DNA from: Thermoplasmata archaeon
Lineage (GTDB): Archaea > Thermoplasmatota > Thermoplasmata > Methanomassiliicoccales > Methanomethylophilaceae
Direction of reading: 5' to 3'
Assembly (NCBI GenBank): GCA_015063135.1
Contig: SUTA01000006.1
Span: forward strand, 47,529 to 111,528
DNA: 64,000 bases
The notes below the pieces were generated by a model. That model did not search any database. It was not told where the DNA came from and worked only from the letters and a program-made list of their open reading frames with translations. Shown piece after piece: positions 1 through 64,000 of the stretch; within the stretch, counting starts at the first letter, position 1; each line of letters begins with the position of its first letter. The position numbers were made by a program, and so were the translations under genes.

Positions 1-2
1 TA

Positions 3-137
3 TATGCCGACGGCACCGCCGCCGAGGTGCTGACGGCCAAGACCATCAAGGATGTGTACAACGTCGACGCGGACGTCATCGAGGTCAAGGGGCGCCCGTA
101 CGTGATATACCACAACGAGGGCGACGCGGACGAGCGA
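3..137 (+). CDS. ABC transporter ATP-binding protein, C-terminal end (5' truncated by window edge)
   Basis: Only the last 44 codons are present. Residues such as IKDVYNVDADV match the C-terminus of the two complete FecCD-type ATPases in this window, where the same IKDVYNVD and EVYGINC segments follow the ATPase core. It would energise uptake of a siderophore, cobalamin or other metal chelate. Homology stops at CGA 135-137; the frame otherwise stays open to 602, right across an opposing gene. A hairpin with arms at 149-155 and 169-175 follows. Its permease and binding protein would lie to the left of the window. Confidence 0.75.
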
Positions 138-148
138 TCCTTAACGCC

Positions 149-175
149 GAGTGCCTCCCCCGCGTCTCGGCACTC
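149..175. terminator. Hairpin between convergent genes
   Basis: A 7-bp stem, GAGTGCC at 149-155 and GGCACTC at 169-175, lies in the 60 nt between the predicted CGA end of the ABC ATPase and the predicted end of the opposing gene. The position fits a bidirectional terminator or 3'-end stabiliser. There is no strong T-tract. Confidence 0.4.
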
Positions 176-197
176 CACGGCCTGGCTATCGGCGGTT

Positions 198-533
198 TCG
201 GTAGTACCTGCGGGGATAGAATGCAGGGCAGGAGTCGATCTCCTCCTGGTCGTAGACCATGTCGATTGTGACCCTGCTGATGTACATGGACTGCACGCGG
301 GAGATGTACAGGAAATGATCGCCCACCGGAATCTTGATGTCGCTCTCCTTCGGGGGCTTGACCGATGTCGGGACGAGGGCGGGGCCCATACAGGCGGTGC
401 AGACTCTGTAGTCGCAGCCCTGCTCGATGATGAGCTTCTTCACATCGTCGTCCACGGTGATTTCCATGCCTGGGCGATGGAACGGCTTGTATATAAAAGA
501 CCCATAGCGACCCTTCTCTTTGACATAATCCAC
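198..533 (-). CDS. Hypothetical protein with a CxxC pair
   Basis: 111 aa starting with GTG at 533. An A/T-rich TATA-like stretch sits about 30 nt upstream (553-575 on this strand). The central part has VCTACMGP, a Cys pair that could bind metal or act in redox, and the rest is mixed alpha/beta with no domain I recognise. The end is placed at CGA (198-200) after the residues RRYY; reading on gives four more residues, including a second CGA, and then TAG at 186. It converges with the ABC ATPase. Function unknown. Confidence 0.6.
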
Positions 534-591
534 GCGTGTTCATTAAGTAACGGATGGCTTTTTTATTTTATATTTAAGATTATGCATTTAC

Positions 592-640
592 TTATAATAT
601 GAGAACGTCAATGTGGATGGTAATTGGATTTATCATCCAA
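592..640 (+). promoter_or_regulatory. Promoter and TTGGA-N7-TCCAA operator of the first ABC operon
   Basis: A TATA-like TTATAATAT (592-600) is followed by the inverted repeat TTGGA (624-628), 7 nt, TCCAA (636-640). The repeat ends 13 nt before the ATG at 654 and would sit at or just past the expected transcription start, a typical repressor position. The same 17-bp arrangement precedes the second binding-protein gene (26184-26200), and both are followed by GTGATACAATGGA. A metal or corrinoid-responsive repressor is a reasonable inference. Confidence 0.6.
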
Positions 641-653
641 TATGAGTGATACA

Positions 654-2035
654 ATGGATAAACAGCAGACAATGATCTCGCGGCTGTCGCGGTGGTTGCG
701 ATCGTCGCCATCGCGGCGATCGTGATCGTCAACCCGTTCAAAGGCGGGAGCAGCAGCGGTGGCGATGACGACGATGACCTGAGATGCCTTCTCAGGGTCT
801 ACGGAAACGCCGACATGAACAACTACCTCGATAACGACGACCTCGCCTTCATCAAGGAGATCCTCGATGGCAAGAACGCCTGGGACCCCGTCAACAACCC
901 CCTCGCGGATGCCGACTGCGATGACAAGATCACACAGAACGACTACAACCTCGTCAGTAAGTTCCTCAACGGCCAGAAGGCCACCATGTACTACCTGGAC
1001 TGGGACGACGAGGTCGCGTCCGTCGACTACCCCCTCGGCAACCAGCTGGCCGGCGCCAACGGCATAGCCGTCAGCTTCACCACCGGCCTGGACATCTTCC
1101 GCATCCTCGGATACTTCGATGATGTCACCATGATGACCAACTCCGATATCGCGGTCGCTGACATCGACCCCGAGCTGTACCCCGGCATCGAGGACGTCAA
1201 GGCATACTCCGCCCCCAGGATGAGGCACACCGCGGACACTTACGAGATGTTCCTCGAGAACAATGTCAAGGTGTTCCTCTCCGAGAAGAAGTTCCTGGAC
1301 GAGACCTTCATCACCGCCGTGGAGGAGGACTTCGACACCCACCACTTCAACCTCATCAAGCTGCCCACCAACAGGTACATGGACGGCATCTGCTGGGAGG
1401 ACACCCTCGTGACCCTCGGGGTCATGCTCAATGCCCAGGACAAGACCGCGCCGTACATCGAGTACCTCGAGAAGATGGATGAGAAGATCGCCGACGTCAC
1501 CAAGGAAGTCGCCAATAAGAGCTGCCTCATCCCCTACTTCGCCGACGGATACGACCTCAGCCCCCTGTACCTCGACACGCACGGAACCAGCGGGGTCTAC
1601 ACCGCGGACGTCTACACCACCGAGCTCCTGCCCCTCGTCAGCGCCATCGACCTGAAGACCGCCGACGGATTCGGGGAGGCCGATGTTGAGCAGATCATCG
1701 CGAAGAACCCCGACTGCCTCGTCGTAGCAGCATTCGGATACGCCACCTCCAAGAGCTGGACCGAGGATGCCTACAAGGCGCAGGTCTCCGAGATGTGCGC
1801 CCAGTTCAGGGCCCTCGGATACAACAAGCCCATCTACGTCCTGCCCTTCGAGAGCTGCGTCCTCGCCGGACCCGCCTTCGCCCTCGTCACCGCATCGATG
1901 ATCTGGGACGATTCGATCAGCTCCGACAAGGCCTGGAAGGAGTTCCACAGCTTCTTCAAGGACTTCATGGACTACGAGGGAAGCCTCGACGACCTGAAGA
2001 GCTCCAAGTTCGCGCCCTGGCAGTACACCGCCTGA
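654..2035 (+). CDS. FepB/BtuF-type ABC substrate-binding protein with dockerin-like domain (frameshifted near its start)
   Basis: A periplasmic-binding-protein family subunit for a metal chelate or corrinoid, membrane-anchored by an N-terminal hydrophobic stretch. The ATG at 654 gives MDKQQTMI, matching the paralogue's MDQKTMII, but one base is missing at about 677/678. The rest of the gene continues in the next frame, which is open from GTG 692. After a Gly/Ser/Asp linker come two Ca-binding dockerin-like segments (near YGNADMNNYLDNDD and DADCDDKITQND), then the two-lobe binding domain, ending in TGA. The lesion could be real, an assembly error, or be bypassed by initiation at GTG 692. Followed by a hairpin and the permease gene. 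Confidence 0.8.
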
Positions 2036-2041
2036 GCCGAT

Positions 2042-2061
2042 GCCGGCCCCTCGGGGCCGGC
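2042..2061 (+). terminator. Intercistronic GC hairpin after the binding-protein gene
   Basis: A 9-bp inverted repeat, GCCGGCCCC (2042-2050) and GGGGCCGGC (2053-2061), lies between the TGA of the binding protein and the permease start at 2080. Such a hairpin in a transporter operon can partly terminate transcription or protect the upstream mRNA, giving more binding protein than permease. The second ABC operon has a hairpin at the same place. Confidence 0.5.
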
Positions 2062-2079
2062 AAACCACTTCCCTTTACC

Positions 2080-3219
2080 ATGACCGACAACACAATCGAA
2101 AACGACAGGATCCTGAGCAGCGACGTCGTGAGTTCGGTTAAGGAATGGTCTTCGGACCTGTCCGGCGACTCCGGGTTCTCCGAGACCGTCAAGACCTTCA
2201 ACTCGTCGATCAAGTTCAAGGTCCTGTTCATCCTCGCCAGCGTCGCCATCATCATCATCGCCACCAGCTACGCGGTCACCGTCGGCGCCCTGAGCATCGG
2301 GTTCCTCGAGGTCTACGAGATCATCTTCGACCACCTCACCGGGAACATCACGTCCTCATTCGATTACATCGTGTGGAACGTCAGGCTGCCTAGGGTCGTC
2401 GCTGGTATCATCGGCGGAGCCGGCCTAGCCGTGTGCGGTGCCATAATGCAGAGCGTCCTGAAGAACCCCATGGCCGACCCGTACACCACCGGAGTCTCGT
2501 CCGGTGCAATGTTCGGCGCCACCATCGGGATGACCCTCGGGTTCGCTGCCGCGCTGGGCGACAACTCCGTCGTCATCCTGGCGTTCATATTCTCCCTCGT
2601 GCCCACGCTCGTGATCGCGGGGATGTCGAAGTTCGCCAACACGACGCCCACCACCGTGATCATGGCCGGTATCGGCATCATGTACATCTTCAACGCGTTC
2701 ACCACCGTCCTGATGCTCAACGCGGATTCCAGCGACCTCAACAGGATATTCTACTGGCAGACCGGATCGCTCTCGCTCATCAACGGATGGAGCTCCATCC
2801 CCGTGATGTTCGTTCTGGTCGCCGCCGGCCTGGTGATATCCATGTTCCTGTCGGGGAAACTCAACGTCCTCGCCACGGGCGACGACAGCGCGAAGGCGCT
2901 CGGGATCAACGCCGACAGGATGAGGCTCATCTGCCTGGTCCTCGTCGGTCTCGTGAGCGCGTCCATCGTGAGCTACACCGGGCTGATAGGATTCGTCGGA
3001 TTGGTGTGCCCCCACATCGTGAGGATGTTCATCGGCGCCGACAACAGGTACCTCATACCGGCGGTCGCCCTCTTCGGAGGCGCGCTGATGCTCATAGCCG
3101 ATGTCATCGGAAAGGTCGTCATATCCCCCAGCGTCCTGCCCGTGGGAGTGGTCATGTCGTTCATCGGCGGACCCGTGTTCCTGTGGATGGTCCTGAGGCG
3201 CAGCGACAAGGCCTGGTGA
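2080..3219 (+). CDS. FecCD/BtuC-type ABC transporter permease
   Basis: 379 aa membrane permease of the iron-siderophore/cobalamin importer family. After about 50 soluble residues there are roughly ten hydrophobic helices. The conserved family segments are visible: RLPRVVAGIIGGAGLA early, LKNPMADPYTTG, and GLIGFVGLVCPHIVRM near the end. It starts at ATG 2080 and ends with TGA, 4 nt before the ATPase ATG. It pairs with the binding protein upstream and the ATPase downstream in one operon. Confidence 0.92.
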   Translation: MTDNTIENDRILSSDVVSSVKEWSSDLSGDSGFSETVKTFNSSIKFKVLFILASVAIIIIATSYAVTVGALSIGFLEVYEIIFDHLTGNITSSFDYIVWNVRLPRVVAGIIGGAGLAVCGAIMQSVLKNPMADPYTTGVSSGAMFGATIGMTLGFAAALGDNSVVILAFIFSLVPTLVIAGMSKFANTTPTTVIMAGIGIMYIFNAFTTVLMLNADSSDLNRIFYWQTGSLSLINGWSSIPVMFVLVAAGLVISMFLSGKLNVLATGDDSAKALGINADRMRLICLVLVGLVSASIVSYTGLIGFVGLVCPHIVRMFIGADNRYLIPAVALFGGALMLIADVIGKVVISPSVLPVGVVMSFIGGPVFLWMVLRRSDKAW

Positions 3220-3223
3220 TACC

Positions 3224-4027
3224 ATGACGGACATAGTCATCAAGGATGTGGACTTCGGGTACAGCGAGGACCGCATAGTCCTCCACGACATCAACCTGGA
3301 GATCCACGAGCCCGGGCTCTACTGCATCATCGGGCCGAACGGCGTCGGGAAATCCACCATGGTCAAGTGCGTCAGCAAGATCATAGAGCCCCTGAGGGGA
3401 CAGGTCCTGCTCGACGGGGAGGATGTCGCCAAGATGCACCACAAGGACGTCGCCAAGAAGGTCGGCTTCGTGCCGGCGTTCTCCCAGGACGCGTTCTCCA
3501 TGAGCGTCATCAACACCATCCTCATCGGGAGGTACAACCACCAGAAATGGGGGTCCCGCCAGAAGGACCTGGAGATGGTCTACAAGACCATGAAGCTGCT
3601 GCATATAGAGAACCTCGGCATGAGGAACTACAACGCCCTGTCGGCCGGTCAGCACCAGAAGGTGTCGATCGCCAGGGGATTGGTGCAGGAGCCCGCCGTC
3701 CTCATCCTGGACGAGCCCACCGCGAACCTGGACGTCAAGTATCAGGTGTACGTGATGGAGATGCTCAGGGCCATCGCCATTGAGAAGGGCATGGTGATCA
3801 TGACGATCTGCCATGACCTGAACATCACGGCGAAGTACGCCCACCAGGTCATCATGCTGGCGAGGCCCGGCAGGATCCATGCCGTGGGCCCTCCGGACGA
3901 GGTCCTCACCGAGGAGAACATCCGCGAGGTCTACGGCATCAACTGCAGGATAGTCAGGGACGAGGAGATGGACATCCCCTACATCATCCTGGGCTCCGCC
4001 ATCATGGGCGCCGCCGAGGATTACCGA
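3224..4027 (+). CDS. ABC transporter ATP-binding protein (FecE/BtuD type)
   Basis: 267 aa ATPase of the FecCD importer. Visible motifs are Walker A GPNGVGKST, signature LSAGQHQKVSIARG, Walker B VLILDEPTANLD and the switch His in TICHDLN. The family-typical C-terminus EVYGINCRIV is followed by about 20 residues and then CGA at 4025-4027. Reading through adds 60 residues encoded by GC hairpins and an A/T-rich promoter-like region up to 4207, so CGA is the likelier end. Last gene of the operon. Confidence 0.92.
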
Positions 4028-4039
4028 AACCCTTCGAAC

Positions 4040-4086
4040 GGGGCCCCGGCCCCTTCCTTCACCCTCCCCCTCATATACGGGGAGGG
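4040..4086 (+). terminator. Double GC hairpin after the ABC ATPase
   Basis: Two stems lie just past the CGA end. GGGGCC (4040-4045) pairs with GGCCCC (4048-4053). CCCTCCCC (4062-4069) pairs with GGGGAGGG (4079-4086). The second stem matches the hairpin in the other ABC operon (24746-24769). Placement fits operon termination. Confidence 0.5.
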
Positions 4087-4194
4087 GGTATACCCATCCA
4101 ACATCAATGCCAACATACAGTATATTGTATGGATTCAAATCGTCTGGGGCATATCTCCATTTATAAATACCTTTAAGAACACGCGCAAGGACTG

Positions 4195-4213
4195 TTTATA
4201 TCGGTGATATAAA
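4195..4213 (+). promoter_or_regulatory. Inverted repeat enclosing the ribosome-binding site
   Basis: TTTATATC (4195-4202), 3 nt, GATATAAA (4206-4213) forms a perfect 8-bp inverted repeat whose loop and right arm hold the GGTGAT Shine-Dalgarno and end on the A of the start codon. As RNA it would hide the ribosome-binding site; as DNA it could be an operator. A TATA-like TTTATAAATA lies near 4160. Confidence 0.4.
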
Positions 4214-4710
4214 TGGACGCGGAGATTTGGTTCAGCGATATTATCGGGAGGAACGTTGCAGGGGAGCCTCTGGAGCCGGCTCGCGAATGGGTCTCCGGGG
4301 ACTGCCGCACCGTCATAGACGGGCACACGGTCCGCGTCTACATGCGCGACAGGGTCCAGATCTTCGCCGTCAGGAGGCCGGAGGAGCTGGCCCGCAGGCT
4401 GGACCTCGGCGAGGTCCCCGAGGACCGCTGGAGGGACGAGGAGGGCAACCGCGTGTGCTACGGCAACGCCGTGCCCTACGGCCCCGACGGGCAGCCCTAC
4501 ACCTGGGGCATGGTGATCGGCAACGTGGACGGCGTGGAGAAGGCCGAGTGCTTCGAGACGGAGCAGGAGGCCAAGGGCGCCGGCGCGGAGGCTTGGGAGT
4601 CCATGTCCGAGGACGAGAAGAGGCCCAGGTACCTGCTGGTGGGCCTCATCGACCCCAGGTTCATGATAAGCAAGTCCCTCGAGCCCATGTGGTGGCCCGG
4701 AACATTCCGA
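4213..4710 (+). CDS. Hypothetical protein
   Basis: 165 aa, start ATG 4213 with GGTGAT 6 nt upstream. The protein is acidic and tryptophan-rich toward the C-terminus (EPMWWPGTF), with no transmembrane segment and no domain I recognise. The end is set at CGA 4708-4710, one base away from the mirrored end of the opposing helicase; the frame otherwise continues antisense to that gene to 4839. Function unknown. Confidence 0.65.
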
Positions 4711-4711
4711 T

Positions 4712-6583
4712 TCGCCCTGAGAAGAAAGCCCTCACGGCTGCCGGGATGTCGTCGCAAGCTTCTGCGTCCACATCCGGCAGCACGTGCACCCTCTTGTCGA
4801 AGATCGCCGCGACGCCGCGGTCGGTCTCCGACCTTATGAGCCTGCCCATGGCCTGGCGCATCTTCCTGGATGCCGGGATGTACACCGTGTACAGCGTGCC
4901 GTCGCCGGTCATGTGGTCGTAATAGCGCTGCATCGCCCTGGCCTTCGCCGTCGGCTTGGGGAACGGTATCCCGATGAGCACCGCGAGCTCCAGCGTCTTG
5001 TCGGGGAAGTCCAATCCCTCGCTGATCCTCCCGCCCGTCACGCAGAACAGCACGCCGCCCTCCGACATCCTGAACCTCTCGAAGGCGTCCATCAGCTCCG
5101 CCTGCTGCATGCCCCTGCGCTCGTAGAAGATCTCCCTGCTCAGGCGCTCCTCCAGGCCGTCCGCGATCATCCTGTCCATCATCTGATAGGACGGGAAGAA
5201 CACGGCGGTGTTGACCCTCACCGCGTTCACCGTTCCCACGACACCGTCCATGAGCATGCGGTAGTTCTCCTCGAGGAACCTCTCGTCGTACTTCATGGTG
5301 ACCTTGTCGCAGTACAGCTTCAGCAGGTTGCCCACGGGGAACTGCGATGTCATCATCAGCTTGGCGGGATCCTCCACGCCGAGCTCCCTCGCGTACTCGT
5401 CGAGGGGCGCGAGCGTGCCGGACATCAGCACGGCGGAGCGGCAGTCCCTCAACGGGCCGGCTGCGCCGGACGGGTCCATGCAGTAGGTCTGCAGCTTGTG
5501 GTTGCCCTCCTCGCCCACGATGAGCTGCACATAGGTCAGCTCGTCGGCCATGGACCAGAAGTTCAGGAAAGCGGCCAGGTGGCCGACGTATGTCCGGGGC
5601 AGCTTCCTCCTCGCCTTGCGCTTCTCCTCCACCATGGACCCGAAGTCCTCCATGGCCTTGCAGATCCTCCTGATGGCGATGGACGACACTCCGAGGCGGG
5701 TCATCAGCTCGTCCTCCAGGAAGTATGGCGGCAGGAGGCCGTCGTCGTCCATGAGATACTCCTTCCCTGCGTAGCGGATGATCTCCTCCACCACGGCTAT
5801 CACATCGGTGAGCTTGATGTCCTCGTGCATGTCGGGGTCGCCGTACTCCCTCGCCTCCTTGTCGGCGCGGGCCAGCGAGCGCATGCCGAGCTCGGCGGTC
5901 TGGACGTCCCTGAGGTAGTCGGGGAGGTTGTGGGCCTCGTCCACCACGAGGACGGTCCTGGACAGGGGCGTCCCGGTCCACTGAACGAAGTGGTCGAGGA
6001 TCTGCGGGATGAACACGAACGGGTACGGGGCGCATATGACGTCGGCCTTGGGCAACAGGAGCTTCTGCAGCTCGTAGGGGCACACCCCCTCGGCCTCGCA
6101 CCTGTCCGCGAACTCCTCGGGCCCCAGGTGCTCCGTGCGGATGACCGACTCCCAGCGGTCGAGGTCGGCCGTCTCGACGTTGTCGAAGAACGAGCAGTGC
6201 CTGCAGCCGTTGGAGTCGCGCTTCTTGTACTCGGAGCAGAGCTTCGATATCTCCTCTGGCGTCCCCGATGAGAGCTCCGGATCGTCCCTCATCAGCGGGC
6301 ACGACACCGAGGACCTGCCCTGTATCGCCACGCACAGCACATCGGCCTTGATCGCGGCGCACTCCCTGACGATCTGCTTCTGCTGCGATTTGGTCCTGGT
6401 GAGGTACACGACCTTGCACCCGGACTCCATGGCGCACGGCAGCGTGCCGCACAGGGATGTTATGGTCTTGCCGGTCCCGGTCCCCGCCTCCACGACGGCG
6501 CGCCGGGATTCCCGGACCGAACGGTCCAGGAACCCGACCAGCTCGCGCTGGCCGGGCCTGTACTGGTATGGGAAGATGTCCAT
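4712..6583 (-). CDS. XPD/DinG-family superfamily 2 helicase with Fe-S cysteines
   Basis: 623 aa DNA helicase, probably a 5'-3' repair helicase. Seen in order: Q-like start YQYRPGQRELV, Walker A EAGTGTGKT (near residue 35), a cysteine-bearing insertion (VSCPLM, KLCSEY, GCRHC, GVCPYE) as in XPD Fe-S domains, DEAH box VVDEAHNLPD, and motif VI AMGRLIRSETDRG near residue 565. The start ATG 6583 overlaps the end of the upstream DUF6015 gene (CGATG). It ends at CGA (4712-4714) after AFFSG; read-through would add 17 residues. Confidence 0.88.
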
Positions 6584-6975
6584 CGCTGGTCTTCGCCGCC
6601 CCTGCGCCAGATGTCGTCGGGGAGGTCGTCGTAGACGGACGCCTCCTCGGCCTCCTGGACGGGGGCCTCCTCCCTCTCCTCGAGGAGCTTGTTGATCCTC
6701 TCCCTCCTGAACAGCCAGTAGTGGATCCTCCACTCCCTGCCGTCGTAGAGGGTGGTCTCCTCCCTCTCGGTGGTGAGGATGCCGGCGTCCTCCAACATGT
6801 AGAAGGCGTCCCTGTCCTCGGGCTCCAGGACGTTGTCGATGATCCTGTCGGAGTACCCGAAGAAGTTCAGGACGTGGTGCGCCAGCATGTGCGCCTCCTC
6901 CTCGGCCATGTCGCGGCTCTCGTCGATGCCGTTCCTTATGGCCAGGGACAGGCTGTCCACGGTGATTATTCCCAT
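6583..6975 (-). CDS. DUF6015-like small archaeal protein
   Basis: 130 aa, ATG at 6975, 5 nt after serA's TGA. The segment with FFGYSDRIIDNVLEPEDRD and the later GREWRIHYW look like the conserved core of DUF6015, a family of unknown function in Thermoplasmata and methanogens. The C-terminus is acidic. The end at CGA (6583-6585) overlaps the helicase ATG as CGATG, the arrangement usually seen as TGATG; the frame otherwise runs to 6460 inside the helicase. The two genes are probably translationally coupled. Confidence 0.7.
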
Positions 6976-6980
6976 GGGTA

Positions 6981-8561
6981 TCACTCGGTGAGGTCGATGA
7001 ACTTCACTTTGCCGTCGCCGACGGCTGCGTTGATCTTGGCCACGGTCTCCTCGGGCACCCACTGGTCCACGGTGAGGACCATGAACGCCCTGCCCTCGGA
7101 CCTGCCGACGGTCATCTGGCCGACGTTGACGTTGACGTCTCCCAGGGCCTTGCCGACGGTTCCGATCATGCCGGGGCCGTCCTTGTAGGAGAGCATCATC
7201 AGGTCGCCGGACATGATGATGTCGAACATGTAATCGTCGTACCCGACGAACCTGGCCTGGTCGCCCATGACGGTCCCGCGGATGGCGTGGGTCTCGTTGG
7301 CGTAGGAGAACTTCATCTCGACGACGCCGGCGTAGTCCTTGGCGGTGTCGCTGCTGGACTCGGTGATCTCGATCCCCTTCTGCTTCGCGACGGGCAGGGC
7401 GTTGATGATGTTGGCCTCCCCGATGACCCCCTTGAGGTATCCGACGACGGCGGAGACGGTCAGGAGCTTGGTCTGCTTCTGGGCAAGGGACCCGCAGTAG
7501 GAGATCTCGAGCTTGTCCAGGGGGTGGTTGCCCACCAGCTGCTGCACCATGCGGCCCATGTTCTCGACGAGGGGCACGTAGGGCTCGGTCTCGGCGTCCA
7601 GCTTGCCGCGGGGCGCGTTGATGGCGTTGGAGATGATGCCGTCCTTCAGGTACATGACAGCGTGCTCGGCGACCTCGACGGCGACCCTCTCCTGGGCCTC
7701 GACGGTGGAGGCTCCCAGGTGGGGGGTGGTGACCAGGTTGTCCAGCTCGAGGAGCTTCTTCTCGTCGTCGGTCAGGGGCTCGTTGCACCAGACGTCGAAC
7801 GCGGCTCCGGCGATGACCTTCTCCTTCAGGGCGGTGTACAGGTCGTCCTCGTTGACGATGCCTCCGCGGGCCACGTTGGCGATCCTCGCGTTGGGCTTCA
7901 TCATCTTGAACTGCGGCATGGAGATCATGTTCCTGGTCTCGGGCAGCAGCGGCGTGTGGATGGTCATGAAGTCGGCCTTGGTGATGACCTCCTCGAGGGT
8001 GGTCAGCCTGACGCCCAGGCTGTCGGCGACGTCCTGGGGGAGGTACGGGTCGTACCCGATCATGGTCATGTTGAAGGCCTTCATCCTCTTGGCGACCTCT
8101 CCTCCGACGCGGCCGACGCCGATGATTCCCAGGACCTTGCCGTTCATCTCGACACCGGTGTACTTGGACCTCTTCCACTCGCCCTTGTGCATGGACTCGT
8201 GGGCGAAGGGGATGTTCCTGGCGAGGGCCAGGAGCATGGCGCAGGAGTGCTCCGCCGCGGACAGGATGTTCGCGGAGGGGGTGTTCATGACGAGGATGCC
8301 CTTGTCGGTGGCGTAGGGGACGTCGATGTTGTCCACGCCGACTCCGGCGCGGCCGATGACCTTCAGGTTCTTGGCGGCGTCCATGACCTTGGGGGTCACC
8401 TTGGTGCCGGACCTGATGATCAGGCAGTCGTAGTCGCCGATGATGGCGCAGAGCTCGTCCTCCGTGAGGCCGGGCTTCACGTCGACCGGGAATCCGGATG
8501 CTTTCAGAATCTCGAGACCCTCGTCGGAGAGGGGGTCGCTAACCAGAATCTTGCTTGCCAT
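6981..8561 (-). CDS. serA: D-3-phosphoglycerate dehydrogenase
   Basis: 526 aa. Oxidises 3-phosphoglycerate to phosphohydroxypyruvate, the first step of serine synthesis. Long form: the 2-hydroxyacid dehydrogenase core has the NAD fold GIIGVGRVGGEVAKRM, the substrate Arg in NVARGGIVNE and the His/Glu pair (TTPHLGAS). An intervening ASB-type domain and a C-terminal ACT domain (KDGPGMIGTVGKAL) allow serine feedback. ATG 8561 has GGAGG 7 nt upstream; ATG 8567 overlaps the upstream TGA. Ends in TGA. Operon with the aminotransferase upstream. Confidence 0.95.
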   Translation of the reverse strand: MASKILVSDPLSDEGLEILKASGFPVDVKPGLTEDELCAIIGDYDCLIIRSGTKVTPKVMDAAKNLKVIGRAGVGVDNIDVPYATDKGILVMNTPSANILSAAEHSCAMLLALARNIPFAHESMHKGEWKRSKYTGVEMNGKVLGIIGVGRVGGEVAKRMKAFNMTMIGYDPYLPQDVADSLGVRLTTLEEVITKADFMTIHTPLLPETRNMISMPQFKMMKPNARIANVARGGIVNEDDLYTALKEKVIAGAAFDVWCNEPLTDDEKKLLELDNLVTTPHLGASTVEAQERVAVEVAEHAVMYLKDGIISNAINAPRGKLDAETEPYVPLVENMGRMVQQLVGNHPLDKLEISYCGSLAQKQTKLLTVSAVVGYLKGVIGEANIINALPVAKQKGIEITESSSDTAKDYAGVVEMKFSYANETHAIRGTVMGDQARFVGYDDYMFDIIMSGDLMMLSYKDGPGMIGTVGKALGDVNVNVGQMTVGRSEGRAFMVLTVDQWVPEETVAKINAAVGDGKVKFIDLTE

Positions 8562-8563
8562 TT

Positions 8564-9619
8564 TCATTCCTCCAGGATGCCGTCCATGACGGAGAGAAGC
8601 TGTTTGATGCCCTCGGGGGTGGTGTCTCCCATGTGGCCAATCCTGAAGGTCTGCTCCTTCACCTGGCCGTATCCGTTGGAGATCTCGTATCCCTTGGCTT
8701 TCAGTTTGGAATGGAACGCGTCGAAGTCGAGGTCGCCGCGGTTGATGACCCCGAGGGAGTTGGACTGGTATCCCTTCTCGGGGAAGATGCCCTGCATCTT
8801 CCTGTCCGCCCAGTCGCGGACGAGGTCGGCCATCTGCTGGTGCCTGGCGAACCTGGCGGGCATGGTCTCCTTGACGATGCGGTCCAGCTGGTAGTCGACT
8901 CCGTACATCAGGGAGACGGGGGGAGTCGTCAGGGCGTAGTTGACGTCGTTCTGCTTCTTGATCTTCAGCAGGTCGGTGTAGAATCCCCTGTTGGCCACGG
9001 TCATGGCCTTCTCCAGGAGCCTCTCGGAGCAGAGCATGATGGCGAGGCCGGGCGGGAGCGCCAGGGCCTTCTGGGTGCCGAACACGATGGCATCGGCGTC
9101 GATGTCCTTGACCTTGATGTCCATGGCATAGGCGGACGTGACCGCGTCGACCATGATCAAGGCGTCGGGGTTCTGGGCGCGGACCTCCTTGGCCAGCGCC
9201 ACGGAGTCGCTGAACACCCCGGTGGAGGACTCGTTGCTCACCCAGTGGACTAGCTCGGTGTCCTTGGTGACCTTGCCGGCGATGTGCTCGGGCTTCATGG
9301 CCTTGCCCCAGGGGACCTGGACCTTCTCCACGGTCTTCCCGTTGAGCTCGGCGATCTCGATGGACCTGTCCCCGAACGACCCGTTGGTGATTCCGAGGGT
9401 CTTCTCGGAGGCGCCGTTCCTGATCGCGGCCTCGAGCATGATCGTGGCGGATCCGCCGACGAGGAAGACGTCCATATCGGTGTTGAGGGTCTTCTTGACC
9501 TTCTCGACGATGTTGCCGTGGAGCTCCTTGTACTCCTTGGACCTGTGTGTGATCATGGGTTTGGTCATGGACTGGAGGGTGGCTTCCTCCACATGCACCG
9601 GACCGACTGTGTAAAGCAT
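8564..9619 (-). CDS. Class V aminotransferase (probable phosphoserine or alanine-glyoxylate type)
   Basis: 351 aa PLP enzyme. It starts MLYTVGPVHV, has the PLP-lysine region FGTQKALALPPG and the substrate segment EGIKQLL near the end. Its position directly upstream of serA, with TGA overlapping a serA ATG, suggests it makes phosphoserine from phosphohydroxypyruvate. The family also includes alanine-glyoxylate and serine-pyruvate aminotransferases, so substrate is inferred. ATG 9619 is preferred over a TTG at 9628. Ends in TGA. Confidence 0.88.
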   Translation of the reverse strand: MLYTVGPVHVEEATLQSMTKPMITHRSKEYKELHGNIVEKVKKTLNTDMDVFLVGGSATIMLEAAIRNGASEKTLGITNGSFGDRSIEIAELNGKTVEKVQVPWGKAMKPEHIAGKVTKDTELVHWVSNESSTGVFSDSVALAKEVRAQNPDALIMVDAVTSAYAMDIKVKDIDADAIVFGTQKALALPPGLAIMLCSERLLEKAMTVANRGFYTDLLKIKKQNDVNYALTTPPVSLMYGVDYQLDRIVKETMPARFARHQQMADLVRDWADRKMQGIFPEKGYQSNSLGVINRGDLDFDAFHSKLKAKGYEISNGYGQVKEQTFRIGHMGDTTPEGIKQLLSVMDGILEE

Positions 9620-9775
9620 CCTGCTCAAGATGAACGACCTCTGCGTGCCTTTCGGCTGATGGTTGCCCTATCTTACATCCCATATAAGTAAGCGCGCGCT
9701 CAGCACGGGCGCGTGTAACGCCCGCCTGACGCCCGACGGGAACAGTTCAAGTGGTTGTTCGCTCTCCCTTGCATA

Positions 9776-10761
9776 ATGCTCCAGCATCCGACGCCATCCG
9801 AAGAGGGCGCGACAACCCAGGCCAAACCGCCCCGCAACTCCAACCTGGAGATAGCCAGGATAGTCGCGATGCTGATGATAGTGACCTTCCATCAGGTGAT
9901 CTTCACCGGCGGGAAGTTCCCAGACTCCCGGACATCAGCGTCATGACATACTCGTTCGGGAGCATGCTGGGACTTGCCGGCGTCGTGGTCTTCATGCTGA
10001 TCACCGGTTACTTCATGGCCAACCAGAAGATAACCGTCACCAAGATCCTCAAGCTCCTGCTGGAGGTCTGGTTCTTCTCGATAGCCATCAGGATCTGCGG
10101 GGTGCTCTTCATGGGCGAAACCTTGGACGTGGAGTACATCAAGGACATGCTCTTCCCGATCCTGTCGGACGAGCACTGGTTCGTCAGCTCCTATCTGATA
10201 GTCGTCATCCTCTCGCCGCTGATCAACCTGTGCCTCCACCACATATCGGCCGAGGCGCACCTGATGCTGTGCATCGGCCTGCTGTTCGTCTCCTAGGGGC
10301 TGTTCTCCATCCACAACATCACCGTCGACGGGACGCCCGTGGTGTCCAAGCACCTGTCGCTGATAACGCTGTACTGCATCGGCGCGTTCATCAGCCTCCA
10401 CCCGCAGCCGATCATGAGCAGCGCGAGGACCAGCCGCGCCTTGCTGGCCTACGCGATAATAGCATCGCTGGCACTGTCCGCCGCCGTGGCGTTCCTGGTG
10501 TACGACGGGGACCTCGGATGGGGCTGGCTCCTGTAGGTCGTCGTCCTCGCCGCATTCATCGCCGGGGCGCTGCTGTGCGCGACGGCGCCCGAAGGGAAGC
10601 TCTTCGACAGGCTATTCGTGTTCGCGGTCTGCCTGTTGATAGACAAGGCGAGGATATACCTGGTGTTCAAGCCCCTCGACAAGTACCTGCAGAGGTTCTA
10701 CGACTGGACCGAGAAGGGGATCGCCAAGCTCGGCGAGAAGGCCGATGCGAGCCTCAAGCGA
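9776..10761 (+). pseudogene. Membrane acyltransferase (Acyl_transf_3-like), frameshifted and with two in-frame TAG codons
   Basis: The N-terminus NSNLEIARIVAMLMIV is typical of membrane O-acyltransferases that modify envelope sugars. The frame changes near 9920-9935 (one base missing), then continues with several hydrophobic helices (SMLGLAGVVVFMLITGYF and following). TAG occurs in frame at 10294-10296 and 10534-10536, each followed by more family-like membrane sequence. The end is CGA at 10759-10761, and L1 promoter elements come after it. The TAGs may be read as pyrrolysine, but with the frameshift this may be a decaying gene. Confidence 0.6.
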
Positions 10762-10782
10762 CGGGAATACATACGCTTCCAT

Positions 10783-10831
10783 CGGTTTGAAACCGTATGA
10801 AAACGGGGTTTCCACGTCAATCTTTATATAC
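10783..10831 (+). promoter_or_regulatory. Hairpin and TATA box of the L1-L10-P1 operon
   Basis: CGGTTT (10783-10788), 1 nt, AAACCG (10790-10795) forms a small hairpin after the acyltransferase. TTTATATA at 10824-10831 is a good archaeal TATA box, predicting a start near 10850-10855 and a leader of about 50 nt before L1. Confidence 0.6.
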
Positions 10832-10862
10832 AACATGGATGTACGGACGATTACTTGTAGGA

Positions 10863-10878
10863 GAACCCGCGAGGGTTC
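10863..10878 (+). promoter_or_regulatory. Candidate L1 autoregulatory leader hairpin
   Basis: GAACCC (10863-10868), loop GCGA, GGGTTC (10873-10878) forms a 6-bp stem with a GNRA tetraloop in the L1 mRNA leader, 26 nt before the TTG start. Archaeal L1 is known to repress its own operon by binding an mRNA mimic of its 23S rRNA site. That this hairpin is that site is inference. Confidence 0.4.
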
Positions 10879-10903
10879 GCAAGTACTACGAGGAGGAATT
10901 GTA

Positions 10904-11542
10904 TTGGCAGAAAAGTCAACCGTAACAGCCGTGCAGAAAGCACTTGACGGTGCGAAGAAGCGCAATTTTACCGAGACGGTTGAGTTGGCCATCAATCTCA
11001 AGGACGTTGACCTCACGCTCCCCAAGAACCGTATCACGGAGGATATCATCCTCCCCGCCGGTCGCGGGAAGCAGGTCAGGGTCTGCGTGATTGGTGGTGG
11101 CGAACTTGCCTTGAAAGCCAAGGATGTGGCGGACCGCGTCATCACCCCCGAGGAGCTCGGGACGATCGCGGACGACAAGAAGCAGGCCAAGAAGATCGCG
11201 AACAGCACCGATTACTTCATCGCCGAGGCCCCTCTGATGGCCGTCGTCGGTAAGAGGCTCGGTACCGTTCTCGGTCCCCGCGGAAAGATGCCCAAGCCGA
11301 TCGCACCCGGTGCGGACCCGGCCCCGGTCATCGAGAACCTGCGCAAGTCTGTGACCATCAGGACGAAAGACAGGAAGACCTTCCACGCACCCGTGGGAAC
11401 GGTCGACATGGACGCTGAGCAGATCGCCGAGAACGTCGATCTGATCCTGAAGCGTGTTGAGGGACACCTCGAGAAGGGAAAACACAACATCGCTTCCGTT
11501 TACGTCAAGACCACCATGGGTCCCAGCGAGAAGGTAATGTGA
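10904..11542 (+). CDS. rpl1: 50S ribosomal protein L1
   Basis: 212 aa protein of the L1 stalk of the large subunit, and likely a translational repressor of this operon. It shows LPKNRITEDI, GKRLGTVLGPRGKMPKP and the C-terminal SVYVKTTMGPSEKVM. The start is TTG 10904, with GGAGG about 7 nt upstream; no ATG fits. Ends in TGA, 13 nt before rpl10. First gene of rpl1-rpl10-rpl12. Confidence 0.96.
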   Translation: MAEKSTVTAVQKALDGAKKRNFTETVELAINLKDVDLTLPKNRITEDIILPAGRGKQVRVCVIGGGELALKAKDVADRVITPEELGTIADDKKQAKKIANSTDYFIAEAPLMAVVGKRLGTVLGPRGKMPKPIAPGADPAPVIENLRKSVTIRTKDRKTFHAPVGTVDMDAEQIAENVDLILKRVEGHLEKGKHNIASVYVKTTMGPSEKVM

Positions 11543-11554
11543 GGAGGTTCTGAA

Positions 11555-12556
11555 ATGGCACACGTCGCAGCTTGGAAGAAGGACATGGTGAACGAGCTGG
11601 TACAGGATATGCGCGAGGCGCCTGTCGTCGCAGTCGTCGACATGGCTAACATCCCCGGTCAGCAGATCCAGTCCATGAGGGCAGGACTCAGGGCCCACGC
11701 GAAACTCAAGATGACCAAGAACAACCTTATGCTCCTGGCCATCGAGGAAACCGCGAAGGACAAGCCCGGTCTCGAGGCTCTCAAGGACGCGGTGCACGGA
11801 CAGTGCGCGATTGTCACGACGGACATCAACCCCTTCAAGCTCTACAAGAAGCTTGAGGCCACGATGACCGCCGCCCCCGCCAAGGCGGGACAGCTCGCGC
11901 CCTACGACATCGTCGTACCCAAGGGACCGACCCCGTTCGGACCCGGCCCGATCATCGGTGAACTTCAGAAGATAGGCCTTCCCGCAGCCATCGAGGCCGG
12001 GAAGATCGCAGTCAAGAAGGACACGACTCTCGTGAAAGCCGGCGAGCCCATACCCGGACCCGTCGCAGCTATGCTCCCTAAGCTGGAGATCCTCCCCATG
12101 GTCGTTGGACTGGACGTCAGGTCCGTCTACGAGGATGGGGTCGTCTACGGCAAGGATGTTCTCGCTGTCCCCGATGACTATTACGCAACAATGTTCGCTA
12201 CGGCCGCCCACAACGCTCTGGCACTCGGTGTCGAGATCGCCTTCCCCACGAAGGTCACGATCCCCATGCTGATCGCCAAGGCGTTCAGACAGACGCTCAA
12301 CCTGTCTGTCGAGGCCGCGATACCCACCACGGAAAACATCGACATCCTCATCTCCAAGGCAAACGCCCAGATGCTGTCCGTCGCATCCGCTTGCGGATAC
12401 ACCAGCGACGCCATCGCGGCCGCTCTCAACAGCGCCGCAGCAGCAGCACCTGTCGCAGCAGCCCCCGCAGCGGCAGCCGCCGCCCCGGTCGAGGAGGAAG
12501 AGGAAGAGGTCAGCGAGGAGGAAGCCGCTGCTGGCCTTAGCGCATTATTCGGCTGA
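11555..12556 (+). CDS. rpl10: 50S ribosomal protein L10 (P0)
   Basis: 333 aa acidic stalk base protein that binds 23S rRNA and carries the P1/L12 dimers. It has the N-terminal rRNA-binding domain ([19 protein letters not shown]), the archaeal insertion, the long C-terminal helix for L12 dimers, an Ala-rich hinge and the acidic tail ending [11 protein letters not shown], which it shares with L12. ATG 11555 follows GGAGG. Ends in TGA. Confidence 0.96.
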
Positions 12557-12576
12557 ACAAAAAGGAGATGAAAAAC

Positions 12577-12888
12577 ATGGAGTACATCTACAGCGCAATG
12601 GTGCTCTACTCTGCTGGCAAGGACATCACCGAGGACGCAGTCAAAGCCGTCCTCACTGCCGCCGGAGTCGACGCCGACGCCGCCAAGATCAAAGCACTGG
12701 TCGCTTCCCTCGAGGGAGTCAACATCGCCGACGCCATCGCGAACGCAGCTGTCGCTGCCGCGCCCGCCGCCGCTGCTGCTCCCGCCGCTGGCGCCGCCGC
12801 AGCTGCCCCCGCAGCCGCCGAGGAGCCCGAGGAGGAGACCGTCAGCGAGGAGGAGGCCGCCGCCGGTCTCTCCGCTCTGTTCGGATGA
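12577..12888 (+). CDS. rpl12: 50S ribosomal protein P1 (archaeal L12)
   Basis: 103 aa stalk protein that recruits translation GTPases. It starts [17 protein letters not shown], as expected for archaeal P1, has an Ala/Pro hinge and the acidic tail ending [14 protein letters not shown] 12577 is chosen because GGAG lies 9 nt upstream; the in-frame ATG at 12568 abuts it. Ends in TGA. Confidence 0.95.
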
Positions 12889-12953
12889 ACGCACAGTTCG
12901 CCTGAACACCCCCAAACCCTTTACCCTACCATTTCTTCTGCAGGCCCGATAGC

Positions 12954-13781
12954 ATGGATGGCGATACCCCCGCGACTTTGGACGACGTTGCATTCGTCGC
13001 CTGCGGCGGCGGCGCCAGGGCGCTCATCAACGATGCCGAGGACCGCCTCTACGCCGTCCCCGCCATCATCGACTCCGTCGACAGCGACGTCCCGCTGGAG
13101 GGGGGCCCCGACGGCCCCCACTGGGACGAGAACATCGCATACGGCGTGGTCTCCGCGAACGCGGAAGCCGTGTCGAAGCTGTTCAAGGGGCGCAGGATCG
13201 CCCTGGTCTACTCCGAGATCGGAGGGGGCACCGCATCCGGCATGACGCCCGCGATAATCGAATGCGCCAGATCCTCCGGCTGCAAGGTCGTCTCGGTGGT
13301 CAGCCTCCCCATGGAGTTCGAGGAGGCCCGCAGGGAGAGAGCCCTCAGGGTGCTCCCCGAGATCGTGGGGAAATCCGACAGGACCTTCATCATGGACAGA
13401 GAGTCCCTCAACCGCCGCCCCCACCTCAAGGCCGTCAACCTGATGCAGATGACCATGCGCACCATGGTGTTCGTCATCAACAGCCTGCGCGAGCAATTAG
13501 AGGGGCCGTTCTTCAGCACGTTCTCCCAGGGCGCCTACACCTTCTCCTACCTGTCCAGCGACGACCCGGCGGAGATAGTGGAGGCGGCCGAGTCCACGGT
13601 GTTCGCCACGGACCCCAACGAGGGCAAGCTGATAATCCTGACCGGGTCCGGCTACGAGCTCGCCAAGCGCGAGCAGGTCCGCGACGCGGTCGTCGCCCAG
13701 AGCGGGATCCTCCCGGAGATCATCGCCAGGGGTGACCCCGACGACACCAAGTTCCTGGTCTACGCCTCGGTGAAGCTCCGA
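12954..13781 (+). CDS. Tubulin/FtsZ-superfamily GTPase-like protein
   Basis: 275 aa. The tubulin-type glycine loop is present as EIGGGTASGMT (near residue 88), after an N-terminal VAFVACGGGARA that fits a nucleotide-binding strand-loop. It is shorter than FtsZ and lacks a recognisable assembly domain of full length, so polymerisation is uncertain; it could be a CetZ-like or non-polymerising relative. It ends at CGA 13779-13781, two bases from the mirrored end of the opposing methyltransferase; read-through adds 121 antisense residues. Confidence 0.7.
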
Positions 13782-13783
13782 GG

Positions 13784-14503
13784 TCGCTTCTTCTCCCAGG
13801 CCTTCCCGTACTTGATGATCTTCGACGCATCGCCGAAGACGCCCATGATGGTGTTGTACTCGTACTTGGTCGGGATCGCGCGGCCCATCATGCGCCTGAA
13901 CATGACCGTGGTCATCTCGCGCCTGTTGTTCGGATACTCTATCGCGTCCAGCAGGTCGCCGAAGAAGTCGAAGAGCAGCGCCTTCTCGTGCGTGTCCGCG
14001 GGCTCGGGCCTGCGGGGGGTGTCCTCCGCCATGAAGAACTCGTACATCACGGTGTGCGCGGCGTGGGAGAGGTTCATGACCGGGTACTCGGCGCAGGTGG
14101 GTATGTGGATCAGCACGTCGCACATGTTGATCTCGTTCTGGTAGAGGCCGGTGTCCTCCCTCCCGAACACGACGGCCACCTTCTCCGGGTAGCCCCTGCA
14201 GGAGTAGGCGAAGTCCCTCACGGAGACGGGGACCCTCGAGTAGTTCCTGTCGCCCTGGGTGGTGATCCCGCTGGTGCCGGCCACCAGGAAGCAGCCCTCC
14301 ACGGCCTGCTCCAGCGTGTCCACGACGTGCACGTCGTCCAGGATGTCGGACCCGTGCTTCGCCCTGCGGTACGCATCGTCGCCCAGCTCGCAGGGGCTCA
14401 CGAGGTAGAGCTCCCTGAGCCCGAAGTTCGCCATGGACCTGGCTATTGCTCCGACATTGCCCTCGTACTTGGGGCCTACGACCACGATGCGTATCTCGGT
14501 CAT
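13784..14503 (-). CDS. SpoU/TrmJ-type RNA 2'-O-methyltransferase
   Basis: 239 aa SPOUT-fold enzyme. The N-terminus IRIVVVGPKYEGNVGAIARSMANFG contains the family Asn/Arg motif 1, followed by VFGREDTGLYQNEINMCD (motif 2) and MNLSHAAHTVMYEF (motif 3), which form the trefoil-knot SAM site. TrmJ-type members methylate position 32 of tRNA; the exact target is inferred. It ends at CGA (13784-13786) after AWEKK, with TAG eight codons later. Confidence 0.88.
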
Positions 14504-14593
14504 GCGCCGACAATCGGGGTCATGCGCTTAACGGTATCGGTCGGCGTGCGCGGTTGTTATAACGGGACACGGAGTTGACGGTTCCGTGATCCC

Positions 14594-15118
14594 ATGAGGG
14601 CATACGCACCGCTCCTGGTCATCGCCGCCGTCCTCGCGGCATTCCTGGTACTCGATGCAGCCGCGCCCCTCCTGAGGCCGTTCGGCACGGTGCTGGGGCT
14701 GGACGGCTCCCCGGGGATCATAGACCATCCGGATCTCTGGTCGGGCATGGACCCCCTGTCAAAGGCGGCATACTAGCTCGGCGACTTCTTCTGCCACCAG
14801 GACGAGGCCAGGACGCTGATCCTCAACGGGAACGAGATGCCGATATGCATCAGGGACGTTGCGCTCATGGCGTCCCTGGCCGCAGGGCTGGTTATCGCAT
14901 CGCGGCTCTGGGATATCGCATCGCACATGAATAGCCGCATGATCCTCGCCTGCGCCCTCCTGGTCGCGGTCACCCCCGTCGAGTGGGCGTTAGAGGGCGC
15001 CCTGGACATCGATTCCCCCGCGCTGCGCGTCATCGTGTCCGTCCCGACCGGGATCGGCGGCGCATTCCTGGTTGCGAGGCTCCTCGGCATGGAGCTCGGC
15101 CGCTCGAGCGCGATGTAA
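14594..15118 (+). CDS. DUF2085 membrane protein with an in-frame TAG
   Basis: 174 aa if TAG at codon 61 (14774-14776) is read as an amino acid. An N-terminal hydrophobic helix is followed by the tail of a loop (SKAAY), TAG, then LGDFFCHQDE and NEMPICIRD, the CHQ and PxCxR signatures of DUF2085, and three more hydrophobic segments. Both signatures lie after TAG, so the gene is only meaningful if TAG is translated, probably as pyrrolysine. It ends with TAA. No other lesion is seen. Confidence 0.7.
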
Positions 15119-15152
15119 GAGGTTATCTACAACTACCCCCTACCCGTATATC

Positions 15153-15911
15153 GTGACAATACCTAAGGACCATCCCAGATACAAATCGCTGATGACCAGG
15201 GAGCTCCTGGCGGAAATGGTCGAGAAGGGGCTGGTCACCCCCACCGGCCTCATATCCCACGGAAGGGGGGAGGCCTTCGACTACCTCATGGGCGAGAAGA
15301 GCCTCGAGCCTGCCCTCGAATCCGAGAGGGTCGCCGCCGCGTACCTCCTGAGCGCCAGGAACCCCGTCGTTTGCGTCAACGGCAACGCCGCCGCCCTGGA
15401 CGCCGAGAACCTGATCAAGCTCGCGAGGACCGTGGGCGCCAAGATCGAAGTCAACCTGTTCCACAGGACGCCCGAGAGGATGGAGGGGCTGATCTCCTAC
15501 CTCGAGTCCAAGGGCGCCGGAGAGGTGCTCGGGAGGAACCCCGAGTGCAGGATCCCCGGCCTCAACCACGACCGCGCCCTGTGCACCAGGGAGGGCATCT
15601 TCGACTGCGATGTCATCCTCGTTCCGATCGAGGACGGCGACCGCGCCCAGGCCCTCGTGTCCATGGGCAAGGTGGTCATCTCCATCGACCTGAACCCCCT
15701 GTCCAGGACCTCCAGGGCCGCCACCGTGCCCATCTCCGACGAGATGACCAGGGCCCTCGAGAACATGATACGCTTCGCCGAGGAGCTCCCCGCGGACGCC
15801 GCGGTAATGTCTAAGATAAAGGATGGCTATTCCAGCAAGGACAACCGCCGCAAGATAATCGAGAGCATATGCGACTCCCTGATGGCGGAATTCGAGAAGG
15901 AGGACGATTGA
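15153..15911 (+). CDS. 4-phosphopantoate-beta-alanine ligase (archaeal phosphopantothenate synthetase)
   Basis: 252 aa enzyme of archaeal coenzyme A synthesis, joining 4-phosphopantoate to beta-alanine with ATP. Recognised from IPKDHPRYKSLMTRE, GLISHGRGEAFDYL, NGNAAAL, NLFHRTPERM and the late SIDLNPLSRTSRAA segment. Start GTG 15153 (VTIPKDHP). Ends with TGA directly before the SAH hydrolase ATG. Confidence 0.92.
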   Translation: MTIPKDHPRYKSLMTRELLAEMVEKGLVTPTGLISHGRGEAFDYLMGEKSLEPALESERVAAAYLLSARNPVVCVNGNAAALDAENLIKLARTVGAKIEVNLFHRTPERMEGLISYLESKGAGEVLGRNPECRIPGLNHDRALCTREGIFDCDVILVPIEDGDRAQALVSMGKVVISIDLNPLSRTSRAATVPISDEMTRALENMIRFAEELPADAAVMSKIKDGYSSKDNRRKIIESICDSLMAEFEKEDD

Positions 15912-17150
15912 ATGGACCAGCTAGTCAAGCAGGGATCCCTCAGGCTGCATTGGGCAGCGACCCACATGCCCGTCCTGATGGACATAAGGAAACGCTTCAT
16001 AGACGAGCAGCCGCTGGCCGGCCTCAAGGTCGGCATGGCGCTGCACACCGAGGCCAAGACCGGCATGCTGGCCGTGACCCTGGCGGACGCCGGCGCGAAG
16101 GTGCGCCTGGCGAGCTGCAACCCCCTGTCCACCGACGACTCCGTCGCAGCAGCGCTGAGGGAGGAGTACGGCCTCGAGGTCTACGCCAAGAAGTGGGAGT
16201 CCTCCGACGAGTACTACGCCAACCTCAACGCAGTAATGGACATGACCCCCGACTTCATCATCGATGACGGGGCGGACCTGATCGCCATGGCGCACACCAC
16301 CAGGAAGGAGAAGCTCCCCAACGTGAAGGCCGCCAACGAGGAGACCACCACCGGCGTCGTCAGGCTCAGGGCAATGGCGAACGACGGCGCGCTGAAGTTC
16401 CCCGTGCTGGATGTGAACGACGCCAAGATGAAGTTCCTCTTCGACAACCGCTACGGTACCGGCCAGAGCGCGTTCGACGGCTTCATGAACGCCACCAACC
16501 TGGTCATCGCCGGGAAGAGGCTCGTGGTCGCCGGGTACGGATGGTGCGGAAAGGGCGTGGCCATGAGGGCCAAGGGCCTGGGAGCCGTCGTCATCGTCAG
16601 CGAGGTCGACCCAGTGAAGGCATTGGAAGCGGCCATGGACGGGTTCCAGGTCATGCCGATGATCGAGGCCGCCAAGCAGGCGGACATCCTCATCACCGTC
16701 ACCGGATGCAAGGACATCATCACCAAGGAGCACATCGCCGTCCTGAAGGACGGGTGCGTCATGGGCAACGTCGGGCACTTCGACAACGAGATCAGCAAGC
16801 CCGACCTGGAGGCCGCCTCTGTGTCCGTGGAGAGGGTCCGCGACTTCGTGGACGAGTACAGGACGAGGGACGGCAGGTCGCTGTACCTGATCGCCGAGGG
16901 CAGGCTCATGAACCTGGCCGCCGGCCAGGGCCATCCCGCCGAGATCATGGACATGAGCTTCTCCACCCAGGCGCTCGGGATCGTGCACATGACCCGCCAC
17001 TACAAGGAGATGGAGAACAGGGTTTACAACGTACCCTACGAGATCGACTCCGAGATAGCAGCCCTCAAGCTGAAGAGCATGGGCATCAGGATCGACTCCC
17101 TCACGGAGACGCAGCAGAAGTACATCACCGGCTGGGAGGAAGGAACCTGA
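15912..17150 (+). CDS. ahcY: S-adenosylhomocysteine hydrolase
   Basis: 412 aa NAD enzyme that splits S-adenosylhomocysteine (or S-inosylhomocysteine in methanogens) after methyl transfer. Seen are the NAD fold VVAGYGWCGKGVAMRAKGLG, GNVGHFDNEI, the active-site region NEETTTGVVRL and the C-terminal GHPAEIMDMSF. Its TGA overlaps the presumed CTG start of the downstream kinase as CTGA. Part of a run from PPS to the AIP synthase. Confidence 0.95.
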   Translation: MDQLVKQGSLRLHWAATHMPVLMDIRKRFIDEQPLAGLKVGMALHTEAKTGMLAVTLADAGAKVRLASCNPLSTDDSVAAALREEYGLEVYAKKWESSDEYYANLNAVMDMTPDFIIDDGADLIAMAHTTRKEKLPNVKAANEETTTGVVRLRAMANDGALKFPVLDVNDAKMKFLFDNRYGTGQSAFDGFMNATNLVIAGKRLVVAGYGWCGKGVAMRAKGLGAVVIVSEVDPVKALEAAMDGFQVMPMIEAAKQADILITVTGCKDIITKEHIAVLKDGCVMGNVGHFDNEISKPDLEAASVSVERVRDFVDEYRTRDGRSLYLIAEGRLMNLAAGQGHPAEIMDMSFSTQALGIVHMTRHYKEMENRVYNVPYEIDSEIAALKLKSMGIRIDSLTETQQKYITGWEEGT

Positions 17151-18064
17151 AGCCCTTCCTCTCGGTCTACGGCCACGTCACCATAGACCAGATCCTCACC
17201 GTCAGGAGGTTCCCCCGCGACAACACCACGGAGGACGTCCTGACCAAGGCCACCACCCTCGGCGGCACCGGCACCAACATCGCGGTGTCCGCCGCGAAGC
17301 TGGGATGCCCCACGGCGCTGTGCGCCTTCGTGGGCAACGACTTCCCGGCCCAGTACGAGGAGATGATGGCCGGCTGCGGGCTCATCATGGACGAGTTCGT
17401 CCACGTGGACAAGTACGAGACGTCCACGGCGGTGGTCGTGAACGACCCCCAGCTCACGCAGAAGGTCGTGTTCTTCCAGGGGCCCCAGGGGTTCGCCGAC
17501 GACATCGGGATCATGCTGGATTCCAACGCCAAGAAGTCCGACTACGTGCACTTCTGCACCGGGCAGCCATCCTACTACACGCAGGTCATGAGGAACATCG
17601 GCGGGAAGGCGAAGATAGCCCTGGACCCCGCCCAGGAGTCCCACAGGATCTGGACCCCGGAGAACTTCGCGCCCGCGCTCGGGCTCTCCGACACGCTGTT
17701 CTGCAACAACTTCGAGGCGGAGTCCCTGTCGAAGTACGTCGGCGTATCCGACATCCTCGACGCCGACGTCGGCTCCGTGGTCTGCACCAGGGGCGCCGAG
17801 GGAAGCATAGCCCGCATAGGCGACGAGGTCCTGAGGATCCCCGCCGTGAAGGCGGAGAAGGTCGTCGACGCCACCGGCTGCGGCGACTCGTACCGCGGAG
17901 GGTTCTACACCGCCCTGTACAAGGGGTACGAGGTGCCGGAGGCGCTGGTCATCGCCGCGTCGGTCGCATCCTTCGTGGTGCAGGAGACCGGTGCCCTCAC
18001 CAACATCCCGTCATGGGACGATGCAGTCGCCAGGGCCGAGCCCTACTTCGGCCGGATAGCATGA
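17147..18064 (+). CDS. PfkB-family carbohydrate/nucleoside kinase, apparent CTG start
   Basis: 305 aa ribokinase-fold kinase. The N-terminal strand LSVYGHVTIDQI, the LGGTGTNIAV double-Gly motif, and the C-terminal catalytic VDATGCGDSYRGGF with base Asp are clear; the substrate is not. The frame has no ATG, GTG or TTG near the start. CTG 17147 overlaps the upstream TGA as CTGA and has GGAGG 7 nt upstream. Ends with TGA overlapping the next ATG. Confidence 0.85.
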   Translation: MKPFLSVYGHVTIDQILTVRRFPRDNTTEDVLTKATTLGGTGTNIAVSAAKLGCPTALCAFVGNDFPAQYEEMMAGCGLIMDEFVHVDKYETSTAVVVNDPQLTQKVVFFQGPQGFADDIGIMLDSNAKKSDYVHFCTGQPSYYTQVMRNIGGKAKIALDPAQESHRIWTPENFAPALGLSDTLFCNNFEAESLSKYVGVSDILDADVGSVVCTRGAEGSIARIGDEVLRIPAVKAEKVVDATGCGDSYRGGFYTALYKGYEVPEALVIAASVASFVVQETGALTNIPSWDDAVARAEPYFGRIA

Positions 18065-18594
18065 CGCTCTACGCCCTGACGGGCACCCCGGGATCGGGCA
18101 AGACCACCGTCGGGGCGGAGCTCCGCGCACGCGGGTACGACGCCATAGACGGCAAGAAATACATCATAGACAACGGCCTGCTGGGGGAGCTGGACGCGGA
18201 GAGGGACACCCACGAGGTCGACCTCGACGCCCTCAACGACTCCCTGTCCGGGCTGGCGTCCGACGGTTCCGAGCACATATTCGAGAGCCACCTCTCACAC
18301 TTCATGGACTGCAGGGCGATCATCGTCCTCAGATGCTCCCCGGATGTCCTCGCGGAGAGGCTCCGCGCCAGGGGCTACTCCGAAGCTAAAGTCAGGGAGA
18401 ACGTCCAGTCCGAGATACTGGACGTCATCCTCTGCGAGGCGTCGGAGTCCGATATCCCCGTGTACGAGGTGGACTGCACGTCGATGACGGTGTCCCGGAC
18501 CGCGGACGCGGTGGAAGCAATCTTAAAAGGGGAGGTCGCGTATTACCTCCCAGGAAGGACTGACTGGTCCGAGGAGATGGAGAGATGGTTCTAG
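18061..18594 (+). CDS. AK6/Fap7-type adenylate kinase-like NTPase
   Basis: 177 aa P-loop protein with Walker A TGTPGSGKTT at residues 6-15 and the compact fold of archaeal AK6/Fap7 proteins, which act in small-subunit rRNA maturation as well as adenylate kinase activity. Starts at ATG overlapping the kinase TGA. The first stop is TAG 18592-18594; if TAG is sense, the next in-frame CGA is at 18613-18615, adding seven residues. Overlaps the next gene by 10 nt. Confidence 0.85.
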   Translation: MTLYALTGTPGSGKTTVGAELRARGYDAIDGKKYIIDNGLLGELDAERDTHEVDLDALNDSLSGLASDGSEHIFESHLSHFMDCRAIIVLRCSPDVLAERLRARGYSEAKVRENVQSEILDVILCEASESDIPVYEVDCTSMTVSRTADAVEAILKGEVAYYLPGRTDWSEEMERWF

Positions 18595-19256
18595 ACGGAC
18601 AGAGGGCCAGAGCGAACTTCGCCCTGGAGCCCGTTGCCAGGAAGCTCATCAACGTCAACCCCAACACGATATCGTGGATCGGGCTGATCCTCGCGCTCGT
18701 GTGCGGCCTGCTGTTCTACTTCAGCGGCTGGTACATCACCAAGGGCGAGGACATGTACCTGTGGGTGCTGCTCCTCGGCGGCATCATGGTCCTCGTCTCG
18801 GGCTACTTCGATGCCCTGGACGGCAAGGTCGCGAAGCTCTCCGGCAAGGCGAGCAGGAAGGGGGACTACCTTGACCATGTCTTCGACAGGTACGCCGACG
18901 TCTTCATGATCGGCGGAGTCGCATTCAGCGCATGGTGCGACCCCTACCTCGGCATGCTGGCCCTCATCGGGGTGCTGCTGACGTCCTACATGGGCACCCA
19001 GGCCCAGGCCATCGGGGCGCCCAGGCTCTACGCCGGGCTGCTCGGGAGGGCCGACAGGGTGGTCCTGTCCACGCTGTTCCCGTTCATCCAGTTCATAATG
19101 ACGCACCTAGGCTACGGGTCGTTCGAGGTCTTCGGGTTCGACATCTGCTGGATGGAGATCATGATGCTCTGGTTCGCCATCGTCGGCAACGTTACGGCGG
19201 TGCAAAGGGCGATCATCACCTGGAGGAACCTCTCCAAGGAAGACGGCCAGGAATGA
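18585..19256 (+). CDS. CDP-alcohol phosphatidyltransferase (probable archaetidylinositol phosphate synthase)
   Basis: 223 aa membrane enzyme with about five helices. It carries the CDP-alcohol motif DALDGKVAKLSG..GDYLDHVFDRYAD, whose Asp residues bind the divalent metals. Archaeal members of this form transfer archaetidyl groups to inositol phosphate in membrane lipid synthesis; the exact alcohol is inferred. ATG 18585 lies inside the upstream gene. Ends with TGA, overlapped by the next ATG. Confidence 0.85.
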   Translation: MVLDGQRARANFALEPVARKLINVNPNTISWIGLILALVCGLLFYFSGWYITKGEDMYLWVLLLGGIMVLVSGYFDALDGKVAKLSGKASRKGDYLDHVFDRYADVFMIGGVAFSAWCDPYLGMLALIGVLLTSYMGTQAQAIGAPRLYAGLLGRADRVVLSTLFPFIQFIMTHLGYGSFEVFGFDICWMEIMMLWFAIVGNVTAVQRAIITWRNLSKEDGQE

Positions 19257-19660
19257 TCCCGGACTCCGAGGGCGAGACCGTCGAGTTCTGCGACGGGATG
19301 CAGGACCTGGACATGGCCCTGCGCTCCATGACCGCGATGCTCAACAGGTACAACCGCTGCAAGGTCTACATCGGAGTCGACATCGACGGCACCCCTCTGG
19401 GCATCGAACCGACCGAGGAGGACATCCTCAGGATAAGCTCCAGATGCGACGAGATCGTCCGCGCGAGGCCCGCGATAAGGACGTCCATAGAGGAGCAGGA
19501 CGGGATGAGGTACATCCTGCTCGACGTGTCCGGATACGAGACCCCCTACTCCTGGAAGGGATGGTTCTGGGGCAGGGCGAGGAGGCCGTCGACGGACGCC
19601 TCCGGGAAGGTCCATGTCGAATGGACGGAGACCCCGACCTGCAGCATGAAGAGGCACCGA
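19253..19660 (+). CDS. AlbA_2 (Schlafen-type) domain protein
   Basis: 135 aa. It matches the AlbA_2 domain by pattern: CKVYIGVDIDGTPLGIEPTEED, then IVRARPAIRTSIEEQDGMRYILLDVSGYETPY. Such domains bind nucleic acid and often sit in regulators; here it stands alone. ATG 19253 overlaps the previous TGA (ATGA), so it belongs to the operon. The end CGA 19658-19660 abuts the opposing NikR end (CGATCG); read-through would add 94 residues. Confidence 0.68.
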
Positions 19661-20044
19661 TCGGCCCCTCACGAACTTGACGTAATCGGCCTTGCCCTGG
19701 GCCCTTATCTCCGTCATCATCTCCCTCAGAACGGCTCCGTCGCAGGAGACCACCATGACCTCCAGGCACTTGTGGTCCATGAGATGGGAGTGCATCTGAG
19801 TCTTGATGTACTCCTGGTACCTGGCCTGAATCTGGATGATCCAAGGGTCGGCGTGGTTCCCCCTGACGATGATCAGGACGCCCTCCACCGTGCCCTCCAG
19901 GGACCCCAGCTCCTTCATCTCCCCGCTGGCCGCGTCCAATGACAGCCTTATCGCCTCCGACCTGCCCTTCAAGTCATAGGCGGCCTGGATGGAGTCGAGG
20001 ATCTGGGTGTACTCATCGTTGAGAGAGACGCTGATGATGGTCAT
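19661..20044 (-). CDS. nikR: NikR-like nickel-responsive ribbon-helix-helix regulator
   Basis: 127 aa, the length of NikR. The N-terminal ribbon-helix-helix MTIISVSLNDEYTQILD is followed by an ACT-like metal domain with QMHSHLMDHKCLEVMVV, holding the His/His/Cys nickel ligands. It would repress nickel uptake or tune nickel enzymes. ATG 20044 follows an A/T-rich TATA-like region (20070-20078). It ends at CGA (19661-19663) after VKFVRG; the frame otherwise runs antisense for 183 codons. Confidence 0.85.
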
Positions 20045-20082
20045 CGAGATGTTATTAACAATTCGATGATATTTTAATAATT

Positions 20083-21117
20083 TCATTGCTTCTTCGGGCC
20101 GCCGCCCCTGGATTTGATCCTGTAATAGGTCAGGGGGTGGTTGACGCCCTCGCTGTTGCACAGCTCGTCCGGTGCGTAGCAGATGCCGTTCGTCTTCATG
20201 GTCTTGCACTCCGGCGGGGTATAACCGTCTGTGCCGGAGAGCTCCCCGGTGATGTGCTTGATCTGGTACTCGGACTTTGACTCATCGAAGTCCGGGGATT
20301 CCGCGAAGACGCGGATGATGTCGTCGTACTCCATGCCCAGGGCGTGCAGGAAGGTCACCAGCGAGAACCTGGCGCTGTGGGCGAGGTTCGACCCCTGGCG
20401 GGACATCTCCAAGATGTGGACGATGCAAGGGGGCAGGTACTCGGACTTCATGCCCTCGCCGTGGGTGGGGCTGTAGCGCTTCTTGGTCTCAGCCAGCGCC
20501 GCCGTGACCTTCTCGTAGTCCTTCTGGAGATGGGGCCTGAGCTCCTCTGGGGCCATCATGGGCAGCTCGGACTCGATCTTGTCCTGCAGCGCGTTCTGCA
20601 TCAGACGGCTGAACTTCTCCTGGCTGAGGGTCACTATCCCGGCCTTGATGTCGCTGTTGATCAGCTTCCAGTCGACGCTCTTCATGCGGCTGGCCAGCCT
20701 AAGGTAGTCCGGGAACTTCATGCGGATCATGCCGTCGGCATCGGGCGTGGAATCGACACCGAGCTCCGACGAGACCATGACCAGCGTGGCGTGGTCCTCC
20801 TTCGACAGGAGGTTGTTCATCCTGACCGCCTCCGACAAGGCGTAGCGCTTGGTGAGGAACCTGTCGCCGATCTGCGACACCAGCATCCTTGCGTAAGGAT
20901 AGGATGCGACCTCCATGAGGCAGTCGTAGGGCTTGATGAGAGGGATGTAGGAGACCTCGTTCCTCTCCAGGGAATCTATGATCCTCTGCCTCCCCCTCTC
21001 GCGCGCCGGGGCGTAGCTCTCGGAGCATATCAGCTCCTCCAACGTCACCCCCTGCTCCTGGACGAACTCCGCCGATTCCCTCAGGAACGGGTATTTCGCC
21101 GCGCGCGCCGTGTCCAT
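20083..21117 (-). CDS. priL: DNA primase large subunit
   Basis: 344 aa. PriL pairs with the catalytic subunit PriS to make primers. The N-terminus MDTARAAKYPFLRESAEF is typical, and the C-terminal Fe-S domain shows PPCIVHILEM, ECKTMKTNGICYAPDELC with the four expected cysteines. ATG 21117 is preferred; ATG 21138 gives seven more residues. It starts shortly after the radical SAM gene's TAA. Ends in TGA. Confidence 0.92.
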   Translation of the reverse strand: MDTARAAKYPFLRESAEFVQEQGVTLEELICSESYAPARERGRQRIIDSLERNEVSYIPLIKPYDCLMEVASYPYARMLVSQIGDRFLTKRYALSEAVRMNNLLSKEDHATLVMVSSELGVDSTPDADGMIRMKFPDYLRLASRMKSVDWKLINSDIKAGIVTLSQEKFSRLMQNALQDKIESELPMMAPEELRPHLQKDYEKVTAALAETKKRYSPTHGEGMKSEYLPPCIVHILEMSRQGSNLAHSARFSLVTFLHALGMEYDDIIRVFAESPDFDESKSEYQIKHITGELSGTDGYTPPECKTMKTNGICYAPDELCNSEGVNHPLTYYRIKSRGGGPKKQ

Positions 21118-21144
21118 GGTAGGGTGGAGAGTCGGCATCGTAGA

Positions 21145-22788
21145 TTATGCCTTGGTCGCCTCAGCGGAAGACGGTCGGTCGAACGACACGAAACGGAGCA
21201 GCCCCTCGACGACCTTCGGGTCGTCTATCGCCCTGGACAGGTCCTCCGGGCCAGAGAACGGCCTCTCCAGGACGAGCTTCGTGGCCCTCTTCTTCCCGAC
21301 CCCCGGCAGAGCCTCCAATGCGGACATGGGCATCTCGTTGATCCTGAACGGATATGTTATGCCTGTGATGGAGCGGTAACCCCAGTCCGTGACCATAACG
21401 TCGTGGGCCGTGCCCACCTCAAGCCTGTAGGGGACGCCCACCAGCAACGGGTAGGAGCCGATCTGCCTCCCGAAGGTGACGTTCCCGTCGTTGAGCTCCA
21501 TGTAGACGTCCTTCAGGATTGTGCCGAAGGGCACCACCCTCTCGAGCATTGTGCGGTCCACGGTCTCGCGTACGTCCTCCTTGAACCTCTTGAACCTGCG
21601 CTGGTCCACGCGGACCCTGAACTCCCTGCGGACCGGGAGCACCTGGCGGATGTTGATCCTGCGGATCATCAGGCCCTCATCGCACATCTGCTCCAACAGC
21701 TCCATGTCGAGCTTGTACGTCAAGGACGTCTCCCCGTCGAGGCCGGCGATGATGTTGATTCCCGGAAGCAGCTTGGGCATGCCCCTCGGTCCCCTCTCGG
21801 CGCCGATCTCGTTGATCATGCGCACCGCCGCCATGACCTGCTCCGATGTGCTGTTGAGGTTGTTCTCCCTGACCACGATCGGGTCGGCGGATTCCATGCC
21901 GAGGGCGACGATGTTCCCGTCGGTGCAGCAGTCGGCGATGATCTGCAGGACCTCCCTCGACTCCTCGGGGTAGGTGGCGATCACCGCTGCGTTGGCGTTG
22001 TCCGTGTGGATGGTGTCGAAGCCCATATCCCTGAGGCCCTCGAACAGCTCCCTTACGGCGGCCGGGTTCGGTCTCGGCACCGCCGAATCGGGATCCGAGC
22101 CGTATGACACGATGCAGGTCTGGCCGCCGATGCGGATGTTCCTCACACCGAGGTCCCTCAGCTTCCGAGCCTCCGCGAGGATGTCCTGCGGCGACCTCAT
22201 CAGGGGCCTGCCCTTCATCGGCTCGATGCAGTAGGAGCATCCCCCGCTGGCGTACCTGTGGCATCCGCGGTAGGACTCTATCTCCGCCACGAGGGGCTGA
22301 GGGAAGTCCTGGTGCTTCGTCACGATGTCCGCTCCCAGGAGCATCCACCTGTTCCACTCGTCGAGCGTCCTGAGGCGCTCGCCCACCTCCTTCCCAATCA
22401 TGCCGTCGTACAGCGACGCGGCCATGTCCCTCTTGATGATGAAATCGAATTTCTGCGCAACGTCGGAATCCGCTGCGGAGCCCCCGATCATCCTCCATCC
22501 CCTGAGCTTCGGGAGGAGGGCGTCCAGCTCCTTCATGGACATCGGCATGCTACGCAGGTACTTGCCCGGGACCGTGTTGCCGCTCAGCACGACCGTGACG
22601 GCCGCATCGGGGATCTCGGCGCCGTCGCGGATCATGTCGATAGTGACGTACTCGACGCGGTCCGCGCCCGCATCGATGGCCGCGCCGGCTATGGCGCGGA
22701 TCATGGGGGAGATGTACGGCGGCACCCCCAGCGCTGCAGGGTCGTCAATGTAGCCGTCGATGAGTGCGACGGTGATCTCGTCGGGCAT
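21145..22788 (-). CDS. COG1031-type radical SAM protein with C-terminal helix-hairpin-helix
   Basis: 547 aa Fe-S oxidoreductase. The N-terminal domain is followed by the radical SAM cysteines in CHRYASGGCSYC, a GGQTCIVSYGSDP segment, and a C-terminal helix-hairpin-helix (ALEALPGVGKKRATKLV) suggesting nucleic-acid contact. Archaeal family of unknown reaction. ATG 22788 lies about 27 nt after TTTTAAT (22811-22820 on this strand), so it appears to have its own leaderless promoter even though the upstream ATPase frame runs into it without TGA, TAA or TAG. Ends in TAA. Confidence 0.88.
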   Translation of the reverse strand: MPDEITVALIDGYIDDPAALGVPPYISPMIRAIAGAAIDAGADRVEYVTIDMIRDGAEIPDAAVTVVLSGNTVPGKYLRSMPMSMKELDALLPKLRGWRMIGGSAADSDVAQKFDFIIKRDMAASLYDGMIGKEVGERLRTLDEWNRWMLLGADIVTKHQDFPQPLVAEIESYRGCHRYASGGCSYCIEPMKGRPLMRSPQDILAEARKLRDLGVRNIRIGGQTCIVSYGSDPDSAVPRPNPAAVRELFEGLRDMGFDTIHTDNANAAVIATYPEESREVLQIIADCCTDGNIVALGMESADPIVVRENNLNSTSEQVMAAVRMINEIGAERGPRGMPKLLPGINIIAGLDGETSLTYKLDMELLEQMCDEGLMIRRINIRQVLPVRREFRVRVDQRRFKRFKEDVRETVDRTMLERVVPFGTILKDVYMELNDGNVTFGRQIGSYPLLVGVPYRLEVGTAHDVMVTDWGYRSITGITYPFRINEMPMSALEALPGVGKKRATKLVLERPFSGPEDLSRAIDDPKVVEGLLRFVSFDRPSSAEATKA

Positions 22789-22839
22789 GCATCTTGATTG
22801 GGGTTCCCTCATTAAAACATGAGGACCTGCGACCGGCCC

Positions 22840-23610
22840 TCGCCCGCCGAGGACGCCCTGTAGGATGACGTGCGGAGTGCCGTTGTCGTCCACGATATCG
22901 CAATCCACGTTGTAGACGTCCTTGATCATCTGCTTGGTGATGACATCCTCGGGCTTCCCGATCGAGTATATCTTCCCGGGTTTCTCCAGGACGATGATCT
23001 TAGTGGCGTACTTGGCCGCGAGATTGAGATCATGGCTGACAGTGAAGGCTGTCATCCCGGCCTTCTCCGACAGCCTCCTGAGGAACGCCGACACATACAG
23101 CTGATGCCTGATGTCCAGATTGGCCGTGGGCTCATCCAGTATCAGGATCTCCGGCTCCTGCACCAGGCCCCTGGATATCGACACCTTCTGCCTCTGGCCG
23201 GCGGACAGCTCGTTGAAGTTGCGATTTATGAGATCGTCTATCTCCATGGCCTTCAGCGCCTTCACCGCCACCTGGATGTCCCTGGATGTGGTGCGCCACT
23301 TCTGGTGGGAGAACCTCCCTATGAGCACCGTGTCCAAAACCGACATCACGTTGAAATCGGAGGTCATCATCGGGACGTATCCTACGACCTTCGACAGCTC
23401 CCTCAGGGAGTACTCCTCGAGGTTCCTGCCCATGATCTCCACCGTCCCAGATGTAGGCTTGATTATGCCGTCGATTAGCTTGACTAACGTGGACTTGCCC
23501 ACCCCGTTGGGTCCGATGATACACACGAAGCCGGGCTCGTCCAGCTCGAAGGTTATGCCGGAGAGGATCTCCCTCTCCCCGTATCCGCAGTGGACGTCCT
23601 TCAACGACAT
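22840..23610 (-). CDS. ABC transporter ATP-binding protein (second FecCD operon)
   Basis: 256 aa. Walker A GPNGVGKST, signature LSAGQRQKVSISRG, Walker B ILILDEPTANLD and the switch His in FTVSHDLN are present. Last gene of the binding-protein/permease/ATPase operon. The C-terminus IKDVYNVDCDIV is followed by about 20 residues ending GVLGG and CGA (22840-22842). With CGA as arginine the protein would be fused to the radical SAM enzyme through a linker that contains that gene's TATA box. Confidence 0.9.
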
Positions 23611-23615
23611 TATGC

Positions 23616-24737
23616 TCGCTGTCCCACCCCCTTCCTCTGCTTGATGATGAGATACAGGAACAAGGGCCCTCCGATGAAGGCCGTGATGACTCCGACCTGT
23701 ATCGTCGCGGGCTGGATGACGACCCTGCCTATGCTGTCAGCGATTATCAGCAGCGCGGCCCCGAATGCCGCCGAGGCGGGTATGAGGAACCTGTTGTCCG
23801 ACCCGATGACCAGGCGGCAAATGTGGGGGCTCACCAGGCCGATGAACCCGATGAGTCCCGTGAAGCTCACGATCCCCGCGGTCAGGAACGACACGACCAG
23901 GAGGCACAGTATCCTGAGCTTGTTGGCGTCTATCCCCATCGAACGGGAGCTCTCGTCCCCCGTCGAGAGGACGTTGAGCCTGCGGGAGCACAGCTGCAAG
24001 ATGCCGTAGCCCACGACGACGAAGACGAGCATGGTCATGACCTGCGTCCAGGTCGCTCCGTCGATCGATCCGACGGACCATGCGAATATCGCAGAAAGCT
24101 GGTCCGGGCTCACCCAGAGCTTTATCATCGTTGTCATGGCGTTGAAGATGTACATGATGGCGATTCCGGCCATGATCATTGTGGTGGGCGACGCCCCCCT
24201 CATCTTGGACACCGCCAGGATGACCGCGGTGGGGATCAGGGCGAAGACGAATGCGCCGGTGACGATCGCATAGGTGCCGCTCGCAAGGGATATCCCCAGG
24301 CCGATGGCGATGGTCGCTCCGAAACTGGCCCCAGAGGATATTCCGGTCGTGTACGGGTCGGCAAGGGGATTCCTCAGGATGCTCTGCATGACCACTCCGG
24401 CCGCGGCCAGGCCGATGCCGGCCAGGATTCCGGTGCATATGCGCGGGAGCCTCCATTCGAATATGAGGTAGTCGGCGTCGGGGTCCCATACCTCTCCGAA
24501 GAAATGGTCCCACACGACGCGGTACGCGTCGATGAAGCTTATCGGATAAGTGCCGATGGTCATCGCGATGCCGGCCGCGACGACAGCCGCTATCACCAGG
24601 ATCGCGATGAATGATACTTTCCGCGCAGTCCTCTTGCGGTAGACCGCGGTCTCCTCCTCGACGGGGACGTCCTCCGCCATCCAGGCATCGACCGCCCGCT
24701 CGATTATGCCGTTGTCCGACTGCCCCATCTCCGTCAC
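23616..24737 (-). CDS. FecCD/BtuC-type ABC permease (second operon)
   Basis: 373 aa with about ten membrane helices. LRNPLADPYTTG, FTGLIGFIGLVSPHICRLVIG and RLPRICTGILAGIGLA are the family markers. Start GTG 24737 (ATG 24728 is possible and better placed from GGTGA). CGA lies at 23616-23618 and TAA two codons later overlaps the ATPase ATG, so the gene ends GVGQ or GVGQRA. A strong hairpin separates it from the binding-protein gene. Confidence 0.92.
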
Positions 24738-24745
24738 CTTTGGTC

Positions 24746-24769
24746 GGGGAGGGGGTCATCCCCCTCCCC
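24746..24769 (-). terminator. Intercistronic hairpin between binding-protein and permease genes
   Basis: A perfect 10-bp stem, GGGGAGGGGG (24746-24755) and CCCCCTCCCC (24760-24769) with a TCAT loop. It sits between the TGA of the binding protein and the permease start and shares its stem sequence with the hairpin closing the first ABC operon (4062-4086). Likely attenuates or stabilises the operon mRNA. Confidence 0.55.
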
Positions 24770-24777
24770 CTGTGGTT

Positions 24778-26175
24778 TCAGGCCCCGACCTGGGGGTAGC
24801 TGGTCTCGTAGTTGGTGCCGGTGTAGCTGAAGGCACCTTCCGTCTTGACGTCAACATCGGCGACGTTGATGGTGTCGAACCACTTCTGGAGGACCTTGAG
24901 GCCGTCCTCCAAAGAGAACATGTCGGGGTACAGCTGAGCGGCGATGAGGGGCAGCATCGCATAGGTGGAGTACCCGAAGGTGTTGTCATACGATGACACG
25001 ATCAGGTTGCCGTTCTTGTACGCGTTCGTCCTCTCAAGCGCCTCGAACTGAGTCTCGCACTGGGTGTTGTAATCGGCCCTGGAGAAGTACTCGCCGGTCT
25101 GGTAGACGCCGTCGACGCGGAGGTCGCGGAATCCGCAGGGGGTGGGCACGATGACCATCTTGGAGTACTTCGCCTGGTTGGACACGAGCCAATCGATATC
25201 CCTGTTAACGAACCCGAACTGGCTGGCATCGTCCGCGGAATAGACGTTCGCGAGGTACTTGTTGATCATTGTGAACGTACCGTTGGCCTCGGAGGCGATG
25301 AGCGAGTACTTTCCGCTGGATGCGTAGTAGGAATCCACGAGCAGGATGTCCAGCCTCTTGTCGTCCGTGATCTTGCCCTCGAGGGTCTTCTTGACGTCGT
25401 CGCAGAAGTCCATGTACTTCTCGGCCTTCTTGACGGTGTCCGTGAGGATGGCCATGGTCATTATCGTGGAATAGCAGTAGTTCCCGTTGTACCAGAGGTT
25501 AATGGTGTCGATGCCCCTCTCCTCTCTGAGCCTCTTGGTCGGCTCGTAGTTCCCGGACGAGGGGGTGCTGACCACCAGGGTGACGTTGTTGGAGACGATC
25601 TTCTCGATGGCATCGTCGTTCAGGGTGCTGGATCCGGTGGTGCCGAACTTCTGGTCGTCGGTGAGGTCGGCCAGGTGGGGGTACAGGGTGGTGTACTGCC
25701 CGGCGGCGGCCAGGGAAGCGCATTTGATGTTGTCCATGAGGCCCAGGATGTTGCACGCCTCGGCTTGCTGGTAGTAAGTAACGGCGATGTTCCTGTTGGT
25801 AGCCGGATAGTTGAATGCCTCGATCTCTCCGTAGTAGTCATCGTAATAGACGGTGCACTTCTCCTTGGCAATAATCTTCTTGACGAGGTCCACATCCTTC
25901 TGGTTGATCTCTCCGTTGGTATCCGCATCGACGTAGGGGTTCTTCTTGTCCCACACGATCTTGCCGTCGATGATGGCCTGGATCGTTTCCACGTCCCTGT
26001 CGTTGATGTACAGGTCGCCATTGGCGTTCCCGTATATGGGGACGTAGGTTCCGATCTCCCCTATATCAGGGTCGTCAGGGGAGCTTTTCCCCCCGAGTCC
26101 GAATACCGCCACCACGGCGATCGCCACCACGGCAATCACCGCAACGGCGGCGATGATCATTGTCTTTTGGTCCAT
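24778..26175 (-). CDS. FepB/BtuF-type ABC substrate-binding protein with dockerin-like domain
   Basis: 465 aa, intact paralogue of the protein at 654-2035. MDQKTMII begins an N-terminal membrane anchor; two dockerin-like Ca-binding segments follow (NANGDLYINDRD and DADTNGEINQKD, near residues 50-100), then the metal-chelate binding lobes. First gene of its operon, with the TTGGA-N7-TCCAA operator just upstream. Ends in TGA. The ligand (iron chelate, corrinoid, nickel) is not evident. Confidence 0.9.
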   Translation of the reverse strand: MDQKTMIIAAVAVIAVVAIAVVAVFGLGGKSSPDDPDIGEIGTYVPIYGNANGDLYINDRDVETIQAIIDGKIVWDKKNPYVDADTNGEINQKDVDLVKKIIAKEKCTVYYDDYYGEIEAFNYPATNRNIAVTYYQQAEACNILGLMDNIKCASLAAAGQYTTLYPHLADLTDDQKFGTTGSSTLNDDAIEKIVSNNVTLVVSTPSSGNYEPTKRLREERGIDTINLWYNGNYCYSTIMTMAILTDTVKKAEKYMDFCDDVKKTLEGKITDDKRLDILLVDSYYASSGKYSLIASEANGTFTMINKYLANVYSADDASQFGFVNRDIDWLVSNQAKYSKMVIVPTPCGFRDLRVDGVYQTGEYFSRADYNTQCETQFEALERTNAYKNGNLIVSSYDNTFGYSTYAMLPLIAAQLYPDMFSLEDGLKVLQKWFDTINVADVDVKTEGAFSYTGTNYETSYPQVGA

Positions 26176-26183
26176 TGTATCAC

Positions 26184-26269
26184 TTGGATGTATAGTCCAA
26201 TTGATGCAAATGCTATATTATACATATAGATGTGTATGTAAGGACATAATTGGATGCATTAAATTCCAA
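26184..26269 (-). promoter_or_regulatory. Operators and TATA box of the second ABC operon
   Basis: TTGGA-N7-TCCAA lies at 26184-26200, 9 nt before the ATG. A TATA-like ATATTATAC is at 26214-26223 and a second, wider TTGGA-N10-TCCAA at 26250-26269 upstream of it. The first site matches the one before the other ABC operon (624-640) in spacing and position, so one repressor probably controls both. Confidence 0.6.
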
Positions 26270-26391
26270 CGATTCTATCAGAACTGGACCTGATGTTTCC
26301 GGCAGATTTTCACGTGGGCAGATTATGGCGAACAGCGAAGGGAGGGTGCCTTCGCACGTTGATAAATACCGCGCGCACTCTACGGCGTGTC

Positions 26392-27015
26392 ATGAGCTCC
26401 GATCCCACCTACGACGCGATATCCAAGGCGAAGCGCCAGAGCGAGAGCGGCAACCCCCAGGGCGCCGTGAAGACACTCGAGGACTACCTCGCCACGGACC
26501 CGCACAACGTCAAGGCAAGGATGGAGCTGGCCAGGATAGCGGTCTACGACCTGAAGGACAAGGAGTACGGCCTGATGCAGCTGGAGGCCATCCTGGACCT
26601 GGATCCCGACAACCTCGATGCGATAGCTGCCCAGATCACCGTGCTGTCCGCAGACAAGAGGAACAACAGGGTCGTCAAGGAGAAGCTCGAGAAGCTGGAG
26701 AGGGAGATGCCCTGCGCCAAGGTGTACAACATGTGCGCCAGGTTCTACAAGTTCCAGCTCGGGGATTTCAAGGGCGCTGAGCAGTACTACCTCAAGGCGA
26801 TCGAGCTGGAGCCGAACGAGTACGAGTGGCACCTCAACTACTCGGTCCTGCTGCTGAACGACCTCAGGGACTGGGTGAAGGCCAAGCGGGAGCTGGAGAT
26901 CCTCCTGGAGATGAACCCCGGCGACCCGAAGCTCCAGAAGGCCTACAACCGCCTCATCAACGAGAAGTTCGACGCGAACGGGAACGTGAAGAAGAAGGGC
27001 CTGTTCAGGAGGCGA
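26392..27015 (+). CDS. TPR-repeat protein
   Basis: 207 aa soluble protein of about five tetratricopeptide repeats (for example GNPQGAVKTLEDYLATDPHN and GDFKGAEQYYLKAIELEPNE), a protein-binding scaffold. ATG 26392 (MSSDPTYD) is preferred to upstream in-frame starts that lie in a promoter-like region (GATAAATACC). The end is CGA 27013-27015 after KKKGLFRR; read-through adds 17 residues that are not TPR-like. Partner unknown. Confidence 0.82.
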
Positions 27016-27107
27016 GCCCTCCGCCGTTTCTGCGGATTCCAGCAATCCGTCGCCTGCGCATATTATTAATATGACCATCCATATCCTCGCTCTTAGATTT
27101 CGAAGAG

Positions 27108-27128
27108 ATTCTACGAATTTCGTAGAAT
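27108..27128 (+). promoter_or_regulatory. 21-bp inverted repeat before malic enzyme
   Basis: Arms ATTCTACGAA (27108-27117) and TTCGTAGAAT (27119-27128) are perfect with a 1-nt spacer. It lies between a TATA-like TATTATTAATAT (27061-27072) and the GAGGTGAT ribosome-binding site (27135-27142), so it could be a repressor operator just past the transcription start or an RNA hairpin in the leader. Confidence 0.6.
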
Positions 27129-27146
27129 TGATTCGAGGTGATTCAA

Positions 27147-28505
27147 ATGGCAGCATACGAGGATATCAGCGTCGAGGAGCGCCTCGAGAGGGCGAAGAAG
27201 CCCGGACAGGACGCCATGGTCATGCACAAGTTCTACGGCGGAAAGATCGAGGTCGTCCCCAAGGCGTGCGTCAGGGGATTCGATGATTTCGCAATCTGGT
27301 ACTCTCCGGGAGTCGCCGAGCCCTGCAAGGACATCGCGAAGAACCCGGACATGGTCTATGAGCACACCTGGAAGTGGAACACCGTCGCCGTCGTTTCCGA
27401 CGGTACCCGCGTCCTCGGACTGGGCGATATCGGCCCCGAGGCCGCCATGCCCGTCATGGAGGGCAAGGCCATGCTGTTCAAGTACCTCGGAGGCGTGGAC
27501 TGCGTCCCGATCTGCCTGGACACCAAGGACCCCGACAAGATCATCGAGACCGTCAGGCTGCTGGCCCCGTCCTTCGGAGGGATCAACCTCGAGGACATCT
27601 CCAATCCCAAGTGCTTCGACATCCTCGACGAGCTCAGGAGGGACTGCAAGATCCCCGTCTGGCACGACGACCAGCAGGGAACCGCGACCGTCGAGGTCGC
27701 CGGTGCCATCAACGCCATGAAGCTCGTCGGCAAGAAGCTCGAGGAGGCCCAGATCACCGTCATCGGAGCCGGAGCCGCGTCCATCGCCATCTCCAGGCTG
27801 CTCCTGGCCACCGGGTTCAAGCCCGAGAACATGTGCATGTGCGACTCCAAGGGGATCCTGAACCTGGAGAGGGAGGACGTCAAGGGCAGCTTCAAGCAGA
27901 AGTGGGAGATCTGCGAGAAGACCAACGGAGCAGGCAAGAAGGGCGGCATGAAGGAGGCCTTCAAGGGAGCCGATATCGTCATCGCCGCATCCAAGCCCGG
28001 CCCCGGCACCATCCCCGCGGAGTACGTCGACCTCATGGCCGACGACCCCGTCATATTCGCCACGGCCAACCCCATCCCGGAGATCTGGCCCTGGGAGGCC
28101 AAGGAGCACGGCTGCAAGGTGTTCGCCACCGGCAGGTCGGACTTCCCCAACCAGGTCAACAACTCCATGGGATTCCCCGCCATCTTCCGCGGTGTGCTCG
28201 ACGTGAGGGCCAAGACCATCACCGACGAGATGTGCATCGCCGCAGCCAGGCAGCTGGCCGCCTGTGCCGAGGAGAAGGGCATCAGCGAGGACTACATCAT
28301 CCCGACCATGTCCGAGCTGGACGTCTTCCCCAAGGAGGCAGTCGCCGTCGCCATGAAGGCACAGGAGCAGGGCGTCGCCAGGCTCAAGCTGACCAGGCAG
28401 GAGCTCTACGACAGGGCCGAGTTCATGATCAAGAGGTCCAGGGGACTGACCGCCAAGATGATGGACGACGGCTACATCGAGGACTGCTCCAAGGCATTCC
28501 AGTGA
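27147..28505 (+). CDS. NAD(P)-dependent malic enzyme
   Basis: 452 aa. Converts malate to pyruvate and CO2 with NAD(P)H, supplying pyruvate or linking with the fumarase of this window. Seen are WYSPGVAEPC, the Lys/Asp catalytic region VFNDDQQGTA-like WHDDQQGTATV, the NAD fold VIGAGAASIAI, and FATGRSDFPNQVNN. ATG 27147 with GAGGTGAT upstream is preferred over GTG 27138. Ends in TGA, followed by a GC hairpin. Confidence 0.94.
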   Translation: MAAYEDISVEERLERAKKPGQDAMVMHKFYGGKIEVVPKACVRGFDDFAIWYSPGVAEPCKDIAKNPDMVYEHTWKWNTVAVVSDGTRVLGLGDIGPEAAMPVMEGKAMLFKYLGGVDCVPICLDTKDPDKIIETVRLLAPSFGGINLEDISNPKCFDILDELRRDCKIPVWHDDQQGTATVEVAGAINAMKLVGKKLEEAQITVIGAGAASIAISRLLLATGFKPENMCMCDSKGILNLEREDVKGSFKQKWEICEKTNGAGKKGGMKEAFKGADIVIAASKPGPGTIPAEYVDLMADDPVIFATANPIPEIWPWEAKEHGCKVFATGRSDFPNQVNNSMGFPAIFRGVLDVRAKTITDEMCIAAARQLAACAEEKGISEDYIIPTMSELDVFPKEAVAVAMKAQEQGVARLKLTRQELYDRAEFMIKRSRGLTAKMMDDGYIEDCSKAFQ

Positions 28506-28514
28506 AACCATAAA

Positions 28515-28534
28515 GGCGGGGCCCCGGCCCCGCC
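28515..28534 (+). terminator. Hairpin after malic enzyme
   Basis: GGCGGGGCC (28515-28523) and GGCCCCGCC (28526-28534) form a 9-bp stem 9 nt after the malic enzyme TGA, followed by an A/T-rich stretch with TTTTTAAT. Likely 3'-end signal. Confidence 0.5.
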
Positions 28535-28545
28535 ATAACATATCC

Positions 28546-28574
28546 TTTTTAATGATGTACGTTATCACGTACAT
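28546..28574 (+). promoter_or_regulatory. Promoter and operator of the YefM/YoeB module
   Basis: TTTTTAAT (28546-28553) precedes the inverted repeat ATGTACG (28555-28561), 6 nt, CGTACAT (28568-28574), which ends on the base before the antitoxin ATG. The position fits autorepression by the antitoxin, as is usual for type II modules. Confidence 0.6.
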
Positions 28575-28832
28575 ATGAGTTCTGTAGTCAACGCGACCCA
28601 GTTCCGCAAGGACCTGTTCTCGATTCTCAATGACGTAGTAACCACCGATGAGAGGTTCACCGTGACCACGAAGAACGGGAACGCGGTGATAATGAGCGAG
28701 GACGCATTCAACGGCCTGATGGAGACCCTGTACATCCTCTCGGATCCAGAGATGATGGAATCCATCAGGGAAGCCGAGGAGACCCACGACGAAGCGGTGG
28801 ACTGGAGAATATGCATGAAAGATATCTTGTGA
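28575..28832 (+). CDS. Phd/YefM-family antitoxin
   Basis: 85 aa. The N-terminal half (NATQFRKDLFSILNDVV, VTTKNGNAVIMSEDAFNGLMETLYIL) is a typical YefM fold that binds DNA; the acidic C-terminus (EAEETHDEAVDW) wraps the toxin. It is leaderless or nearly so, with the operator touching the ATG, and overlaps the toxin gene by 22 nt. Ends in TGA. Confidence 0.88.
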   Translation: MSSVVNATQFRKDLFSILNDVVTTDERFTVTTKNGNAVIMSEDAFNGLMETLYILSDPEMMESIREAEETHDEAVDWRICMKDIL

Positions 28833-29104
28833 CCCTATCGAAAAGGGCGCAGAAGGACCAGATGGAATTCACCGATCCGCAGCGCAAGAAAATCACATCC
28901 ATGCTTATGAGAATGGAAACCGATCCGTTCTACCCGCCATGCGAGAAGCTGACGATGAACCTCTCCGAGAAATACTCCCGCCGCATCAGCATCCACGACA
29001 GAATAGTGTTCGAGATCAGGGAAGCCCCGGGGTATAAAGGGGAAGTCTACGTCCTTAGGCTGAGGGGCCATTACAAGGGGGTCCACTCGCTGCTCATACT
29101 CCGA
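28811..29104 (+). CDS. YoeB/RelE-type mRNA interferase toxin
   Basis: 97 aa ribosome-dependent RNase toxin. RRISIHDRIVFEI and VLRLRGHYKG carry the family's basic and His/Tyr catalytic residues. ATG 28811 lies inside the antitoxin gene, giving translational coupling. CGA at 29102-29104 is taken as the end (HSLLIL); TAA follows nine codons later at 29129-29131, giving 106 aa if CGA is arginine. Confidence 0.85.
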
Positions 29105-29158
29105 ATGGCACAGCGGCTCCAACCGTATTAACTACATGTACGGCGTTCATCTAGCTCA

Positions 29159-30181
29159 ATGAAGGTCAGACAAGCCATCGTCATGGTCGGGGGAAAGGGC
29201 ACCAGGCTGCTCCCCCTCACCGAGAACCACCCAAAGCCCATCCTCCCGGTGGCCGACAGGCCGTGCATCTGGTACCTGCTCAGGTCCCTCGCGCGCGCCG
29301 GCATCGAGGAGGTCATCCTCGCCTGCGGCTACAAGCCCGGCGCAATGGAGATACTCGGGGACGGCAGCGACCTCGGCATCAGGATCATCTACTCCTACGA
29401 GGAAGAGCCCCTGGGCACCGCCGGGGCGATGAAGCTCGCCGAGCCCAGGCTGGACGATGTGTTCGTGGCCGCCAACGGCGACGTGTTCGCCGACATCGAC
29501 GTCAAGGCCGAGATCGAGACCCACCTCTCCACCGAAGCTGACATCACCATAGCGCTGACACCCGTCGAGAACCCCTGCGAGTTCGGCATCGCCAGGGTCG
29601 ACGAGGAGCTCAGGATCACGGAGTTCAAAGAGAAGCCCCGCGAGGAGGAGGTCTTCTCAAACCTCATCAACGCCGGCGTCTACGTCCTGAACAAGGAAGT
29701 CCTCTCCCGTGTCCCCGAGAACAGCTTCTTCGACTTCTCCAAGGACCTGGTGCCCGTCATCATGGGCGAGGGCGGCAGAGTCCAGGGATACAGGCTCAGC
29801 GGCATCTGGATGGACGTGGGACGCCCCCACGACCTTCTGGGGGCCAACCTGTCCGTCGCGGACAACGAGATGAGGGGCTGGTCCGACGAGCATAAGGAAT
29901 CCAACAGGGTCTCGGGCCCGTTCTATGTCGGACCAGGATCCTCCGTGAAGGACTCCGATTGCACTTCCGCCGTGGTGCTCCACGGCTCCAAGGTCACCGG
30001 CTCCAAGCTCGAGAACGTCCTGGTCATGAAGAACTGCGTCGTCGAGGAGGCTGACCTCAAGAACACCATCCTCGGAGAAGGATGCATCGTCAGGAAGGGC
30101 GCAAGGATAACGAATGCCGTGCTGGCCGACGGGACCGTCGTTCGTAAGGGCAGGGACATCTACGGCGGAAGGACCGTCCGA
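29159..30181 (+). CDS. Sugar-nucleotide pyrophosphorylase (nucleotidyltransferase with left-handed beta-helix)
   Basis: 340 aa. It activates a sugar phosphate with an NTP for glycan synthesis; mannose-1-phosphate guanylyltransferase or GlmU-like activity is possible. The signature MVGGKGTRLLPLTENHPKP is at residues 9-27, GDVFADID holds a metal Asp, and hexapeptide-like repeats fill residues 250-330. It faces a glycosyltransferase tail to tail. The end is CGA 30179-30181 after GGRTV; otherwise the frame runs antisense for 442 codons to 31507. Confidence 0.85.
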
Positions 30182-31333
30182 TCGCTTCTTCGCGCGCTTC
30201 TTCTGGCGGGACCTCTTCTCCTCGATGGCGACCCTGTAGGCGTTCTCGTAGCCCTCCACGGACTTCTCCCTGGAGTTGGCCATGGCCGTCTCGTAAGAGG
30301 CGTCGATGACCGACTGAGGGGCATTGAGGCATTTCTTTATGGCCTCCACGCAGCCCTCGTCATCGTCGAAGAGGTATCCGTTCACGCCGTCGGTGACGAT
30401 CTCGGCGAACGCCCTGCCGTTGCGGCATGCCACCGGCTTCCCGGTTGCCATGCCCTCGAGTATCGTGAGTCCCTGGGTCTCGAACTTCGATGCCGAGATG
30501 ACCATGTCCCCCGCGTTGTAGATCTTGGGCAGCTCGTCGTTCGGGACGTACCCTGTGAACGTGACCCTGTCATCCAGCCCCAGCTCGGATACCAGGGCCT
30601 TCATGTCATCCATCGCCGGGCCCTTCCCGACCACCAGCAGCTTCGCGTCGACGTGCTGCATGGCGCGGATGACCATGTCGATGTTCTTCTCGTAGGAGAC
30701 GCGGCCCACGTGGACGACGACCTTGGAGTCCCCCAATCCGTAGCGCTCCCTGACCTCCTCGCATGGGATGCCGGGGCGGAACACGTCCGTCTTGGCTCCG
30801 GTGGGCACCGCGAGGAGATGCCTGCAGTGGGCGCCGTGGGCCTCCAGCTCCGCGCCTATGCACGCAGTGGGCGTGACGACCGCATCGAACCTCTTGAGTA
30901 TCTGCCTGAGGTAGATCCAGATCAGCTTCTGGCCGATCTCCGGGGGCATCTTGACCGGCATGTAGTACAGCGCCGCATCATCCACCATGGTGTGGAATGT
31001 CATGATGGTGGGTATCCCGAGGTCGCGCCCTATGAACAGCGCGCGGATGGCCATGGTGGCCACCCCGTGCACGTGGATGATGTCGGGCTTCAGCTTCTTC
31101 ATGAGGTTCATCTTGTCCGTCGGGAAGATCGGGACGTAGTAGCCCTCGTAGGAGCGGAACTTCACCGCCCTGAAGTAGTAGACGCCCTCCTGCCGCTTGT
31201 CGGGCTCGGGCTCCGGGGCGACGATGATGACCTCGTGCCCCCTCTCCTCCAAGGACTCCTTGATCGTGCATATGGAGGTCACGACCCCGTCGCATGTGGG
31301 GAAGTAGCTGTCGGTCATCATGACTATCCTCAT
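30182..31333 (-). CDS. GT4-family glycosyltransferase
   Basis: 383 aa GT-B enzyme, probably making a glycolipid or glycan. N-terminal IVMMTDSYFPTCDGV, the lipid/diglucosyl-type IPTIMTFHTMVDDA region, and the C-terminal nucleotide-sugar E-x7-E site KFETQGLTILEGMATGKPV are seen. ATG 31333 (MRIVMMTDS) is chosen over an upstream GC-rich frame. It ends at CGA (30182-30184) after KKRAKK, abutting the nucleotidyltransferase end; the frame would otherwise run 175 codons on. Confidence 0.88.
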
Positions 31334-31403
31334 GGGGCGCCTCCATCGGCCCTGCCGGGCCTGCGTAAAGAAAGTAAAAGGGGCCTGGGCCCCTGTGAGA
31401 GTT

Positions 31404-31679
31404 TCAGAGGTTGGTCGAGGACGTGCAGGACACGGTCTCGATGCCCTCGATGGAAGCCAGGGCCTCCTCGAGCTTGCTGCCGGCCATCTCATCGGAGTCG
31501 TCGATGACGAATCCGGCGTTGACCTTCATGAGGCCGAAGGCGACGGGCAGGATCTTGGTCTCCCCGTCCATGAGCTCGACGCCCGCGGGCAGGATGGTCG
31601 GGAGCTTCTTGATGACCGCGTCGAGGTCGACGTCGGTGCTCTCCGGCATGATGTCATACTGTGCGACGATCTTTCCCAT
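31404..31679 (-). CDS. Translation elongation factor aEF-1 beta
   Basis: 91 aa nucleotide-exchange factor for aEF-1 alpha. Its length and the pattern QYDIMPESTDVDLDAVIKKL, ILPVAFGLMKVNAGFVIDD and SLEEALASIEGIETVS fit the archaeal family. Ends in TGA. Just downstream of the zinc-ribbon gene, likely in one transcript. Confidence 0.92.
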   Translation of the reverse strand: MGKIVAQYDIMPESTDVDLDAVIKKLPTILPAGVELMDGETKILPVAFGLMKVNAGFVIDDSDEMAGSKLEEALASIEGIETVSCTSSTNL

Positions 31680-31688
31680 CAGAATCCC

Positions 31689-31856
31689 TCACGGTCCGAT
31701 GAATCCGCATTTCTTGCACTCGTAGCTGACGCCCTGGTCGCGGCACTGGTCGCACCTTCCGATCTCGGTGGCGCCGCACTTGGGGCACTTGAAGAACGTG
31801 TTGCCCTTTCCTACGAGCCTCTTGCCGCAGGAGGAGCAAATTTTGTCTGCTGCCAT
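31689..31856 (-). CDS. Small zinc-ribbon protein (HVO_2753-like)
   Basis: 55 aa with four CxxC pairs (CSSCG, CPKCG, CDQC, CKKCG), a double zinc ribbon as in the archaeal HVO_2753 family, and the closing FIGP. Such proteins are thought to bind RNA. ATG 31856 lies about 25 nt after a strong TATA box (TTTATATAA near 31875-31883 on this strand). Ends in TGA and precedes aEF-1 beta by 9 nt. Confidence 0.85.
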
Positions 31857-31946
31857 ACGCGAGCGATTAAAGTCCTTATATAAAAAAGGTTGCGATTGGC
31901 GCTAGGGTTATTAAAAAGCGTCGCGATTGCCCCGCGGTGACCCCGG

Positions 31947-32819
31947 ATGAGGATGCAAGCCGACTGCGTTCCGTGCCTGATGAGGCGCATTCTGTTCCAG
32001 GCCAGGCTCTCCGAGGGGTCCGACGATGCGGAGATAATGGCCAGGTGCCTGAGGGTCTTCGCGGACGAGTTCCAACCAGGGCTGAAGTCTGTGGACGTCG
32101 CTTCGAAGGTCCATGCCGAATGCTACGCCGCCCTGGGGAACGACGACCCGTACCGCGAGCTGAAGGTCCTCTCGGACGAGGTGGCCTCCGGGCTGCTCCC
32201 GCTGGCGGAGGAGATGGTATCCGGTTCGGAGGACCCGTTCCACACCGCGCTGGCGGTCAGCGCCGCCGGGAACATCATGGACTTCGGCTCCGGGATCGCC
32301 ATAGACCACCCAGATTCCTTCTCTGACATGTTCAGGGACCTCGCCGCGCAGGGCTTCGGCCTCGACCACACGGAGAAGCTTAGGGAGATCCTGGAGAGGG
32401 ACGGCCCGGTGGTGTACATCTTCGACAACTGCGGTGAGTGCCAGATGGACAAGCTGGTGATCCGCGTCCTCCGCGGCATGGGCAAGGAGGTCATCGGGGT
32501 GGTCAGGGAGCTGCCCATCCTCAACGACGTGTCGCTCAAGGACGTGGAGCGGGCGGGGCTGGACCGCGAGCTCGATGCCGTCCGCGGGACCGGCGCGTTC
32601 TACGTCGGCATCGACCCGAGCAGGATCCCTGAAGAGCTGAAGAACGACATAGCCAGATCGTGCGTCGTCATAGCGAAGGGCATGGGCAACTACGAGTCCC
32701 TCTCGGACGAGCCGCTGCCCGTGCCGATGGCCCACATCCTCAGGGCGAAATGCGTCCCGGTGGCGGATTCCATAGGCGTCCCGGTGGGGACCAATGTCGT
32801 CCTCGTCAGGGAGCCCCGA
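31947..32819 (+). CDS. DUF89 (ARMT1-like) metal-dependent phosphatase
   Basis: 290 aa. The N-terminal MQADCVPCLMRRILFQA and the core VYIFDNCGECQMDKLVI with metal-binding Asp/Asn are diagnostic of DUF89, whose members dephosphorylate damaged or overflow metabolites. KGMGNYESL is another family marker. ATG 31947. The end is set at CGA 32817-32819 (VLVREP); six codons later there is a TAG. Confidence 0.88.
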
Positions 32820-32872
32820 AACCGAGCGTTCGCGCGCTAGTTAGAAATAGAAGACCGTACACTCTTATAGGT

Positions 32873-33814
32873 ATGGGAAGGAACGAGCTTATCAACACCA
32901 CCCGTGCCATACTGGCTAAGGCGGGGTTCGACGTTTCCGCGGCGCTTGCCATGCGCGGGATCTGCTTCGACGTGGTGGCGAGGCTCGACCAGAAGGTCCT
33001 CATCATCAAGGTCCTGAGCAACATAGACGCCCTGTCCAAGGACAACGCCGAGGAGATGAAGGCGCTGGCCGAGGCACTGAGCGCGGTGCCGATAGTCATC
33101 GGCGAGCGTTCCAGCTCCGGGGCGCTGGAGCCCGGGATCGTCTATTCCAGGTTCAACATCTCCATAGTCTCCAACGAGACGCTGGCGGACCTACTCCTTG
33201 AGGATGCTCCGCCGTTCATCTTCGCCGCGCCCGGTGGCCTCTATGTGAGGATGGATTCCGAGCTGCTCAAGGCCGTCCGCGAGGAGAGGGGCATAAGCCT
33301 CGGCGCACTGGCAGAGACCGCAGGGGTGTCCAGGCGCACCATCCAGATGTACGAGGCGGGCATGGGTGCCATGATTGACGCCGCCCTCAGGATCGAGGAG
33401 TACCTCGGCCTGCCCGTGATAGACCCCATCGACCCGTTCACGTTCAGGAGCGAGGACCGCGCGCTGGAGCCGAGGGAGGTCCCGTCACTGGAGTCCTACG
33501 CGCTGCAGCAGCTGAGCGCCATGGGATTCTCCGTGAGGCCTGTGACCAAGAGCCCCTTCGAGGCCGTCGCCAGGGACGGGCAGTCCATGATGCTCACGGG
33601 CCTCAGCCCCGACGACGAGAAGGTCGTCCAGAGGGCCATGGTCGCATCCGACATCTCCAACATCATGGGGAGGTTCTCCGTGATCATCGTGGAGAAGAAG
33701 CACGACCGCGACAACATCGACTCCACGGCCGTTGTATCCCACCAGGAGCTGGAGAAGATGGAGGAGCCCTCGGAGCTGACGGACCTCGTCGCGTCCAGGG
33801 GGACCAAGAAGTGA
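32873..33814 (+). CDS. HTH-type archaeal transcriptional regulator (COG1395-like)
   Basis: 313 aa. The N-terminal third is a nuclease-like or sensory domain (DVVARLDQKVLIIKVLSNI); an XRE helix-turn-helix follows near residue 135 (GISLGALAETAGVSRRTIQMYE), then a C-terminal region. This layout is that of the conserved archaeal putative regulator family COG1395. ATG 32873; TGA overlaps the next GTG start (GTGA). Confidence 0.85.
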   Translation: MGRNELINTTRAILAKAGFDVSAALAMRGICFDVVARLDQKVLIIKVLSNIDALSKDNAEEMKALAEALSAVPIVIGERSSSGALEPGIVYSRFNISIVSNETLADLLLEDAPPFIFAAPGGLYVRMDSELLKAVREERGISLGALAETAGVSRRTIQMYEAGMGAMIDAALRIEEYLGLPVIDPIDPFTFRSEDRALEPREVPSLESYALQQLSAMGFSVRPVTKSPFEAVARDGQSMMLTGLSPDDEKVVQRAMVASDISNIMGRFSVIIVEKKHDRDNIDSTAVVSHQELEKMEEPSELTDLVASRGTKK

Positions 33815-34419
33815 TCTCCCTCCAGGTGGACGGGTGCTCCGTCGACATCATCCCCGTGGTAAACGGCCTCGTATCGGAGGCCGACAGGGTCATGTCCGAG
33901 TTCTCGGAGCATGATGCATACGCCGCATCCCTCGGCATCGAGGGCGTGCAGACCATCAAGAACCGCGCCAACATCGACGATATGTTCGACGTCAGCGAGC
34001 TGGACCTGGTGTACGCCAGGATCCTGCAGGGCTACGGCGAGGTGGAGTTCCCGTCCCCCGCGATGTGCGCTTTCATAGACAAGGTGAAGGAGCTGGGGAA
34101 GAACGTCATTCCTCTGGACATGAACGACGACGACTTCACCACGCTGTACTGCGACACCATCAGCGCGTTCGAGTTCACCAACGAGCACCGCCTGGCCAAG
34201 AAGGGCCTCAAGAACAGGTTCTCGGCGGAATCCCCGGAGGAGTTCGCATTGGAGTGGGACGCCTTCGTCAACGGGAAATCGAAGGGGCAGGCGAGGATAT
34301 GCCGGAAGCGCGAGGAGTACATGGCCGCCCAGATCAGGGACATAGCGAGGTTCAGGAAGAGCCTCCTCGCGGTGATAGAGATAGAGAGGGCGGAGGGCGT
34401 CGCGCGCCTCCTGGAGCGA
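33811..34419 (+). CDS. Conserved hypothetical protein
   Basis: 202 aa, GTG start overlapping the regulator's TGA. Alternating helices with MFDVSELDLVYARILQGYGEVEFPSPAM and a basic C-terminal half (KGQARICRKREEYMAAQIRDIARFRK); a distant TraB-like resemblance is possible but not secure. Ends at CGA 34417-34419 (ARLLE), 4 nt before the next ATG; read-through would carry the frame 368 codons through the protease gene. Operon member. Confidence 0.7.
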
Positions 34420-34423
34420 TCCC

Positions 34424-35536
34424 ATGGCATGCGGCGAATGCGAATCGCAGAGGGCCAGGGGGCACCGCTTTTGCGGGAACTGCGGCGCGGAGCTCTCGTG
34501 CCCGAGGTGCGAGGAGTACCGCGGCAGGGGCGCCGTGTTCTGCGGCGAATGCGGGAGGCGCCTGGCGCAGGACCCCGCTCCCCCGGCGAGGAAGAACCTG
34601 ATGTACTACCTCGACGCGGCCGTGATGCTCGTTCTGCCGTTCATGCTCATACTCCTGGCGATCGAGGCCGCCGGGATGGTGCTGAACTTCGGGAGCACAT
34701 GGTCGTTCCTCGAGGACTACAAGAGCACCTTCTTCCTGCTGCTCCCGCTGGTGACGCCCATCGCCACCTTCGAGGGCCCGGTGCTCCAAGCGTATTGGGC
34801 GATCATCGTCCCCGTGATACTCGCATGCATAGCATTGGTCCTCTATCAATCCAGGGACATGTTCAGGGTCAGGTCCCTGGAAGAGGTCCCCTCCAAGGCG
34901 GAGCCCACCCCCATGTACTGGGTGTGCCTGCTGTTCGGGTCCGTGGTCATCCTGGAGCTGATAATCATGTTCATCCAGACCGCCCTGGGCCTCCCCATCG
35001 AAACCCCGGAGTGGATCGACGAGATGACGCTCCCCGAGATGGTCTTCGAGTTCGCCGACGCGGCCGTCTGGGAGGAGATCGTCTCCCGCGCCCTGCCGAT
35101 GGGCATCCCGATGGTGACCGTGGCGTTCTACTGCACCATGAAGCTGGACTCCGCGAAGTACATACTGGGAGGGTTCGGGCTCTCCAAGGTCTCGGTGATC
35201 CTCATAGTGGTCACCGCGGTGGTTTTCGGCCTGGCCCATCTGGACTCCTGGAACGCCGCCAAGGTGATCCCCACGATCCTGGGCGGCCTGGCCATGGGCT
35301 ACCTGTACGCCAGGTTCGGCATACACGCATCGATCCTCTACCACTTCATCACCGACTACATGGTCGTGGCGACGAGGACGGCCGGGGAGGTGGCGGTGAG
35401 CCTCACCTACCTGTGCATACTGGCGATAAGCCTGGCGTGCGTCGCCTCGGTCCTGCTGAGGACCTGGAAGGCCGTACATCAGGTCAAGGACCTCCCCCTG
35501 ACGGAGTTCGAGGAGTCAGCTGATCCTGGAGAGCGA
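34424..35536 (+). CDS. CPBP-family intramembrane protease with N-terminal zinc ribbons
   Basis: 370 aa. Two zinc-ribbon pairs (CGECES, CGNCG, CPRCEE, CGECGR) occupy residues 1-48, then about seven membrane helices. The CPBP (Abi/CaaX-like) motifs are EEIVSRALPMG (Glu-Glu), FGLAHLD (His) and ILYHFITDY (His/Asn region). The end at CGA 35534-35536 overlaps the converging gene by 21 nt; read-through would add 377 antisense codons. Substrate unknown. Confidence 0.82.
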
Positions 35537-36262
35537 TTCCTGCGCCGACTCGAAGTTCCTGGACTCGATGACCAGGTTGCAGCTGAGGGCCTCGAGCCTC
35601 GGGAGGTGCCTCTCGAAATCGATGTTCCCGTCGCCGATGGTGAGGTGCTCGTCCGCCATCCCGCGGTTGTCGTGGATGTGGACGTTGGTGACGCGGTCGC
35701 CCAGCAGATCGAACATCGCGTCTATCTGGCCGGCGGTGTTGGCATGGCCGATGTCGAAGCAGACGCCCAGGTCGGTCCCCTCGATCATGCGAGCGAGGTC
35801 CTCCGCCCTGCGGCAGAGCATGAACGGCAGCTCGGGCATGTTCTCGATGCCCACGGTGACCCCGTACTCCTTCGCGGCGGCGTCGATGTCGCGCATGGAC
35901 TCCCTCGCGATCTCGGCCCCGCGGTCCTGCAGCCCGCCCACCGCCAGGGGCGATGTCCCCGGGTGAACGGTGACGTGCGGGATGTCCAGGTCGGAGGCGG
36001 CCTTGATGACCGACACCAGCTCCCTGATGGAGGCCTCCCTCATCACCGGGCTGAACGCGGCGGGGTTGGCCTCGCAGAACGGAGCATGCACCTGATAGGA
36101 CAGATCGTAGCACGGCAGCAGCTCGGCGAACTCCTCGAAGTTGTAGATGATGTTGTGATCGGCCTCGGAGACGATCTCCCAGAGCTCGAACTCGCCGACT
36201 ATGCGGTCCAGCCAGTCCTTCGGGGGGTCGCGGCTGAAGTGGGTGCAGGAAATCCCCATCAT
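35516..36262 (-). CDS. Sugar phosphate isomerase/endonuclease IV-like TIM barrel
   Basis: 248 aa AP_endonuc_2 fold. Metal-ligand segments HVTVHPGTSP, VGIENMPELPF, DIGHANTAGQ and HIHDNRGMADEHL are clear. Family members are sugar isomerases or AP endonucleases; which applies here is open. ATG 36262 overlaps the upstream TGA as ATGA. Ends in TGA at 35516. Confidence 0.82.
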   Translation of the reverse strand: MMGISCTHFSRDPPKDWLDRIVGEFELWEIVSEADHNIIYNFEEFAELLPCYDLSYQVHAPFCEANPAAFSPVMREASIRELVSVIKAASDLDIPHVTVHPGTSPLAVGGLQDRGAEIARESMRDIDAAAKEYGVTVGIENMPELPFMLCRRAEDLARMIEGTDLGVCFDIGHANTAGQIDAMFDLLGDRVTNVHIHDNRGMADEHLTIGDGNIDFERHLPRLEALSCNLVIESRNFESAQESLSRIS

Positions 36263-36648
36263 GAGGGGTGCACCTCCTCCCCGTCGACGGTGACCGGCGC
36301 CAGCCTGTCGATGAGCGCCTGGATGTCGTCATCGCGTATCATGACCTCGATGGCCCCGAGGACCGGGTTCCTGTCGGCGAAGGACACCTTCCCGACCGTG
36401 GCCACCTGCTTGTTGAGGTTCATCCACGTGGCGTTACCGCGCATGTTCCTGATGAGGACGGAGCGCGTGGCGTCCAGTATCCTCTGGTTCCTGATCAGGC
36501 GGTGGAAGCGGTCCAGGGAGGCCGCTCCGGAGAGCATCCCGTCCTCCAAGGACAGCTCCGCATCGGGGAATATCGAGAGGACCGCTCCGCGGACCTTCCC
36601 CTCGTCCTCGCTCGGGTTCACGGGGCATCTGACCGTCACTTCTGCCAT
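36259..36648 (-). CDS. UPF0201/COG1325 RNA-binding family protein
   Basis: 129 aa. It begins MAEVTVRCPVNPSEDEGKV and has ILDATRSVLIRNMRGN, matching the archaeal COG1325 family thought to bind RNA near exosome genes. Ends in TGA overlapping the TIM-barrel ATG, so the two are co-translated. Divergent from DP1. Confidence 0.78.
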   Translation of the reverse strand: MAEVTVRCPVNPSEDEGKVRGAVLSIFPDAELSLEDGMLSGAASLDRFHRLIRNQRILDATRSVLIRNMRGNATWMNLNKQVATVGKVSFADRNPVLGAIEVMIRDDDIQALIDRLAPVTVDGEEVHPS

Positions 36649-36753
36649 GCTGGAGCGACTGGATTAGGCATAAAAAACGGTTTCGGGGAGCGGACCGCCC
36701 CGCTGGAGGAGCCCGACCGAGAATGCTTTAACCTAGGATGCATGGGGGTTCCC

Positions 36754-38193
36754 ATGAAGGCGGAGATACTGTCGCAGGCGGCTAGCAGGGGGATATTCTT
36801 CTCCCCCGACGCCATGGAGATGATACTCTCCAACAACGACCCGATCGCCTTCAGCAACACAGTCTTCGCGAACCTCGCCAGGAACATGGCCTTCGTCGAT
36901 AAACAGGCCATAATGGACTGCATAGCCGGCGACGCGGTCCTCCACGTGTCCGAGCCCGACGTGAAGCAGCACAACAAGTTCACCCCCGACATCCACGTGA
37001 TGAAGGGCACGGACGTCACCGGCGAGTCCACCTGCGAGGGCAAGATCAACGACTTCGCCCAGTACTTTCAGAGCAGGTACGTCTCTCTGAGGAGGCTCAT
37101 AGAGAAGCGCTCCGACTTCGGCGGCCGCGCCATGGACATCTCCAGGGCCAGGGAGCTGGACAGGGAGACCCGCATCATCGGGATAGTCTATGAGAAGAGC
37201 ACCACCAAGAACGGCCACACCATGCTCACGCTCGAGGACCCCACCGGCACCATGAAGGTGCTGATCAGCAAGGACTCGGACATCAGCGGCACCACCTTCG
37301 TCGAGGACGAGGTGGTCGGGATCGTGGTCAGGCCGAACACCCAGAGGACGCTGTTCATCGCCCAGCAGGTCTACCGCCCCGACATACCCAAGAAGAACGC
37401 CTGGGAGCCCTCGGACTCCGTATCCAAGATAGCCTTCCTGTCCGACGTCCACGTCGGGAGCACCACGTTCCTGGAGGACGACTGGAAGAGGATGGTCAAG
37501 TGGCTCAAGGACAACTCCGTGAAGCAGGAGATCAACTACATCGTCTTCCCCGGCGACGTGGTCGACGGGATCGGCGTGTTCCCCGACCAGGACAAGGAGC
37601 TCGTGATCAACGACATCTTCGACCAGTACGACAAGCTGGCCGACTACCTGAAGGACATCCCCGACCACATCAAGATGGTCATCCACCCGGGCAACCACGA
37701 CGCCGCCCGCCTGGCGGAGCCACAGCCCGCGCTCAACCCCAAGTTCACCAAGGCCTTCGACTCCAACATCCTGATGGTCGGCAACCCGATCTACCTGGAG
37801 GTCGAGGGCAGGAAGGTCCTGACCTACCACGGGAAGAGCATGGACGACTGGATCGCCGCGGTGCAGAACCTGACGTACGACAGGCCCCTGGACGTCATGA
37901 AGGAGATGTGCGCCAGGCGCCACCTGGCCCCGATCTACGGCCAGAGGAACGCCCTCGCCCCCGAGAAGAAGGACTACCTGGTCATAGACACCATCCCGGA
38001 CATCTTCGTCTCCGGCCACGTCCACGGGGTGGGCCAGAGCATCTACAACGGAGTCAGGCTCATCAACGCGTCCACCTGGCAGGACCAGACCGAGTACCAG
38101 AGGATGCACAACTTCAACCCCGACCCGGGGATAATGCCGACGGTGGATCTCGCCACCGGCAGGATCGAGATGCATGACTTCCACAAGGGTCGA
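36754..38193 (+). CDS. polB: DNA polymerase D small subunit (DP1), 3'-5' exonuclease
   Basis: 479 aa. An OB-fold region (residues 140-210) precedes a calcineurin-like phosphoesterase with FLSDVHVGS, VFPGDVVDGIG, HPGNHDAAR and VSGHVHGVG, the intact metal motifs of the proofreading nuclease. Pairs with DP2 elsewhere. TTTAACC near 36727 gives a leaderless start at ATG 36754. The end is CGA 38191-38193 after HDFHKG; read-through would translate A/T-rich tandem repeats. I found no other in-frame CGA in its 479 codons. Confidence 0.93.
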
Positions 38194-38287
38194 TTACCCC
38201 TTATGAAAATGCAAATTACTTCTAATTACCCCCTTATAAAAGTGCAAATTTTTTCTTGATATCCCCTGATAAAAATGTTATATATTC
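38194..38287 (+). promoter_or_regulatory. About 33-bp tandem repeats and TATA box before the AAA gene
   Basis: Three imperfect copies begin near 38194 (TTACCCCTTATGAAAATGCA), 38226 (TTACCCCCTTATAAAAGTGC) and 38260 (TATCCCCTGATAAAAATG). Spacing is 32-34 bp, three helical turns, so a protein would see them on one face. A TATA box TTATATATTC (38278-38287) follows, 24 nt from the GTG start. Confidence 0.6.
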
Positions 38288-38305
38288 ATACTGGCTATTA
38301 TCCAT

Positions 38306-39670
38306 GTGAAGAGGAAGATAGAGGCCGAACTATCCAGATGGAAGGACGATCCACATAAGAAGCCCCTGATAATGCTCGGATGCAGACAGGTGGGCAAGAC
38401 ATACTCGATCCACAAATTCGTCTCCGACAATTACGAATCGTTCCTGGAGGTGAACCTCGAGAGGGAGCCCTCGATCCGTGATGTCTTCAGGGGAAGCCTG
38501 GACGCCGCCACCATCATCGACAAGCTCGTGATAATCAGCGGGAAGAAGCTGATTCCAGGCCGCTCCGCCATATTCTTGGACGAGATCCAGGCCAGCCCCG
38601 AGGCGTACTCCTCTCTGAAATGGCTCGCTGAGGATAACAGATTCGACATCTTGGCATCCGGGTCGTTCCTGGGAACCAGCCTCTTCGGCGGTACCAAGGA
38701 GGATTATCCGCCCATATCCCCGCTGGGATATGTCAAGACCCTGACCATGTACCCGATGGACTACGAAGAGTACCTATGGGCCATGGGAGTTGATGAGAGG
38801 ATGATAGCCTCCGTCCGGGAGTCGATAGAGTCCCTCCGGGAGATTGATGCATCCTACAACAGGATCATGACCGAGCATTTCCGTAGGTATATGATAGTCG
38901 GAGGCATGCCGGAGGCGGTCCGCATCTACTCCGAGACCAGGGACTATCATGCTGCCCTGTCTGCAATCAGGGATGTCATCCATATCCTCCAGATGGACGC
39001 GGGCAAGTACTCCAGAAACAGAATGGACAAGATGAAGATCCTCGCCTGCATGGAGTCCATCCCGTCCCAATTGGCCTCTGATAAGCGCAGATTCCAATTC
39101 GTGGATGTGGAGAAGACGAGCGGCGGCAGGAGGCGCTACGGCGATGCCCTGGAGTGGCTCATCAATGCCGGAATGGCATACAGATGCTATAACCTGTTCA
39201 GCGTGAATCCCCCGCTATCCCACAATCTGAAAGAGACGATGTTCAAAATCTACCTGTGCGACACAGGACTGCTGATGGGACTTATGGATGATGCTGACCC
39301 GGGAGCGATAGTCATATCGGATCCTTTCTCCAACAATGGGATCGTGATGGAGAATGCCGTGGCGTCGGCACTGGTGAAGAAGGGATATCCGCTGTACTAC
39401 TATGCCAAGGAGAACAGCACCCTCGAGATAGACTTCGTCCTGAACCACGGAGAGATATGGCTCCTAGAGGTCAAATCCGGCAAGAGCAAGAGATCCAAAT
39501 CGCTAAACACGCTCCTGGGTGAGAAGGACAGGAAGCGCCGCGGATTCAAGGTATGCGAGGGCAACATACTCGGGGACGAGAACGGCGCGGTACACCTTCC
39601 TCTATACGGGGCATGCTTCCTGCCGGAGTCGACTGTGGACGACATACTGCCCGTGGGGCCGGCCGAACGA
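38306..39670 (+). CDS. AAA ATPase with DUF4143 domain
   Basis: 454 aa. The AAA_14 part has Walker A GCRQVGKT (near residue 30), Walker B IFLDEIQ and the sensor LASGSFLGTSL; the C-terminal DUF4143 domain has the restriction-like VLNHGEIWLLEVKSG (Asp/Glu/Lys). Such genes are common in archaeal genomes, often in variable regions, and their role is unknown. Start GTG 38306, leaderless. Its codon use is more A/T-rich than its neighbours, hinting at transfer. Ends at CGA 39668-39670; the frame otherwise continues through the hypB promoter and gene. Confidence 0.85.
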
Positions 39671-39707
39671 GCATTTCCCTTTATTACCGTCCGACGATAC
39701 ACCGCCC

Positions 39708-40358
39708 ATGCACATGATCCAACCCGGCATGGAAATCGACGTCCTCAAGGAGAACGGCAAGCTGGCCAGCGAGAACTACCGCCTGCTGAAGAGCCACCAG
39801 ATCAAGTCCGTCGACTTCATGGGGTCCATAGGGGCCGGCAAGACCGCGCTTATCATCAAGATCGCCGAGAAGCTGAGGGCCAAGGGCGTCCGCGTCTGCG
39901 CCATAGCCGGCGACGTCACCGGGGACGACGACTACGCCAGGTTCGAGAAGTCCGGGCTGGAGGCCGTGAACTGCAACACCGGCCACGAGTGCCACCTGGA
40001 CGCCCACCTGATACACCACACGCTGGACAAGATGGACCTGTCCAAGTACGACGTGGTGCTGATCGAGAACGTCGGGAACCTGGTCTGCCCCGCGGACTTC
40101 CCGCTGGGCACCGACTACAGGGTCGTCGTGATCTCCACCACCGAGGGCGACGACATGGTGAGGAAGCACCACGACATCTTCCAGCACTCCGACGTCGCCA
40201 TCCTGAACAAGGTGGACCTGGCCGAGGTGATGGAGGTGGACCCGGACGCGATCGTCGAGGACCACAGGAAGCTCACCGGCGGCCTGAAGAGGATGTACAA
40301 GTGCAGCGTCAAGACAGGGGAGGGCCTGGACGAGATCATGGCCGCCCTGAAGCTCTGA
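39708..40358 (+). CDS. hypB: Hydrogenase nickel-incorporation GTPase HypB
   Basis: 216 aa SIMIBI GTPase that delivers nickel to NiFe-hydrogenases with HypA. P-loop GSIGAGKTALI, metal/switch region NTGHECHLDAH and the base motif NKVDL are present. There is no His-rich N-terminus, as usual in archaea. TTTATTACC (39680-39688) places a leaderless start at ATG 39708. Ends in TGA; purD follows 10 nt later. Confidence 0.93.
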   Translation: MHMIQPGMEIDVLKENGKLASENYRLLKSHQIKSVDFMGSIGAGKTALIIKIAEKLRAKGVRVCAIAGDVTGDDDYARFEKSGLEAVNCNTGHECHLDAHLIHHTLDKMDLSKYDVVLIENVGNLVCPADFPLGTDYRVVVISTTEGDDMVRKHHDIFQHSDVAILNKVDLAEVMEVDPDAIVEDHRKLTGGLKRMYKCSVKTGEGLDEIMAALKL

Positions 40359-40368
40359 GGTGTTCCAG

Positions 40369-41694
40369 ATGAAGGTACTTACAGTAGGAGGCGGAGGGAG
40401 GGAGCACGCGGCCGTGGAGGCCCTGTACCGCTCCGGAGCCGAGATATACGCCGTGATGAAGAACGCGAACCCCGGGATCATCAAGAGGTCGAAGGACCAC
40501 CTGCTCTGCGACGAGAAGAACGTGGAGAAGGTCTGCGCCTACGCCAAGGAGAAAGGGGTCAAGTTGGCCTTCGTCGGCCCCGAGGCGCCCCTCGAGGTAG
40601 GTCTCGTGGACGCCCTTGAGGCCCAGGGCATCAGATGCGCGTCGCCCACCAAGGCCGCGGCCAGGATCGAGACGTCCAAGACGTTCATGAGGGAGCTCGT
40701 AGAGAGGCACGGCATCGAGGGCAACCTGGGCTTCGCCCACTTCGACAACGCGAAGGACGCCGAGGCGTACCTGAGGACGGTAGACCACGAGATCGTCGTG
40801 AAGCCCGTCGGCCTCACCGGCGGGAAGGGCGTGAAGGTCCAGGGGGAGCACCTGCACTCCTTCGAGGAAACCATGGACTACGTCAACGAGATCTTCGACA
40901 ACAACATCGGCGGCGCCGGCGTCATCCTCGAGGAGAGGGCCATCGGCGAGGAGTTCACCCAGATGGTGTTCGTCGACGGGAAGCGCATCGTCCCCCTGCC
41001 CCTGGTCCAGGACCACAAGAGAGCGTACGAGGGCGACGTAGGCCCGAACACCGGAGGCATGGGCTCCTACACCGACGCTGATCACCTCCTGCCTTTCATC
41101 ACGCAGAAGGAGAGGGAGGAAGCCATCGCCATCCTCCAGTCCATCGTCGACGCAATGGCCGAGGACGGATGCCCCTACAGGGGCACCATGTACGGCCAGT
41201 TCATGCTCACCCTGAAGGGCCCCAAGATCATCGAGATCAACGCCAGATTCGGAGACCCCGAGGCCATGAACGTCCTGCCCATACTGAAGACCGGGTTCCA
41301 GGACATCTGCTGGAAGATGGCCACCGGCACTCTGGACGACGATGTGGAGTTCGAGAAGAAGGCGACCGTCTGCAAGTACGTCGTGCCCAAGGGATACGGC
41401 GTCAAGTCCGAGTCCGGCCACGAGATCTCCGTGGACGAGGACGCCATCGCGAAATGCGGGGCGACCGTCTACTACGCCAACGTGGACGTGAAGGACGGCA
41501 AGCTGGTCACCGGCACATCCAGGTCCGTCGGGGTCATCGGAATCGCCGACACGCTCGAGGAGGCCGAGGCCAACTGCGAGAGGGCCCTGGAGCACGTGAA
41601 GTGCGACGCGGTCTTCGTGAGGCACGACATCGGCACCCGCGCTCTCGTCCAGAAGCGCGTGGACCACATGAAGGAGCTCCGCTCCAAGGCATGA
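40369..41694 (+). CDS. purD: Phosphoribosylamine-glycine ligase
   Basis: 441 aa ATP-grasp enzyme, second step of purine synthesis. It starts MKVLTVGGGGREHAAVEAL, has the ATP-grasp segment VVKPVGLTGGKGVKV and the Mg site EINARFGDPEAMNVLP. ATG 40369 follows GAGGTG 8 nt upstream. Ends in TGA overlapping truA (ATGA). Confidence 0.95.
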   Translation: MKVLTVGGGGREHAAVEALYRSGAEIYAVMKNANPGIIKRSKDHLLCDEKNVEKVCAYAKEKGVKLAFVGPEAPLEVGLVDALEAQGIRCASPTKAAARIETSKTFMRELVERHGIEGNLGFAHFDNAKDAEAYLRTVDHEIVVKPVGLTGGKGVKVQGEHLHSFEETMDYVNEIFDNNIGGAGVILEERAIGEEFTQMVFVDGKRIVPLPLVQDHKRAYEGDVGPNTGGMGSYTDADHLLPFITQKEREEAIAILQSIVDAMAEDGCPYRGTMYGQFMLTLKGPKIIEINARFGDPEAMNVLPILKTGFQDICWKMATGTLDDDVEFEKKATVCKYVVPKGYGVKSESGHEISVDEDAIAKCGATVYYANVDVKDGKLVTGTSRSVGVIGIADTLEEAEANCERALEHVKCDAVFVRHDIGTRALVQKRVDHMKELRSKA

Positions 41695-42461
41695 AGCGCT
41701 ACGCAGTGCGCATAGCCTATCCCGGCGACAGGTTCTTCGGGTCCCAGGTCCAGCCCGGGCTCCGCACGGTGGAGGGCCAGGTGCTCCAGGACCTGCAGCT
41801 GGTCACAAAGCAGGACGCAGGCTCCCTGGACGTGAGGTTCTCCAGCCGCACGGACAAGGGGGTCAGTGCCCTCGGGAACGTGCTCGCCCTCAGCACCGAC
41901 ATGGACATACGCACGCTGCTGAAGGCCGTCAACGCCAACTCCAGGGACGTCTTCTACACCGGCTACGCCGAGGTGGGGGAGGACTTCAACCCCCGCCACG
42001 CCTCCGCCCGGACCTACCGCTACACCATCCCCAGATGCGATGACCCGGAGTCGCTGGGGAGGAATGCCCGGCTGTTCGTGGGGGAGCATGATTTCAAGAG
42101 GTTCTGCCGCCCCGACGGGAAGCCCACGGTGCTGACCGTGGATTCAGTGGAGGCGCAGCCCTTCGGAGAAGGAGTGATCCTCACATTCCGCGCCCGCTAC
42201 TTCCTGTGGAACATGATCAGGAGGATGACCGGGGCCCTTCTGGACATCGATGCGGGATCCAGAACGCCCGAGGACATATCCAGGGCCCTGGAAGGGGAGG
42301 ACATCTGCTTCGGGATGGCGGACCCAGGTTTCCTGGTCCTGGAGAAGGTGGAGTACCCCGGGATCGAATTCTCGAAAGCCGACCCGTCGACGTTCGAGGG
42401 GAGGCTTTCCGAATGCAGGGACGCAGCATCCGCTGCCCTGTCGTTCTTCGAATCGCTGCGA
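41691..42461 (+). CDS. truA: tRNA pseudouridine synthase A
   Basis: 256 aa enzyme modifying tRNA positions 38-40. The catalytic Asp lies in SSRTDKGVSALGN, with RTYRYTIP and RYFLWNMIRRMTG as family markers. ATG overlaps the purD TGA. CGA 42459-42461 (FFESL) is taken as the end, which leaves the converging chagasin gene (ends 42469) free of overlap; TGA at 42477-42479 would give six more residues and overlap it. Confidence 0.92.
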
Positions 42462-42468
42462 TCCACTA

Positions 42469-42840
42469 TCAGAACGTGACGTCGGTCTCGTACACCTGGG
42501 CCGGCTCGCCGGCCTCCCATGGGCGCTTGTACTCCGCCTTGAAATGATAGGTGCCGGGCTCGTCCGCCGTCAGCGTCATGACCTGCTTTCCGCCGGCTCC
42601 GCACAGACCCGCTCCGGCGGGGTCGGGGACGTACTGGGACTCCACGTGCAGGCCCTCGGAATAGTAGTAGGTCCAGGAGTAGCCGGTTGTGGGGTTGGCG
42701 TCCAGCTCGATGACGAAAGGTTCCATGGAAGAATCACCTCTGGAATCGGTCCCGTTGGAAATGAGCATGATGGCCGCAACGGCCAATACTGCGACTGCCG
42801 CCACGGCTGCGACGACCATCAACATTTGGGACATGAGCAT
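42469..42840 (-). CDS. Chagasin-family (I42) cysteine peptidase inhibitor, membrane-anchored
   Basis: 123 aa. An N-terminal hydrophobic anchor (MLMVVAAVAAVAVLAVAAIML) is followed by the inhibitor loops NPTTGYSW and RPWE, both diagnostic of chagasin proteins that block papain-like proteases. Its TATA box TTATATA (42857-42863) lies in the would-be read-through of the upstream gene, about 25 nt from ATG 42840, so it is leaderless. Ends in TGA. Confidence 0.85.
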   Translation of the reverse strand: MLMSQMLMVVAAVAAVAVLAVAAIMLISNGTDSRGDSSMEPFVIELDANPTTGYSWTYYYSEGLHVESQYVPDPAGAGLCGAGGKQVMTLTADEPGTYHFKAEYKRPWEAGEPAQVYETDVTF

Positions 42841-42897
42841 CCAACCTACCTATGTGGTATATAAGCGGGCGGTTCGGATGCTCGGAGGAATCGCGAA

Positions 42898-44190
42898 TCG
42901 CTTCACGGGCTCCCACTTGGCGAGCTCGTTGACCTTGGAGAGCGTGGATCCCCTGCGGATCTCCTCGCGGGTGCGGTCCTCCCTCTCGTGGACGTCGATG
43001 GCGCGGTTGGCCACCTCCACGGCGTGCTCCTTCGGCACCACGATCAGCCCGGACTCATCGCCGATGATCCAGTCGCCGGTGCGGACCCTCTGGCCCCCGA
43101 CGGTGATCTCGATGCCTATGCCGCCGTAGCCCTTGGGCTCGCCGGCGCAGGGCGCGACTGTCCTGGCGAACGCGGGGAAGCCCATCTCGCGGATGTCGTC
43201 GATGTCCCTTATGGCGCCGTCGATGACGACCCCGTGGGCGCCCATGACCACGGCCGAGCAGGATGCGAGCTCGCCCCATACGGCCACGGGTGCGCCTCCC
43301 ACGTCCACGACGATGATGTCGCCCTCCTTCACGCGGTCGATGGCCTCGATCGGCTTGGCCCAGTCGCCGTTGGTGGTCTGGACGGTCAGCGCCCTGCCGA
43401 CCATCCTCTGGCCGTGCTTCAGGGACTGCGGGAGGATCCCGAACATCACGCCCTGCTTGTGATAGGCGTCCGATATGTTGCATGTGGAGACCTTGGAGAA
43501 CGCTGCGAACAGGTCGTCCTCGGTGTACTTCTTGGCGAGGGAGCTGTCGACCTTCGCCCCGTTCATGGCAGCCTTCACGTCGGAGGCGGACTTCCTGATG
43601 TCCCCGGTCTTGATGATCGCACCGCCGACGATGACGATGGATGCCCCGGCGGAAACGTACTCGCCTGCGTTGGCTGCTGTGATCCCGCCGGCCACGGCCA
43701 CGGGGACAGGTATTTCGGCCACTATGGATTTGAGGATGTCCACGGGGGGCGCCTCGCCCTTCATCTGGGTGTCGATGCCCATGTGGAGGCAGATGTAGCC
43801 CACTCCGAGCGCGGCGGCCTGCTTGGCCCTGGCCAGCTTGTCCGGGACGTTGATCATGTCGACCATGACCTCCGCGCCGTACTTCCTGCCGGCCATGACG
43901 GCCTCCTCGATGGTGGAGTCATCGGATAATCCCAGGACCGTAACGATGTCGGCACCGGCCTTGGCCATGATCTCGACCTCGAAGCCGCCGACGTCCATGG
44001 TCTTGGTGTCGGCGACGATCTTCCTGCCTGGGAACTCCCTGCGGAGCGCCCTGACGGCCTCCGCGCCCTCGCTCTTGATAAGCGGCGTGCCGACCTCGAT
44101 CCAGTCCGCGCCGCCTTCCACGGCCTCCTTCGCTATGATTATGCTCCTGTTGAGCTGCATGAGGTCGAGGGCCAATTGGAGTTCTGCCAT
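42898..44190 (-). CDS. Fused 3-hexulose-6-phosphate synthase / RraA-like protein
   Basis: 430 aa. Residues 1-215 are a hexulose-phosphate synthase barrel (LALDLMQL, GTPLIKSEG, ADTKTMDVGG, CLHMGIDTQMKG), which joins formaldehyde with ribulose 5-phosphate or, run backward, makes ribulose 5-phosphate in archaea. Residues 230-425 are an RraA/aldolase-like domain (GRALTVQTTNGD, DGAIRDIDDIREMGFPAFAR). ATG 44190 lies 24 nt after TTTATACC. The end is CGA (42898-42900) after WEPVK; read-through enters the chagasin promoter. Confidence 0.9.
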
Positions 44191-44360
44191 GGGGCTTCGA
44201 TTAAGGTCGCGGTATAAACGCTTTCGCGCGGAAATAGGCGGAAGCCACTCAGCTCGCCCGTCTTTCATCAGGAGACAGCTCGAAAATAGCGATCATCACC
44301 GTGGCATGACGCCAATGGCCGACGCAATAGAAAATAATAATCCCGAGGCGATTACCGGCC

Positions 44361-45614
44361 ATGGAATCGCCTGCATCCGATGATAAGAAGGCATCGTAGG
44401 AATGGGAGATCATCGACCCATCCGAACCCATCATCAGGCGCAAGGGCGAGAACCTGCGGATCCATAGCAATCACGAGGTTGTTCTGATCAACTGCGAGAT
44501 CAAATGCTTAAAGTTCTCAGGCAGCGGCACCATCATGGTGCAAGGGGGGTCGATAGGGGATCTCACCGTCAAGGGTGCCGGAGTCAAGGTCGCGATAGAG
44601 GATGCCGTTGTTGCCATGAAGCTCTCCGGAAATTTCGATGCCGTATGCGCCTCTGGCGACTTGACTGTCATCAATAAGTTGATAGTCACCGAGGGGAGCG
44701 TGAGGAATTTTCATCTTGACGGCTTAGACGTCTCCACCATCCGCCTCGACTGCGATGTCGATGACTTGGTACTGAATAACTGCGTGGTGCACGGTTTCAG
44801 GATCAATGGCTCCAATGGCTCCAGCCTTAAGATCAACGATTGCCTGCTGTTCAACATCACCGAGATCTCGGGCTGCGATTACGCCGCCTGCGCCCTCACG
44901 AACAACAGCTTCTCCTACACCCGCATAAGCAGCCATTTCAAGAGCATAGACTTCAACAGCAGTCGTTTCACGATGCTCCTGGATCTGCGTGGAACCAGGG
45001 TAGATGACAAGCTGGATTTCACCGACACGATCCTCGTTGAGAGCATGAAGCTCCCAAAACCCGAAAAATACGGCGGGAGGATCGTATTCAACGGCATGGT
45101 CGTCAAAGGGGCCGTCAATATCTCCTTGCCAGGGAACAGGATCGATGATGAGAGATTCTTCGATGAGATGGTCAAGTGCAACTCGGTCGAGGGCCTGAAG
45201 GTCGCCAGGACGATCCTGGAGGACAACTGCCTGTATCCGATGGCCGACAATGCCTTCGTCGCGCAGAAGAAGAAAGACATCGAGGACAAGAAGAACCCTA
45301 TGGGCAAGCGCGTCCTCAACATCCTTTCCTATGCCTTTGGAGGCAACGGGATGAGGCCGTCGTTCATACTGCTGTGGATGGTCTTCACCATGTTGGCATT
45401 CGCCGCGGTCTTCTGCCTCTTGGATATGCATTCCACGCTTCTGGAGGACAATGGGTTCCTCGGGAGTCTGATGCTTTCCATGACATCGTTCTTCCTCTAC
45501 GACATCATATCCCACGGCGCCGGCCAATTGTATCTGTGCCTCGCCGAAGGGGTTATCGGCCTCCTGTCGATGCTCTACTTCACTATGGTCCTCACGAGGA
45601 AGCTGTTGAGGCGA
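44361..45614 (+). CDS. Repeat-rich membrane protein with in-frame TAG at codon 13
   Basis: 417 aa if TAG 44397-44399 is read. A TATA-like A/T stretch (44327-44338) fits a leaderless start at ATG 44361; after 12 codons comes TAG, then an open frame of about 400 codons. Residues 40-230 form repeating beta-strand units like pentapeptide or right-handed helix repeats (LILNNCVVHGFRINGSN). Near the C-terminus are two hydrophobic helices. A shorter start after TAG would lack a promoter at the right distance. Ends at CGA 45612-45614. Function unknown. Confidence 0.65.
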
Positions 45615-46211
45615 TCGGAGCCTGGTGACCAGACCATCCTTCCTTCCCGATGAAGGCGGGGTCTGCTTTTCGGGATAGCCTATGGCCAGCAGCGAGACTA
45701 TATCCCCCTCGATTCCCGATTCGAGCTTCAGCTCCTCGACCGCGTAGAGGAAATCGCCGACCCAGAGCGTGGCTATCCCGCGCTCCTGGGCCTCCAGGAC
45801 CATGTTCTCTATGAATGCGCCTATCGAGAGCACATCCACCATCTGGCGGACCGTCATGCCTCCGATATAAGGCTCCGGAGGGACAGGGAAGCGGTCCTCA
45901 TAGACGATCGCCAGCAATATCGGGGCCTCCTCCATGGCATCCATCGTTACGAGGGCGGATTTCCAATCCTTCCTCTTGGACTCGTCATCCGATGACTCCA
46001 GGTCCGACTCGATGCGCCCCCTCATGGATGCAATCGCGGAGACCCGCAGATCGCCTTCCAGCACGAACACGCGCCAGGGCTGGCGGTTCTTCGACGAGGG
46101 GGACCGCATCCCGGCCTCCAGTATCCCGTCGAGGTCATCATCGGACACCTGACGGTCCGAGAAGGAACGGGTACTCTTCCTGAGGCGGATGGCTTCGTTG
46201 CGGATGGCCAT
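45615..46211 (-). CDS. Nitroreductase-family flavoprotein
   Basis: 198 aa FMN enzyme. RKSTRSFSDRQVSDDDLDGILEAGMRSPSSKNRQPW is the FMN-binding start of the family (split here by linkers), and AQERGIATLWVGDF and AIGYPEKQ are late markers. Electron partner and substrate are unknown. ATG 46211. The end CGA (45615-45617, after VTRL) abuts the opposing gene's CGA, making the palindrome CGATCG; otherwise the frame runs 297 codons further. Confidence 0.88.
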
Positions 46212-46302
46212 GCTGTTCGTATGGCCGTATGCCTATTAAAGCAGAATCCAGCCCCGTCCATAGACAATGATTATCTAACCCGAACTGTTACGATGCCCCA
46301 TC

Positions 46303-46782
46303 ATGTCCAAGAAATCAGCCCCGGTTCTCTTGCGCGTCCTCTTCGTGGACCAGAAGAACGATTTCGTCTCCCAGCTGGCAGAGCACTTCGCCGGGGAGAT
46401 GTTCCCGTCCCTCTACGAGACGTACAGCGCCGGCCCGGAGAAGGACATCGTTGACTGCGAGATGATCTCCGCCATGTACCAGAACGGGGAGGACATCCGC
46501 AGGAACGTGTCCAAGGACTTCAAGGACAGGGACTACCTCCGCGCGGATGAGCAGTACGACTTCGTGATCTACATGGAGAAGGCCACCTTCGACGAGTGGG
46601 CCCCCAGGACCCCCTGGAAGGGGAGGCAGATACTGGCGCCTATGAGGACCAGGAAGGAGTACACCGCCACCGACGATGCGGAGCTCTACGACGATTACGT
46701 CAAGTCCATCGAGGAGGTCAAGGCGTGGATCTCCGCCAACATGGACGACCCCGAGAAGCTCAAGGCCCTGGTTACGGCATGA
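46303..46782 (+). CDS. LMW phosphatase / ArsC-fold protein lacking catalytic residues
   Basis: 159 aa. VLFVDQKNDFVSQLAEHFAG aligns with the arsenate reductase/LMW-phosphatase P-loop (VLFVC..N..RSQ), but the nucleophile Cys and the Arg are replaced, so it is probably not a phosphatase. ETYSAGPEK also fits the fold. The TGA overlaps the Tsr3 ATG, which suggests a partner role in ribosome maturation. Confidence 0.7.
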   Translation: MSKKSAPVLLRVLFVDQKNDFVSQLAEHFAGEMFPSLYETYSAGPEKDIVDCEMISAMYQNGEDIRRNVSKDFKDRDYLRADEQYDFVIYMEKATFDEWAPRTPWKGRQILAPMRTRKEYTATDDAELYDDYVKSIEEVKAWISANMDDPEKLKALVTA

Positions 46783-47303
46783 TCCCGGTAATCATCTACG
46801 ACGAGTGCCAGTGCGACCCGAAGAAATGCACCGCGAAGCGGATGCTGAAGTTCGGGCTGGGCAAGGAGGCCAAGACCCTGGGGGCCATCCCGAAGGGCTC
46901 TATCATACTGTCCCCCTTCTCCGACAGGGCGCTCTCCCCAGCGGATGTCCAATACGCACGCAGGGGCCTCGTGGTCATGGACCTCACCTGGACCAACATC
47001 GACCAGTTCCCGCGCCCCAAGGGCATGCAGGAGCGCGCGCTCCCATACCTCCTCGCCTCCAACCCGATCAACTGGGGGAGGCCCATGGAGCTCAACTCCG
47101 CGGAGGCGGTCATGGCCGCATTGTACATCCTGGGAGAGAAGAACCAGGCCGAGGAGTTCCTCGGCAGGTTCAACTGGGCCCCGGAGTTCATGAGGCTCAA
47201 CGGGAACATGCTCGAGGATTACTCGAAGGCGGCGGATTCCACCGAAGTGGTCCGCATCCAACAGGAGTACATCGATTCCGTCGTGAACGGCGGGCAGGAG
47301 CGA
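46779..47303 (+). CDS. tsr3: Tsr3-type 16S/18S rRNA aminocarboxypropyltransferase
   Basis: 174 aa. It transfers the aminocarboxypropyl group of SAM to rRNA. Markers: YDECQCDPKKCTAKRM, LVVMDLTWTNID, LPYLLASNPINWGRP and FNWAPEFMRLNGNMLEDY. ATG overlaps the upstream TGA. The protein ends at CGA 47301-47303 after NGGQE; a 9-bp hairpin starts on the next base, so read-through would translate a terminator (ASFFEGGVGQLL). Confidence 0.92.
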
Positions 47304-47324
47304 GCCTCCTTCTTTGAAGGAGGC
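47304..47324 (+). terminator. Hairpin directly after the Tsr3 CGA
   Basis: GCCTCCTTC (47304-47312), TTT loop, GAAGGAGGC (47316-47324): a perfect 9-bp stem starting one base after CGA 47303 and followed by the A/T-rich CAATTATTATAGG. Best read as a terminator outside the coding region. Confidence 0.6.
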
Positions 47325-47365
47325 GTCGGCCAATTATTATAGGAGCCTAGCCTTAACGACCGCGG

Positions 47366-47614
47366 ATGAACGGAGACGAGCTGCTCGGGATGATTTGGGA
47401 GGCCTTGGGCGACGACCGCGTCGGCACCTTCGAGGCCACCGACCGTCTGGAGAAGCAGTTCGGGTACAGGTGCCCGGATGACCTCGTCAAGACGCTCACC
47501 AAGTACCGCAGGGCCGGCCTGGTCAAGGGGGAGATCTCCATGGAGCTGGGCGGCTGGGTCTGGTGGGTGGACGAGGAGTGCCGTTCGAAAGCGAATCAGG
47601 AGGGGGGCGAATGA
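47366..47614 (+). CDS. Small hypothetical protein upstream of MCM
   Basis: 82 aa. A compact helical fold (MIWEALGDDRVGTFEATDRLEKQFG, LVKTLTKYRRAGLVKGEIS) suggests a winged-helix-like protein; GGWVWWVDEECRSK ends the fold. The TGA overlaps the MCM ATG, so it is co-translated with the replicative helicase and could be a partner; that is inference. Confidence 0.75.
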   Translation: MNGDELLGMIWEALGDDRVGTFEATDRLEKQFGYRCPDDLVKTLTKYRRAGLVKGEISMELGGWVWWVDEECRSKANQEGGE

Positions 47615-49698
47615 TCTACGAGGACGGGGACATACAGGCCATATGGTCCGAGATATTCTCGAAGGACGAGTACAGGGCGGAGATCGCGGGCATCGCGGAC
47701 GAGTACCCGCAGCGCAAGAGCCTGGTCGTGGACTACTCGGACATCAACGGCTACAGCGTCGAGTTCGCCATGTTCCTCGTGGACAACCCCGACAAGTGCC
47801 TGGAGATCGCCAGGAAGGCCGCCGTGTCGCTTATCCCCAGCATCAGCCGCCCCGGCGACAAGGTCAACGTGAGGATCGTCGGCCTCCCCAGGGACTCCAA
47901 GGTGGACATCAGGAACCTCAGGGCGGACCACCTGGGCAAGCTCGTCGCCGTGGAGGGCCTCGCAAGGAAGGTCACCACCGTCAAGCCCCGCATGACGTAC
48001 GCGCTCTTCAGGTGCGCCAGGTGCGGCGCGGAGCAGTGGGTGGAGCAGCCCGGCAACCTGCTCAGGGAGCCTATGATGTGCAGCAACCCCGACGGCACCT
48101 GCAACAGGCAGGCCATGCGCTTCATCATAGACGAGAAGGCGTCCTCCTACATCGACACCCAGAAAATCGAGGTCCAGGAGAGCCCCGAGGGGCTCAGGGG
48201 AGGCGCCCAGCCCGAGAGGATCACCGGCTACGTCGAGGACGACATCGCCGGGGAGATCACCGCCGGGAACAGGATCACTCTGAACGGCATCCTCAGGACC
48301 GTCGAGAAGCCCGACAGGGACAAGTCCACCATCTTCGAGACGTACCTCGACGTCATCTCCGTGGAGTTCGAGCAGCACGAGTACGACGAGATCGTCATCA
48401 CGGAGGACGACGAGAGGGAGATCCTGCTCATGTCCAGGGACCCCTACCTCTACGACAACATAGTCAAGTCGATCTCCCCGTCCCTGTACGGGATGGAGGA
48501 GGTCAAGGGCGCCATCGCCCTGCAGCTCTTCGGCGGCTGCCACAAGCAGATGGACGACGGCACCGTCATGAGGGGCGACACCCACATCCTCCTGATAGGG
48601 GACCCCGGAGTGGCGAAATCCCAGCTGCTCAGGTACATGAGCCGCCTGGCGCCCAGGGGCATATACGCATCGGGCAAATCGGCATCGGCCGCGGGCCTGA
48701 CCGCGGCGGCAGTCAGGGACGACTTCGGCGACGGCAGGTGGACCCTCGAGGCCGGGGCGCTGGTCCTGGCGGACAAGGGTCTGGCCTGCATCGATGAGCT
48801 GGACAAGATGACAGACCAGGACAGGTCCTCGCTGCACGAGGCGATGGAATCGCAGCAGATCTCCGTGGCGAAGGCCGGGATCACGGCGACCCTGCAGTGC
48901 AGGTGCTCCATGCTCGCCGCGGCCAACCCCAAGTGGGGGAGGTTCGAGGACGGGGAGACCATCGCCAACCAGATCGACCTACCGCCCGCGCTCATCTCCC
49001 GTTTCGACATGATATTCGTCATGACCGACAAGCCCGACAAGAACAGGGACACCAGGATCTCGGAGCACATCCTCAGCACCCATCAGCGCGGGCAGGCCCG
49101 CATGGTGCCCGAGGGCTCCACCGTCGAGGGCGTGGACATCACGGGGATCATCGAGCACACCAACAACATCAAGCCGGTCTACAGCGTCGACATCCTCAGG
49201 AAGTACGTGGCCTACTCCAAGCGCCTCACCCCGGTCATGACCGAGGACGCCAAGAGGATCATCGAGGACAGCTACCTCAGGATAAGGAACGCCAACAACG
49301 GCGGGGTCTCCATCACCGCCAGGCAGCTGGAGGCGTTCATACGCCTGTCCGAGGCCTCGGCCAAGATGAGGCTGAGCAACAAGGTGGAGGACGTGGACGC
49401 CAACCGCGCCGTGGACCTGGTCGAGCTGTGCATGACCAGGATCGCCGGCGACGGCTCCGGGGGCATAGACGGGGACATCCTGTTCACCGGGATCAGCACC
49501 AAGGAGCGCAACAAGATCCCGATAATCGTCGGCATCATGAGGAGGTTCGGCGAGACCGGCCTGACCCTCGAGGAGATCGTCCGCCACGCCGAGAACGAGG
49601 GGCTGGTGGAGGCCGACGTGGTCCGCACGCTGAAGACCCTGAGCGACAGCGGCGAGATAATCAAGGACAACAAGGGCCAGTACAAGTACGTGGGGTGA
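47611..49698 (+). CDS. mcm: Replicative DNA helicase MCM
   Basis: 695 aa hexameric 3'-5' helicase. N-terminal domain with a zinc ribbon (CARCG..CSNPDGTC), Walker A GDPGVAKSQ near residue 335, Walker B CIDELDKM, arginine finger SRFDM and a C-terminal winged helix. ATG overlaps the preceding TGA. Ends in TGA. I found no in-frame CGA in its 695 codons. Confidence 0.97.
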   Translation: MIYEDGDIQAIWSEIFSKDEYRAEIAGIADEYPQRKSLVVDYSDINGYSVEFAMFLVDNPDKCLEIARKAAVSLIPSISRPGDKVNVRIVGLPRDSKVDIRNLRADHLGKLVAVEGLARKVTTVKPRMTYALFRCARCGAEQWVEQPGNLLREPMMCSNPDGTCNRQAMRFIIDEKASSYIDTQKIEVQESPEGLRGGAQPERITGYVEDDIAGEITAGNRITLNGILRTVEKPDRDKSTIFETYLDVISVEFEQHEYDEIVITEDDEREILLMSRDPYLYDNIVKSISPSLYGMEEVKGAIALQLFGGCHKQMDDGTVMRGDTHILLIGDPGVAKSQLLRYMSRLAPRGIYASGKSASAAGLTAAAVRDDFGDGRWTLEAGALVLADKGLACIDELDKMTDQDRSSLHEAMESQQISVAKAGITATLQCRCSMLAAANPKWGRFEDGETIANQIDLPPALISRFDMIFVMTDKPDKNRDTRISEHILSTHQRGQARMVPEGSTVEGVDITGIIEHTNNIKPVYSVDILRKYVAYSKRLTPVMTEDAKRIIEDSYLRIRNANNGGVSITARQLEAFIRLSEASAKMRLSNKVEDVDANRAVDLVELCMTRIAGDGSGGIDGDILFTGISTKERNKIPIIVGIMRRFGETGLTLEEIVRHAENEGLVEADVVRTLKTLSDSGEIIKDNKGQYKYVG

Positions 49699-49702
49699 TG
49701 AG

Positions 49703-49993
49703 ATGTACGTCAAGATCCACAGGATGCCCAGCGATGTTATGCTGGCAGCATGCGACAAGGAGCTGCTCGGGCAGTCGTTCGCCGGGGAGGGCACCAGGAT
49801 AACCGTCGCCGAGGCGTTCTACGGCGGCGAGATAGTCGACGCGCCGACGCTGGCGGAGAGGATGAAGTCCGTATCCATCCTGAACCTGGTCGGGGAGCGC
49901 GTCATCGCGGTGGCGATCGCCGAGGGCATGGTGTCCGAGGAGAACGTCATCGTCATAGGGGGCGTCAAGCACGCCCAGGCAGTGGTCCTGTGA
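49703..49993 (+). CDS. DUF424 family protein
   Basis: 96 aa archaeal protein: MYVKIHRMPSDVMLAACDKELLG, FYGGEIVDAPTLAERM, SILNLVGERVIAVAI and the final VKHAQAVVL match DUF424, found near translation genes. The TGA overlaps the NMD3 GTG start. Confidence 0.85.
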   Translation: MYVKIHRMPSDVMLAACDKELLGQSFAGEGTRITVAEAFYGGEIVDAPTLAERMKSVSILNLVGERVIAVAIAEGMVSEENVIVIGGVKHAQAVVL

Positions 49994-51018
49994 GCTTCTG
50001 CGTCAAGTGCGGGAAGGACTGCGAGGAGTCCCTCAACGGCCTGTGCATCGACTGCTGGCTCGACGGCAGGAAGCTGACGTCCCTGCCGCACCACATAGAC
50101 GTGCGGGTGTGCACCAACTGCGGCGAGTTCGACTGCGGCGGCAGATGGGTCGCCAAGACCTGGGACCGGGCTGCCACCGACGCGGCCGTCGACGCACTCG
50201 AAGTGCTCCGCGACGCCGAGGTCGTCGACGTGGACGCCGAGTGGGAGAACCAGGACCCGTACGTGTTCGTGGTACGCGTGTTCGCCAAGTGCAGCGTCAT
50301 GGGCTACCCCGCCGAGGACGAGTCGTCCACCATCGTCAGGATCAAGAACACCGTGTGCACCAGGTGCTCCAGGCAGCTGGGCAGCTACTACGAGGCCATC
50401 CTGCAGATCAGGACCGGCACCAAGGAGCTGTCCGACGAGATGCGCGAGGAGACGCTGGCGCTTGTGGAGGGGTCCGTGGCCAGGCAGGCCGCGAACAACA
50501 GGTCGCTGTTCATCACCAAGATGGAGATCGTCAAGGGCGGAGTGGACGTGTATCTCTCCTCCATGTCCCTGGGCAAGAGCCTCGCGAGGGAGCTGTCCGA
50601 CATCTACTGCGCCGAGACCAACGAGTCCCCCAAGCTCGTGGGGCAGACGTCCGACGGCCAGGACATGTACAGGATCACCTACCTGGTCCGCCTGCCCGCG
50701 TACCATGTCGGGGATGTGGTGATCCACGACGGCAGGTACTGCAAGCTGCTGAGGGTCTCCGGGTCCGGAGGGAGGGTCCTGGACCTCATGAACTTCAGGG
50801 AGAGCGCCGTCAGGAAGGCGGACATGCCCGACCTGAAGGTGCACGAGGCGGCCGGCGAGCTCAGGGAGGCCGCGGTCATCAGCATCGGCGACGGCGAGAT
50901 ACAGGTCATGCACCCGGACAACTACTCCACGGTGGACCTCAGGGTCCCCGAGGGCTACGATGCCGGCGAGGCCGTGAAGGTCACGACGATAGACGACGTC
51001 CTGTACCTGGTGCCCTGA
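49990..51018 (+). CDS. nmd3: NMD3-family large-subunit maturation protein
   Basis: 342 aa. Cys-rich N-terminus (CVKCGKDC, CTNCGEFDCGG, CTRCSRQLG) and the DVYLSSMSLGKSLARELSDIYCAET core match archaeal NMD3, which in eukaryotes binds the 60S subunit for export. GTG 49990 overlaps the DUF424 TGA. Ends in TGA. Confidence 0.9.
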   Translation: MSFCVKCGKDCEESLNGLCIDCWLDGRKLTSLPHHIDVRVCTNCGEFDCGGRWVAKTWDRAATDAAVDALEVLRDAEVVDVDAEWENQDPYVFVVRVFAKCSVMGYPAEDESSTIVRIKNTVCTRCSRQLGSYYEAILQIRTGTKELSDEMREETLALVEGSVARQAANNRSLFITKMEIVKGGVDVYLSSMSLGKSLARELSDIYCAETNESPKLVGQTSDGQDMYRITYLVRLPAYHVGDVVIHDGRYCKLLRVSGSGGRVLDLMNFRESAVRKADMPDLKVHEAAGELREAAVISIGDGEIQVMHPDNYSTVDLRVPEGYDAGEAVKVTTIDDVLYLVP

Positions 51019-51043
51019 AACCGACCGTAGGGGAGAATGCGAG

Positions 51044-51730
51044 ATGGCTGACGAGTGCCTGATTTGCGGTGCGCCGCTGGAATACCTCGGCGAGGACATC
51101 CTGATGGAATGCGCCATATGCCGCAGGACGGCGCCGAGCAAGACCAGGTGCACGAAGGGGCATCACGTCTGCGACGGCTGCCACATGAAGGGATTGGACA
51201 CCATCCTGGAGATCTGCTTGAAGGAGGAGGGCACGGGCCCGGTGGCCATCGCCGACAGGATCATGGCATCGCCCTTCTGCCACATGCACGGCCCGGAGCA
51301 CCATGCGATCGTGGGCTCCGCCCTCCTCACCGCCTACAGGAACGCGGGCGGCGACGTGGACCTGTCCGAGGCCCTGCCCGAGATGCTTAGGAGGGGCATG
51401 GCCGTCCCCGGAGGGGCATGCGGGTTCTGGGGCGCCTGCGGGGCCGGGATAAGCGCCGGCATGTTCGTCTCTATAGCGACAGGCGCCACGCCGCTGTCGG
51501 ATTCCTCCTGGGGGCTCTCCAACAGGATGACGTCCAGGGCGCTGAGCTCCATAGGGGACGTAGGCGGCCCGAGATGCTGCAAGAGGGATTCGTACCTGGC
51601 CATCCTGTCGGCGATCGACTTCGCCCGGGAGGAGCTCGGCGTGGAGATGGCCAGACCGGAGGTGGCCTGCGCGTACTCGAGTCGCAACAGCCAGTGCATC
51701 CGCGGCAGATGCCCCTTCTGGAGGCCGCGA
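51044..51730 (+). CDS. DUF5714 metal-binding protein
   Basis: 228 aa with many Cys and His: CLICGAPL, CAICRR, CTKGHHVCDGCH, PFCHMHGPEHH, GACGFWGACGAGIS and PRCCKRDSY. The pattern matches DUF5714, sometimes fused to methyltransferases in methanogens; role unknown. Ends at CGA 51728-51730 after CPFWRP; the next bases hold the TATA box for fumarase. Confidence 0.8.
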
Positions 51731-51738
51731 GCCCGTCC

Positions 51739-51751
51739 TATTTTATATCGG
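51739..51751 (+). promoter_or_regulatory. TATA box of the fumarase operon
   Basis: CTATTTTATATCG centred near 51745 lies 27 nt before ATG 51772, predicting a leaderless mRNA. It sits within the frame that would be translated if CGA 51728 were sense. Confidence 0.6.
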
Positions 51752-51771
51752 ACGAGGGCCATCACCCGCCC

Positions 51772-52647
51772 ATGAGCACGATCAAGCTCCCCGAGACTGT
51801 CGACCAGGTGGTCGTCAACCTCCTGCGCCTCGCCAACACCAAGCTCCCCATGGACATCGGATGGGCCCTCGAGGCCGCCGCGGGATGGGAGACCGGCGAG
51901 ATCGCCAGCACGCAGCTCGGGGCAATCATGGAGAACGTCAAGAAGGCCGAGCACCTCGGGTTCCCGATGTGCCAAGATACCGGCATCCCCGTGTTCTACG
52001 TCAGGGGAAGGTTCGACTCCTCCATAGGGAAGCAGATCGCGGAGGGCGTCAGGAGGGCCACGGAGGAGATACCCCTCAGGCCCAACACCGTCGACCCAAT
52101 CACCAGGGAGAACCAGGGCACCAACCTCGGGCCCGGCATGCCCATAGTGCACTACATGCCAACCGACGACCCGTTCACCGAGATCACCGTCCTCCCCAAG
52201 GGCGCGGGCTCCGAGAACATGACCAGGCTGGCCATGCTCAACCCCGCGGACGGCATCGAGGGCGTCAAGAGGTTCGTCATCGACTCCGTCCTCAACGCCG
52301 GCGGCAGGCCCTGCCCGCCGTCCATCGTCGGGGTCGGCATCGGGGGAACGTCAGACGTGTGCGCCGCCATGGCCAAGGAGGCCCTCCTCGTCCCGATCGA
52401 CGAGGAGAACCCCGACAAGGCGCTCGCCTCCCTGGAGGAGGAGCTGTTCATGAAGCTCAACGAGTCCGGCCTCGGCCCCATGGGCCTGGGCGGGCAGACC
52501 ACCGTCCTCGGCGTGAGGATCAAGAAGGCCTGCTGCCACACGGCGAGCCTGCCCGTGTGCGTCAACATAGGCTGCTGGGCCACCCGCAGGGCGTCCGCCA
52601 GGATCTCCGAGGACGGCGTCAAGTACTCCCAGGGGGTGAGGTTCTGA
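51772..52647 (+). CDS. fumA: Fumarate hydratase class I, alpha subunit
   Basis: 291 aa Fe-S subunit; with the beta subunit it interconverts fumarate and malate. PMCQDTGIPVFYV, NQGTNLGPGMPIVHY and KKACCHTASLPVCVNIGCWA hold the cluster cysteines. Ends in TGA, overlapped by the beta CTG as CTGA. Works with malic enzyme in C4 metabolism. Confidence 0.93.
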   Translation: MSTIKLPETVDQVVVNLLRLANTKLPMDIGWALEAAAGWETGEIASTQLGAIMENVKKAEHLGFPMCQDTGIPVFYVRGRFDSSIGKQIAEGVRRATEEIPLRPNTVDPITRENQGTNLGPGMPIVHYMPTDDPFTEITVLPKGAGSENMTRLAMLNPADGIEGVKRFVIDSVLNAGGRPCPPSIVGVGIGGTSDVCAAMAKEALLVPIDEENPDKALASLEEELFMKLNESGLGPMGLGGQTTVLGVRIKKACCHTASLPVCVNIGCWATRRASARISEDGVKYSQGVRF

Positions 52648-53204
52648 GGAACCTCGAGACGCCTCTGTCCGAGGAGACCGTCAGGTCCCTCAGGCTCGGC
52701 GAGACCGTGTACCTCTACGGGCCCGTCATCACCGGCAGGGACGAGATGCACATCCGCGCCCTGGAGCTCGCCCACGAGGGCAAGGACGTGCCCGGGGAGA
52801 TCAGGGGGTCCGCGATCTTCCACTGCGGCCCCATCATGAGGAAGACTGAGAACGGCTGGTCCGTGGTCGCCGCCGGCCCCACCACATCGGCGCGCATGAA
52901 CAAGCTCGAGGCCGAGTTCATCGAGAGGTTCGGCATCAGGGCCGTCATCGGCAAGGGCGGCATGTCGCCCGAGGTCGCAGAGGCCATGAAGGAGAACGGA
53001 TGCGTCTACCTCGCCGCCACCGGCGGCGCCGCCATCTCCCTGGCCGAGGGCCTCGCGAGGTGCACCGGCGTGGAATGGGAGGACCTCGGCATGGCGGAGG
53101 CCATGTGGAAATTCCAGACGCAGCGCTTCGGCCCGCTCATAGTCGCGATCGACACCGAGGGCAACAGCCTCTACGATAAGGTCAACGAGAGCCTCAAGAG
53201 GCGA
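52644..53204 (+). CDS. fumB: Fumarate hydratase class I, beta subunit, apparent CTG start
   Basis: 186 aa. LRNLETPLSEETVRSL aligns with the usual start of the beta subunit; CTG 52644 overlaps the alpha TGA and no ATG, GTG or TTG is close. GPVITGRDEMH, HCGPIMRK and TTSARMNKLE are family markers. The end CGA 53202-53204 (SLKR) is one base from the mirrored end of the next gene; read-through adds 16 residues. Confidence 0.92.
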
Positions 53205-53205
53205 A

Positions 53206-54081
53206 TCGCCTGCGGTACTCGTCATCCTCGTCCTGCTGGTCGAGGTCGTTGACTATCTTCAGGATGGACTTGCCCCTCCTGTTGCGGGATATGGCCACGG
53301 CGACGATGATCAGGACCACCAGGGCCAGGAAGACCCCTATCACCTCGAGGGTATGGGGAACGTCCATGCCGAAGAACAGGGTGTGGTCCTTCTCCTTCAG
53401 GACGACGGAGATCATGGGATCGGAGGTCGACACCTCCATCTTCTCGGAGTTCTGGAAGCCCTTGCAGGAGACCTCCATCTCGTATGTTCCGTGATAGGCC
53501 TGGATGTCGAAGTAGCCCCCGTCGCCCGCGGTCGTGGAGAACACCTGGCCGTCGGACGACGTGATCCTCACCTTCGCGCCCGACAGGCCCTTCTCCGACT
53601 CGCTCATCACATACCCGAAGATGTGGCCCTCGGTGAGGCCCATCCCTATGAAGGACCCTCCGTCGATGTCGCTGGTGAGGCGGTACTTGCCGTCCTCGTC
53701 GGGGATTATCCAGGAGTAGTCGAACCCGAACAGGTCGCTCTGGACCTTGGTGAAGACCGTCTCCGGCCATGTGCGGACAGTGTAGCCCTCCTTGGTGAAG
53801 GTCATCCCGTACGTCCCCTCGCCCGGCTGGTATGTGAGAACGAACCTGCCGGCGGCCCCATCGCCGGTCTCGGACATCGCGACGACGTTCCCGCGGGCGT
53901 CCACGATGCAGACCACGACGCCGTCCAGAGGGACGTTGCCCGTCTCGTTGGAGACGTCCGCGACGTACCCGTAAAGCGTCACGCTCTCCTCCACCGGCTC
54001 GTCGGCATCCGCCGCCTGGGAGACGGCTACGACGGCCAGCAAGGCCAGGAGCACTGCTGCGAGCGCAACGCGGCTGAACAT
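53206..54081 (-). CDS. Surface protein with carboxypeptidase-regulatory-like domains
   Basis: 291 aa. Signal peptide at residues 2-28 (VALAAVLLALLAVVAVSQA), two beta-sandwich repeats (TLYGYVADVSNETGNVPLDG, GHIFGYVMSESEKGLSGAKV) like CnaB/CarboxypepD_reg, and a C-terminal membrane helix with a basic stop. Probably a cell-envelope protein. ATG 54081. The end is CGA (53206-53208) after DDEYRR; TGA follows four codons later. Confidence 0.8.
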
Positions 54082-54209
54082 GCTCGCGAATCGGGTTGTC
54101 CATAGAAATATGTTATCGATTCCGAAGGGTGGGAGCAGGCATCCAACGTACATGCCCGACAACAAACGTTAAATCGGTTGTTCCCTTAGAAACCGCGACT
54201 GTGGTCCGG

Positions 54210-57200
54210 ATGATAGAGAAAGTGGATAGAAGATACTCCAAAGACGAGGTCATGGGGATGATGGAGCCGCTCATCTCCACTTGGTTCAACGAACGTTTCG
54301 ACGACCTCACCATCCCGCAGTCCATGGCCATCCCCGTCATCCACCAGAGGCGCAACGTCCTCGTATCGTCCCCCACCGGGTCGGGGAAGACCCTGACCGC
54401 CTTCACCAGCATCATCAACGAGCTCAGCAGGTACGCCCGCGAGGGCACCCTCGAGGAGAGGGTCTACTGCATCTACGTCTCGCCGCTGAAGGCCCTCGCC
54501 AACGACGTGAACCGCAACCTCAACGAGCCCCTCGCGCAGATGAGGGAGGTCGCCGCCGAGCGCGGCATGGCCATCCCCGACATCAGGGTGGCCGTGAGGT
54601 CCGGGGACACGCCCCAGGGCGAGAGGCAGAAGATGGTCCGCCATCCGCCCCACATCCTGATCACCACCCCGGAGAGCCTCGCGCTCGTCCTGGCCGCGCC
54701 GAAGTTCAAGGACGCGTTCAAGAAGGTCGAGTGGGTCATCCTGGACGAGATCCACGACATATGCGATTCCAAGAGGGGGGCGTTCCTGTCCCTCACCCTG
54801 GAGAGGCTGAGGAACCACTGCGACACCGACTTCTGCAGGATCGGCCTCTCCGCCACCCTCGCGCCCATAGAGGCCATAGCAGGGTACCTCGTCGGATGCG
54901 ACGAGCAGGGCGCCCCGAGGGATGTTGCGCTCATAGAGTCCGGCTCCAAGAAGCAGCTGGACCTGAAGGTCATCTGCCCCACCGACGACATGACGGCGCT
55001 GTCCTCGGACATCGTGAACTCCATGATGTACGACACCCTAAAGGAGCTCATCGACCAGCACGAGACCACGCTGGTCTTCACCAACACCCGCTCCGGCGCC
55101 GAGAGCGTGGTGTACAAGCTGAAGGAGAGGGGCCTCGAGAACATAGAGGTGCACCACAGCTCCCTCGGCAAGGAGATAAGGCTCGACGTCGAGGAGAGGC
55201 TGAAGCACGGCGAGATCAAGTGCGTGGTGTCCTCCACATCGCTGGAGCTCGGTATCGACATCGGGTCCGTGGACCTGGTCTGCCAGATAGGCTCCCCCAA
55301 GAGCGTCGCCAAGGGGCTCCAGAGGATAGGGAGGAGCGGCCACAGCTTCGGCAAGGTCGCCAAGGGCAGGCTGCTCGTGTTCGACCCCGACGACCTGGTG
55401 GAGTGCGCCGTCATGTGCAGGGCCGCCCACCGCGGCGACATCGACCGCGTCGGCATCCCCGAGAACTGCCTCGACGTTCTGTCGCAGACCATAGTCGGGA
55501 TGAGCCTCGACGCCAGGTGGGACGCGGACGACGCGTACAGATTGGTGAGGGGCTCGTACTGCTACAGGGACCTACCACGGAAGTCCTTCGACGACGTCCT
55601 GAAGTACCTCGGGTCCAAGGACGGGTTCGAGGGCGTGTACTCCAAGATATGGTACGACGAGGAGGAGGGGCAGTTCGGCAAGAAGAAGGGCTCCCGCATG
55701 ATCTACTTCATGAACCTCGGGACGATCCCCGAGGAGGCCAACTACAGGGTCGTCACCGGCCACGGCACGGTCGCGGGGGAGCTCTCCGAGAAGTTCGTGG
55801 AGAGACTCTCGCCCAGGGACGTCTTCGTCCTCGGCGGGAGGTCGTTCGAGTTCGTCAGGTCCAAGGGCATGACGGCCTACGTCAAGGAGGCCAACGGCAG
55901 GAAGCCCACCGTGCCGTCCTGGGCCGGGGAGATGCTCCCCAGGTCCTTCGACCTGTCCATGGACATCGCCGTCTTCAGAAGGGAGATGGAGGACCGCATC
56001 AAGCTCGACGACGCGACCGCCATCGACGGCATATCCGCGGAGTTCGACGTGGACAAGGGATCCGCCCGCAGCATACTCTCGTACTTCAGGGAGCAGGAGG
56101 CAGTAGCCGGGTTCATCCCGGACGACAGGCGCCTGGCGGTGGAGGAGTACGTGGACCCCTCCGGAAACCAGAAGCTGGTCTTCCACTTCCCGTTCGGCCG
56201 CAGGGTCAACGACGCCCTGTCCCGCGCCTACGCGTACAGGCTAACCGGCATGACCGGCTCCAACGTCTCCGTCACGATATCCGACGACAGCTTCATGCTG
56301 GGGTGCCCCAGGACCGTGGACCCCGCGATAATACCGGGGCTCATCAAGGCGGACGAGCTGGACGCCGTCCTCAGGAAGTCGCTCAAGGACTCGGAGATCT
56401 TCAAGCTCAGGTTCAGGCACACCGCCGCCCGCAGCTTCATGATCCTCAGGAACTACATGGGCAGGCCCATCTCGGTCAACAGGCAGCAGGTCAGGTCCTC
56501 CTACCTGCTGGAGACCCTCGGGAACATGGACGGGGTCCCCGTCATCGAGGAGACCTACAGGGAGGTCCTCGAGGACGACATGGACATCAAGAACGCCAAG
56601 CTCGTCCTCGACAGCATCGGCTCCGGGGAGATGAAGGTGGACGTCATCCGCTTCAGCGGCACGCCGTCCCCGTTCGCCCACTCCGCGATCCTCTCCGGCT
56701 TCTCGGACATAGTCCTCATGGAGGACAGGTCCGCACTGCTGAGGGAGCTGCACAGGAAGGTCCTGTACAGGGCGCTCGGGGACTCCGTGAAGGAGTTCGA
56801 GTTCACCGAGGACGCGGTCGTCCCGTACTACGCCCAGAAGCCCCCCAGGGTCATGTCCAAGGAGGACATCCCGAAGCTCCTGGCCGTCACAGGCCCGCTG
56901 CAAGCGTTCAGGGAGCGCGGGAGGCACATCTACACATACACCGACTTCGACAGGAAGACCGTGGACGGATGGCTCAGGGAGCTGATCCGCGACGGCACGC
57001 TGTCCACCGTCTTCATGGACGACCCCTACGTCGTCGAGACGTCCGAGGTCCCGTACTACAAGGCCGCCACCAGGAAGGAGAGGGAGCTCACCGACGTGGA
57101 CTCCGCGGTGCTCGAGAGGACGGGCGACGGCGCCACCCTCGCGGAGATCGCCGCCGACCTGGAGGTGAGCGAGGACATGGCGTTCAGGTCCCTCAGGAAG

Positions 57201-59573
57201 CTGGAGTCCATGTACCTCGTAACGCGCGTGGACGTCAGCGGCAACGGCAAGTGGACCTTCGCCCGCGTCGACATACCTGACGAGGACCGCAACGCGTCCG
57301 TCGACCGCATAGTCCTGAGGTACCTCGAGTGCTTCGCCCCGGCCACCGTGCAGGAGGTCGCGTTCGCACTGTCCCTGACCGAGGAATCCGCCAGGGCCTC
57401 GCTCGAATCCCTGACCGAGGCCGACGAGGTCTCCAAGGGGAGGTTCCTGGTCTCGGAGAGCGACCAGTACATGCTCAAGCTGGACCACATGCGCCTGAGG
57501 GCGGGAAGGGACGACGTGTACGACTACGGCACCGTCGAGAGGTACAGGCTCTCCAAGGGCGAGAGCTTCCCCGGGATCAGGGAGTTCTTCGAGTTCTACG
57601 GTTCCGCCGGATCGGAGCTCGACGTCTACCAGAGGGTGGAGGGCTTCGACCTCGACGAATGGTACTCCATGAGGGAGTCCGGGGAGCTGATGCTCGGGAG
57701 GTTCGTCAGGGGGAGGGTCAGGTACGTCCTCAGGGAGGAGGGCGACCGCTACGCCGCGCTCAGGAGGGACGAGACACAGCCGGGCGACGACGAGATACTG
57801 AACATGATAGACGGCATGGGCAAGGCCACCATGAGGCAGCTGCTGGCCGAGACGGGATGGGAGAAGGAGAGGCTCAAGGAGGCCATCATGCGCCTTGACC
57901 GCTCCCTCAAGGTCGTCCGCACATTCGAGGACCGCGAGGACTGGGGGACGGAGAACATCTACACCGTCTACAGCCCGGACGAGCCCGTCGGCGACCCGCG
58001 CGAGGAGCTGGTGGAGCGCGCGATACGCGCCTACGGCCCCATACCCGCGGCCGCCCTGAGGTTCATGGTCGACATCCCCCTCGAGGAGATCGAATCCATC
58101 GCCGAGAAGGCCGGCGCCGTGGAGATCATGGTCGGCGACGGGCACGCCAGGATGCTCGTCATGAAGGACGAGCTGCAGGCCCTCTCCGAGCCCCGCGAGG
58201 AGCAGCTGCCCGTGAGGCTGCTGTCCCTCTTCGACCCGGACCTGGGATCCAAGTGGGCCGAGATCGCAGCACGCTACGGCGACAAGTGGATCTACCCGCT
58301 GGTCCGCGGGAGCGACGTGATCGGCGCCATGGAGATCTGGGAGATGTCCGGGTGCATCGAGGTCAGGTCGATGGACCTGGACAGCCCGTCGCTGCTCCCC
58401 GAAGCGCTGGCCGCGCTCGACAAGTTCATGGGCTTCTTCAGGGCGAAGGGCACGGACATCTGCAGGATCAGGGAGGTCCTGGGGACGGACGCCGCGGAGC
58501 TGGAGGCCGATGCCGTCGGCACCCTGGAATCCAACGGTTACTGCATGGTCAACGGGTTCTACGCCAAGGGCGATTTCGTCCCGTGGACCATGAGCGAGGC
58601 GGAGGCCATATCCTACCTGTTCCGCAAACAGCGCGTGGGCAAGAGGGAGAAGTACGAGACCGCCACGGAGGCGATCTCCAAGAGGGGCTACATCCGCGGC
58701 GACCAGGAGCTCATGACCCGCGTGGCCGAGAAGACCTCCATGAAGAAGCAGATGGAGAAGGGCCGCACTGTGAAGATGATGCTGTGCCCCGCCTTCCAGG
58801 GCTACACCGACATGGACCGCGCCAAGCTGTTCAGGGCGGAGAGGGGCTTCGTCCCCGAGGGGGACCAGCTGACCATCGCCAAGCTCATCCGCGATAGGGA
58901 GCCCGTGTCCAAGAAGGACATCGTGGCCAACTCCCCGCTCAGCCTGGAGCTCACCACGGAGATCCTGTCCGAGATGTCCAGGAACGCCTACCTGTACCAG
59001 GACACCGACTCCATGTACTGCACCGTCCCGGAGCCCAGGATTTCCCAGCACGAGGCGATGCTGGAGGTCATGCGCATGCACTTCCGCGACTTCGGCATGT
59101 TCTCCGCCGAGGGGATATCCCACTTCGTCAACTCCAGGATGTCCGGCGTCCGCAGGTGCCTCAGGGAGCTGGAGGCCGAGGGGTTCGTGAAGAAGGGCTA
59201 CTTCGTCAAGGACGACCCCACCCTCAGATGGATGCTGGCCGAGGACGTCGGCAGGCCGCCTTCGAGGTTCCTGGGGTCCTTCATCCTGAACACCCAGGAC
59301 AACCTCCACCTGTACCTGAGGGACATGATCAAGAGGGAGACGGGCGGCACGAAGTCGGTGATCTTCAACGGCACCAGGATAATCGGCTCGTTCAAGGGCA
59401 AGATCTGCTCATCGGGCGTCAAGGTGGAGGAGTTCGAGGGCGACGACAGCGCCCTGCGCATCATGAGGGAGGCGGCCCAGTCCGTCGGCATGAGGCTGGA
59501 CAGCGCCCGCCAGCGCGAGGACGACGACTGGGATGTGTCCGAATTCTACACCAGGACCAACCCCGGCGCACGA
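54210..59573 (+). CDS. lhr: Very long Lhr-type superfamily 2 helicase
   Basis: 1787 aa, about twice Lhr-core. Motifs in the first 450 residues: SSPTGSGKTLTAF (I), YVSPLKALAND (Ia), TPESLA (Ib), DEIHDI (II), GLSATL (III), LVFTNTRSG (IV), STSLELGIDIG (V), QRIGRSGH (VI). Then come the Lhr winged-helix and beta domains, and a long C-terminal part of repeated winged-helix-like units. ATG 54210 (MIEKVDRR). Ends at CGA 59571-59573 after TNPGA; the next gene's TATA follows at once. I found no other in-frame CGA in 1787 codons. Probably acts in DNA repair. Confidence 0.92.
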
Positions 59574-59607
59574 TGGGATTTAATAAGCGTTAAGGGATGC
59601 ATCAAGC

Positions 59608-60000
59608 ATGAAGATGCCTTGCGAGCTCATTGTATGGTACGTGCTCCCGACTATCCGCAGAGAGCTGGCCAAAGAGCTCGTGGGGACCTACGGCATGACG
59701 CAGGCCGAGGTAGCCAAGCGCTTCGGCGTGACCGATGCCGCCATATCGCAGTACCTCAGGAAGAAGAGGGGCGACAGCGCGGTCATAGAATCGAGCGAGC
59801 TCTACCCCAGGTTCCTCGCCGAGATCGCGGAGTCCTCCAAGCGCATCGCCACCGAGGGCAACGACGTCTCCGACGAGATCTGCAGGATATGCGGTTGCGT
59901 CAAGCAGATGGGGCTCCTCGCCGAGATATACAGGGCGCAGGGAGCCAAGGCTCCCAACGGGGTCTGCCCCAGCGACCCCAAGCTCACGAGGGTCCAGCGA
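59608..60000 (+). CDS. HTH transcriptional regulator with C-terminal cysteines (COG2522-like)
   Basis: 130 aa. The helix-turn-helix MTQAEVAKRFGVTDAAISQYLRKKRG (near residues 30-55) is followed by CRICGCVKQMG and VCPSD, four cysteines that could bind Fe-S or zinc. TTTAATAA (59578-59585) lies about 25 nt before ATG 59608. Ends at CGA 59998-60000 (TRVQ), one base from the mirrored end of the opposing glycosylase; TGA is four codons later. Confidence 0.85.
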
Positions 60001-60001
60001 A

Positions 60002-60799
60002 TCGCTCGATGAAGTCCGCGTGGTACAGGAACTCCTGGGCGTAGCCAGCATACCTGCCGAACCTCCTCATCCCGTACTCCGACACGGCGGAGTAGCTCCC
60101 TGTCACGCCGTACCTCTCCTCCATGACCCTCTTTATGCGGGCGTCCACCGGGAACGCGTTCAGATGCCCATAGCCGAATATAGCGACGCAGTCGGCCACC
60201 TTGGGCCCGACGCCGTTGATCCCCATGAGGGCCTCGACGCAGCCGCGGTAATCCAGGGACCTCATGCCCTCGGGGTCGATCTCGCCGTCCTCCACGCGCT
60301 GCGCCAGCTCGATGAAGCGGGCCTCCCTGTATCCGAGCCTGCACTCCCCTATGCACTCCTTCCCGTCGAGGATCTGCCTGGGCTCCGGGAAGGCATGCCT
60401 GCCCCCGAGGTCCGTACCGAAATGGTCGCAGACCGACTCCACCATCTTCCCTATGCGGGCGACGTTGGCGTTGGTGGCGAGGACGTAGGTTGCGAGGCAT
60501 TCCCACGGCTCCTGCCTCAGGATCCTGAGCCCGGGGCAGCGCGATGCCAGCGATGCGACGTAGGGGTCGGCGGCGGATATCTCCGAGATGATCCCGTCCA
60601 GGTCGTCGTCCCCGCCCAGGTACCTCCTGACGTAGGACGCCCTGTCGGTCCCCTCGACCTCTATGCCGCCCTCGGCGTGCCTCATGCGGACTATCTCGCT
60701 GCCGAGGACGCCCTCCCACCATTCCCCGGTCTTGCGCCAGCGGTGGGCCTGACCGCAGCCCAGGGTGGGGTCCAGGGAGACGTCGAGGTCGATGATCAT
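60002..60799 (-). CDS. ogg: 8-oxoguanine DNA glycosylase (OGG1-like)
   Basis: 265 aa HhH-GPD glycosylase/lyase. The hairpin GINGVGPKVADCVAIFGYG contains the catalytic Lys, and NAFPVDARIKRVM the catalytic Asp. The N-terminal DPTLGCGQAHRWRKTG resembles OGG1. ATG 60799. The end is CGA (60002-60004) after HADFIE; TGA follows six codons on. Confidence 0.9.
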
Positions 60800-60899
60800 G
60801 GATGGCTGAACAGATGGGAAAAATATTTCCTATTTTCGAATCCGAGCGGGCATAATCGTGTTATATGTCCAGACCATCCTCCATCCGAGGCATGCACAC

Positions 60900-61811
60900 A
60901 TGGACAGGCGCACCCAGGGCGAGATAGCGGTCGTTGCAGCAGCGCTGCTCTGGGGGTTCGCCGGATTCTTCTCCAGGGGCCTCAACGACCTCGGCCTCAC
61001 GTCGCTTCAGATAACCGCCTGCAGGATGACCGTCAGCACCATCGTGCTGGGGGCGTTCATGCTGATGATGCGCCGCGGGGACTTCAGGGCCTCCCCCAGG
61101 ATGCTCCTGCTGTTCCTGGTCTTCGGCATCGTGAGGATCGGCAGCGACTTCGCCCTGTTCAGCGCCATGGAGACCGTCACCCTGTCGGTGGCGAGCGTCC
61201 TGCAGATGACGGCGCCGTTCTACGTCATGGCGATATCCTTCCTGTGCTTCGGCGAGAGGATCACGAAGATGAAGGCGGCGGCGCTGCTGGTCGCGTTCTT
61301 CGGATGCGTGCTGGTGACGGACGTGCTGTTCGCGGACGTCTCCGACCTCACCGGCGTGGCCCTGGGCGCGATATCCGGCGCGTGCTACGGCGGGTTCGTG
61401 GCCGGGACCAAGTACTGCGACATGAAGGGCGCATCCCCCGTGTCCTTCGTGTTCTACACCGCCGCGTTCGCCATGGTCCTGCTGTTCCCGATCACCGACG
61501 CCCCGCACGTCATCGAGGTCACCTTCTCGGGCTGGGAGCCGTTCCTTTACGTCCTGGGCGTGGGCCTGATGATAACCCTGGTCCCGTACAGCCTCCAGGC
61601 CTGGGCCCTGAAGTACCTTGACGCGGGCATAGCATCCGTCCTGGGAGTGACGGAGGCGGTGTTCGCCGCCATAGTGGGCTACTTCGTGTTCTCGGAGTCC
61701 ATGTCGGCTCTCAACATCGCCGGGATGGCCCTCGTGTTCCTGTCGATAGCCATGCTCAACGCCGGGGCGCTGAGGTTCTTCGCCAGGCGCCGGAGCAGCC
61801 ACCGCAATCGA
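60900..61811 (+). CDS. EamA/DMT-family transporter
   Basis: 303 aa with ten membrane helices in two EamA repeats (AVVAAALLWGFAGFFSRG and LGAISGACYGGFVAGTKY); drug/metabolite exporter of unknown substrate. ATG 60900 follows TTATATG. The basic tail ends at CGA 61809-61811 (SSHRN); read-through would carry the frame 250 codons through the next gene. Confidence 0.88.
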
Positions 61812-61839
61812 ATAATACGCAGAATCCATGCCGCGTCGC

Positions 61840-62649
61840 ATGAGGTTCGGACCCGCGGGATACCCCTCGGCAGGCAAGACGCCGGAGGGCTCATTGGAAT
61901 ACACCAGGCAGCTCGGCCTGGACGCCCTGGAGGTGGAGTTCGTCCGCGGGGCCAGGATCAAGCCCGAGAGGGCCCAGGAGATCGGGAGGAAGGCGAAGGA
62001 GCTGGACATCAGGCTCAGCTGCCACGCCCCGTACTTCGTGAGCTTCAACTCCGACAACTCCGAGACCAAGGAGAAGAGCATCTCGTGGGTCACCGACACC
62101 GCGAAGGCTGCGCACAACCTTGGGGCGTACATCATCGTAATCCATGCCGCCTCCTACGGGAAGACCCCGGAGACCGCGCTGCCCAACGTCATCGCGGGGA
62201 TGCAGAAGTGCAAGGACGTCCTGGACGACGAGGGGGTGAAGGACGTGATCCTCGGCATCGAGACCATGGGCAAGCTGGGGCAGTTCGGGACCCTCGACGA
62301 AATCGCCAAGGTCATGGACGAGGTGGACGGGGTGCGCCCCGTCCTGGACGTGGCTCACGTCCACGCCCGCGGCCACGGATGGCTGAAGACCAAGGACGAC
62401 ATGCAGTCGCTCATAGACCAGTTCTTCCCCCTGTGCGGCGACATAGCGCACTTCCACATCAGCTGCATCAACTACGGCGACAAGGGGGAGATCAACCACC
62501 TGCCCCTGGAGACGAAGGACCCCGACCTGCAGATGCTGGCGGACATCCTGGACGATTCTAGGCAGGAGTGCACGTTCATCTGCGAGTCGCCGCTCATAGA
62601 GAAGGACGCCGTGGTGTTCAGGGACATGTTCCCCACCTACAGGAGGCGA
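61840..62649 (+). CDS. Endonuclease IV-like TIM-barrel protein
   Basis: 269 aa. MRFGPAGYPSAGKTPEGSLEY, LSCHAPYFVSF, VIHAASYGK, LGIETMGKLGQFG and LDVAHVHARG contain the metal ligands of AP endonuclease IV-like proteins. ATG 61840 fits the TATA at 61811-61818; ATG 61828 is also in frame. Ends at CGA 62647-62649 (FPTYRR), 4 nt before the next ATG. Confidence 0.88.
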
Positions 62650-62653
62650 TGTC

Positions 62654-63121
62654 ATGGGTTTGTTCAAAAGGGAGAAGAAGAACGGCATGTCCGTAAACGA
62701 GGGCATGGCCGCCGCGCTGGCGAACGGCAAGAGGCCGTTCGAGATCAGGGAGGAGGGAGGATTCACCGTGCAGGGCATGGGGGACGACCTCCCGATGCTC
62801 ATGGAGGCCGAGGCCGACGACGCATTCATCCACTACCTGATCCACCTGGACATCCAGACCAGCGGATGGCGCATGGAAGACCTGTACATGGAGCTGAACC
62901 GCCTTAACATGAGGGTCCCGTTCGGGAACTTCATCGTGGACGGGGAAGCAGAGGAGATGGAGGTCCTTTTCCGCTACGACTACCCCCACCTGAACAACAG
63001 CGACCCCAAGGCCATCGGCGACCTCACCGACCTGATGTTCGACATAGTCGACAGGCACGACGGAGACCTCAAGAAACTGGCCGAGGCCGTCCCCGATGTT
63101 CCCGACAGCATGTACGGGCGA
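62654..63121 (+). CDS. YbjN-like hypothetical protein
   Basis: 155 aa. The segment MEDLYMELNRLNMRVPFGNFIVDGE followed by VLFRYDYP resembles the YbjN/TY3K-type alpha-beta fold, whose role is unclear. ATG 62654, co-transcribed with the TIM-barrel gene. CGA 63119-63121 (DSMYG) is taken as the end by analogy; TGA at 63155-63157 gives 167 aa, and here I cannot tell which is right. Confidence 0.65.
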
Positions 63122-63226
63122 GACAAGCCCAGCGGTCTAGCCTCCGTGAAGTGCTGAATGGTTACGCACCATTAACTATGGCTTGCGGATGAATCGCCTG
63201 CCGCAATCACTGCGGCGGTGATATCT

Positions 63227-63898
63227 ATGGACACAAACATAGAAGATAGGTGTACCCAGAACCCTCTGAAAAGAAACCTGAAGGATAGCGTTTTCTCTGA
63301 CCTATTCTCTGAGGAGTGGTATGCATCGAACCTTGCCAGGGAGCTCGTGCCGGAGATCCCCGATGGCACCCCTGTTAAGGTGAGCAATGCTGGAAGCGTG
63401 ATGTCGCCTGGTCCGATCCACGACCTGGTTCTGATAGCCGGCGACTACGCCATAGTCGCCGTGGAGGCCCAGTCCACCAAGAACCCGAACATGCCCATGA
63501 GGATTCTGCTCTACGAGTTCGACATCCTAGCGCCCATGCTCCACGGACCGAGGAGGGAACTGCTCTCCGGAGCCCATGCAAAGATGCCGATGGTGCTCGC
63601 TTTCGTGATCTACACGGGAAGCGGTGAAGTGCCTGAGGTGATGCGCCTCTCCGACTGCTACCCAGACCGTCCTCCAGCCGACACTGGGATGGAACTCACC
63701 GTCAAGGTTATCCACGCAAGCAACGCACCAAAAGGCTCCAAAGTCAGTGAGTACATTAGACTCTGCCAGTTGGCAGACGGATGCAGGAAGGAAGCGAAGG
63801 GAGACATGGAACTGTATGCTCGCCTCCTGAAGGAAAGGAGCGAGAAGGCAAATATACTCCAGGAGTACCTAAGACGTGAATTCGGCACTTCATCCTGA
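63227..63898 (+). CDS. Rpn/PD-(D/E)XK-like protein
   Basis: 223 aa. GPIHDLVLIAGDYAIVAVEAQS (Asp and Glu spaced as in PD-(D/E)XK) and MPMRILLYEF match the Rpn/transposase-like nuclease family found in variable genomic regions. ATG 63227 has GGTGAT 8 nt upstream. The gene uses more A/T-ending codons than its neighbours and may be mobile. Ends in TGA; it has no in-frame CGA. Confidence 0.75.
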   Translation: MDTNIEDRCTQNPLKRNLKDSVFSDLFSEEWYASNLARELVPEIPDGTPVKVSNAGSVMSPGPIHDLVLIAGDYAIVAVEAQSTKNPNMPMRILLYEFDILAPMLHGPRRELLSGAHAKMPMVLAFVIYTGSGEVPEVMRLSDCYPDRPPADTGMELTVKVIHASNAPKGSKVSEYIRLCQLADGCRKEAKGDMELYARLLKERSEKANILQEYLRREFGTSS

Positions 63899-63959
63899 TT
63901 ATTCGCGCCCAGTCGATAGCCTCCGCTGCCCGTAACCTCGGTTTGCCCCTGCTTTTGCA

Positions 63960-64000
63960 TCGATTGATCAGGCGATCGATGTCCAATCCCAGCGCCCGGA
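63960..64000 (-). CDS. Possible 3' end of a gene running off the right edge
   Basis: On the minus strand the frame RALGLDIDRLIN is followed by CGA at 63960-63962. It converges with the Rpn-like gene after a 61-nt gap. Only 13 codons are visible, so this is a weak call that rests on the CGA pattern. Confidence 0.25.

Follow-up and report, generated by a model that had tools for sequence, protein, structure and literature searches.

CGA as a likely stop codon in a methanogenic archaeon of the Methanomethylophilaceae type

Introduction

In the literature searched, reports of a sense codon turned into a stop codon seem so far to come only from mitochondria and one group of plastids. The AGA and AGG stops of vertebrate mitochondria concern few genes, and for eRF1-type release factors the first letter of the stop codon is an invariant U. 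In the mitochondria of Sphaeropleales green algae, UCA (and UCG) is a stop codon (PMC6821328). As far as the available text of that paper goes, the Sphaeropleales resemble the archaeon described here in that a former sense codon is a stop, is absent inside genes and is accompanied by a unique mutation in the codon-reading region of the release factor; a cognate tRNA gene for UCG is also not reported there. They differ in that the change affects an organelle, a bacterial-type RF1a and a codon starting with U, whereas here it concerns a cellular archaeon, a factor of the aRF1/eRF1 type, a codon starting with C and, by extrapolation, hundreds of genes.

UUA and UCA are stops in pedinoflagellate plastids and UUA/UUG in Marsupiomonadales mitochondria (PMC12574857, available text), and that paper presents the plastid case as the first example of a sense-to-stop change known from outside mitochondria. 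The new stops can end more than half of the genes, cognate tRNAs are missing, the release factor is altered and reading the codons as sense gave false gene fusions, all as in the present case, but the genomes are those of organelles. Former arginine codons also serve as terminators in vertebrate mitochondria, where the specialised paralogue mtRF1a reads AGA/AGG (mentioned in PMC12574857); unlike the archaeon, that system is an organelle with a separate release-factor paralogue. In bacteria, CGA/CGG has become tryptophan in Absconditabacteria and CGG has changed in Firmicutes (PMC8629427, available text). There too CGN arginine codons became rare and were then reassigned, the Firmicute cases lacking tRNA-Arg(UCG), but these changes are sense-to-sense and in low-GC genomes, whereas the present one is sense-to-stop at about 61 % GC. 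Codetta cannot detect sense-to-stop changes according to the part of its own paper that was available (PMC9825746), and more cases may therefore be hidden. An archaeal or bacterial CGA stop was not among the matches listed in a search of titles and abstract openings, which left most subscription papers and all preprints outside.

The DNA analysed, hereafter called the window, is a stretch of 64,000 nucleotides from a 1.86-Mb draft genome (metagenome-assembled, about 61 % GC) of a Methanomethylophilaceae-type methanogen. The archaeon is related to gut methanogens, and its genome is a single draft assembly that is 87 % complete. CGA is likely to be a true stop codon in this organism, ending about half of the examined genes.

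Gene ends in the window

Gene ends were located with a coding-signal finder that ignores CGA as well as TAA, TAG and TGA, and the congener G014 was scanned with the same, equally trained procedure. In the 59 complete coding segments of the window, the first terminator-like codon was CGA in 31, TGA in 25, TAG in two and TAA in one, and CGA stood at 27 of the 51 sharp ends. The original prediction, made from the letters of the window, had counted 36 of 69 gene ends at CGA, which is about right since this independent scan gave nearly the same share, and all 13 of the CGA positions it had singled out were CGA on the strand named. The features are as follows; rows that name no other basis come from the segment scan.

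135..137, + strand: CGA, by codon check only; the gene starts before the window and is outside the segment table
198..200, - strand: CGA terminator, offset -1 codon from the segment end
4025..4027, + strand: CGA terminator, by codon check; the coding score drops from 9.4 before it to 0.2 after it, and the scan merged the gene with the same-frame stretch behind
4708..4710, + strand: CGA terminator; next standard stop 43 codons on
4712..4714, - strand: CGA terminator of a convergent gene (4712-6499)
6583..6585, - strand: CGA terminator
10759..10761, + strand: CGA terminator
19658..19660, + strand: CGA terminator; 94 codons to a standard stop; a weak, below-cut-off Pfam match ends before the CGA
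19661..19663, - strand: CGA terminator of a convergent gene; 183 codons to a standard stop
22840..22842, - strand: CGA terminator of an ABC-transporter ATPase (also family search)
23616..23618, - strand: CGA terminator
27013..27015, + strand: CGA terminator
30179..30181, + strand: CGA terminator of a sugar-1-phosphate nucleotidylyltransferase (also family search); 442 codons to a standard stop
30182..30184, - strand: CGA terminator of a convergent glycosyltransferase (also family search); 175 codons to a standard stop
32817..32819, + strand: CGA terminator
34417..34419, + strand: CGA terminator; 368 codons to a standard stop
35534..35536, + strand: CGA terminator of an Rce1-like gene (also family search); 377 codons to a standard stop
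38191..38193, + strand: CGA terminator
39668..39670, + strand: CGA terminator of an AAA_14/DUF4143 gene (also family search), 27 codons past the segment end
42459..42461, + strand: probable CGA terminator, 26 codons past the segment end
42898..42900, - strand: CGA terminator
45612..45614, + strand: CGA terminator
45615..45617, - strand: probable CGA terminator of a convergent gene, 15 codons past the segment end
47301..47303, + strand: CGA terminator
47611..49698, + strand: MCM (name from the original prediction), by codon check; a within-window control that ends at TGA and lacks internal CGA
51728..51730, + strand: probable CGA terminator, 18 codons past the segment end
53202..53204, + strand: CGA terminator
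53206..53208, - strand: CGA terminator of a convergent gene
54126..59573, + strand: Lhr reading frame, by codon check; neither CGA nor a standard stop in frame over the 1815 codons that precede its last, while the remaining two frames hold 161 CGA
59571..59573, + strand: CGA terminator of the Lhr helicase, level with the TGA stop of its G014 homologue (segment scan, orthologue comparison and codon check); 157 codons to a standard stop
59998..60000, + strand: CGA terminator
60002..60004, - strand: CGA terminator of a convergent gene
61809..61811, + strand: CGA terminator of an EamA transporter (also family search); 250 codons to a standard stop
62647..62649, + strand: CGA terminator of an AP-endonuclease-2-like gene (also family search)

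The CGA ends at 39670, 42461, 45615(-) and 51730 lie more than eight codons past the segment end, and a segment ending at 35447(-), which may truly end at an upstream TGA (35516), was omitted from the list. Reading with the standard archaeal code (table 11) would fuse the ABC-transporter ATPase at 22840..22842(-) with a radical-SAM gene that shares its frame. A tRNA scan and an Rfam scan of the window were both empty.

Gene ends across the genome and in orthologues

In 587 kb of the genome the finder located 386 sharp gene ends, with CGA at 184, TGA at 179, TAA at 21 and TAG at two, compared with CGA at 11 of 257 in G014 (Fisher p = 4e-37). The observation of CGA at gene ends is confirmed, at a frequency far above chance. 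The coding signal collapses past CGA as it does past TGA: in the first segmentation, the mean coding score per codon went from 0.344 to -0.621 across CGA (n = 189), while across TGA (n = 182) it changed from 0.379 to -0.675, with no drop across interior CGC codons (0.396 to 0.392, n = 2210).

CGA also marks homologous gene ends. In an orthologue set of 41 ends, from which 30 of 73 pairs had been dropped because codon position 3 was not where their substitutions were most frequent, the ends were CGA in 22, TGA in 17 and TAA in two. All 22 CGA ends correspond to TGA in G014, and 18 of the 22 match the homologous stop exactly (offset 0). A second, unfiltered selection of orthologues had CGA at 31 of 58 ends.

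CGA inside genes

A recount found no CGA before the last codon of the Lhr, MCM, DP1 and Rpn-like genes, as originally predicted, compared with 161, 61, 42 and 13, respectively, in the other two frames (Lhr was checked by family search; the other three names are those of the original prediction). In 149,848 interior codons of the host there were 15 CGA and 18 TGA, with coding signal on both sides of one of the 15 and six of the 18, so that CGA is essentially unused there. G014 is equally low (8 CGA in 93,831 codons), and the rarity is therefore not special to the host and does not discriminate; the difference between the two genomes is the position of CGA at gene ends. An apparent 7-fold interior depletion relative to G014 was dropped, as the two coding models had been trained unequally and equal training gave like rates.

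Within 13,099 aligned codons there were five interior CGA, all in the first 75 residues of the delimited open reading frames and probably located before the true starts. The residues opposite them in G014 are Arg (three), Gly and Glu; with no conserved Trp position at interior CGA, a sense-to-sense reassignment to Trp was rejected. CAA as an extra stop was likewise rejected, being neither avoided within genes nor enriched at their ends.

The few CGA codons left in the genus may be confined almost wholly to fixed positions, one of which lies in the aRF1 gene. In G014 CGA is nearly extinct inside genes, yet aRF1 and L18e each retain it at a conserved site, and these sites are recoded in the host archaeon. 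CGA is used as a sense codon in aRF1 of the 22 congeners with a readable gene, and one site is CGA in 22 of 22 while none of their other 473 arginine codons is CGA.

tRNA-Arg(UCG)

The standard archaeal code reads CGA as arginine with tRNA-Arg(UCG), and in the host CGA stands at gene ends and this reader was not found among 43 tRNA loci, 42 of them with a readable anticodon, in the 87 %-complete assembly. The arginine anticodons present are tct, cct, gcg and ccg. The relatives G014 and G007 have a tRNA-Arg with anticodon tcg, and among the 31 genomes that represent the genus (host counted) 18 contain a match of at least 81 % to the G014 gene, whereas the only match in the host is its GCG tRNA (76 %). 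Nor does the gene lie at its syntenic place, between two neighbours that one contig carries at a distance of about 9.4 kb; given the completeness of the assembly, a relocated copy could be missed. A pattern search of the host was also blank, which adds little because the same pattern misses the known gene of G014. The idea of a subclade of the genus without tRNA-Arg(UCG) was wrong for the one member checked, G007, which carries a diverged copy.

Release factor aRF1

The NIKS loop of the release factor reads position 1 of the stop codon. The original prediction had pointed to the NIKS and YxCxxxF regions of aRF1; both are intact, and the changes lie five and six residues past the S of NIKS, where the host has the adjacent substitutions K69N and N70H (human eRF1 numbering), a pair that occurs in this species only among the sequences compared. 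Position 69 is K in 245 of 247 aRF1 rows (many of them duplicates), and the exceptions are the host and P0001, a sequence of the same species. As residues 68 and 69 of the host are M and N, neither is basic. Nine more residues are unique to the host aRF1, all in variable columns. The aRF1 gene itself has CGA where its homologues reach their C-terminus, and reading on from there would take in 63 codons, the CGA included. P0001 differs from the host aRF1 by one residue, also runs through CGA and is on a 5,243-base contig, compared with 89,868 bases for the host aRF1 contig; it may come from the same sample.

From these positions we infer a role of residues 69/70 in tolerating C at codon position 1. 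Published simulations of human eRF1 R68A predict that, once the NIKS loop is deprived of its Arg68 brace, a C at position 1 costs 1-2 kcal/mol instead of about 6, with discrimination against C lost in general (PMC5681627, available text). Unlike such general tolerance, the usage of CAA and CAG in the host is as in G014.

The readable aRF1 genes of relatives end at TGA, TAA or TAG, and other CGA-stop genomes were thus not found by this route, in which 7 of 80 named loci were unreadable and only G014 was also scanned in full. The aRF1 gene of G031 (L078/L121) has CGA directly before its TAG and another CGA inside. The 16S rRNA gene, with the decoding site, was searched for in the 87 %-complete assembly and not found.

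Discussion

Codon reassignment, in which the tRNA reading CGA is lost and the release factor comes to recognise the codon, had been the first option of the original prediction, and it is supported by the tRNA-Arg(UCG) not found and the aRF1 changed near the first-base loop. We consider it very probable that CGA is a stop here, with loss of tRNA-Arg(UCG) and an aRF1 accepting C or U before GA as the probable cause.

Editing of the mRNA, in which the first C of the terminal CGA is deaminated so that the ribosome sees UGA, would give the same pattern in the DNA, and the host genome does hold two matches to PF00383-type deaminase domains; but 30 relatives also have 0 to 2, so this family shows no gain in the host. 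Editing would, moreover, have to act at hundreds of sites whose sequence context is not constant apart from a preference for T behind the codon (44 %) and few A and T in front of it, and would not require the loss of tRNA-Arg(UCG) or changes in aRF1, which makes it improbable.

We rate about as low the chance that CGA is simply unassigned, the ribosome stalling without a tRNA and being freed by rescue or slow release, with no dedicated recognition by aRF1. The missing tRNA would fit, and eRF1 is reported, in the available text, to end translation at rare stalling codons, partly even with a mutated NIKS (PMC6755126). However, CGA is as frequent as TGA at gene ends (184 compared with 179), which would be costly if termination were inefficient, and the double aRF1 change beside the first-base loop is unique.

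The TGA to CGA shift is limited to the stop frame, TGA:CGA in the host and G014 being 4361:2213 and 2873:1839 in coding frame 2, and 787:10874 and 754:6955 in coding frame 3. A precedes TGA (as ATGA) at 47 of 182 ends and CGA at 10 of 189, and 27 of the 47 ATGA ends have a coding segment close behind in the frame of the overlapping ATG. A sequencing or assembly artefact turning the T of TGA into C, an option of the original prediction that a single draft assembly might invite, is contradicted by this frame specificity, by TGA stops that persist, more so where their T can be shared with ATG, by tRNA and aRF1 changes that agree with reassignment and by the P0001 variant on another contig, and has a negligible chance of being correct.

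Under reassignment, the aRF1 changes at 69/70 would make the NIKS loop slack enough to tolerate C at codon position 1; CAA and CAG would stay sense because their tRNAs compete, whereas CGA would have no competing tRNA. TGA stops would then drift to CGA as their T mutated to C, a step taken less often where a downstream ATG shares that T. The tRNA loss and the aRF1 change may have come in either order, and the near-extinction of CGA as a sense codon, in the congener too, would have made the change tolerable.

In the bacterial prfB gene, a UGA lets the release factor sense its own level. Weak termination at the conserved CGA of the aRF1 gene might do the same in the genus; the host species would have dropped this signal and the tRNA, after which CGA could become a general stop. 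The whole of this scenario, a first cellular sense-to-stop reassignment with an aRF1 reading YGA that grew from a pre-existing CGA control signal, is speculative and on balance doubtful.

If CGA is a stop, a sense-to-stop change is possible at genome scale, an arginine codon closing about half of the genes in a cellular genome of about 1.9 Mb, and the first letter of a stop codon can change. The host aRF1 would be a natural variant for how eRF1/aRF1 reads position 1, and codon near-extinction, tRNA loss and release-factor change would outline a possible route, with living relatives at an earlier step. Annotation with table 11 would extend or fuse many proteins of this genome.

As a separate observation, UAG appears to be used for pyrrolysine in the host, which has a PylS match of 267.8 bits (C18:72418); coding signal was present on both sides of 12 of 20 interior TAG codons, and TAG stood at only 2 of the 386 sharp ends.

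CGA at the ends of coding segments

Coding potential was computed from codon usage with CGA, TAA, TAG and TGA all scored zero, because circularity was to be avoided, and the scan was thus ignorant of stops. It covered 587 kb of the window's own genome (G000), the window included, and gave 480 segments; an end was called sharp when the first candidate codon lay at most 10 codons before or 8 codons after the segment end. The first candidate at 386 sharp ends was CGA in 184, TGA in 179, TAA in 21 and TAG in 2. The congener G014 was scanned over 400 kb with equal training and had TGA at 231, TAA at 13, CGA at 11 and TAG at 2 of 257 sharp ends. Near the ends of the 480 segments of G000, CGA stood out (208, vs 55 CAA, 86 AGA and 69 CGG); near those of 322 segments of G014 it was no commoner than arbitrary triplets (38 CGA, 32 CAA, 52 AGA and 67 CGG).

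Within the window CGA came first in 31 of 59 segments and at 27 of 51 sharp ends, and the 13 CGA positions named in the original prediction were all present in the sequence. Its claim that in-frame CGA is lacking inside four long genes (Lhr, MCM, DP1 and the Rpn-like gene) was confirmed, the other frames of these genes containing 161, 61, 42 and 13 CGA, respectively. Six convergent gene pairs had CGA at both ends, with at most one base between the two codons.

Convergent gene pairs in the window with CGA at both ends, from the stop-blind scan
4710/4712, convergent CGA pair
19660/19661, convergent CGA pair
30181/30182, convergent CGA pair
45614/45615, convergent CGA pair, 45615 (minus strand) being among the less sharp ends
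53204/53206, convergent CGA pair
60000/60002, convergent CGA pair

CGA and TGA behaved alike in the first segmentation. At the 189 CGA ends the mean coding score was 0.344 ahead of the codon and -0.621 beyond it, at the 182 TGA ends 0.379 and -0.675, and it was almost unchanged across interior CGC, CGG, AGA and CGT. An A preceded the stop, giving ATGA with a possible overlapping start, at 47 of the 182 TGA ends and at 10 of the 189 CGA ends. A coding segment in frame with the ATG lay close downstream of 27 of the 47 ATGA ends, vs 34 of the 135 other TGA ends. TGA thus tends to persist where its T doubles as the T of an ATG, as it should if T and C are interchangeable elsewhere. Ends without a preceding A had mostly shifted to CGA (179, vs 135 TGA).

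Ends of orthologous genes and protein families

Among 367 ORFs from stretches of G014, 99 had a tblastn match in the sampled DNA of G000. Identity and coverage limits left 73 pairs, of which the 43 with differences peaking at codon position 3 were kept; the 30 dropped for want of such a peak are in many cases probably antisense shadow frames. The 41 kept pairs that reached the end had CGA (22), TGA (17) or TAA (2) in G000, and TGA (39), TAA (1) or TAG (1) in G014, with TGA as the counterpart of CGA in 22 of 22. The CGA lay exactly at the homologous stop in 18 of these 22, and at -10, -3, +1 and +2 codons in the rest. Another, unfiltered selection gave CGA at 31 of 58 ends.

Ten frames of the window were translated through CGA with table 11 and searched in Pfam and NCBIfam. 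Eight had a clear family match, one a weak match below cut-off and one none; none of the matches listed, at most 25 per protein, crossed the CGA, in agreement with the orthologue ends. At 22840 (minus strand) a near-complete ABC ATPase stood before the CGA and, without a change of frame, an unrelated radical-SAM domain after it.

The TGA:CGA ratio was 4361:2213 in the second and 787:10874 in the third coding frame of G000, compared with 2873:1839 and 754:6955 in G014, so that the shift from TGA to CGA was limited to the stop frame. T-to-C sequencing error was rejected as the source of the CGA ends, since such error is frame-blind, yet only the stop frame had shifted.

Genome and tRNA complement

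G000 consists of 1,860,562 bases in 40 contigs (completeness 87.5 %, contamination 0.05 %), and the window covers positions 47529-111528 of its contig C28. Its aRF1, the archaeal release factor, was 86 % identical to the nearest full-length aRF1 among named genomes (best partial match, 87 %). The matches were from metagenome-assembled genomes of Methanomethylophilaceae, Methanomassiliicoccaceae and Thermoplasmata archaeon, many from rumen or gut, and by these sequences the genome is a relative of the Methanomassiliicoccales methanogens.

The Rfam model gave 43 tRNA loci each in G000, G014 and the relatives G028 and G007, and 42 in G015. ARAGORN read 42 anticodons in G000, including all three each for Ala, Val, Thr and Gly; the Arg set was tct, cct, gcg and ccg. 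The absence of tRNA-Arg(UCG), which the original prediction had singled out as a check, was thus seen among these 42 anticodons of an 87.5 % complete assembly. Under the usual archaeal wobble rules CGA should not be read by any of the four Arg tRNAs present. A tRNA-Arg(tcg) was found in G014 and G007, and the G014 gene as query had a match of at least 81 % in 18 of 31 genomes of the genus (G000 being one of the 31); its sole match in G000 was tRNA-Arg(GCG), at 76 %, which is identical in G000 and G014. A pattern of anticodon and T-arm had no match in G000, and also missed the known gene of G014. The syntenic stretch on contig C25, where the former neighbours are about 9.4 kb apart, contained no tRNA-Arg(UCG). 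Gene order there (G000:C25:95400-104800) was rearranged relative to G014:C1 near 1766428, with several genes between the former neighbours of the G014 tRNA, one of which we take from its sequence to be glutamine-synthetase-like.

Near-extinction of CGA in a congener

Interior CGA occurred at 8 of 93,831 codons in G014, and just two of these look real by context, one in aRF1 and one in an L18e-like gene. The aRF1 arginine located 20 residues downstream of the NIKS asparagine was CGA in 22 of 22 congeners (L061 and 21 others), preceded in all 22 by a T-ending codon and followed by CTC, CTA or CTT; the other 473 Arg codons of these genes included no CGA. The same pattern was seen in 19 similar named aRF1 loci, largely from the same genomes. 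In the second gene (L287-L308), named from sequence and presumably ribosomal protein L18e, CGA was kept in the context TGG CGA GAY in 18 of the 19 congeners read (G001 had CGT; two further loci were unreadable and nine genomes had no match), and the other 113 Arg codons included none. G000 had CGC at the aRF1 site (position 78 of its aRF1, L073, in the alignment) and CGT at the L18e site. Outside the genus, aRF1 uses CGA ordinarily (56 of 671 Arg codons in 27 genes).

The lineage probably went through a near-extinction of CGA, which would have made loss of the tRNA cheap. By analogy with bacterial prfB (PMC12421855, PMC13245932), autoregulation by weak termination at the kept aRF1 CGA is an attractive guess, but it cannot be the full explanation, as CGA was also kept in L18e.

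The release factor

G000 has one full aRF1 gene, and a weaker paralogue match that is also found in relatives. The last codon of the full gene is CGA, which falls at the homologous C-terminus; under table 11 the protein would be longer by 63 residues, CGA counted. Eleven residues were unique relative to 49 relatives, nine of them in variable columns. The other two are adjacent and in otherwise conserved columns: a K found in 49 of 49 relatives is N here, and the next residue (N in 39, A in 10) is H, so that the stretch reads NIKSKTTMNHV rather than NIKSKTTMKNV. NIKS corresponds to residues 61-64 of human eRF1 (PMC4698671), and in an ungapped alignment with the human NIKSRVNRLSV the changes fall at 69 and 70.

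Position 69 was K in all but two of 247 aRF1 rows, compiled from fetched loci and proteins with duplicates included. The exceptions were G000 and P0001, an aRF1 of the same species differing by one residue, which is on a 5,243-base contig, stands at the head of a 13-sequence cluster and also runs through CGA. In the solved archaeal factors 4af1 and 3agk, position 68 is R and position 69 is a residue other than K, so that all these aRF1s except that of G000 have a basic residue at 68 or 69. The genus has M at 68, K69 being the sole basic residue of the pair, and this was lost in G000. Position 70 is among the class-specific sites with a proposed part in stop recognition (PMC4698671). In simulations Arg68 braces the NIKS loop, and without it the penalty against a first-base C is 1-2 instead of about 6 kcal/mol (PMC5681627). 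We infer that loss of the basic residue at 69 may loosen the reading of stop position 1.

Two other aRF1 genes are of note. That of G001 (L075) has NIRS in place of NIKS, an unusual change at the first-base-reading lysine, with CGA inside the gene and TGA at its end. That of G031, of the same family (L078/L121), closes with CGA and then TAG; this CGA is probably sense, given a second CGA inside the gene.

Proposed mechanism and alternatives

With GA following, the aRF1 of G000 would probably tolerate C in addition to U as the first base of the codon, and with no tRNA competing at CGA, translation would end there. CAA and CAG would stay glutamine, presumably through competition by tRNA-Gln(ttg) and tRNA-Gln(ctg), both present in G000; CAG is common and CAA rare in G000 and G014 alike.

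Stalling at an unassigned CGA followed by non-specific release, conceivable in principle (PMC6755126), appears very improbable, as half of the genes would depend on it. Editing of terminal CGA to UGA in the mRNA has a similarly slight chance: PF00383 deaminase matches were not in excess (2 in G000, 0 to 2 in 30 relatives), and both the tRNA loss and the aRF1 change would be left unexplained.

Sense-to-stop change itself is already known, from organelles; that of UUA/UCA in peDinoflagellate plastids is called the first known outside mitochondria (PMC12574857). In a large screen with Codetta, which covered bacteria and archaea, AGG, CGA and CGG were found reassigned to other amino acids (PMC8629427), and sense-to-stop changes are described as undetectable by Codetta (PMC9825746). 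CGA was nowhere described as a stop in the literature searched. As far as we have seen, it would be new that such a change affects a cellular genome, involves the aRF1/eRF1 family and makes a stop of a codon starting with C.

The resulting code would have UGA, CGA and UAA as stops. UAG seldom ended a gene (2 of the 386 sharp ends) and was seen inside genes, with in-frame TAG at 10294, 10534 and 14774 of the window and in stretches of contigs C8, C18, C25 and C29. Some of these sites look like what we take to be pyrrolysine positions of methylamine methyltransferase. PylS was present in G000 (C18:72418), as expected from the known use of pyrrolysine in this order (PMC4153887, PMC3941956).
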